The notes beneath the pieces are model-generated. The model saw only the letters and a program-made list of their open reading frames with translations. It did not search any database and was not told the DNA's origin. Made by a program: the position numbers and the translations under genes. 32,440 nucleotides of DNA from an uncultured Bacteroidales bacterium (GTDB lineage: Bacteria; Bacteroidota; Bacteroidia; Bacteroidales; Paludibacteraceae). Shown here piece after piece: positions 1 to 32,440 of the stretch (position 1 is its first letter; each line of letters opens with the position of its first letter). Location of the stretch: assembly GCA_903830915.1 (NCBI GenBank), contig CAIKVR010000264.1:1-32440 (forward strand), in the 5' to 3' direction.

Positions 1-3
1 CAT

Positions 4-1386
4 TCATTCCAACAGTCCTTTTACTTTTTTTCGTTCTGCTTGATTGCATGGAGATGGCATTTGCTTACAGAAGTTTTGCCAATCTGCCAATAATTGCTCT
101 TTCACAATTACTTCTTTTTTCGAAAGATCATTCTTTTCAGCCTCGTCTACTTCTAAATTGAAAAGTTTTACTTTGTCTTTATTCACAATTAGTTTCCATT
201 TACCGCTTCGAACTGCTCCATTTTCGTTTAGATACCAAAACAATTGTTTGTGAGGCTCTTCAATTGTTTTATTTTGAAGAAATGGCAATAAATTCACACC
301 ATCAATTTTTACAGCTTTTGAAATATTTACATTTGCAGCAGCACAAGCAGTAGGATAAATATCCAGTGACGAGACCGGTTTGTCATAAACCATTCCTGCT
401 TTGAGTTTCCCCGACCAACGAATAATAAAGGGTTCTCGAATACCACCTTCAAGAAGTTGCCCTTTATGACCCGATAAATTTCCTGCGCTTCCGAGCAATA
501 CCTTCGGCCATTCTTTTGGCCAATCAACCGTATATCCCAACGTGGGACCATTATCGCTTAGGAAAATAATCAGCGTATTCTGGGATAATTTTTGTTTATC
601 GAGTTCTTTCAATATTCTACCCACATTCTCATCCATTGAAAACAACATGGCTGCATAATATTGCAAAGCTTCATTTTGTAAATGGCTAACCATTTGCTGA
701 TGTTCTATTTTAGCCTGCATAGGTGAATGTGGCGCATTAAAACCAACATACATAAAAAACGGATTTGTTTTATTTTTGCCAATAAACTCGATAGCTTGTC
801 GACCAATTCTATCGGTCAGGTATTCATCACCGGGGCGTTCTGGTCCCCAAAGAATTCGTTTTGCATCACCAATAGCTTTAGGCTCATCCACCCCCTTGTA
901 ATGACCTTTTGAATCCGGAAAGTATTCTCCGCCAAAATGCATAACGGAATACGTTTCGTCGAAAGTAGTTTTTGGATAACCCGGAAGGTTATATTTTCCG
1001 AAAATAGCAGTTCGATAGCCTCCTTGTTTTAGCGTTTCATGTAGTAATTTCTGTGATACAGGAATACGATCCGAAATGCCTGGAATTTCAGCCCAAGCAT
1101 CAGTGTTGTCCTGTATACCAAATCGTTGCTGATAGGCTCCGGTTAATATCCCATACCTTGAAGGACCTGAAATTGGAGCAGTTACGTACCCATTTGTACA
1201 ACGAACACCCTCTTTTGCCAAACGGTCAATATTAGGAGTTGGTATCATTTTTCCGCCATAACAACCAGCATCTCCCCAGCCCATATCATCAGCCAAAATG
1301 ACAATAATGTTTGGGTTTTCTTGCGAAAATAAAGAAGAAGTAGCTAATGTTCCTCCCATTATGCAGAATGACATAAGTTTTTTCAT
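4..1386 (-). CDS. S1-family sulfatase, secreted, Ser-type FGly motif
   Basis: Predicted formylglycine-dependent sulfatase that removes sulfate esters from the target glycan. Residues 1-22 look like a signal peptide, so it is probably periplasmic. The metal-binding start of the alkaline-phosphatase fold is visible as ILADDMGWGD (D33, D34). The maturation motif is S73-G-P75-S76-R77, followed by YGILTG. This is the Ser version of C/S-x-P-x-R, which in known systems is oxidised to formylglycine by an anSME radical-SAM enzyme rather than by FGE. A second metal-site signature, LSDNGP, lies near residue 280. The 460-residue length fits the family. It is the last gene of the PUL seen here; its stop is at 4-6, so the gene is complete. 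The last 40 codons are duplicated downstream of the GH16 gene. Sulfatase identity is secure; the substrate (a sulfated galactan) is inferred from neighbours. Confidence 0.95.
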   Translation of the reverse strand: MKKLMSFCIMGGTLATSSLFSQENPNIIVILADDMGWGDAGCYGGKMIPTPNIDRLAKEGVRCTNGYVTAPISGPSRYGILTGAYQQRFGIQDNTDAWAEIPGISDRIPVSQKLLHETLKQGGYRTAIFGKYNLPGYPKTTFDETYSVMHFGGEYFPDSKGHYKGVDEPKAIGDAKRILWGPERPGDEYLTDRIGRQAIEFIGKNKTNPFFMYVGFNAPHSPMQAKIEHQQMVSHLQNEALQYYAAMLFSMDENVGRILKELDKQKLSQNTLIIFLSDNGPTLGYTVDWPKEWPKVLLGSAGNLSGHKGQLLEGGIREPFIIRWSGKLKAGMVYDKPVSSLDIYPTACAAANVNISKAVKIDGVNLLPFLQNKTIEEPHKQLFWYLNENGAVRSGKWKLIVNKDKVKLFNLEVDEAEKNDLSKKEVIVKEQLLADWQNFCKQMPSPCNQAERKKVKGLLE

Positions 1387-1457
1387 TTGTTCGTGTTATT
1401 TATTATTGTTTAATAGTTAATAGTATGAAACAGGTTCAAAGAAACAGTTGAAGATTA

Positions 1458-1547
1458 TTACCACACATCTGATCTAAAAGGTGATGCCGGTAATCCTTTC
1501 ACATCGAAAAGAGTCACTTCGGGAATTCCCTCCCATGCATACCTAAT
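1458..1547 (-). pseudogene. 3' remnant of a sialate O-acetylesterase-like gene
   Basis: On the minus strand a 29-codon stretch ending in TAA reads IRYAWEGIPEVTLFDVKGLP followed by ASPFRSDVW. The pattern RYAW...L(Y/F)...GLPASPFR(S/T)D-W matches, from memory, the extreme C-terminus of the sialate 9-O-acetylesterase family (SGNH-type carbohydrate esterases common in PULs). An in-frame TAA lies directly upstream, so nothing longer is encoded. It sits between the sulfatase start and the duplicated sulfatase tail. I interpret it as the last codons of a gene otherwise deleted. The translation is certain; the family assignment rests on recalled consensus. Confidence 0.6.
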
Positions 1548-1584
1548 AGGTTAGACCTAACTGTTTTATGCGGTAACTTGCAGT

Positions 1585-1705
1585 CATTCATTCCAACAGT
1601 CCTTTTACTTTTTTTCGTTCTGCTTGATTGCATGGAGATGGCATTTGCTTACAGAAGTTTTGCCAATCTGCCAATAATTGCTCATTCACAATTGCTTCCT
1701 TTTTC
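1585..1705. repeat. 121-bp direct repeat of the sulfatase 3' end
   Basis: Positions 1585-1705 repeat positions 1-121 in the same orientation. The first 99 bases are identical and I count three mismatches overall (at 100/1684, 110/1694 and 115/1699). The copy at 1-121 is the 3' end of the intact sulfatase gene. This copy overlaps the end of the GH16 gene: the substitution at 1684 contributes to the GH16 stop codon (1682-1684). Such high identity implies recent duplication, gene conversion or deletion between paralogues. Confidence 0.95.
1588..1704 (-). pseudogene. 3' remnant of a second sulfatase gene
   Basis: Within the 121-bp repeat, a minus-strand frame different from that of GH16 encodes about 38 residues, starting KKEAIVNEQLLADW and ending KKVKGLLE before TGA. 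It is nearly identical to the C-terminus of the intact sulfatase (KKEVIVKEQLLADW...). No other sulfatase sequence adjoins it: upstream DNA immediately becomes the LamG domain of the GH16 gene. It is therefore a stub left by loss of a paralogous sulfatase, or a copied tail. It is not expected to make a product. Confidence 0.8.
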
Positions 1706-3499
1706 ATGAATTTCTCTGTTGTAAACTTTTATCTTACTTAAAGTTCCCCTGAATCTTTTCATCTTGGCCGATTCTTTTTCGGCAGGGGTGAGCTGAACCA
1801 TAACATCTCCTACGGCTTCAAAACCGCCATCCACACAACCTAATCTGCCGGCGGCGGTCGAATCGTTGGTCATCTTGGTTATTCCTGTTTCGGTTTTTAA
1901 TAATTTTCCATTGGCATAAATATTGGCTGTGCCTTTATTAAATGTACAGCTTATTCTTGAATCCTTGCCTTCAGTATAAGCATTTTCTGCAGCAACTACA
2001 AAATTATCGGTTACACTTCCTATTCTAAACAATACACCGCCTTTATTGGTCAATTGAACTGCCCAGCCCGCATTACCGGTTTTTGGCATTCTAATAACCG
2101 GAGTCATGTTTGCCTTTTCGGCTGCATTTACCGTAAAATCTACCGACATAGCATCGCCACGACCGACACATCTATCAAAAAAATAGAATTTTTCATCGCC
2201 TTTGAAATTAATAGGACTTCCCATTGCCAGTTTCCAGATAGGGTCTCCTACCAATACCAGTGGTTCCTGTTTTTTCACGACCTGACCGGGTAAAGCTGGT
2301 TTCATAAAGTTGACATCGTCGATTTCCAACCATTCTCCACCATCACCTTTTGACGTGATAGTAATTGTAACGGTGTTATTACTTACTTTTATATTAGAAA
2401 TGGTGATTTTAGTCCACTTCTCATTGCGTTTCAAATCAAAAGCAATTTCTTTTCCACCGAAATCACTTACTTTTATTTGTGCATTGATTTGTCCGCCCGA
2501 GCTTTTTACCATGGCCGTCAGTTCGTAGTTACCATTCATAATGTATTCCAGTTTTTGAGTAGAAGTCACTTCATAAGCGGTTTCAAAACCTTGTCGTAAT
2601 TTATATTCGTTTCGCACGGCATCGCCTTTTACAATAAGTGTTGCTTTTTCTGTTCCTTTTGTTGCCCATGCCACCGGTTTGTTTGGATTGGTTTTGTCCT
2701 GATTGTATTCAAAATCTCCATTGGGCAAAATATTGATTCCAGGATAGTCTTTGGCATAATATCTGAAATACTTGAAGGTGGATTCGCCCGGAAGTTTATC
2801 CACATCAACTTTGCCTGTACCGTTCAAAGCGGTTAGCCAAACTGCCTGTGCTGCAGTAAGTTCATTCCACTCAGCACGTGCCACTTCCACACCATTGTCA
2901 TAAAATATCACTCCTTCGGGGGTGTATTCATAGGCATCCAAAAGCCATCCGCCTTCCATCAATTTAAAGGGAACATTCGCTCTATGTGGCCATGGCACAT
3001 ATCCGCCATATTTCTTGGGAGCAAAGTGTATATACAAATTATTACATCCCACACTCGTTTTGGAATCAATTTCGTAGGAATCAATTTCGAAAATATTATT
3101 ATTCGAAATGCTTCCACCCGCCTGCCAAAAGGAGGTGTGTACTCCTTTTCCATCCATAAACGGACGTGACAGTGATTCATAATAGCCGTAACCAAATTGG
3201 TGCTTGCTTATAATCCCACCGCCGGTATATTGCATTTGTCCATCTACCATTTCGTATCTGGCCGCTATATGCAATGCTCCATCTGATACCGAAACGTTCT
3301 CTTTGCGATTGTAACCGTTCAGATTACCGCCTTTTCGCCAGTCGGTTCGATATTTCCAGTCGTTCTCGTTCAATTTATCACCATCAAACTTTTCTTCGTA
3401 AAGAAGCACATAACCTTTATTTACAGGAACTTGCGCAAACAGTGTGAGTGGGAATAAAACAACTAAAAATAGAGAATTGAAAATTTGTCTTGTCTTCAT
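1682..3499 (-). CDS. GH16 endo-galactanase-like enzyme with CBM and LamG domains
   Basis: Glycoside hydrolase family 16 enzyme, likely an endo-acting hydrolase of beta-linked galactans (agarase, porphyranase or kappa-carrageenase-like). Residues 1-22 form a signal peptide. The catalytic beta-jelly roll spans about 28-255 and carries the beta-bulge motif E138-I-D140-S-Y-E143 (ExDxxE: nucleophile, helper Asp, acid/base), preceded by the usual aromatic HTSFW. Residues about 256-400 form a CenC-like (CBM4/9/22-type) beta-sandwich. Residues about 415-598 form a LamG-like concanavalin fold ending GTLSKIKVYNREI. There is no T9SS domain, so it is probably periplasmic or lipid-independent. It lies 19 bases downstream of the GH95 gene in the same operon. 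The last codons run into the duplicated sulfatase tail, so the final few residues (about HEKGSNCE) may not be ancestral. The GH16 call is strong; the exact substrate is open. Confidence 0.88.
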   Translation of the reverse strand: MKTRQIFNSLFLVVLFPLTLFAQVPVNKGYVLLYEEKFDGDKLNENDWKYRTDWRKGGNLNGYNRKENVSVSDGALHIAARYEMVDGQMQYTGGGIISKHQFGYGYYESLSRPFMDGKGVHTSFWQAGGSISNNNIFEIDSYEIDSKTSVGCNNLYIHFAPKKYGGYVPWPHRANVPFKLMEGGWLLDAYEYTPEGVIFYDNGVEVARAEWNELTAAQAVWLTALNGTGKVDVDKLPGESTFKYFRYYAKDYPGINILPNGDFEYNQDKTNPNKPVAWATKGTEKATLIVKGDAVRNEYKLRQGFETAYEVTSTQKLEYIMNGNYELTAMVKSSGGQINAQIKVSDFGGKEIAFDLKRNEKWTKITISNIKVSNNTVTITITSKGDGGEWLEIDDVNFMKPALPGQVVKKQEPLVLVGDPIWKLAMGSPINFKGDEKFYFFDRCVGRGDAMSVDFTVNAAEKANMTPVIRMPKTGNAGWAVQLTNKGGVLFRIGSVTDNFVVAAENAYTEGKDSRISCTFNKGTANIYANGKLLKTETGITKMTNDSTAAGRLGCVDGGFEAVGDVMVQLTPAEKESAKMKRFRGTLSKIKVYNREIHEKGSNCE

Positions 3500-3518
3500 T
3501 TGGTAGTTGTGTTTTATG

Positions 3519-5852
3519 TTAAATAGAATTGAAATCTGTCAATTTCATCGTTTTTTGTTTGTTCGTAATAAGATTAATCGCCTTTTTTGCATTTCCGTAG
3601 CGAATTGAATACTTTCCTGTTTTGTCGGCTATAAGTGTTACTTCCTTTAACTTACATTCTTGCCAACGAATTGAAACGGTTATACCACCTCTTGCCCGAA
3701 GTCCATTTACTTCACCATTTTTCCAAGATGTAGGCATAGCTGGCAACAATACAATTTCACCACCTTGACTTTGAAGCAGCATTTCGGCAATACCTGCCGT
3801 TATTCCAAAGTTTCCATCAATCTGAAAGGGTGGGTGACAACAAAACATGTTTGGATAAATTCCTCCTGCATTACCATAGTCCGTCTTTAATGCAGTTTTT
3901 AAGTTGAAAAATCTCTGTATCATTTTATTGGCATGCTCTCCATCTTGTAGACGTGCCCAAAATAGAATTTTCCAAGCAATACCCCATCCGGTTCCTCCAT
4001 CACCTCGAATTTCCAAGGTTTTTCTGGCAGCATTCATCAACTCAGGATGTGCGTTGTTGATTTGATTGCTGGGAAATAAGCCATAAAGGTGCGAAGTATG
4101 ACGGTGTTGTGGATCCACTTCAGCATATTCTTCTATCCATTCCAGCAACTGACCTTTACTTCCAATACGCATAGGCAAAAGCTTGGATTTCTTATCCAAA
4201 ATTTGTTTTCGAAATGCTTCGTCAACTTCTAATATTTTGGCAGAAGCATCACATATTGAAAATATATCATTTACAATTTGTGTACTCATGGTAGAGCCCA
4301 TGGTTACTGAATATTTTTTTCCATCTTTACCATAATACATATTTTCTGGCGAGGTAGTTGGACCCGCTACAAGGTAACCTAGCGTAGGATGTGCAACTAG
4401 AAAATCATTGTAAAACAAAGCTGCATCACGCATTAAGGGATAATATTTCCCTAGAAACTCTTTATCGCCCGTGAATTGATAATGTTCCCAAATATGGGTG
4501 CAAAGCCAGGCTGCCGACTCCTGAAACAAAAGAGAAGATTGTCCACGTAATTCATTAATCCCCCAAGGCGTGCTTCGTATGCACATCTCCCATCCATTAC
4601 AACCGTATCGCTCCTTTCCTGATTTCTTGCCCGCTGGATACATGCGTTCCATTTGCTCGAACATGGGCTGAGTTAGTTCCGATAAATTACAAACTTCTGC
4701 CGGCCAATAATTCATCTGGAAATTAATATTCACCGTGAAATCGCAAAACCAAGCTGGTTTGAAATCTTTATTCCAAATACCTTGCAAATTAGCAGGTAAA
4801 CCTCCCGGATGTGAACTTGAAATAAGCAAATACCTGCCGTATTGAAACAGAATTGCCGTAAGATTGGGGTCAACATTATTATTTATAGCTTTGATGCGTT
4901 CAACTGTCGATAATTGTGGATTTGCATTTTCTCCCAATTTTAATGTTACCCTATTGAAATATTGCTGATAGTCTTTTACATGATCCTGCAATATTCTACT
5001 AAACCCTTTATCGGATGCTTTGCTAAGTATTTCAGCACTTTGCTTTATCGGATCCTTTTTCCAGAAATCGGTATTGGCTGACAAATATATCAAAACCTCA
5101 TCGGCATTGCTTACCACTATCTTTCCATCTTTGGTTGTTAATTTACCCCCCTTGGCTATAACCTTCGTTTGTGCATGAAAAGTGGCACCACCAAATTCAC
5201 AGGTACCGTCAAGTATGATTCCATCAAAGCCTTGAATAGATGAAACAGCCCCCTTTTCGCGATTCAGGGCTATACTGAAACTCAGATTATTCTTTTTACT
5301 GCTGGTAAGCTTTATCAAAAATACCTTGTCTACAGCACTGATAAACATGTCTCTTCGATATGTAGCAGTTTTTGTTTTAAATTCTACTGAGGAAGTAGCG
5401 TTACTTAAATCAAGAACTCTTTTGTATGATAAAACAGAGTCTTGTATATTGTTGAACGACAACCATAAATCGCCCAGAGGTTGATAACTACCATAACGTG
5501 GATCATTTTTGGTGGTACAGTATTTGGTGGTCAATGAATCTGCCTTTGCAAAATTACCCTCGAATAGTGCCGTTCTAATCTCTGGTATTTTCGCAACCAT
5601 TTCTTTGTTTTCCGTAAAATGGTATTGTCCCGACCACACACTTGATTCGTTCAAATAGATGCGTTCCGTACGAATTCCACCCATCACCATAGCCCCGAGA
5701 CTTCCATTTCCCAATGGCAAGGCCTCTTCCCATACTTTAGCCGGCTTATCATACCAAAGGCATAAATTGTCGTTTTTTAGGGAATTGTTTCCAGCCAATA
5801 AAATGGTAGGCAATAGAATCAACGACAGAATATAAAAAGTTTTATTTTTCAT
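3519..5852 (-). CDS. GH95 alpha-L-fucosidase / alpha-L-galactosidase
   Basis: Inverting exo-glycosidase of family GH95, which removes alpha-L-fucose or alpha-L-galactose. It has a signal peptide (1-20), the N-terminal beta-domain signature EEALPLGNGSLGAMVMGG followed by ERIYLNESSVWSG, and an (alpha/alpha)6 barrel. Residues matching the known active site are visible: N375 and N377 in TVNINFQMNYWPAE, E503 in TSPENMYYG and D679 in FQIDGNFG. The HRHTSHLYGLFP motif (583-594) is also present. The 777-residue length is typical. It follows the SGNH hydrolase gene by 15 bases. With a GH86 and a sulfatase in the operon, alpha-L-galactosidase activity on porphyran-type oligosaccharides is attractive, because L-galactose and L-fucose differ only at C6. 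Sequence alone does not decide between the two. Confidence 0.95.
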   Translation of the reverse strand: MKNKTFYILSLILLPTILLAGNNSLKNDNLCLWYDKPAKVWEEALPLGNGSLGAMVMGGIRTERIYLNESSVWSGQYHFTENKEMVAKIPEIRTALFEGNFAKADSLTTKYCTTKNDPRYGSYQPLGDLWLSFNNIQDSVLSYKRVLDLSNATSSVEFKTKTATYRRDMFISAVDKVFLIKLTSSKKNNLSFSIALNREKGAVSSIQGFDGIILDGTCEFGGATFHAQTKVIAKGGKLTTKDGKIVVSNADEVLIYLSANTDFWKKDPIKQSAEILSKASDKGFSRILQDHVKDYQQYFNRVTLKLGENANPQLSTVERIKAINNNVDPNLTAILFQYGRYLLISSSHPGGLPANLQGIWNKDFKPAWFCDFTVNINFQMNYWPAEVCNLSELTQPMFEQMERMYPAGKKSGKERYGCNGWEMCIRSTPWGINELRGQSSLLFQESAAWLCTHIWEHYQFTGDKEFLGKYYPLMRDAALFYNDFLVAHPTLGYLVAGPTTSPENMYYGKDGKKYSVTMGSTMSTQIVNDIFSICDASAKILEVDEAFRKQILDKKSKLLPMRIGSKGQLLEWIEEYAEVDPQHRHTSHLYGLFPSNQINNAHPELMNAARKTLEIRGDGGTGWGIAWKILFWARLQDGEHANKMIQRFFNLKTALKTDYGNAGGIYPNMFCCHPPFQIDGNFGITAGIAEMLLQSQGGEIVLLPAMPTSWKNGEVNGLRARGGITVSIRWQECKLKEVTLIADKTGKYSIRYGNAKKAINLITNKQKTMKLTDFNSI

Positions 5853-5867
5853 TAAATCAATTGTTTT

Positions 5868-7238
5868 TTATCGCTCTTTAGAAACTAACATAAAACGATG
5901 TGAAACCGGTTGTGCCAATTGATAAACTCTTGAACGTAGTTCATCCGCCTCTTTTTCTAGCATTTTTGCATTGGGTTTAACTACTTTATACTTTTGCATT
6001 TGTGTTTTTAGATAAGTATTAGTAGGAAATTTGGCGGTAAACAAAGAGTCAAGATAAGCTACACTTAAATTTAAATCTGATTTGTTTTTAAAGTCATTTA
6101 AATACTTTATATCCATATAACTTATGGTTCGCAATTTAGCTTCATTTTCCCACAATTTGGTCAATTCTTTTTTCACGGTTTCCGACTGGCGATATTGGGG
6201 TGTTTTGATGAGGGAAGCCAAATTAACCCCCTGCAGCAATTCTTCACTTGAAAATATGCCTATTAAAGTGCTGTCTATTCTCAACTCGTAGTTTCCAAAA
6301 GTAAGATCGCTAACTTGAAGAATTTCCTGATTTAGTTCTTGCATGATTGGAACCAACGAAAGGCCTGTTTTTTGCGATTCGCTAAATGTGAATGGCAAAG
6401 CGTTTTCCTTACATATAAATTCGACGCCTTTAGCATTGTATTTCAATTTAGTAACAGTACAATTGGCGGATGCTGATTTGCCTTTCATTGCATTTTTGGC
6501 AACTGCAATTTTTGATATATAGGTAGGTGATTTTGTTGTTCTCAGAAATTGATACGCCATTATCAAATTACCAGTAGCACCCGGATGAATACGGTCTGCA
6601 CCTACTACAGTTGCCGAAGAGTCTTTTTGTTGAATCGTTTTATTAATCTCAGTCATAATCGACCAATAATCAACGGTTTGCAATTTGTATTTATCGGCCA
6701 GTGTTTGCATGTAATCGGCACATGTCTTCAGTGCGTCATTAACCCCTAAATTATTGGGTCTTGCTATTTTAGCTGTCTGGTCGAATATCGAAGGTTTTTG
6801 CAGAATAACACTGACTTTTTTATCAATTAGGATACGCACGATACTATCCAGATTTTTTCGATATACTACCAAAGAATTTTCGCGTTTTTTTAATGTGTCA
6901 GCACTAAGAGTTATGGCTGAACCATAGAGATATCTCATCACATCATTCATCCCAATCATAATCACGGCATGAGTGGGTTTGTGAACCAGCACATCACTTT
7001 CCAAGCGATTCAAAACGCCTCCTGTTACATCTCCCGAAATGCCGCAATTGTAAAACGCAACCGGACTTTCGGGAAAGCGGGTAACGTAGTATTGTAGGAT
7101 ATTGTGGTGAAATTCACCGGCATGCGTAATGCTGTTTCCAACAAAGCATACACGGTCACCTTTTTTAAAGAGCTGTGCAGGAGTATCAAATACAATGCAA
7201 AATAGCAAAATGACAAAAAGAGTGAATTTTGTTTTCAT
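5868..7238 (-). CDS. SGNH/GDSL-family esterase, secreted
   Basis: Predicted carbohydrate esterase of the SGNH hydrolase superfamily, acting in the periplasm after a signal peptide (about 1-21). All four blocks are present: FVGNSIT with nucleophile S36, NCGISGDV with the oxyanion Gly, IGMNDV with N98, and ADRIHPG with D215 and H218. The SGNH fold ends near residue 230. The C-terminal 220 residues include a beta-rich stretch followed by a helical tail (Lys/Leu-rich from about 370), an arrangement common in Bacteroidota PUL esterases. It sits between GH86 and GH95 in the operon, so it probably removes acyl groups that block exo-enzymes. The ester type (acetyl or other) cannot be read from the sequence. 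Confidence 0.9.
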   Translation of the reverse strand: MKTKFTLFVILLFCIVFDTPAQLFKKGDRVCFVGNSITHAGEFHHNILQYYVTRFPESPVAFYNCGISGDVTGGVLNRLESDVLVHKPTHAVIMIGMNDVMRYLYGSAITLSADTLKKRENSLVVYRKNLDSIVRILIDKKVSVILQKPSIFDQTAKIARPNNLGVNDALKTCADYMQTLADKYKLQTVDYWSIMTEINKTIQQKDSSATVVGADRIHPGATGNLIMAYQFLRTTKSPTYISKIAVAKNAMKGKSASANCTVTKLKYNAKGVEFICKENALPFTFSESQKTGLSLVPIMQELNQEILQVSDLTFGNYELRIDSTLIGIFSSEELLQGVNLASLIKTPQYRQSETVKKELTKLWENEAKLRTISYMDIKYLNDFKNKSDLNLSVAYLDSLFTAKFPTNTYLKTQMQKYKVVKPNAKMLEKEADELRSRVYQLAQPVSHRFMLVSKER

Positions 7239-7301
7239 GAGATGGAATGTATATTTTAATGGTGATAATTGGTGATTATGTCAATATATTTACTTGGACA
7301 A

Positions 7302-9539
7302 TTAGTTAACAAGCATTTTTTTTGTAAATATGTCATTGTCAGTATAAAGTTTGCACACATACAATCCTTTACAAAAGCATTTTGTATCAATGACATAATT
7401 ATGTTTCCCTGTTTTCAAAAAACAATTGGCGCCTGAAAAAACTTCTTCACCATTAGCCGAATAGATTTTGAGCGAAATATTCGAAGCTTGTTGCAAGGTA
7501 AAAGAAATTGTTGCTTCGGAAATTACAGGATTGGGATAAATCTTTAATTGGGGGCTTTCTGTTAACCCAATTTCTGAAACTGTCGTTAATACTTGATTCA
7601 CACCTACTATCAAGGTTACAGCACCAATTCCACCCATTTTCCCATCATCAAAAGAACATACGATGGTATTATTGCTTGTCAACAATGCCTTATTTACAGC
7701 AATAATTTTCGTGCTTCCATAACCTCCAGAGTATTCTAACCTTGAAGCACATTTTTCCATGGGCACAATCAGTTTAGTTCCATTAAGAGTAACAACTAAA
7801 TTGCGATTGGTACCCACCACGCGACTTACCCCAATGCGTAAATAGGCGTAGTCAATGTTGGATAGTGAAGAAACATTTACGGTAAAGGTAGCACTGGTTG
7901 AGAATTGCTTACACATTTGCGAGGCATAATAGGGTACTTCATTGGTAGCTTTTGTTTCTGTAATTACGCTTTTGTAATGGACAAATGTCACAACTGCTTC
8001 TCTGGCGTTCAGCTGAAAATTGGTTGTATTTGAGGCCAACATTTCTGAATAAGCCGAAGTAAAATCAGTATTCCTTCCAACTCGTCGAATTTTTATGGAA
8101 TCGATATTGTTTAGAGGGTAATTCAGCGTTAATGTTTCGGCACTATCCGAGAGGTTATTCAGGACAATAATCAGCTTTTTTCCATCCACATAGGTCTGTT
8201 GCTGAATATCTGGACTTGTGCAATCGGAATAAACTCTCCGTCCTCTAATATCTTTAAAAAACTTATAAAAATTAATCTTATCGGTTTCATACCAATTTGT
8301 TTTATCGGTATAATTATTAGCTACAAGCAAAGAAGCATGATAGGTTGGATCCCATGCATAAGATTCCAATCCGATAAATGGATCCACTTTAATTACTGTT
8401 TGAGGATGATTCATAAACACCATGGTACTGGCAATTGCACTGCTCACACACATATAATCTGCCACCGAACGGGCTTTCATATCGTAGGCGAATCCTGAAC
8501 CAGAACCAATCAGATATTTTGCATAATTTTTTCTGCATTTTACATCCGAAATTTGTCCACCATGCTCGGTACTGGCAAACTTAAAATCTTTATTATACTT
8601 ATTTCTTCCCCAACTTGACAATGCATCCAAAACACCTTCCAATGGCAGTCCCGAATTTATATTAACGGTTAGCTTGTTTTGAATTGAATCCCAATTATAT
8701 GAATCGTAAACATGAAAAGAGTAAAAATCGAGTTTGCCTTGTGTCAAATCTATGAATTTGCCCAACTTTAAAAACTGTTGATAGTTATTGTAGTAATAAT
8801 TAGCTCCCGAAGAGCAGGGACCTCCAATCAAGGTGTGAAGACTAGTGTCTTTTGCCTTTTGCCATATTTTTAAATGGAAATCAGCCAAGTTGGGCAACAT
8901 GAGAGTACTATCCAACAGCTGCCAGGCGGGTTCATTTATGGGCTCAAAGGTGATGGGCCGTGACCATTCGGTATAATTGTTCTTTAACAAACCAACAGCC
9001 AGTTCTGCCGCAGCTATTTTATTGATGGGTAAACTATCGACCGAACCTGAAGTACCCTCTTTTTTCATAAACTTCGGATATCCGTTATGAGGATCGTGCA
9101 TCATGGCACCCACATTGACCGGAAATAATGCCATGAATCCGGAACTTGGTAAAACAACGCCATCGGTTGGTTTTGCATTGTTTTGCAAATAAGTCATATC
9201 GGTATATCCAGTCCTAGCAGCATCTTCCTGAACATTCTTGGTATAGGTAATGGCATTGCTTACCAGCCCAAGATTTCGTCCAAATGACATTCCCAAATCA
9301 TACAAATACCTATCTGAAATGGATGTATTGCTAATATCCCTTTCAAAATTTGTTCCTGGATGACAGAGATTAAAATACTTACCCCTATCAAGCTGTGAAA
9401 TTCCACAAATGGACAAGGTATTGGTTGGTTGAATGTTTATGGTTACATTTTGAGCATTCATCGAAAGTATTGAACACAAAAACAGTGAAAACAAAATATG
9501 CTTCAATAAATAAGACTTTTTGATAACCAACACTTTCAT
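7302..9539 (-). CDS. GH86 beta-agarase/beta-porphyranase with T9SS sorting domain
   Basis: Predicted endo-hydrolase of agar or porphyran, family GH86, exported to the cell surface. It has a signal peptide (1-30) followed by the family's opening pattern NVTINIQPTN...ISQLDRGKYFNLCHPG. The (beta/alpha)8 domain has a likely acid/base E203 in EPINEPAWQ and a likely nucleophile E325 in ASTEHGGQI. A beta-sandwich pair extends to about 660. The final 75-80 residues are a T9SS type-A sorting domain, starting LKIYPNPV and ending GLYVCKLYTDNDIFTKKMLVN, which directs outer-membrane translocation and usually surface attachment. It is 745 residues long. The enzyme marks the substrate of the locus: known GH86 members act on agarose or porphyran. 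GH86 assignment is by recalled similarity to characterised porphyranases; the split between agarase and porphyranase is open. Confidence 0.85.
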   Translation of the reverse strand: MKVLVIKKSYLLKHILFSLFLCSILSMNAQNVTINIQPTNTLSICGISQLDRGKYFNLCHPGTNFERDISNTSISDRYLYDLGMSFGRNLGLVSNAITYTKNVQEDAARTGYTDMTYLQNNAKPTDGVVLPSSGFMALFPVNVGAMMHDPHNGYPKFMKKEGTSGSVDSLPINKIAAAELAVGLLKNNYTEWSRPITFEPINEPAWQLLDSTLMLPNLADFHLKIWQKAKDTSLHTLIGGPCSSGANYYYNNYQQFLKLGKFIDLTQGKLDFYSFHVYDSYNWDSIQNKLTVNINSGLPLEGVLDALSSWGRNKYNKDFKFASTEHGGQISDVKCRKNYAKYLIGSGSGFAYDMKARSVADYMCVSSAIASTMVFMNHPQTVIKVDPFIGLESYAWDPTYHASLLVANNYTDKTNWYETDKINFYKFFKDIRGRRVYSDCTSPDIQQQTYVDGKKLIIVLNNLSDSAETLTLNYPLNNIDSIKIRRVGRNTDFTSAYSEMLASNTTNFQLNAREAVVTFVHYKSVITETKATNEVPYYASQMCKQFSTSATFTVNVSSLSNIDYAYLRIGVSRVVGTNRNLVVTLNGTKLIVPMEKCASRLEYSGGYGSTKIIAVNKALLTSNNTIVCSFDDGKMGGIGAVTLIVGVNQVLTTVSEIGLTESPQLKIYPNPVISEATISFTLQQASNISLKIYSANGEEVFSGANCFLKTGKHNYVIDTKCFCKGLYVCKLYTDNDIFTKKMLVN

Positions 9540-9571
9540 TTTACTGTTTGGAATTCCTGCTTTTTACTTTT

Positions 9572-10672
9572 TTATTTTTGTTTCAATGGAACACAAACAT
9601 TACAAGTATTATTTCTGTCTATTGTACCCGCATAAGCTCCAAAAAGGAATTTCGGAATACCATTTTCAGTATAAAGACAAGGTCGTTCCAGTTGAGATAT
9701 ACTTTTTGTGCCATCTTCCCATAAGAATCTGCTACCGATTACTTTTGGATATTTACCGGGTTGCCAGTTTTTGCCATCTGTGGATTGCAACATAGCCCAG
9801 GCACCTTTATCGCCTGTAAATTTGCCAACCACATCACGCACAATTGCATAATAGGTTTTATATTGAAACCAGATATACGGATCTTCGGCTACCATCCATT
9901 CCTTTGCCCCATCTTTAAGCTCAAAAATGGGGGTAGTCTCTTTAATAAATGGCCCTGTAGGTGAATCAGCAAAAGCAACTCCAAAACGAACCTTTCCCCC
10001 ACTTTTCTTTATTCCATTTTCTACCTGTTTATATACCAAAATAGTTCTGCCTTTATCATCTACAGTTGCTGCAGGATTAGAAACCATCAACGCATCATAC
10101 GCTGTAGAGTCGGCACTCACATCCAAAACGGGTTTATCAAAACGTTTCCATTCTCCTTCAATATTTGAAGCCACAGCTACACCAATACGTTGATGATTAC
10201 GATACTCCCACCATAAAGGGTTTGCCATGGTTGTTGGAAGTTCTATTTTCACATCGGATGTAGTTCCCATATAATACAAATAATATTTACCCTTATACTG
10301 CATAACTGCAGGATTATGAGTAGAGCACCCATCCCAATATTGTCTTCCACGAGCAGGAAGCACAACTTTTAAATGTTTATACGGACCTTCGGGTTTATCT
10401 GATTTTGCCAATGCAATCTCACAATTAATCACCCAGGCATAATGACCACCCGTTTTCAACCAACGGGAATAAAGCATATAATATTTTCCATTATTCCCTT
10501 TGATTACTGAACCGCACCATATATTATAGTTATCATCAGCAAATTTATTTTTCATAGGCACAGATTGAACCATTTCACCTATATTAAGGTCTTTATTTTG
10601 TGCTTCTAGCGGAAACACTGTACTAAGAACAAAAAATAGCAATGTTGCTTTAAATAGATTTATGAAATGCAT
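9572..10672 (-). CDS. Five-bladed beta-propeller glycoside hydrolase (GH43/GH117-like), secreted
   Basis: Secreted protein of 366 residues with signal peptide 1-24 and a repeated blade pattern (KYYMLYSRW, KYYLYYMGTT, RTILVYKQ, TYYAIVRD) typical of five-bladed beta-propeller hydrolases. Candidate acidic active-site positions are the Asp before NYNIWCGS near residue 47, the Asp in STAYDALMVSNPA near 173 and the Glu in VAEDPYIW near 265. The WDGCSTHNPAV segment is conserved in related PUL proteins as I remember them. It does not show the canonical motifs I associate with GH117 (alpha-1,3-anhydro-L-galactosidase). By position, between GH86 and the SLH/GH16 protein, it is a good candidate exo-enzyme for alpha-linked L-galactose or anhydro-L-galactose ends. 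The fold is likely; family and reaction are uncertain. Confidence 0.7.
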   Translation of the reverse strand: MHFINLFKATLLFFVLSTVFPLEAQNKDLNIGEMVQSVPMKNKFADDNYNIWCGSVIKGNNGKYYMLYSRWLKTGGHYAWVINCEIALAKSDKPEGPYKHLKVVLPARGRQYWDGCSTHNPAVMQYKGKYYLYYMGTTSDVKIELPTTMANPLWWEYRNHQRIGVAVASNIEGEWKRFDKPVLDVSADSTAYDALMVSNPAATVDDKGRTILVYKQVENGIKKSGGKVRFGVAFADSPTGPFIKETTPIFELKDGAKEWMVAEDPYIWFQYKTYYAIVRDVVGKFTGDKGAWAMLQSTDGKNWQPGKYPKVIGSRFLWEDGTKSISQLERPCLYTENGIPKFLFGAYAGTIDRNNTCNVCVPLKQK

Positions 10673-10685
10673 ATATTCTTAGTTT

Positions 10686-13600
10686 TTAAATAATTATCAA
10701 CTTTAATGTTTCTTGGGCTTCGTTCATTTTTAAATTTAGCAAATATATTCCCTTCGTGAATTTCGATACGTTTACATCAATCCTATCTCTACCCGGTAAG
10801 GATTTTCTTTGTTGTTGGTAAAGTATCTTGCCTGCTAAATCGGAAATTGAAACCAACACATTTTCGATGGACATTAAAGCAGAATCTGCAATTGAAAAAA
10901 TACCATTACTTGGATTTGGAATTATTTTTAGGTTTTCAAACAATCTATACGATGTGAATCCAGTGGTAGTGTCAATCAATACTTCGCCTTGTCCGGTGCC
11001 GTAATTTCCATTGTTGTCTATCACCTTTACCGAGTATGTTCCTGTTTTTAATTGTGTTACATTTGGTATTGAGGGATTTTTCTCAGTTGAATTAAAACCA
11101 TCCGGACCACTCCATTGATAATTTGAATAAACTCCTGAACCACCTGTAACAGTGGTTGATAATTGAATTGTTCCATTCGTTTTCACAGGGCTGTTTGAAT
11201 TTACTGTAACATTTAATGCTAAAGCAGATACTGTAGAAAAAGAATAAATTGTATCCTTTACCATCGTATTCCCCATTGCATCTTTTATGTTCGATTTAAC
11301 TTTTATCTGATATTCGGAACTTTTATCTAAATTCTGATTAAATGTAATTCTAAACCGTAGTGGGGTCATTTGTTCAATTTTATAAGCTGGAACATTTCCA
11401 CTACCCGTTTTGGTAATGACTATGGTCGAAGAGTTTAAGGAAGTAAAATCAATGGCTTTATTGAACTTAAGTACCGGTGATACATTAATTGGCTGGTTAT
11501 CTGATTTTTGTGCCGGCAAACACAAATCAGTTTCCAATTCTGGCAACCAGGTAATTTCTTTATACATTCTAACCCAATCACATGCCATAAACGAACCATC
11601 AATACGATCGCGATCTAACGGACCATCGAAATAGGTAATGACCGTACTCATTAACACACCGTACGGTATGTTGGTGGTTTTTGTAGCATCTAAGTATAAT
11701 GCAGGATAATTCTTGACTTCGTAACTAATTTTCCCATCCAATCCGTAAAACAAATCTGTATCGTTTAAATATCCCGAAATGGTATGAAAATCACGTGCCA
11801 TATTCATGGGTGTGCAAAAATTATGAAAATTCTCAGGCGATTTCATAAAATAGTTATTGTTGGAAATGCCGTTGGGATAAGTCCCTTCATTGTAGTTAAA
11901 ATCGCCACCACTTGAACCAGTCCAGAATGAACTGTGAGAACCATAAGCTTTGTCAGGGTATTTATAACGAGCTTCAAAAAATCCGTAGGTTTGTTTAAAT
12001 TTAGAAGCAATATTACCGCTGCTATAAGCCACCGAATGATTATCTAAATAATTATATCCTTTAAAAACACCATCTTCCACCACACAATTTTCTCTCCATT
12101 TTGCCGAAAGTCCTTTAAAACGAACATAGCTATCTGAACCCCAGCTGTCATAGTTTAAGTTTTCACCATCAAATTCATCATTAAAAGTCATTTCCCAATC
12201 GGCTAAGTGATTTGCCGGACCCGAACCTAAAACAGATTCGTAAAATTCTTTCAATATCGTTGCAGCTTCTGCTCTTGTTGTGGCTTGTAATGAAGACAGA
12301 TTAGCACCTGCCAATACTTTTATCACAGCCATTTCCAACATTCGAGCATATGCTTCTTTGGCAAAAGACCTGACAGAATTACCACCGTTGTAATTACTCA
12401 AAATCAGGTCTGGTTTAGTTTTAAATATATTTTTTACATTGGTATATCTTCCGGAATACTCCATGGCATTAAGCATAATTTGAGCCGCCACATCTCTGGC
12501 AATATAGTTGGTCGGGTATATTCGAGTGGTATCAGGTATTCCATAAAGCAGTCCTTTCTGTCGGGCAGTGCCGATATATCCTTTAAACCAATCGGAAACT
12601 GAAACATCCGAATAGGTAGGCAAAGTAGCATCGGGCGTAAGACCCAGCATTAAAACGATAGATTGTATAAATTCTGCCCGGCTCATTGAAGCTGTAGGTG
12701 AAAAAGTGGTGGTGGTTTTGGGAAACATAAACCCTTTATTCACCATAAAACTAATTTCATGTTCGGCAGCAATTCCCTTGGTATCATCATAAATGCATTC
12801 TTTGAAATATGGATGTGCCGAAACTACCACTTGCTTAAGAATGGCACCACCCGAAATGTTTTTTTCGAGTAAAATGTCTGAGGCACGATCGAGACCGTTC
12901 ATTTGAATATATTCATCGGTTGTGCCACCGGCAAAAGTAAAAGTACCCACACTAAAGAACTGACCTTGTTGAAAATTTGTTTTACTTATAGCCACTTGTT
13001 GACTGCCATTGTTGCTGAAAACTGTAAATACCCCATCGTTTTTGGGCAGATAATAAGTGTAATAAAGTAGCTGATAACTACCCGGTTCCACCACACAAGG
13101 ATTCCAAAAATAGGGAATGGTTGTATTTCTAAGCCATAAGGCTCTTGAATAAATGGTAGAGCCAAATAACCCACTTGTTGCCACCTGATCTGTATTATTC
13201 TGAGGAGAAAAACCAATAGGGATAGAAGTAATTTTTTCCTTTTGATCCAGTGTAGCAGGATAAGCACCACTATAAAGTCCACTTGTATAAGTAGTTGGGG
13301 TTACCACAGTGCGATTCAGAATTGTACCATCAAATTTGATCGATTCAAACATCAGGCAATCTGTAAAAGTAGTATCGGTTGAATATTTGGTCAGTTTTAC
13401 ATATTCGTTTCCTGTTCCTGAAAAATCGAACTCCCCAATTTTATACCAACCTTGAGCTACTACCGGGTTATATAAATTCAAATTGGAATAAAAAAGATTT
13501 TTCAAATAAATTTTATCCACTTTCGTGTTGTGAAAAATCTCCAGGGTATCATTGGCATTCACATTGGGCTTGTAAATATATAATTGAATTTTACCTGCAT

Positions 13601-14291
13601 CCAATTTTCCCGGATTCCAGGTTGAACCTGAACCTAAAGTATTGGATTCCTTGGGTATTGCCGACAATCGGTAACCCGATTTCAGTGAATTTCGCCAGAC
13701 TCCTGTTTTGCTAAATCCGGTAGTGATTGTTTGTGTTTGCTCTGTGGAGGTTTGTGTGCGGGTTTTAGTATCATAATACAAGTCGAACCGAACCGGTAAA
13801 GCAGGAGTGAATAGTAAGCTGTTTGTGCTTACTCGTGTAAACCTGACATATTCCAACCCATTTCCAACAAAGTAATACTTCCCTAAACTATACCATGCAT
13901 CGCGGGTTGTGCTGAAATCGGCATAAAATGTACTCATCAATCCATTGTGAAACACTTCAACTTTTACATTGTTATCTATCAAAGAAACAGATCTGTTTTT
14001 ATAAACCATGATTTCTACATTGCCTGACAAAGTACCTGATGTAGTGATGCCCGAAACTGTATCTAAATCTACTGCATATTGTGCATATTCTCCGGTGGTT
14101 CTGGTAGAATTGCATTTTGAGGTACTAAGCATACTAATCATTGTACTCCAATTTGTGTTTGTTTTGTACGAACACTGTTCATACGTGCTTAAATATGTAA
14201 ACCTGCTTGCCAACCTTTCCTCTGCCTGTGTCTGTAGCACAAAAAACGAAAAAAGGGCAAACAGCAATACTATTTTAGTGGAATTGTTCAT
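10686..14291 (-). CDS. Giant secreted protein: golvesin-like x3, SLH x3, degenerate GH16, Ig/PKD, T9SS
   Basis: A 1201-residue exported protein (signal peptide 1-23), probably cell-surface glycan binding. Three N-terminal modules (about 25-172, 190-325 and 370-492) share a motif of the form W(Y/F)(S/K)xGxxxFxGxxxEY(V/I), as in WYSLGKYYFVGNGLEYV, resembling golvesin/xanthan-lyase-type binding domains. Residues about 505-688 are three S-layer-homology repeats (MSRAEFIQSIVLMLGL, IARDVAAQIMLNAM, TTRAEAATILKEFYES). Residues 695-912 are a GH16 jelly roll (SHSSFW at 785-790), but its active-site segment reads D797-F-N-Y-N-E802-G-T-Y instead of ExDxxE, so the triad is incomplete. An SbsA-type Ig domain (about 925-1020) and a PKD/SprB-like domain (1026-1108) follow. 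The last 85 residues are a T9SS type-A sorting domain (LKIIPNPSNG...GIYLLNLKMN). It is the first enzyme-type gene after susCD. The domain calls are good; function is inferred. Confidence 0.82.
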   Translation of the reverse strand: MNNSTKIVLLFALFSFFVLQTQAEERLASRFTYLSTYEQCSYKTNTNWSTMISMLSTSKCNSTRTTGEYAQYAVDLDTVSGITTSGTLSGNVEIMVYKNRSVSLIDNNVKVEVFHNGLMSTFYADFSTTRDAWYSLGKYYFVGNGLEYVRFTRVSTNSLLFTPALPVRFDLYYDTKTRTQTSTEQTQTITTGFSKTGVWRNSLKSGYRLSAIPKESNTLGSGSTWNPGKLDAGKIQLYIYKPNVNANDTLEIFHNTKVDKIYLKNLFYSNLNLYNPVVAQGWYKIGEFDFSGTGNEYVKLTKYSTDTTFTDCLMFESIKFDGTILNRTVVTPTTYTSGLYSGAYPATLDQKEKITSIPIGFSPQNNTDQVATSGLFGSTIYSRALWLRNTTIPYFWNPCVVEPGSYQLLYYTYYLPKNDGVFTVFSNNGSQQVAISKTNFQQGQFFSVGTFTFAGGTTDEYIQMNGLDRASDILLEKNISGGAILKQVVVSAHPYFKECIYDDTKGIAAEHEISFMVNKGFMFPKTTTTFSPTASMSRAEFIQSIVLMLGLTPDATLPTYSDVSVSDWFKGYIGTARQKGLLYGIPDTTRIYPTNYIARDVAAQIMLNAMEYSGRYTNVKNIFKTKPDLILSNYNGGNSVRSFAKEAYARMLEMAVIKVLAGANLSSLQATTRAEAATILKEFYESVLGSGPANHLADWEMTFNDEFDGENLNYDSWGSDSYVRFKGLSAKWRENCVVEDGVFKGYNYLDNHSVAYSSGNIASKFKQTYGFFEARYKYPDKAYGSHSSFWTGSSGGDFNYNEGTYPNGISNNNYFMKSPENFHNFCTPMNMARDFHTISGYLNDTDLFYGLDGKISYEVKNYPALYLDATKTTNIPYGVLMSTVITYFDGPLDRDRIDGSFMACDWVRMYKEITWLPELETDLCLPAQKSDNQPINVSPVLKFNKAIDFTSLNSSTIVITKTGSGNVPAYKIEQMTPLRFRITFNQNLDKSSEYQIKVKSNIKDAMGNTMVKDTIYSFSTVSALALNVTVNSNSPVKTNGTIQLSTTVTGGSGVYSNYQWSGPDGFNSTEKNPSIPNVTQLKTGTYSVKVIDNNGNYGTGQGEVLIDTTTGFTSYRLFENLKIIPNPSNGIFSIADSALMSIENVLVSISDLAGKILYQQQRKSLPGRDRIDVNVSKFTKGIYLLNLKMNEAQETLKLIII

Positions 14292-14424
14292 GGATTTTTA
14301 ATAATTTTTAGATTGAGTTGGAATCAACTTTATATTAAATAATTGATTCTTGCATTTCTGTTTTTTCATTAATTCTCAAAAAAACAGTTGTTTCTTTCAA
14401 AGCATTATGTATTATTCAATGCTC

Positions 14425-14958
14425 TTATTTTACTTGTTTTACCTCAGACAACTTAACATCGTCTACAAAATATTCCCCTTTAACAAATTCTAACATAAAT
14501 TTGGCTTCCGGTATATCTACACCATCAAACTCATATTTAAACGTGGTCCATTCTCCTACTGGTAAGTTGTCTGTTTTTTTTGTTTTCAGAACAAACGGAT
14601 TCTCCTTCTTAAATCCGGCAACATGATATATTGTCAATTGAACTGCACCTCCTTTGGTTATTACTTTCATCATAAATTCAAGGGAGTATTTTTTGCCACT
14701 TTCTACTTTAAACACTACTTTATCGGGAGTACTTGTATATAACTTACATCTGGTTTCTCCCATAGATAATTTGAGCCCAAACTTGCTATTGTTAGCGGCC
14801 TCAGAACAAACGGAAACCTTTTCTTTGTCTTCTCCAAACACAGACCAACCTTTCATTGTGCCCAATTCAAAATCAGCGTTTAATTTTAAAAGATTTTCTT
14901 GTGCGCGAACACCCAAAACTGAACTTAAAGTCAGTAAAATAATCATTAGTTTTTTCAT
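14425..14958 (-). CDS. Small secreted CenC-like carbohydrate-binding protein
   Basis: A 177-residue protein with signal peptide MKKLMIILLTLSSVLGVRA and a single beta-sandwich of the CenC (CBM4/9/22-like) type. It opens NLLKLNADFELGTMKGWSVF, has a central aromatic-rich strand pair (GKKYSLEFMMKV, GEWTTFKYEFDG) and closes EYFVDDVKLSEV. The same fold is the middle module of the GH16 enzyme in this operon. It lies 33 bases downstream of susD, the slot where PULs often place SusE/SusF-like surface glycan-binding proteins. I see no lipobox cysteine, so it may be periplasmic or secreted rather than lipid-anchored. Binding of the target galactan is inferred from position and fold. Confidence 0.8.
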   Translation of the reverse strand: MKKLMIILLTLSSVLGVRAQENLLKLNADFELGTMKGWSVFGEDKEKVSVCSEAANNSKFGLKLSMGETRCKLYTSTPDKVVFKVESGKKYSLEFMMKVITKGGAVQLTIYHVAGFKKENPFVLKTKKTDNLPVGEWTTFKYEFDGVDIPEAKFMLEFVKGEYFVDDVKLSEVKQVK

Positions 14959-14991
14959 GATAATTGTTGTTTTAATTGTTAATTTATATTA

Positions 14992-16548
14992 TTACTCGTA
15001 TCCCGGATTTTGTCCTCCGAAGTTCGGATTATTGATAATTTCTGCTGCTGGAATAGGGAACAGATTTTGGTTATTTCCGATATAATTTAAATTGTCCAAA
15101 GTATAAGTCGGATAGTTTTGATGTACCAAATGATTTTTAATAGTCTCAGGGAAAATGTTCCAACGAACTAAATCACACCATCGATGTCCTTCGTAACAGA
15201 GTTCTCTTCTACGTTCTTTATGAATTATATCCCGTAGAATATTTTGGTCTGTGTATGTAAGACTACCCACACCCGCTCTGCCTCTAAGTAAGTTGATGTA
15301 CATCAAAGCACTGTCCATTTTAGCCTGTCCGCCCACTTCGGCAAGTGCTTCGGCAGCCATTAATACTACTTCGGTATAACGGATATGCGGATAATCATTT
15401 CTGGAATCTGTCGAACCCTTTGCAATATCAATATATTTTGCATATACAGGAGTTCCGGTACCGGTATCAATATCTGTATGATTAGTGCCACTACGTCTTT
15501 TGATAAAGGCTTTTCTTCTTAAATCGGTAATTTCATAAAGCCCGGTCGAGTCGTATTTATTGTAGTCAATATTTGTAGTTGAACCCGAAGTAAATACTTT
15601 CGTGGAGGTTTTCCACATTTCTTTAGTAGGTATTAAGTTTCCGCTCCAGCTATACATTCGTGTAAAATACCAGCCTGTCTGGGTTAATCCGTTCGTACCG
15701 GAAGTGTACCAAATAGCTTCTGTATTTGCGGCTTTCTTTTCTACATCGAAGATATCTGCCAGATTAGGCATTAAGTCATAGCCATATTTGGCTTTATTTA
15801 CAATCACTTCATTCAGTTTGTCAGCCGCCAACTGCCATTTATCTGTTTGTTGTAAGGGATAACCTGCCATAGTCAAATAAACTTTTCCAAGCAATGCTTT
15901 TGCAGCTCCCGCAGTAGCTCGTCCACCATTTAGAGGATCAGTATAACTATATTTATCATCTAAATTTTGTTCGGCATACTTTAAGTCTTCAATAATTTGA
16001 TCATACACCTGCTGTACCGTAGCTCTTGGCTGATACAAAGAAGCAGGATCACCATTTGTAGCTTTAATCTTTAAGGGTACTCCACCAAACCATCTCACTA
16101 ATCTGAAGTATTGAAATGCTCTTAAAAAACGGGCTTCACCATAAATGCGGTATTTGAGTGAATCAGTTACACCTTCGTTCACATAATCAAGTACTACATT
16201 TGCCCTATTAATACAATTGTAGCAATAAAACCACTGATTTTTAAGAAAATTGTGTTTGGAGTTATAAACTAATAAATCCATTTCAATTCGCTCACCAACT
16301 GTTGTACCTGTATAAGTAACATCGTCTGTTGTAAGCTCATTCATCCACATAAAGTCCAAATTAACAACCTCCTGCCGCATAGCACCATAAGCAGCATTAA
16401 TTGCACCTATGGCATTATCATTATTTTTGTAAAAATTTGTTTCAGCTATGTAGCTTTTAGGGTCTTCATCTAAAAAAGTATTACAGGATTGGACAAAAAA
16501 AGCAAATACATATAGCACGGGAATTATATATTTTGTTTTCATATTCAT
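14992..16548 (-). CDS. susD: SusD/RagB-family surface glycan-binding lipoprotein
   Basis: Outer-membrane lipoprotein that captures oligosaccharide and forms the lid of the SusC transporter. The lipobox FFVQSC places the lipidated Cys at residue 22, followed by NTFLDEDPKS, the standard start of mature SusD proteins. The N-terminal TPR-like region is visible (EARFLRAFQYFRLVRWFGGVPL, TAGAAKALLGKVYLTMAGYP), as is the C-terminal signature ERRRELCYEGHRWCDLVRW. It ends FPIPAAEIINNPNFGGQNPGYE, a very typical SusD terminus. It is 518 residues long, as expected. The second Met at residue 3 is an equally good start. It begins 6 bases after the susC stop, so the pair is surely co-transcribed. Confidence 0.97.
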   Translation of the reverse strand: MNMKTKYIIPVLYVFAFFVQSCNTFLDEDPKSYIAETNFYKNNDNAIGAINAAYGAMRQEVVNLDFMWMNELTTDDVTYTGTTVGERIEMDLLVYNSKHNFLKNQWFYCYNCINRANVVLDYVNEGVTDSLKYRIYGEARFLRAFQYFRLVRWFGGVPLKIKATNGDPASLYQPRATVQQVYDQIIEDLKYAEQNLDDKYSYTDPLNGGRATAGAAKALLGKVYLTMAGYPLQQTDKWQLAADKLNEVIVNKAKYGYDLMPNLADIFDVEKKAANTEAIWYTSGTNGLTQTGWYFTRMYSWSGNLIPTKEMWKTSTKVFTSGSTTNIDYNKYDSTGLYEITDLRRKAFIKRRSGTNHTDIDTGTGTPVYAKYIDIAKGSTDSRNDYPHIRYTEVVLMAAEALAEVGGQAKMDSALMYINLLRGRAGVGSLTYTDQNILRDIIHKERRRELCYEGHRWCDLVRWNIFPETIKNHLVHQNYPTYTLDNLNYIGNNQNLFPIPAAEIINNPNFGGQNPGYE

Positions 16549-16554
16549 CGGTAT

Positions 16555-19500
16555 TTAAAAATTAAAGTTTACACCAAATTTAAAACTTCGAGCTAAAGGA
16601 TAAGAACCTGAATCTATTCCTCTTGCTAATCCAGTTGAAGTAGACTCTGCATTTGGTCCAGTATAGTTTGTTATTGTGAATGGATTCTGAACATTGGCAA
16701 AAAGGTGTATGGAAGTCATATATAATTTTTGAACAATCCCTTTAGGAAGTGTATATCCTACTGCAATTTCTTTGCATCGGATAAAAGAGCCATCTTCAAC
16801 AATTAAATCGGAGAGTTCTCTAACATCTACCGTAGAACCGGCAACCTGATAATGAGTTATACTGTTATTTTCTGTTATTCTTGTCACAGTTGCTTCATCC
16901 ATATCAGGGGTGATATTAATATATCGGTTATCATAATCTTTTTGATTAACATTTCTCTCGCCACTCATGTTTGCAAAATTGGTCGAGAACTGATTCACAA
17001 TTTTATTTCCGTAAGAGAAAGTAAAAAACGCTGAGATATCGATATTATAAAAACTAAAAGAATTATTGAAACCACCGGTGAATATTGGTAAAGCATTTCC
17101 CAGCAAAACTCGATCATTATCGTTTAGCACGCCATCTCCATTTTGGTCTTTATATCTTCTATAGCCTTCTTTTACTCCGGGTTGAAATTGGGTAGGTTTT
17201 GTGGCAAGCGACTCTGCATTCCAAACTGGCAAAGTTTCATAGCCCATAATATCTCCAATCGATTTGCCTGCTTCTAACAAAGTAAGGTAAGTGGCAATTG
17301 TACCTGTGGCGGGGATAGGTACAGAATAACCTTCTACTCCGGTAAGTTTTTCAACCCTGTTTTTATTCCAACCTATATTAAAATCAGTTTTCCATGAAAA
17401 TTTTTTGGTTTGAATATTTACAGTTGAAAGTGATAGTTCAAGACCTCTGTTGGATATTTCTCCAATATTGGTCGACATATTTTTAAAACCTGTACTCCAG
17501 GGTAATTCTACATTATAAAGTAAATTGGAGGTATAGCGGTTGTAAACTTCAGCAGTGAAAATTATCCGATTTTTAAACAACGAAATGTCTATACCTGCAT
17601 TGGCTTGTTCGGTTTGCTCCCAGGTTAGTTCTTTATTGGGAACACCTTTTGGTGCATATCCAATATTTACCACCCCTCCAAAGGAAGTATTGTATTTATT
17701 ATTGGCATCTTTGTCACCGGCTCCCAATAAAGCCAATGTATTGTATGAATCAACCGCCTGATTACCGGTAACTCCATAACTTGCCCGAAGTTTAAAATCT
17801 GAAACAAATGTCAGGTCTTCCATGAATTTTTCTTTTGAAACCCGCCATGAAACTGCGCCTGATGGAAAAAACCCAAATCGATGTCCTTCAGCAAATTTAG
17901 ATGAGCCATCATATCTTCCCGAAAGTGTAATGTAGTATTTATAATTATAATGATAATTAATTCGACCAAGTAATGACAATAGTTGATTTCCGCTGTAAAA
18001 GCTATTGGGCGATTGTAATAATGATCCGGCTTCAATAAGATAAGGTCCGGTAATATCCTGAGTAAATCCTTGAGTGGATGTACTAAACGTTTTAACTTCA
18101 TATTTTTCAGCAGTAGCACCCAATACACCGTTTATATAGTGTTTGCCAAAATTATTTGTATAGTTAATTGTACTTTCATATAGCATCTTCAAACTTTCGC
18201 TATTACCCAAATAGGCCATCCCTTTCCATGTAGAGACGACAGGAACTGTAGTTGGTCTATAATTTTCAACTAAACCATTAGAGGAAGTAACACCTAATCG
18301 GGCATTTAAAGTTAGTTGTTTATTGATAGTATAACTTAATGAGGAATTTGCCAAAATCTGCGTAGTCGTGTTATTATTCGTATAATCTAACAATTGTGCC
18401 AAAGGATTATGAAAACCATAAATATTGGTATTGATGTTGGATAAGACCGATGAATAATACCGCTCTTTATAATATATGGTTCCCCAATCCAGATCTGAGA
18501 TTATTTTATCGCCATACATATAGTTGTTTAATATGTTATATGTTCCATCGGGATTAATCAACGGTGCAGTAGGAGCCCATGCTGCCGCACTATACAGAAA
18601 GCTACCCCCAAAAGAACCAACACTGGTTCCATTCTGTGTTGTTCTCGTTAATGTGATACTATTACTTAATTTTAATTTTGGAGTGATTTCAATATCATAA
18701 TTAAATTTAGCATTATACCTGTCTAATTGTGAATTCAGAATAACACCTTGTTGATTAAAATACTGCGCCGATATATAATACTTTGATGTTTTTGTTCCAC
18801 CTGAAAGTGTGATATTCAAATCCTTGGTCTGACCGGTTCTGGAAACTTCTGCCTGATGATTGTAATTAGGTATGGATGCCAACTCATCTGCAGTAAACGG
18901 AGGTACATAACTGGGGTCGGTTGGATTAGTTGAACGATTATACTTACATTCATTTACAAAATGAGCATAATCAGATGCATTTAAAACATCAATTTGTTTT
19001 TGAGGATTTGATAGACCATGTGAATAGTTAATTGAAATTTTTGGTTTACCTTCGGTTCCTTGCTTGGTGGTAATAAGTACAACTCCATTGGCCCCCCGCG
19101 AGCCATAAATTGCAGTAGCTGATGCATCTTTCAATATTTCAATACTGGCTATGTCATTTGGATTTATACCTGCAATTGGGCTCGTTGAAGTTCCTGGCGC
19201 AAATGTACTTCCACCTGTAATTTGAGGGACATCAAAAGGGATTCCATCTATTACATACAATGGCTCTGTAGAATAGTTGAGCGATGCTCCTCCACGAATC
19301 TCAATACTCAATCCAGCTCCCGGTTCTCCTGAGTTCTCATTAACAACAACACCTGCCACTTTACCTCCTATGGCTTGTTGCAGATTAGAATATGATTTTT
19401 CTTCAATATTCCCCAATTTAACTGAACCAACCGATCCTGTCAAGTCCGACTTTTTCATGGTGCCATAGCCTACAACCACTACTTCATCCATCATTTTAGA

Positions 19501-19803
19501 ATCTTCTTTTAACTGAACTATCAATGTACGATTTTTACCAACAATAATTGCCTTAGGTTGATAGCCAATGTATGTAAATGTTAAAGTACTGTTTTCATTG
19601 GGAACTATAATTGTAAAGTTTCCATTGTAGTCTGTAATTGTACCTACATTTTTTCCTGGAATTTTAATATTAACACCTGGTAGAGGTTCATTCTTTTCAT
19701 CATTTACAGTTCCTGTCATTTTGAAATTGTATTGCGCCAAAATTGGAGGGATAACTCCAAGAAGTAGGCTGCAAATTAAGACTGTTCTCGCGATTAACTT
19801 CAT
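16555..19803 (-). CDS. susC: SusC/RagA-family TonB-dependent transporter
   Basis: Outer-membrane TonB-dependent transporter that imports oligosaccharides released at the surface. After the signal peptide (1-23) comes a carboxypeptidase-regulatory-like domain (about 28-100: GTVNDEKNEPLPGVNIKIPG, GTITDYNGNFTI). The TonB-box-like SusC motif DEVVVVGYG is at 106-114, followed by KKSDLTGSVGSV. The plug domain includes VIDGIPFDVP and NPNDIASIEILKDASATAIY, and a 22-strand barrel ends SFKFGVNFNF with the terminal aromatic residue. Its 1082 residues are normal for the family. It follows the FAD oxidoreductase gene after a 104-base gap, the largest gap in the upstream half of the operon, so a second promoter there is possible, though I see no good TAnnTTTG element. 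Confidence 0.98.
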   Translation of the reverse strand: MKLIARTVLICSLLLGVIPPILAQYNFKMTGTVNDEKNEPLPGVNIKIPGKNVGTITDYNGNFTIIVPNENSTLTFTYIGYQPKAIIVGKNRTLIVQLKEDSKMMDEVVVVGYGTMKKSDLTGSVGSVKLGNIEEKSYSNLQQAIGGKVAGVVVNENSGEPGAGLSIEIRGGASLNYSTEPLYVIDGIPFDVPQITGGSTFAPGTSTSPIAGINPNDIASIEILKDASATAIYGSRGANGVVLITTKQGTEGKPKISINYSHGLSNPQKQIDVLNASDYAHFVNECKYNRSTNPTDPSYVPPFTADELASIPNYNHQAEVSRTGQTKDLNITLSGGTKTSKYYISAQYFNQQGVILNSQLDRYNAKFNYDIEITPKLKLSNSITLTRTTQNGTSVGSFGGSFLYSAAAWAPTAPLINPDGTYNILNNYMYGDKIISDLDWGTIYYKERYYSSVLSNINTNIYGFHNPLAQLLDYTNNNTTTQILANSSLSYTINKQLTLNARLGVTSSNGLVENYRPTTVPVVSTWKGMAYLGNSESLKMLYESTINYTNNFGKHYINGVLGATAEKYEVKTFSTSTQGFTQDITGPYLIEAGSLLQSPNSFYSGNQLLSLLGRINYHYNYKYYITLSGRYDGSSKFAEGHRFGFFPSGAVSWRVSKEKFMEDLTFVSDFKLRASYGVTGNQAVDSYNTLALLGAGDKDANNKYNTSFGGVVNIGYAPKGVPNKELTWEQTEQANAGIDISLFKNRIIFTAEVYNRYTSNLLYNVELPWSTGFKNMSTNIGEISNRGLELSLSTVNIQTKKFSWKTDFNIGWNKNRVEKLTGVEGYSVPIPATGTIATYLTLLEAGKSIGDIMGYETLPVWNAESLATKPTQFQPGVKEGYRRYKDQNGDGVLNDNDRVLLGNALPIFTGGFNNSFSFYNIDISAFFTFSYGNKIVNQFSTNFANMSGERNVNQKDYDNRYINITPDMDEATVTRITENNSITHYQVAGSTVDVRELSDLIVEDGSFIRCKEIAVGYTLPKGIVQKLYMTSIHLFANVQNPFTITNYTGPNAESTSTGLARGIDSGSYPLARSFKFGVNFNF

Positions 19804-19907
19804 AATAAAGTGATTTTTTTGTATTATTTATTTACACTTGTTTTTCTATTCTCAATGGTATTTGAATATTGGATATTTTTTGCCCGTGAATGATTGATTT
19901 GATATTT

Positions 19908-22199
19908 TTACATTACTATTATCCCAAACAACGCAGCCGGAACCAATTCCGAAGGATGTTTTAGTTTAATTATCAACGCTTTTGTTTTGATTGAGTCTTT
20001 GAAAACTATATTATTCACAGTCTGATGATTAGACTTTGTGCTGTAAATCACATTTTCTTTGTCATCCAGTATTTCGTACTCTTTTACACAGAATGGCATG
20101 GCGGAATCGTGATGTCCCATTTGTACGTTTTCCATTGCATGGTCGGCATCTGTATCGAAGAAAAGTTTGATTTGGTTGACCCATTGCATATCTTTCCATG
20201 TCAATGTGATTGTTGGATTTTCATCGCTCCAATCGGCTACCCATGCATTACTTTCTATTACCGGTCGAAATATTTCGGTTCGTAAATTACTTGAAGGGAA
20301 TGCCTCCAATGGAGGACTGAATGACAATGCTAAATTTTTGCCTCTGGGTCGACGAATCGGACACCAGAGTTCAAAAGTATCCACTCCAATACCTTCAGGG
20401 GGGCATTGTTTCCCGTAATTTGACACAGCTGGATTCTGATAATTATAGACCGACATGATACCCGTTAGCAATTGATCACTTTCGGCCAATTCAACTGCAT
20501 TATTTTTCATAAAACAGATAAAATAGTACCCTTTTTCCACACTAATTGAATTGAACTCAATTTCTATAATTTGTTCCCCTTTTATCAACGGATAGGTATT
20601 GACAAACAATATTGCATCAGGAGTAAAATTGTAAGGTTTATAGTTTGCTCGAATTTGCACCTCTAAGGTTGTTGTTTCAGTGCTCTTTACTTTCAATTTC
20701 ATTCTAGGGACATTCCCATTAAGCGGCAATAACATAGCTACCGGATAATCTAATTTGAAATAATTACCATTCCCTTTTATCTCGTACAATGCCAATTCGC
20801 TCGAAACATCAATTTTAGCCTTTGTTGTCAATCCTCCAAAATCATTTAATTTGAGTTGAGGTAAGTATTGCCCGGTAGCAATCAACGCTCTTTGAAGTTC
20901 TTTGATAGATGTAGAATCAATAAAGTCAGCCGGTTTTTTGTTTCCTTTAATACACAAAGAAGCCGCCATACCAATAGCTTGTCCGCCATGAGCCGAAGTA
21001 CACATTACGCGTGAGGACCCAAACGCCACGTGTGAAGCACTGATAAGTCGTCCACCAATAAACAGATTATCAATATCACAACTTACATACGAACGATATG
21101 GAATGGGATAAATTCCTTTGGAATGCCACTGGTTACATCCGTTTTTGGCACTGTAAACTCCATCTGACGGATGCAAATCTATAGACCATCCACCATAAGC
21201 AACCGAATCGTAATGATTGCGTTGCTCAATAACATCTTGTTGAGTAAGCATGTAATGTCCTTTAAATCGGCGACTTTCACGTTTGCCGGGAATTACACCT
21301 ACCCATTCGAGGGTGAAATTGGCTGCTTCGGGGTATTTGCCTGAATTTTTGATATAATCCCAAATTCCATATACTACTTTCCATAATTCATATTTAATTG
21401 CCTCTGTATCATGAATAGTATCAATTCGTCCACCATATTCCAGCCACCAGTATTTACAACCGTGATGTCCCGTACTGAAATACTCCGGTTTCATTACTTT
21501 TGGAATGGTTTCCTCTATATCTTTCAACGCGAAATCCGGAGCTACATAACTTACCGGTTTTCCGGTATCTTTCATATAAAAGAAAATGCTGTGACCCAGC
21601 AACTCGCCATATTCATCTTTGTCAGGGGCAAAAAGTTCTAAATGCTCTTCTTTGTCCTCGGCACCAATTCTGTAGGATGCACCCGCTAAATACGATACGA
21701 TTCCATCGCCGGAACAATCGCTAAATAAAGGAGCTGAAAATTCGTATTTCGTCTGGTTCTGTGGATTGAAAGCGAAAACCTTTGAAATGGTTGTATCAGA
21801 AGACTTTTCAATATTAAACACAACGGTATTAAGATATAATGTTATATTCTTCTCTGCCAACACTTTATCTACTAATACCATATCGAATAGAACCGGATTG
21901 CCTTCTTTATTACGGAAAGTATTCTCCACTAATATTTCATCAATCACTCCACCTTCGCGACTCCAACGATTATTGTTTCCCATGTGTGAAGTTGCACCCA
22001 GTACCCATAAACGAACTTCGCTGGACGCATTACCCCCCAAAACCGGCCTATCCTGTATAAGAGCCACTTTTATTCCCTGACGGGCAGCGGTAATTGCACA
22101 ACAAACACCTGCCATTCCACCACCTACTACAACCAAGTCATATTGTAACTCTTTTTGAGTAAGAGATCGTTTTTCTACTGAAAATATTTCATTAATCAT
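19908..22199 (-). CDS. Cytoplasmic FAD-dependent oxidoreductase (FAD_oxidored-type)
   Basis: A 763-residue flavoprotein without a signal peptide. The dinucleotide-binding motif VVVGGGMAGVCCAITAARQG (residues 23-42, GxGxxG variant) is followed by the family's second signature, DRPVLGGNASSEVRLWVLGA. This places it in the PF12831-like group of FAD-dependent oxidoreductases. A later motif, NLFIGGRLISASHVAFGSSR then MGTSAH-type sequence (here VMCTSAHGGQAIGMAASLC), is the conserved FAD-contacting C-terminal part of the core. Residues about 600-763 resemble a discoidin/F5-8-type beta-sandwich (ALSFSPPLEAFPSSNLRTEI), unusual in a cytosolic enzyme. It lies 9 bases downstream of the symporter gene, suggesting that it acts on the sugar that the symporter imports. 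The reaction is unknown. Confidence 0.85.
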   Translation of the reverse strand: MINEIFSVEKRSLTQKELQYDLVVVGGGMAGVCCAITAARQGIKVALIQDRPVLGGNASSEVRLWVLGATSHMGNNNRWSREGGVIDEILVENTFRNKEGNPVLFDMVLVDKVLAEKNITLYLNTVVFNIEKSSDTTISKVFAFNPQNQTKYEFSAPLFSDCSGDGIVSYLAGASYRIGAEDKEEHLELFAPDKDEYGELLGHSIFFYMKDTGKPVSYVAPDFALKDIEETIPKVMKPEYFSTGHHGCKYWWLEYGGRIDTIHDTEAIKYELWKVVYGIWDYIKNSGKYPEAANFTLEWVGVIPGKRESRRFKGHYMLTQQDVIEQRNHYDSVAYGGWSIDLHPSDGVYSAKNGCNQWHSKGIYPIPYRSYVSCDIDNLFIGGRLISASHVAFGSSRVMCTSAHGGQAIGMAASLCIKGNKKPADFIDSTSIKELQRALIATGQYLPQLKLNDFGGLTTKAKIDVSSELALYEIKGNGNYFKLDYPVAMLLPLNGNVPRMKLKVKSTETTTLEVQIRANYKPYNFTPDAILFVNTYPLIKGEQIIEIEFNSISVEKGYYFICFMKNNAVELAESDQLLTGIMSVYNYQNPAVSNYGKQCPPEGIGVDTFELWCPIRRPRGKNLALSFSPPLEAFPSSNLRTEIFRPVIESNAWVADWSDENPTITLTWKDMQWVNQIKLFFDTDADHAMENVQMGHHDSAMPFCVKEYEILDDKENVIYSTKSNHQTVNNIVFKDSIKTKALIIKLKHPSELVPAALFGIIVM

Positions 22200-22208
22200 A
22201 TCTCTTTT

Positions 22209-23915
22209 CTATTTCTTTTTAATCGTACTAAAAAATATCATCGAACCTAATACCAATAATACCAACGAGGTAAGAATTACATATACTCTTCCGGCTAGGG
22301 AAATAATACCCAATGTACCTATTATGATAGCTGTCACTAAAATTCCGATACCAATCATCCGTTTGCCAAACTGATTTTCGGATTTGGATTCAGCTGTTGT
22401 ATCAGGAGCTGCTGCCGCAATGTCTGCTTTGCCTGAAAGGTATAATTGATACATATCGTATTCAAGTGTCGGTTTTTTACTAATCCACAACCAAACTTCA
22501 AGAATTACCATAATTGAAACCGGCACAATAACTCCCATAACCATACTGGTAGCTGTGGATAAAGATTCCCCTGTAATAGCTGGTAACAAAAACTTATACC
22601 CTAACGATATTATGAGCGAAGCAATGGTTGCTCCCAGAACAGTATTACTGTACTGTCGCTTCGAGAACAAGGTCCACATTACCGGCAAATACATTGCACC
22701 ACCGGTAATTGATGCTACGCTCAGAATTACATTGGTAGCACCACCCATAAGTGGAATTAATATACCCATGCCAATTACAACAATCCCCACAAAGAGAGTT
22801 GCAATACGAGCTACCCGCATCAATGTTTTTCCGTTTGAATTTGGATAAATCGCTTTAAATAAATCGTTGGTAATTACTCCGGCTGAGATATTCAGGAAAC
22901 CCTGAACCGAACTGTTGGTAGCAAAAATCAGGCTTATGGTTATCAATCCTAACATACCTGCCGGCAAGACCGTTTGAGCCATGTGCATATAAGCTTGTTC
23001 ACTTTGAATAATAAGTGCTGCAGGATCTATGTTAGCAGCAATTGGCTTAATAGCTCTGAAAATCATTGGAGGTAACATCCATATAACCGGAGTGAAAATG
23101 TAAAATATCCCAAAAAGAATGGGGACTTTTTTTGCTTCTTTAGGCGAAGCTACACTGGTGTAACGCTGAACAAAACTCCATTGTCCGCCCAAATAAAAGA
23201 TATTATAAAATAAAAAACCGAGAAGGAAACTTATAGTATACTTACTGTTACTTAATGAGAAAAAATCCGGTAAGTGCTGAGCATTTATGATAGTAGTAAA
23301 CCCATGAATTCCACCAACTTTATCAAACGATAATGGAAGTAAAATGAGACCGGCAGCTATAAGAATGATAAATTGAAGCACATCAGTAACTACAACTGCC
23401 CACAGACCACCAAAAGTTGTGTAGAAAATGATGATTGCTCCCAGTAAACCAACCCACCAATAAAGTGAAATGCCAGTTGTAACCTGTAATATTATGGCCA
23501 CAGCATACAAACAAACGCCTTTAAGAAAAACCATAATTCCAAGATAAATATAGGAATAGGTTTTTTGTGTTTTTACTCCTAAACGCTGGCAAATGTACTC
23601 AGCAGCAGTTAGGGATTTTGTTTTGTGCCATTTGGGAGCAATTAAAAGACCCGTTACCAATCCGGCAACCGACATTGCCCATTGAATGGTAATTGCCACC
23701 CATCCGGAGGAGTAAGCTATTGATCCCCATACAACAAAAGTGCTTGCGGAAACAAAACCCATAAAGAGCGATAAGCTGTTTATCCACCAGGGTACTGCAC
23801 CTCCGGCTGCAAAAAATGAAAGCATATCGCCACCTCCTTTTTTAGAAAAAGACAAACCAATGAGGATGATTAATAAAGAAAAAGCTATAATTACTACTGT
23901 ATCTGTAATACCCAT
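22209..23915 (-). CDS. Sodium:solute symporter (SSS family)
   Basis: Inner-membrane Na+-coupled transporter of the SSS/SGLT family, 568 residues, with about 13-14 hydrophobic segments. The first helix is VVIIAFSLLIILIGL. Family features include LSLFMGFVSASTFVVWGSIAY in TM2-3, the AAEYICQRLG cytosolic loop, GGLWAVVVTDVLQFIILIAAG, and QRYTSVASPKEAKK after GGQWSFV. A charged, Ala-rich insertion near residues 480-515 separates the last two helices. It is the first gene of the minus-strand operon and is divergent from the LacI regulator. In a galactan PUL it plausibly moves galactose, anhydrogalactose or a related monosaccharide from periplasm to cytoplasm; the ligand is not readable from the sequence. 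Confidence 0.93.
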   Translation of the reverse strand: MGITDTVVIIAFSLLIILIGLSFSKKGGGDMLSFFAAGGAVPWWINSLSLFMGFVSASTFVVWGSIAYSSGWVAITIQWAMSVAGLVTGLLIAPKWHKTKSLTAAEYICQRLGVKTQKTYSYIYLGIMVFLKGVCLYAVAIILQVTTGISLYWWVGLLGAIIIFYTTFGGLWAVVVTDVLQFIILIAAGLILLPLSFDKVGGIHGFTTIINAQHLPDFFSLSNSKYTISFLLGFLFYNIFYLGGQWSFVQRYTSVASPKEAKKVPILFGIFYIFTPVIWMLPPMIFRAIKPIAANIDPAALIIQSEQAYMHMAQTVLPAGMLGLITISLIFATNSSVQGFLNISAGVITNDLFKAIYPNSNGKTLMRVARIATLFVGIVVIGMGILIPLMGGATNVILSVASITGGAMYLPVMWTLFSKRQYSNTVLGATIASLIISLGYKFLLPAITGESLSTATSMVMGVIVPVSIMVILEVWLWISKKPTLEYDMYQLYLSGKADIAAAAPDTTAESKSENQFGKRMIGIGILVTAIIIGTLGIISLAGRVYVILTSLVLLVLGSMIFFSTIKKK

Positions 23916-23954
23916 AAAATAAAAAATTAATGTAAGTCAATAAAATACTTTTAC

Positions 23955-23970
23955 AATAACCCTGGTTATT
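23955..23970. promoter_or_regulatory. Palindrome in the symporter leader
   Basis: AATAACCCTGGTTATT is a 7+2+7 inverted repeat 40-55 bases upstream of the symporter ATG. It lies inside the predicted 5' leader if transcription starts near 23995. It could be a third operator or a small hairpin; it does not match the CG-centred LacI-type sites nearby. Confidence 0.35.
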
Positions 23971-24002
23971 TTATGTGTGATTATTTCTAAAGTATTATTA
24001 TG

Positions 24003-24010
24003 CAAATGTA
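24003..24010 (-). promoter_or_regulatory. Candidate -7 element for the PUL operon
   Basis: On the minus strand the sequence reads TACATTTG, matching the Bacteroidota -7 consensus TAnnTTTG. Transcription would start near 23995, giving a leader of about 80 bases before the symporter ATG (23915). I find no perfect TTTG at the -33 distance. The LacI-type operators lie 45-97 bases upstream. Confidence 0.45.
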
Positions 24011-24054
24011 AACTAAACTAACTCTAAATTATAAAGTCTCGATTAAAAAAGTGA

Positions 24055-24070
24055 TTGTAAACGATTACAA
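24055..24070. promoter_or_regulatory. LacI-type operator 1
   Basis: TTGTAAACGATTACAA is a near-perfect palindrome with a central CG (TTGTAA-nCGn-TTACAA), the classic form of LacI/GalR-family operators. It lies between the divergent regulator and the symporter operon. Binding by the adjacent LacI protein is inferred. Confidence 0.75.
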
Positions 24071-24084
24071 TTAAGAATAAATCA

Positions 24085-24100
24085 TCGTAAACGATTACAT
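24085..24100. promoter_or_regulatory. LacI-type operator 2
   Basis: TCGTAAACGATTACAT repeats the core GTAAACGATTACA of operator 1, with less symmetric flanks. The two centres are exactly 30 bp apart, close to three helical turns, so two dimers would bind the same DNA face. It lies just upstream of the predicted lacI promoter. Confidence 0.7.
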
Positions 24101-24116
24101 TTGGATGGATATTGTA

Positions 24117-24144
24117 TTTGCTTTGAAATTTATATATATATTTG
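24117..24144 (+). promoter_or_regulatory. Candidate promoter of the LacI-family regulator
   Basis: TTTG at 24117-24120 and TATATTTG at 24137-24144 (TAnnTTTG) are separated by 16 bp, slightly shorter than the usual Bacteroidota spacing. Transcription would begin near 24151, after the upstream ATG at 24105 and before the ATG at 24171. This supports the latter as the real start. Confidence 0.5.
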
Positions 24145-24170
24145 CATTGAGTTTTACCAACCCAGATTCA

Positions 24171-25196
24171 ATGAAAAAATACGCAACTCTTAAAGATATA
24201 GCCAATGCTTTGAAAATTTCAACAGCAACAGTTTCACGTGCGTTGGCTGATCGTTGGGATGTAAATGCAGAGACTAAAAGGATTGTTTTTGAAGAGGCAA
24301 AGCGTCAAAACTATAAACCGAACCCCATTGCAAAACGTCTCCAAAACAGACATTCTAAGACTATTGGATTGGTTGTTCCCGAATTTAAAACATCTTTTTT
24401 CCCTAATATTATTTCAGGTATTCAAAAGGTAGTGGATGAAGCCGGGTTTCAACTGCTAATTACACAATCGCAAGAAACGATGGAAGTAGAATTGCGTAAC
24501 CTGAAACTGTTGGAAAATAATATGGTGGAAGGAATTCTTATCTCAATTACCCGTGAAGGTGAAAATTCGGATTATTATCAGGAATTGATTGATAGTGAAA
24601 TTCCGATTGTTTTTTTTAATCGTGTGTCCTCAAGTATTGAAGCTCCAAAAGTAATTATAGATGATTACAAATTAGCCTTTTTTGCTACAGAACACTTAAT
24701 ATACAGTGGATTTAAAAAGATATATCATTTTGCCGGACCCGAGAAACTCAGCGTCACCATGGAGCGAAAGAGGGGTTTTCTTGATGCAATGAAAAAACAC
24801 CATCGGGATATATCAGAAAATTCTGTATTGACAACCGGCGTTTTCAGCGATAAAGGTTACGACGCTATGAAAATGCTCATTCAAAAAAACGATTTACCCG
24901 AAGCTATATTTTGTTTTAATGACCCTACTGCATTGGGTGCTTTGAAAGCCATTAAAGAAGAAGGACTCATATGCCCTGACGATATTGCTTTAGTTGGATT
25001 CTCCGAAACTGAGCTTGCACTTTTAGTTGACCCACCACTAACAAGCGTTCAACAACCCTCCTTCGAAATGGGTGAAGTTGCTGCACGATTACTGATTGCA
25101 CAAATCACACAAAATCCTGTGCCAGAGCCTGAAACTGTTTGTTTAATAGCAAAATTGAATGTCAGGAAATCATCTATTAAAGTAAAGGGGGATTAA
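24171..25196 (+). CDS. LacI/GalR-family transcriptional regulator
   Basis: Sugar-responsive repressor or activator, 341 residues from this start. The N-terminal HTH is clear: TLKDIANALKISTATVSRAL, followed by the hinge region NYKPNPIAKRLQNRHSKTIGLVVP. The rest is a periplasmic-binding-protein-like effector domain (SFFPNIISGIQKVVDEAG, PEAIFCFNDPTALGALKA, DIALVGFSE, PLTSVQQPSFEMGEVAARLL). An in-frame ATG at 24105 would add 22 hydrophobic residues that the family does not have and lies upstream of the predicted promoter, so I chose 24171. It is divergent from the PUL operon, with two operator-like palindromes between them, and most likely controls it in response to a released sugar. PULs more often use HTCS, SusR or ECF/anti-sigma systems. 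Confidence 0.93.
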   Translation: MKKYATLKDIANALKISTATVSRALADRWDVNAETKRIVFEEAKRQNYKPNPIAKRLQNRHSKTIGLVVPEFKTSFFPNIISGIQKVVDEAGFQLLITQSQETMEVELRNLKLLENNMVEGILISITREGENSDYYQELIDSEIPIVFFNRVSSSIEAPKVIIDDYKLAFFATEHLIYSGFKKIYHFAGPEKLSVTMERKRGFLDAMKKHHRDISENSVLTTGVFSDKGYDAMKMLIQKNDLPEAIFCFNDPTALGALKAIKEEGLICPDDIALVGFSETELALLVDPPLTSVQQPSFEMGEVAARLLIAQITQNPVPEPETVCLIAKLNVRKSSIKVKGD

Positions 25197-25425
25197 TAAA
25201 TTATCACAAATAACGTTTTTTTTAACTTGACCTCGTTTTTTAATTTTTCAACATCAATAGGGAATTTATTAAATGTTATAATTGAGGTGCCATTTGATTT
25301 TGAATTTATACTTCTTCCAATTGTAACTTGTCAATTTAAAAAAGGACGACTGGATTTGTTGTATTCATTTGTCCCAGTTTAAGAGTCAAATGGCTTTGAA
25401 TTTGTGTTTGATTTGTTCTATTTTT

Positions 25426-26376
25426 CTATTCTTCAATCATATAATCTGCAATATCAAGACCTTCGGAACGTTGAACTTCAGTTGCAATATCTTCCAAAAT
25501 TTTAGATATTTTAATTTCGCAATTCACTGATTGTTTTATTTCTTTGACTTTTGTACTCCATTTCTCATAACCTCCTAAGTCTGGGAATAAATTTATATTT
25601 CGTTTTTTCAATACTTGACATTTATCAATTGACAATCCGTTCAGGTTTCCGGCTCCAAGCCATACTAAGTCCGGAAAAACAGCACTAGCTATTAATGCTG
25701 ATTTCTCACTCTCTACGATTGCCACGGATTTATCCGGGTAAAGTTTTAGAAGGTGTTCACCGAAAAAACATTGCTGCAAATTAAAATCTTCTGGTAATGT
25801 TCCGGCTTTCTTTAGTTTATTATGCACCCAATCAATCGCTCCGCTTTGATGTTTTATTCTTTTTCCAGTTTCGAGGTTGTATTGCATGATTTTACCTGTA
25901 CGGACTTTACCATTAATGTCGATTTGCCAAAAGATAACTTCTTTATTTTTGGTTGCTCCGAGTAAGTAGTTTTCAAATACCTTTTGGATTTGTTCTTCGG
26001 AGAAATGGTTTTGCAAAAATGAAACGAAATTGCTGTGAGGGCTTAGGGAATCAATTATGTAGGAGAAAGGGATAGTTCCGATTGGTTGGGATGGGGTTAT
26101 TTGTTTTATTGTATCTGGTATATGAGACGTGCCATACGACCTCACCCCAGCCCTCTCCAAAGGAGAGGGAGAAAGAGGATTTTCCGTAAAATATTGTTTT
26201 GGGGTGTAATGATAACCACATTTGGATTCACGATTACATCTGCCAACGGTATGATGAATATGTTCGTGGGTATTGCCATTTAGGTATAAAGTAAAGCTAT
26301 GTTTGGTTTCGCATGAAGGACAGGTATGGCGGGTGGATTTGCCTTTGTATTTTTGTAAATATGGAGAAGTGAACAT
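25426..26376 (-). CDS. Toprim/zinc-finger DNA primase-like protein of a mobile element
   Basis: A 316-residue protein of the type found in Bacteroidota integrative elements (DUF6371/Toprim-like). An N-terminal zinc ribbon is formed by C19-P-S-C22 and C47/C53 (RCNRESKCGYHYTPKQY). A Toprim-like half follows: VAIVESEKSALIASA with E222 and INLFPDLGGYEKW with D266. Between them, residues about 68-79 read LSPSPLERAGVR. That stretch is encoded by a GC-rich palindrome (26151-26169) that looks like an inserted repeat kept in frame. The gene would act in replication of the excised element. It ends the mobile-element gene run, 230 bases from the LacI gene. No relaxase or mobilization gene adjoins it, although such genes often do in related elements. 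Confidence 0.8.
   Translation of the reverse strand: MFTSPYLQKYKGKSTRHTCPSCETKHSFTLYLNGNTHEHIHHTVGRCNRESKCGYHYTPKQYFTENPLSPSPLERAGVRSYGTSHIPDTIKQITPSQPIGTIPFSYIIDSLSPHSNFVSFLQNHFSEEQIQKVFENYLLGATKNKEVIFWQIDINGKVRTGKIMQYNLETGKRIKHQSGAIDWVHNKLKKAGTLPEDFNLQQCFFGEHLLKLYPDKSVAIVESEKSALIASAVFPDLVWLGAGNLNGLSIDKCQVLKKRNINLFPDLGGYEKWSTKVKEIKQSVNCEIKISKILEDIATEVQRSEGLDIADYMIEE
26151..26169. repeat. GC-rich palindromic repeat inside the primase-like gene
   Basis: CCCTCTCCAAAGGAGAGGG forms an 8-bp perfect hairpin with a 3-base loop in otherwise AT-rich DNA. The surrounding segment (about 26140-26180) resembles a short interspersed repeat that I recall from many Bacteroidota genomes, usually between genes. 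Here it is in frame and adds about 12-20 residues to the protein. Confidence 0.6.
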
Positions 26377-26430
26377 AATTTCTTGTTGATTATAATATCT
26401 TATTTTGTTGTCCTCTAGCCGGATAGGCTT

Positions 26431-26460
26431 TTACTTTTTTGCTACAGCCCAAAAAAGTAA
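26431..26460. repeat. Inverted repeat TTACTTTTTT / AAAAAAGTAA
   Basis: A perfect 10-bp inverted repeat flanks GCTACAGCCC. It is followed by GGCCGCCGCTGTGG and then sequence that I recall as repetitive between genes in Bacteroidota accessory DNA. It could act as a terminator for transcripts entering from either side, since both arms are A/T runs, or be part of a dispersed element. Confidence 0.5.
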
Positions 26461-26727
26461 ACAAAAAAGGCCGCCGCTGTGGATAAAAAGCTAAAAACTG
26501 GCTTCATTCTGCTAAAATCTTCCAAACTCCTCCCTGTGGTCGTCAAACAGGAAGATTTCTATACGCTCCATTGTGCCATTTTTATTAACGCTTTTTATTC
26601 ATATCGTTTATATTTTTCTAAGGTATTCATGATCATTCTTTGCAAAATTCTCCAAGGCGGAAAGTAGATCGTGCAATTGAATGAGTTTATTTAAAATGTA
26701 TCTGTTGTTTACTTAAGAATGGTATTT

Positions 26728-26769
26728 AGTTGCGGTGTGAAATGGCTGAAACCATTTACTGTAAAGGAT
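26728..26769. repeat. Imperfect repeat, copy 1 (100-bp period)
   Basis: Three blocks, AGTTGCGG (26728-26735), CTGAAA (26746-26751) and GTAAAGGAT (26761-26769), recur at exactly +100 in copy 2, while the bases between the blocks differ. An inverted GCGCAAC box follows at 26785-26791. Fixed spacing with variable filler suggests a protein-binding array or small structured RNAs. Confidence 0.55.
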
Positions 26770-26827
26770 AGTAACGATATTTTAGCGCAACTATTATACT
26801 TTTTTGAAGCGTTTTATTTTTTGTTTT

Positions 26828-26869
26828 AGTTGCGGGGTATTTCTTCTGAAAGCTATACTGGTAAAGGAT
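26828..26869. repeat. Imperfect repeat, copy 2 (100-bp period)
   Basis: AGTTGCGG (26828-26835), CTGAAA (26846-26851) and GTAAAGGAT (26861-26869) repeat copy 1 with identical internal spacing. Inverted CCGCAAC boxes follow at 26879-26885 and about 15 bases later. It lies 75 bases past the stop codon of the DUF3987 gene. Confidence 0.55.
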
Positions 26870-26942
26870 TTCATACGACCGCAACCGAAACGCCGCAACC
26901 TTGGAAAGTTTATAGTTTATAGTTGGTAATTCATAAATGGAT

Positions 26943-28289
26943 TTATTCATTGCATATTTTCGAAATGTATTGCCGGGTCAATCCAATGGAATCTGCAAAG
27001 GCTTGTTTATTCTTGATGCCGTATTCCTTTTGAATTATCTTTATTGCTTCTACAGGAGTTGTTTTGGTGGCAGTTTCGATATTTTCTATACGAAGAATAT
27101 TTGAATTAAAATAATTGCAAAGATTTATGGCGTATTGTATGGCTTCTTTCGTTATCTGCCCCTTTAACCATTCGGCATTATCGTATATACCCCTAATAAT
27201 CTGAATTATCAAGGAAATACGGAGTACCTGAATTTCCATTTTTGCATACGTGGCCCGGAGAAAATTGTTCGAACAATTGTTTACCAAATCTGCTGTCTGA
27301 TTGGCATATTCAATAAAGAATGTCTTAGCTTCAGTGGATAGAATAAAGGGATTCTCTGATCTTGGTAAATAGTAGCAATGTTTGATTAATTCATCATACC
27401 GGTCAAGTACAATTCTATTTGGTGTTTTCTCGGAATACTTTTGCTTTTTAATCACTTTGTGATAGACATACAGAAAGCGACTTGCAAAGCCGTTTTCTTT
27501 GAGGCTGTTGTTGTTTAATGCAATGTCCAGTACTTCGGGTTGGATAGTGCCGCAAATGGTCATAAATGGCTCTGGAATCTGAAGCGGTTCTTCGCTTTTC
27601 CGATTGATACAAAACTGTGCATTATTGAAAATGGATAAATATCGGCTTATTTCTCCGCTTTTATTGTACCTGCCAAAGTCAGCGAACCATCCTGATAATT
27701 CATCCCTGCATAACGAAACAGCACCATTGTTGCGAAACATAGTTTGATATAAACTCTCGGGTGTAAAATCGTCAATCAGGCATTGTTTGAAAAATGGCTT
27801 TTCAGGTTCCTGGCTTCTGGTTTGTTTTGCTTCTGAACATTCACTTTTCCAATTGCTGAGTTCTACCTGATAAGCATCATAGCTCAAGTTTTCGAGCCGT
27901 TGCAATGGGCGAAAGGCAGCTGCCATGGGTTCCGACTTTCCTACGCCGGGAGGTGCAACAAACATTAACCAGAGTTGACCAAAGTTTCGGTATTTACCGC
28001 TGTCAATACTGAATTTCTTCGTGATTGCAGAACTCACAGCACACAAAGCTGATAAAACAGGGAATTCAACCGGCACACCGTATACTTCAGAAATTTCCAA
28101 TCCAAAATCAAGTATGACCTGAGGTAATCCGTTGGTGGGGAAAACTGTATCATTTGAATTGAAATTCATCGTTTTGGTTTGAATTTCTGCTTTGAGCTTC
28201 TCAATAAAATTAGTACTTTTGTATTGCTCTTGATTATTAGCCTCTTCGATACCTGCAACGTTCGAAGGGGCTTCTTTTTTTGTTGTCAT
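26943..28289 (-). CDS. DUF3987 P-loop ATPase/helicase-like protein of a mobile element
   Basis: A 448-residue protein of the DUF3987 type, common beside primase-like genes in Bacteroidota integrative elements and phage-like islands. A Walker A motif, APPGVGKSE, lies at 112-120 after a hydrophobic strand (LWLMFV), and a Walker-B-like region includes LCRDELSGWF. The C-terminal 45 residues form a helix-turn-helix-like end (AIKIIQKEYGIKNKQAFADSIGLTRQYISKI), suggesting DNA binding. It probably helps to replicate or unwind the excised element. Its ATG overlaps the stop of the upstream HTH gene by 4 bases (28286-28289), so they are translationally coupled. Confidence 0.85.
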   Translation of the reverse strand: MTTKKEAPSNVAGIEEANNQEQYKSTNFIEKLKAEIQTKTMNFNSNDTVFPTNGLPQVILDFGLEISEVYGVPVEFPVLSALCAVSSAITKKFSIDSGKYRNFGQLWLMFVAPPGVGKSEPMAAAFRPLQRLENLSYDAYQVELSNWKSECSEAKQTRSQEPEKPFFKQCLIDDFTPESLYQTMFRNNGAVSLCRDELSGWFADFGRYNKSGEISRYLSIFNNAQFCINRKSEEPLQIPEPFMTICGTIQPEVLDIALNNNSLKENGFASRFLYVYHKVIKKQKYSEKTPNRIVLDRYDELIKHCYYLPRSENPFILSTEAKTFFIEYANQTADLVNNCSNNFLRATYAKMEIQVLRISLIIQIIRGIYDNAEWLKGQITKEAIQYAINLCNYFNSNILRIENIETATKTTPVEAIKIIQKEYGIKNKQAFADSIGLTRQYISKICNE

Positions 28290-28651
28290 GACTTCTTCTT
28301 TGCCGTTTTAATGGATTTATGATAGTTGTCATCTAAGAGCTTCTGAATGTCGGATAAACGGTAATAGATTTTGCCGCTTATTTGAGAATAGCTTATTAAA
28401 TCAGTATCTCGCCAAAGCTGTGCGGTGCGAACACTGAGACACATTAATTCCATGAATTCTTCGTTTGAAAAGAATGGGTCAGAAGGCTGTTTGCGAATTT
28501 CATTCAGATTCTGAATCAAATCGTTTAATTTTTTCATTAGTTCATCGTGTTTCTGACTGATCTCTTTCAACGATTCCTGAATTAGTTCATCATCGAGCAT
28601 CTTCTTTCGAATGTCTGCTTCAAACTTTTCGAAATGTTCTTTGAAGTTCAT
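28286..28651 (-). CDS. Excisionase-like HTH protein with N-terminal coiled coil
   Basis: A 121-residue protein. Residues about 1-53 are heptad-rich and charged (EISQKHDELMKKLNDLIQNL), a likely coiled coil. Residues about 60-112 are a MerR/HTH_17-type DNA-binding domain (FFSNEEFMELMCLSVRTAQL, then WRDTDLISYSQISGKIYYRL). Such proteins lie in pairs near integrase genes in Bacteroidota elements, where they act as directionality factors or element regulators. It overlaps the genes on both sides by 4 bases (ATGA), so all three form one operon. Excisionase function is inferred. Confidence 0.85.
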   Translation of the reverse strand: MNFKEHFEKFEADIRKKMLDDELIQESLKEISQKHDELMKKLNDLIQNLNEIRKQPSDPFFSNEEFMELMCLSVRTAQLWRDTDLISYSQISGKIYYRLSDIQKLLDDNYHKSIKTAKKKS

Positions 28652-28998
28652 CTGTTACCCTTTCCATTCGATAATTGGTTTTCTTTTTCCTCTATAAATT
28701 CTTCAATGGTTTGAATCCGGTTGGATAACAACCAGTCTTCTATCTCATTCCGTTTAAAAATAACCCGTGCATTTTTCTTGTAATAGGGAATCTTCTTATC
28801 GCAAATCATCTTGTTAATCGTATTGACCGAATAACCGGTCAGCAGACTACATTTTTTCTTGTCTAATGTGTCGGTTAAAGACTCTTGTTTTGTTTGAATG
28901 ATTGGTTGTGGAACCATTGTACCCATGAGTTCTTTGAACTGGCCAATGGTTAGTGCTGCCAAGGGAGTTTCGTTTGTTGGTTGGAATTTTGTCTCCAT
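28648..28998 (-). CDS. Excisionase-like HTH_17 protein
   Basis: A 116-residue protein, first in the three-gene operon with the next HTH gene and the DUF3987 gene. Residues about 50-98 are a helix-turn-helix of the Xis/HTH_17 type: KKCSLLTGYSVNTINKMICD, then KKIPYYKKNARVIFKRNEIEDWL. The first 45 residues are polar and possibly disordered. It probably binds near the attachment site or the element's promoters. A TAnnTTTG-like element (TACTTTTG, minus strand, 29064-29071) lies about 65 bases upstream, and a cluster of GTCGGACT boxes lies beyond it. Confidence 0.85.
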   Translation of the reverse strand: METKFQPTNETPLAALTIGQFKELMGTMVPQPIIQTKQESLTDTLDKKKCSLLTGYSVNTINKMICDKKIPYYKKNARVIFKRNEIEDWLLSNRIQTIEEFIEEKENQLSNGKGNR

Positions 28999-29063
28999 GA
29001 TGTTACTTTATTTTTGAATTTCCGGAAGTCAATAGCTGCGCAGTCTATTGGCTTTCTTTGTCA

Positions 29064-29071
29064 CAAAAGTA
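29064..29071 (-). promoter_or_regulatory. Candidate -7 element for the HTH/DUF3987 operon
   Basis: The minus strand reads TACTTTTG, matching TAnnTTTG, and would give a leader of about 60 bases before the ATG at 28998. I see no clear -33 TTTG at the right distance, so an activator bound to the upstream GTCGGACT boxes may be needed. Confidence 0.35.
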
Positions 29072-29117
29072 TTATCAAAAATGTAAGTGGATACTATGAA
29101 ATCAATAGAATTTTAGG

Positions 29118-29214
29118 GTCGGACTCCGACTTCGGACAGAGTCGGACTAGGTCGGAAACATATAAATAAAGCCTCAAATTGAGGCTCTTATATGGTCGGA
29201 CTCAGTGTCGGACT
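29118..29214. repeat. Cluster of GTCGGACT boxes
   Basis: Exact GTCGGACT occurs at 29118-29125, 29141-29148, 29195-29202 and 29207-29214, with partial copies at 29131-29137 (TTCGGAC) and 29151-29156 (GTCGGA). The first copy forms a palindrome with following sequence (GTCGGACTCCGAC). The cluster lies between the 348-residue protein gene and the excisionase operon and surrounds a hairpin. It looks like a multi-site regulator- or excisionase-binding region. Confidence 0.65.
29169..29187 (-). terminator. Hairpin terminator after the 348-residue protein gene
   Basis: AGCCTC and GAGGCT form a stem around a short A/T loop (29170-29186). On the minus strand this is followed by a T-rich run (TTTATTTATA). 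It is correctly placed, about 30 bases past the stop at 29216. Confidence 0.5.
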
Positions 29215-29215
29215 T

Positions 29216-30262
29216 TTAGCTGTTTTTTTTTATTGAAATGGTTATAATTTGTTCTATTTCTTTGTACATCCGACTTCGTTCGTATTTGTTTTTAGTTGGT
29301 TTTACAAAAACTGCTGTATTAAAAGCCGTTTTAACTATGTTTGCAATGCATTCACCGCAAAGATGTTGTATTACATTTGATAACAAAGTGGGTGAATCAT
29401 CCCAAAATAAAAATTCGGGTTTTTTAAGCGGTCTTCTACCAAACCAAAATAACCATACATCACTGTTCGGATTTACCAGCTTTAATTTGTGTGATAGATG
29501 ATGCATGACTTTTATCAGACATTCATCGGTGTGAGAGGAATTGAATTTAGGCAGAACAATGTCTTCAGAATCATTTTTAGTCTCAATCTCGTATGTGTTG
29601 TCGTTGAAAATAAATAAATTGCATTTGGATTGATTTGCTAAACGTTCCAGACTTATATCGAAAAATATGAATGCACTAATCAATCGCTCTACAAAATCTA
29701 AATGATTAATCAGCCGAACAGATAAATCGTATATAGGATAGATTTTAGAACAATCATCATTCTGACAAGTAACATTATCCTCAATGATAAAATTATGATC
29801 CAAAATGTATCTGAATAACTCTTTGACTCTGTAATTGAGTTTTGATTCTTCTACTTCCTGATTATGAACATTGCTTTTATCAAGATAATGTAACAACATG
29901 TTTGCGTAAGGAATTATTCTTTCTCTTGTTTTGAGTATTAACAGGTTATTCTCAATTTCCATAATTGTTTGCATGTATAACTCTGATGATTCGCAAACCG
30001 ATTCTTCTGCAATTGAATCAGTGAAATCATTTACCCAAGTGAGCGTTTTAAACTTCAGTTTAGCTCTGAAACTTAATGGTAATTCTTTTCTTATTTCATT
30101 TTTGATAGGGTAGAAGCCATAGGATCGAATCTGGGTTCTTAGTTTTTCTTCGTCAAGTTGGTTTGTTTTGCTGCAATATGAGTTATACCAGCATAAATAG
30201 ATTGCTTCTGAAAGAGAATCGAAATTCTTTAGGTATTGGTTTGTTAGTTCCCGGTGAATCAT
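29216..30262 (-). CDS. Unrecognised 348-residue protein of the mobile element
   Basis: I do not recognise a family. The protein has no signal peptide or membrane segment and is rich in Leu, Ile, Asn and Glu, with a mainly helical look. Visible features are a CQNDDC pair near residue 165, a well-conserved-looking stretch SDVWLFWFGRRPLKKPEFLF followed by WDDSPTLLSNVIQHLCGECI, and a basic C-terminus (KPTKNKYERSRMYKEIEQII). It lies between the integrase and the excisionase-like genes and is bounded by hairpin terminators on both sides, so it is a separate transcription unit. Position suggests control of excision or another element function, comparable in place but not in sequence to RteC. No function can be assigned. 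Confidence 0.7.
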   Translation of the reverse strand: MIHRELTNQYLKNFDSLSEAIYLCWYNSYCSKTNQLDEEKLRTQIRSYGFYPIKNEIRKELPLSFRAKLKFKTLTWVNDFTDSIAEESVCESSELYMQTIMEIENNLLILKTRERIIPYANMLLHYLDKSNVHNQEVEESKLNYRVKELFRYILDHNFIIEDNVTCQNDDCSKIYPIYDLSVRLINHLDFVERLISAFIFFDISLERLANQSKCNLFIFNDNTYEIETKNDSEDIVLPKFNSSHTDECLIKVMHHLSHKLKLVNPNSDVWLFWFGRRPLKKPEFLFWDDSPTLLSNVIQHLCGECIANIVKTAFNTAVFVKPTKNKYERSRMYKEIEQIITISIKKNS

Positions 30263-30318
30263 CTTCGCAAGTTCTTTATTATCTCTGTTTTTTAAATCGG
30301 TGATCTATATTAAAAACG

Positions 30319-30355
30319 AAGATTGACATGAAATACATCATGTCAATCTTTTTAG
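30319..30355. terminator. Bidirectional terminator between integrase and the 348-residue protein gene
   Basis: AAGATTGACATGA (30319-30331) pairs perfectly with TCATGTCAATCTT (30338-30350) around a 6-base loop. T runs follow on the plus strand (TTTTT) and, after CG, on the minus strand (GTTTTTAATA). It lies about 30 bases past the integrase stop and terminates that gene. Confidence 0.8.
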
Positions 30356-30379
30356 GTTAAGTTGTTTATTTTAAGTATG

Positions 30380-31684
30380 TTATAGTACTTTCGCTGCTTC
30401 GTCTATTACATTGCTATTAAAGCTGTCAAGATAGGTATTTGTTGTTTTCAAGTCTTTGTGTCCTAAAATTTGAGAGATTACTTCTCTCGGAATTTCATTG
30501 TTCTGTAAGCTCATGGCCATTGTATGCCTGCTAACATAGGATGTAAGATCAATGTCATTAATGCCAAACTCAAGTGCCATTTTATTGAGATAAGTATTGA
30601 ACTTTTTCAATCTTGTTTTTAAGTGTTTGTATAAACCCTCACCGTTAAGACCCTCCACTGAAATAATTGGCAATAAGTAATTTTCTACCGGTTGCTTAAG
30701 AATGCAAAGGTCGTTAATCAGTGTTTGAAGCTCATCTGTAAGCTTGATGTTGATTGCTTTGGCTCCTTTGCTGTTTTTGGTTTTATGCCGTTTGTAAACG
30801 ATATAAAGTCCATTCTCAAACCTCTTAATATTGTCAGGAGTTAGATGTGCCATATCAACAAAACTAATTCCATAACAAAAGTAAGAAAAAAGAAATAATT
30901 TACGAGCATATTCATTAACTTTATTTTCAGAATGTGTGTTTTTTATTTTCACAAGGTATTCTGTTGGTAAATATCGCTTCTCTGTTTCTTCTGCTAATTT
31001 GGCAACTTCAAAACCTCCTTTTCCAAAAGGATAGGTCGTCACACTTGCCTCTTTGGCTTCAATAGCCTGATTTAGAATAGCTCGCAAAGTTCTGAAATGA
31101 ATCATTCGCGAATTGCTTGAATTTCCTTTTCTCTGAACAATCCTCTTGTTTCCTTTTGAACTAGTATAAACAGACTCACGTGGCATTTGTAGAAAAGAGT
31201 CAAAAGCCCTGACATACTTAATGTCGATTTCAGAGAATATCTTTTTATCAAACTTTTTATCAAAAATCTCAAGCATATCCAATGTTCTTTGGTAACAAAG
31301 CGCATTTCCGATATGATCTGTTTCTTTGAGATTTTTTATCTGATTTTCAAAAAAAGTCTTAACTTTGCCTTTCTTAGAACGATTAAGGAAAGCTTCTTCG
31401 AATTGATTGAGAGTCCAGTCGATTTTGTTTTCTTCAAAATCTTTAATGGTCTTTTCGGCTTTAGTTTCTTGTTCGTTCAAATAAGCATTGTTCTTATCGT
31501 GGAGCGGATTAATTCGTTTGTCCTTTTTGTAGCGACAGAAAGTTTCATCCCATTGTGCCGGAGTTGCCGACATGTTTAATCCAATAAACTTCTTTTGGCC
31601 ATCTTTCGCAATGCGTAAACAGATTGGATTTGTACCGTCTTTACTCGTGTCAAATGTGCGAAGGAAAATTTTGAACTTTGCCAT
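30380..31684 (-). CDS. Tyrosine recombinase/integrase
   Basis: Site-specific recombinase of 434 residues, with the three-part architecture of Bacteroidota integrases. An arm-binding N-terminal domain (about 1-95) contains the typical GLNMSATPAQWDE. A SAM-like core-binding domain spans about 105-215 and the catalytic domain about 235-434. Visible catalytic positions are R386 in SYVSRHTMAM, H409 in ILGHKDLKTT and the nucleophile Y418 in NTYLDSF. The position of the first conserved Arg reads YGISFVDMAHL, so Ser274 replaces Arg, as I recall for IntDOT-type recombinases. The first His of HxxR is also replaced (Y383). The gene lies 170 bases from a tRNA-Pro 3' fragment, the probable attachment site. 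It catalyses integration and excision of the element to its left. Confidence 0.95.
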   Translation of the reverse strand: MAKFKIFLRTFDTSKDGTNPICLRIAKDGQKKFIGLNMSATPAQWDETFCRYKKDKRINPLHDKNNAYLNEQETKAEKTIKDFEENKIDWTLNQFEEAFLNRSKKGKVKTFFENQIKNLKETDHIGNALCYQRTLDMLEIFDKKFDKKIFSEIDIKYVRAFDSFLQMPRESVYTSSKGNKRIVQRKGNSSNSRMIHFRTLRAILNQAIEAKEASVTTYPFGKGGFEVAKLAEETEKRYLPTEYLVKIKNTHSENKVNEYARKLFLFSYFCYGISFVDMAHLTPDNIKRFENGLYIVYKRHKTKNSKGAKAINIKLTDELQTLINDLCILKQPVENYLLPIISVEGLNGEGLYKHLKTRLKKFNTYLNKMALEFGINDIDLTSYVSRHTMAMSLQNNEIPREVISQILGHKDLKTTNTYLDSFNSNVIDEAAKVL

Positions 31685-31708
31685 TGTCTTATGTATTTAA
31701 AAGTTTCT

Positions 31709-31741
31709 CTACCTTTTTCTCTACCTTTTTTCTACCTTTTT
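31709..31741. repeat. Triple tandem CTACCTTTTT upstream of the integrase
   Basis: CTACCTTTTT occurs at 31709-31718, 31721-31730 and 31732-31741, a period of 11-12 bases (one helical turn). It is between the integrase start and the attachment core. Spacing and position fit arm-type integrase or accessory-factor binding sites. The integrase's own leader also spans it. Confidence 0.6.
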
Positions 31742-31802
31742 GAGTAAAACTTAGCATAATTATCGCTAAATCTTTCAAGTTCTAAAGGTTGATAATCAGA
31801 TA

Positions 31803-31810
31803 CAAATATA
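31803..31810 (-). promoter_or_regulatory. Candidate -7 element for the integrase
   Basis: The minus strand reads TATATTTG (TAnnTTTG), 119 bases upstream of the integrase ATG and about 45 bases from the attachment core. No clear -33 partner is visible. The leader would include the triple CTACCTTTTT repeat. Confidence 0.35.
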
Positions 31811-31852
31811 CACAAATACAATGAATTAGAAAAAAATATTAGGAAATATTTA

Positions 31853-31900
31853 CTGGTCCTGGGGGACCAGTGGTCGCAAGTTCGAATCTTGTCATCCCGA
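31853..31900 (+). other. Attachment site: tRNA-Pro 3' half at the element end
   Basis: From about 31859 to 31900 the sequence is the 3' half of a tRNA. It comprises the anticodon loop CTGGGGG, the 3' anticodon stem ACCAG, the variable region, the T-arm GCAAG-TTCGAAT-CTTGT, the acceptor strand CATCCCG and the discriminator A. CCA is not encoded. The acceptor end and GGG anticodon fit tRNA-Pro. There is no 5' half (no D-arm and no CGGGATG strand); upstream is element DNA. ACTGGTCC at 31853-31860 pairs with GGACCAGT at 31864-31871, giving inverted arms around the loop as expected for a tyrosine-recombinase core crossing over in the anticodon loop. This makes it the distal att copy, with the element to the left. 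Confidence 0.75.
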
Positions 31901-31912
31901 CTGCTGAAAATC

Positions 31913-31943
31913 AAAGGTTTACATGAAAATGTAAACCTTTTTT
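31913..31943 (+). terminator. Rho-independent terminator of the original tRNA gene
   Basis: AAAGGTTTACAT (31913-31924) pairs with ATGTAAACCTTT (31929-31940) around a GAAA tetraloop, followed by TTTTTT. It lies 12 bases after the tRNA 3' end, where a tRNA terminator belongs, and marks the start of ancestral chromosomal DNA to the right of the attachment site. Confidence 0.85.
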
Positions 31944-32051
31944 ATTTGCCACTCTACTTTATTTCTACTTTTTTGGTTCACCATTAAAAGTTGTGAACTA
32001 AGCATATATTTTTACTAATCTGAAAAGAAAAAACGTTTTATCAATAACTCC

Positions 32052-32440
32052 TCAGAGCGATGACCTGGATTTCATTAATTTTTGATATTCCGATTTTGTC
32101 ATTTTATAACGGGTAACTTTCTGTTTTTCAATCGTAACAACAACGATTGCAGATTGAATCAGATTGCTGTTGGGAACATATTCCAAGCCTTTAGCAACTA
32201 TTTTCTTAGCCATTTCAGTATTCTCGACACGCATTAAATACCTTGCATACTCGTAATACGCATTCTCAATTTTTATTCTAAAGTGTGTGTCAGGTATTGG
32301 TAACTTAAACTCTGATTCAAAGACCGATAAATACTTTAAGCCTTCCTCAGGCTTGTTGTTCATAAAGTATTTTTGTGCTATATCCAGCTGTTTCATCCAC
32401 TTTACATTATGTAAATGGTCTAATACTTCTTTGTTATCCA
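32052..32440 (-). CDS. Partial protein with TPR-like helices (5' end beyond the window)
   Basis: The frame is open to the right edge: codons before the first Met (32396) read DNKEVLDHLHNVKW, so the true start is probably outside the window. The visible 128 residues include TPR-like helical pairs (AQKYFMNNKPEEGLKYLSVF, NAYYEYARYLMRVENTEMAK, KIVAKGLEYVPNSNLIQSAI) and a basic tail (TRYKMTKSEYQKLMKSRSSL). I do not recognise the family. As the first gene beyond the attachment site it is probably a chromosomal neighbour of the tRNA, not part of the element. Confidence 0.6.
   Translation of the reverse strand, partial: DNKEVLDHLHNVKWMKQLDIAQKYFMNNKPEEGLKYLSVFESEFKLPIPDTHFRIKIENAYYEYARYLMRVENTEMAKKIVAKGLEYVPNSNLIQSAIVVVTIEKQKVTRYKMTKSEYQKLMKSRSSL

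Follow-up and report, generated by a model that had tools for sequence, protein, structure and literature searches.

The best-known cases of PULs moving on mobile elements come from gut Bacteroides, where conjugative elements are involved. The porphyran PUL of Bacteroides plebeius is said to include GH86, GH16, GH117-like and sulfatase genes. Another point of reference is the NBU-type elements of Bacteroides, which have an integrase end next to their tRNA target, small regulators and a primase gene, and which carry a mobilization (relaxase) gene. The arrival of the B. plebeius PUL on an integrative conjugative element has been postulated (PMC5849685, in part). Tycheposons are described as large cargo islands that are bordered by a tRNA gene, encode a tyrosine recombinase and vary in what they carry (PMC10872708, in part). 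DUF3987 has been predicted to act as a helicase, together with a primase, when mobile elements replicate (PMC5862659, in part).

The stretch of DNA analysed here (the window, 32,440 nucleotides) comes from the draft genome of an uncultured Bacteroidales bacterium (436 contigs, 87% complete, 4.9% contaminated). It is most likely the integrase end of a large tRNA-Pro island in a Paludibacter-group bacterium, with a PUL as cargo. All four kinds of gene reported for the B. plebeius PUL (GH86, GH16, GH117-like and sulfatase) are present, and in both cases a red-algal galactan PUL would have travelled as one unit on an integrative element. However, the window's island has no relaxase match (PF03432), uses tRNA-Pro(GGG) as its target and has a helicase-primase module, and its host group is not known as a seaweed-eater of the gut.

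The islands resemble NBU-type elements in their end integrase by the tRNA, small regulators and primase gene. Unlike NBUs, the contigs of three complete sister islands (genomes G027, G032 and G066) have no match to Pfam PF03432. The window's draft genome, in which the island is incomplete, has none either, and the relaxase of an ICE was not found in this search, which used PF03432 only. The sister islands have the tycheposon layout of a tRNA-bordered cargo island with a tyrosine recombinase. This is a likeness of layout, and the phylum and the tRNA differ from those of the tycheposons. DUF3987 is fused to archaeo-eukaryotic primases in the relevant part of PMC5862659, whereas its neighbour in the window resembles the DnaG/T7 gp4 primase.

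The PUL

Most of the window is occupied by the following features.

24105-25196, plus strand: LacI-family PUL regulator (Pfam LacI, Peripla_BP)
24056-24099, plus strand: two LacI-type operators of the TGTAAACGATTACA type, 30 bp apart
22209-23915, minus strand: sodium:solute symporter
19908-22199, minus strand: FAD-dependent oxidoreductase-like protein
16555-19803, minus strand: SusC-like TonB-dependent transporter
14992-16548, minus strand: SusD-like protein
14425-14958, minus strand: carbohydrate-binding protein (CBM_4_9)
10686-14291, minus strand: GH16-like enzyme with SLH, Ig-like and T9SS domains
9572-10672, minus strand: GH43/GH117-like enzyme (weak match to anhydro-alpha-L-galactosidase structures, 7e-10)
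7302-9539, minus strand: GH86-type beta-agarase/porphyranase with T9SS tail (matches to solved agarase/porphyranase, 1e-37 to 3e-18)
5868-7238, minus strand: GDSL esterase
3519-5852, minus strand: GH95-type enzyme
1682-3499, minus strand: GH16-like enzyme with laminin-G-like domain
4-1386, minus strand: sulfatase

A SusC/SusD pair accompanied by carbohydrate-active enzymes marks this as a PUL. The GH86-type enzyme and the sulfatase are those of an agar/porphyran PUL, with only a weak match for the GH117 type. Judged from its genes, the PUL would degrade a sulfated galactan of the agar/porphyran type.

From 25196 the PUL extends as far as the contig end and probably continues into contig C362, which would make it at least 43 kb long. 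The left end of the window and C362 share an exact 39-bp overlap, and the join rests on these 39 bases within a repeat. C362 also has operators at 18256/18286 that are like the LacI-type pair, with the same spacing as at 24056-24099. The tRNA-side (left) end of the island is not assembled; it would lie beyond the PUL.

Porphyranase homologues occur in 5 other genomes of 48, on contigs without the window's integrase, and the closest in the 47 other genus genomes is 62% alike. Among 393 genomes of the order, SusC orthologues were found in one, the window's own, with no other genus genome listed. Relatives with the PUL but without the mobile genes had been named beforehand as evidence against a mobile PUL; this partial check (porphyranase in the genus, SusC in the order) saw none. 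G+C content shows no contrast (PUL 37.2%, module 35.4%, a stretch of contig C325 37.4%), and a foreign origin by composition was therefore rejected.

The integrase and replication module

Between the PUL and the tRNA fragment lies a module of six genes.

30380-31684, minus strand: tyrosine integrase (Pfam Arm-DNA-bind_5, Phage_int_SAM_5, Phage_integrase)
29216-30262, minus strand: 348-aa module protein adjoining the integrase, family unassigned
28648-28998, minus strand: HTH_17 protein (Pfam HTH_17 7.5e-08; weak PHROG excisionase match, 1.3e-05)
28286-28651, minus strand: second module HTH protein (Pfam HTH_17 below cut-off; homologues in sister modules)
26943-28289, minus strand: DUF3987 protein, predicted replicative helicase (Pfam 3.2e-56; PHROG DNA helicase 3.5e-45)
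25426-26376, minus strand: Zn-ribbon and DUF6371 protein, primase-like (Pfam; Foldseek)

The integrase reading frame is complete by alignment. The protein has no match among solved structures and has relatives in 38 phage records, all below 60%; the best, at 52%, comes from an unannotated contig of 8.3 kb that yielded no tRNA-Pro core. The 348-aa protein has no Pfam, NCBIfam or PHROG match, and its homologues are in most sister modules but not in that of G066. The HTH_17 protein is a possible excisionase or regulator. Relatives of the DUF3987 protein number 19 in plasmid records, all below 60% identity, and none in viral contigs; its predicted structure (mean pLDDT 48) was not used. Foldseek matches the primase-like protein to DnaG and T7 gp4 primase (E 1.8e-05 and 2.4e-05), with TM-scores of only 0.34-0.42. 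Its C-terminus is shorter than in most relatives, and sequence resembling the end of their gene continues to 25306.

The attachment site and its flanks

The right end of the window contains the following.

31707-31743, plus strand: P arm, three direct repeats of (CT)CTACCTTTTT between the integrase gene and the att core
31859-31900, plus strand: att site, the 3' part of tRNA-Pro(GGG) from anticodon loop to acceptor end (exact match)
31913-31940, plus strand: terminator-like hairpin behind the tRNA fragment
31952-31976, plus strand: degraded CTCTAC-type arm sites, P'-like (local alignment)
32052-32438, minus strand: unclassified ORF with an open end, right of the att site (no Pfam match)

The first-pass annotation described a tRNA-Pro fragment without its 5' half, with the integrase inboard and a terminator on the right, and saw no other tRNA-Pro in the window. 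This description is accurate. The 3' part of tRNA-Pro(GGG) is identical letter for letter at 31859-31899, and a search of both strands that tolerated up to 35% substitutions gave no other tRNA-Pro match in the window. ARAGORN predicts no tRNA here, and Rfam has no match on 23900-32440. In having a tyrosine integrase next to such a fragment, the window fits a tRNA-targeting integrative element.

The annotation also expected an intact tRNA at the far left end of the element. An intact tRNA-Pro(GGG) does exist on another contig of the same draft genome (G000:C325:29054-29130). However, this copy borders another island end; the arm sites that follow it are of the GTAAAAC type, and the window's P arm scores 9.5 there. 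Two further tRNA-Pro 3' fragments lie in C49 and C173. The tRNA-Pro site collects islands, and the window's genome holds a stack of islands and remnants with at least four arm types. The idea of a single element is supported in placing the PUL in a cargo slot, but too simple for a site that is an island stack and whose closing end is not seen.

The arm sites give a further clue. The window's P arm is of the same type as that of the complete G066 island. P arms match their own P' at the ends of the sister islands (G066 25.5, G027 23, G032 24, G004 24; G015 20.5, with its arms on two contigs), whereas P and P' of unlike arm types score 6-12.5. For 31952-31976 against the window's P arm the local alignment scores 16.5, compared with a mean of 8.4 and a highest value of 12.0 for 60 letter shuffles. 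The DNA right of the window's tRNA fragment is therefore not plain chromosome. The ORF at 32052-32438 is most likely outside the island. It has homologues in 5 of 47 other genus genomes, on contigs that differ from those bearing their tRNA-Pro, and no tie to a known tRNA neighbour was found.

What if the right flank is the island's own left end? A search of the genome for a P' of the window's arm type turned up only the degraded copy beside the window's own fragment, so the contig may cross the junction of an excised circle or a tandem, with 31859-31900 as attP. One arm type on both sides of the core fits this, as does the lack of right-hand arms at the fragments of G066, G027 and G032 (scores 7.5-9). 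However, the right-hand sites are degraded relative to the P' of G066, and the ORF is not the usual left-end gene and has its homologues away from tRNA-Pro contigs. Moreover, G031 has a similar degraded P' at its tRNA, although no member of the window's integrase family passes 1e-40 in that genome. A circle or tandem junction is unlikely, and it overlaps with the preferred explanation because the PUL is island cargo in both.

Sister islands at tRNA-Pro

Three complete islands in the genus span from an intact tRNA-Pro to a fragment (G066 22.2 kb, G027 73.5 kb, G032 59.2 kb), with no further att core inside. At the fragment end is a module of integrase, two HTH proteins, DUF3987 helicase and primase-like protein, and between the module and the rebuilt tRNA is variable cargo. 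This includes SusC and SusD in G027, SusD and a SusC-like gene in G032, and a type IIG restriction enzyme in G066. By names taken from reading translations, there are also metal, arsenic and phosphate genes on G032:C8 and C22, and methyltransferase and type I restriction genes in G027. The far end of the sister islands encodes a 268-aa protein, provisionally labelled DUF6266, without a match in Pfam, NCBIfam or PHROGs. Its sole homologue in the window's genome (63%) is on C342 in another context.

Contig G011:C818 carries the module with the primase-like gene, followed by a single small gene and a LacI gene 68% alike to the window's, all in the same convergent order. Its integrase is only 63% alike. 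The proposal that the LacI-controlled PUL lies inside the element gains support from this neighbour and from the cargo slot of the three sister islands, and the PUL is most likely island cargo.

A survey of the integrase family gives the same geometry. At 42/78 loci the tRNA-Pro 3' sequence, with at most 7/30 substitutions (9 loci exact), is oriented as expected and lies no more than 700 bp upstream of the integrase. Chance likeness to a tRNA is ruled out because the controls give 1/78 (wrong strand) and 0/78 (downstream). The sequence is part of an intact tRNA in 6/42 loci, and in 11/42 an intact tRNA-Pro lies 6-11 kb away on the inboard side, in flanks of 10 kb that bias the survey toward small islands. 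In these 11 loci, as in the three complete islands, the intact tRNA lies on the side where the annotation placed it. More distant integrases of the family are often in such small islands, an observation that goes against a large cargo island.

A model and its alternatives

In the cargo explanation, the integrase would recombine at the anticodon loop of tRNA-Pro(GGG). The island would therefore provide the tRNA with a new 3' half and a new terminator at one end, while the old 3' half would stay at the other (31859-31900). The HTH proteins probably control excision, and the DUF3987 helicase and DnaG-like primase would probably replicate the excised circle. All DNA inboard of the primase-like gene would be cargo slot, filled here by the LacI-controlled sulfated-galactan PUL, and the island would be one of several islands and remnants stacked at one tRNA. 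It may still be mobile.

Alternatively, the module could be a remnant whose tRNA-side end was deleted, with the PUL as resident chromosomal DNA that adjoins it by accident. The unseen left end, the shortened primase-like gene, the integrase-free contigs of the genus porphyranase homologues and the even G+C would all be expected. Nevertheless, this is improbable: the integrase frame is complete, the PUL fills the cargo slot of complete sister islands, and the LacI homologue adjoins the module in another genome despite a rather different integrase. Least credible is a complete island of about 7 kb with its tRNA-side end at 25200-25420, for although a 7.8-kb island exists (G004:C187, one of the 11 survey loci), the three tRNA-Pro islands with the closest integrases measure 22 to 73.5 kb and the att copy that the first-pass annotation said to look for near 25200-25420 was found neither between 25196 and 25426 nor elsewhere in the window, so a small stand-alone island was rejected.

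Significance

The locus would be a PUL, probably of at least 43 kb, carried as tRNA-island cargo with no relaxase detected, outside the genera where such transfer has been described. Other PULs or a restriction system occupy the sister islands at this tRNA. What seems new is that the arm-binding part of the integrase and the arm sites on the DNA have been swapped together while the tRNA target was kept.

Perhaps, and this is offered tentatively, these islands form a relaxase-free family with two-part integrases whose parts can be exchanged: a core would set the target (tRNA-Pro or another site), and an N-terminal part would recognise the island's own arm repeats. As this part and the repeats would swap jointly, several islands could stack at one tRNA, and each would be excised only by the integrase that it encodes. 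The stack would then work like a set of shelves, where whole PULs, restriction systems and other clusters may be added, exchanged and passed between species. Paired swaps of arm part and arm sites would then explain, in a way open to testing, how one tRNA gene can host several islands that do not excise each other.

The tRNA-Pro Fragment and Its Integrase

The first-pass annotation had paired a tRNA-Pro 3' fragment with an inboard integrase and proposed that the LacI-controlled galactan cluster (PUL, 1-25196) might be cargo of a tRNA-Pro island. The fragment is borne out. It is identical to the 3' part of tRNA-Pro(GGG), with the integrase inboard and a terminator-like hairpin behind it. It is also the only such sequence in the window, as had been claimed: ARAGORN finds no tRNA there, and no second 3' match appears with 35% substitutions allowed. 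The intact gene lies on another contig (C325) of the same draft genome, G000.

30380-31684, integrase, inboard of the fragment
31859-31899, tRNA-Pro(GGG) 3' part (att core)
31913-31940, terminator-like hairpin
C325:29054-29130, intact tRNA-Pro(GGG)

The link between this integrase family and tRNA-Pro is not confined to the window. Among 78 family loci (one genome per species), tRNA-Pro 3' sequence lies in the expected orientation, at most 700 bases upstream of the integrase and with at most 7 substitutions in 30, in 42, nine of them exact. Controls gave 1/78 on the wrong strand and 0/78 downstream. The remaining 36 have a different neighbour or too short a sequence. Six of the 42, from other genera, have an intact tRNA-Pro beside the integrase instead of a fragment (L222, L223, L224, L233, L236, and L238). 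Another 11 loci have an intact tRNA-Pro inboard of the integrase at a distance of 6 to 11 kb; these are small islands with the geometry that the annotation had assumed. Within the genus, an integrase match reaches 1e-40 or better in 16 of 48 genomes, among them G000. Relatives in the genus are deposited under Paludibacter sp., uncultured Bacteroidales, Paludibacteraceae and, once, Porphyromonas, and isolate names such as Erken suggest a lake origin.

Complete Sister Islands

Three islands can be followed from intact tRNA-Pro to fragment: G066:C5 (22.2 kb), G027:C10 (73.5 kb) and G032:C3+C37 (59.2 kb, two contigs joined by a 127-base overlap). All three have a module of integrase, two HTH genes, a DUF3987 gene and a primase-like gene at the fragment end, in the window's order, although in G066 a different gene follows the integrase and the DUF3987 protein has just 27% identity. 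All three also encode a 268 to 272-aa protein at the tRNA end, where G027 has an M15 peptidase and G032 a look-alike. The DNA between module and tRNA differs among them: SusC and SusD in G027, SusD and a SusC-like gene in G032, and a type IIG restriction enzyme in G066. The layout occurs twice more in G032, on contigs C22 (L173-L175) and C8 (L176-L179), at 40-60 kb; from their translations, the cargo seems to include arsenic, phosphate-transport and metal-efflux genes. A 7.8-kb island in G004:C187 has a more distant integrase.

The PUL as Probable Cargo

The window's PUL is most likely island cargo. It starts 229 bases inboard of the primase-like gene stop, which is the cargo position of the sister islands, and no att copy was found between that gene and the PUL. 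The proposal is supported. G011:C818 has the module too, with one small gene beyond it and then a LacI gene that is 68% alike, arranged convergently as in the window; the contig stops within the LacI gene.

Several observations count against this reading. The tRNA-side end of the window's island was not found, G+C does not differ clearly among PUL, module and chromosome, and islands in the wider integrase family are often small. Five more of the 48 genomes have porphyranase homologues (46-62% identity), on contigs without this integrase. Nothing matches the PUL SusC at 1e-200 among 392 further genomes of the order, a sample that listed none from the genus besides its own.

G000 is a draft of 436 contigs (4.74 Mb, 87% complete, 4.9% contaminated), and the window is contig C264 complete. 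Its left end shares a 39-base exact overlap with C362 (18.4 kb). The overlap falls in a repeat (window 1-121 and 1585-1705, 97.5%), a possible cause of the assembly break. About 240 bases, a sulfatase 3' end plus downstream sequence (window 1-121 and 1463-1705; L131, which is contig C362, 1-161), seem to be present in two copies within the PUL, one of which spans the contig break. The cargo probably continues into C362, which adds GH35, GH98-like, GH2 and GH43-like genes among seven that read in one direction. A LacI-type operator pair 30 bases apart lies at the window's LacI/symporter gap (24056 and 24086; 24056-24099), and a like pair with the same spacing at the C362 end (L131 18256-18299) perhaps precedes a further operon. 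With C362 counted, the PUL spans 43 kb or more. No tRNA lies on C362, whose far end has no overlap with any further contig; a single 55-base match at 79% is in C98.

An Apparently Crowded Site

G000 has two extra tRNA-Pro 3' fragments, on C49 and C173. Because the pieces match the tRNA from the anticodon loop on and diverge before it, the crossover point is probably that loop. Four arm types occur at the tRNA-Pro places. With several fragments present, islands or remnants seem to be stacked at a single tRNA gene. The repeats after the intact tRNA in C325 are of a type other than the window's. Degraded repeats of the window's type occur at 31952-31976, right of its own fragment, and none were found behind another tRNA piece of G000. 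They could stem from an older island's end, from a tandem copy or, should the contig span a circle junction, from the left end of this island itself. Each of these readings leaves room for the PUL as cargo, the island end being unproved.

Apparent Exchange of Arm Sites and Integrase Parts

Sister islands have the same short repeats at both ends, the integrase end (P) and the tRNA end (P'). In local alignment P scores 25.5 (G066), 23 (G027), 24 (G032), 24 (G004) and 20.5 (G015) against its own P', 14 to 24 against like types across genomes and 6 to 12.5 against unlike types. The C49 P arm has no good P' match (7.5 to 12.5).

Pairwise identities among 12 integrases (the window's and L074, L075, L077-L081, L083, L085, L089, and L091) divide the protein. 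Over residues 1-90 the window's integrase is 89% identical to that of G066, which has the same CTCTACC repeats, and just 55% to that of G027. Over residues 91-434 the order reverses (G027 91%, G066 81%). The G062, G067, G011 and G032 C22 integrases share the N-terminal type (72-78% to G027) and TTACAC-like arms, the rest differs (65-68%), and no tRNA-Pro core is found there. At the core position upstream of the integrase, L089, L080, L081 and L083 have a common non-tRNA-Pro sequence (TCTAAAGGGGA). Since N-terminal identity tracks arm type and the rest tracks otherwise, the arm-binding part and arm sites seem to have been exchanged as a pair, separately from the target-choosing part. Judged by sequence, the window integrase (30383-31684) is a mosaic, its putative N-terminal arm-binding part following arm-repeat type and the remainder having a different history.

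Possible Movement Between Cells

The setting has parallels. The Bacteroides plebeius porphyran PUL, similar in type and mobile setting, is postulated to have arrived on an integrative conjugative element (PMC5849685). The island layout also resembles that of tycheposons (PMC10872708). No description of the tRNA-Pro island family was recognised among the open-access papers listed.

A different island of this site looks to have passed recently between species. C49:1-3758 (L013) and G015:C195 (L056, 9518-13275) are 99.87% identical over 3.76 kb, ending at the att core; left of the tRNA, identity between the two genomes is 72-78% in six chromosomal pieces and 84% in a seventh, of 61 bases. Mixing of the two drafts may instead be responsible for the near-identity. 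The first genes of the G015 island encode a CBM protein, a DUF5107-TPR protein and a sugar transporter.

The relaxase family searched for, Pfam PF03432, has no match in the G000 draft, nor on the contigs that carry the G027, G032 and G066 islands. The window's primase-like gene is shortened, and sequence resembling the relatives' last codons persists 120 bases past its stop, to 25306 (25306-25426). The predicted structure of its protein (mean pLDDT 72) retrieves DnaG and T7 gp4 primase in Foldseek (best E 1.8e-05, with TM-scores of only 0.34-0.42), and the DUF3987 protein matches a phage helicase family. From these resemblances, it is plausible that the module replicates the excised circle.
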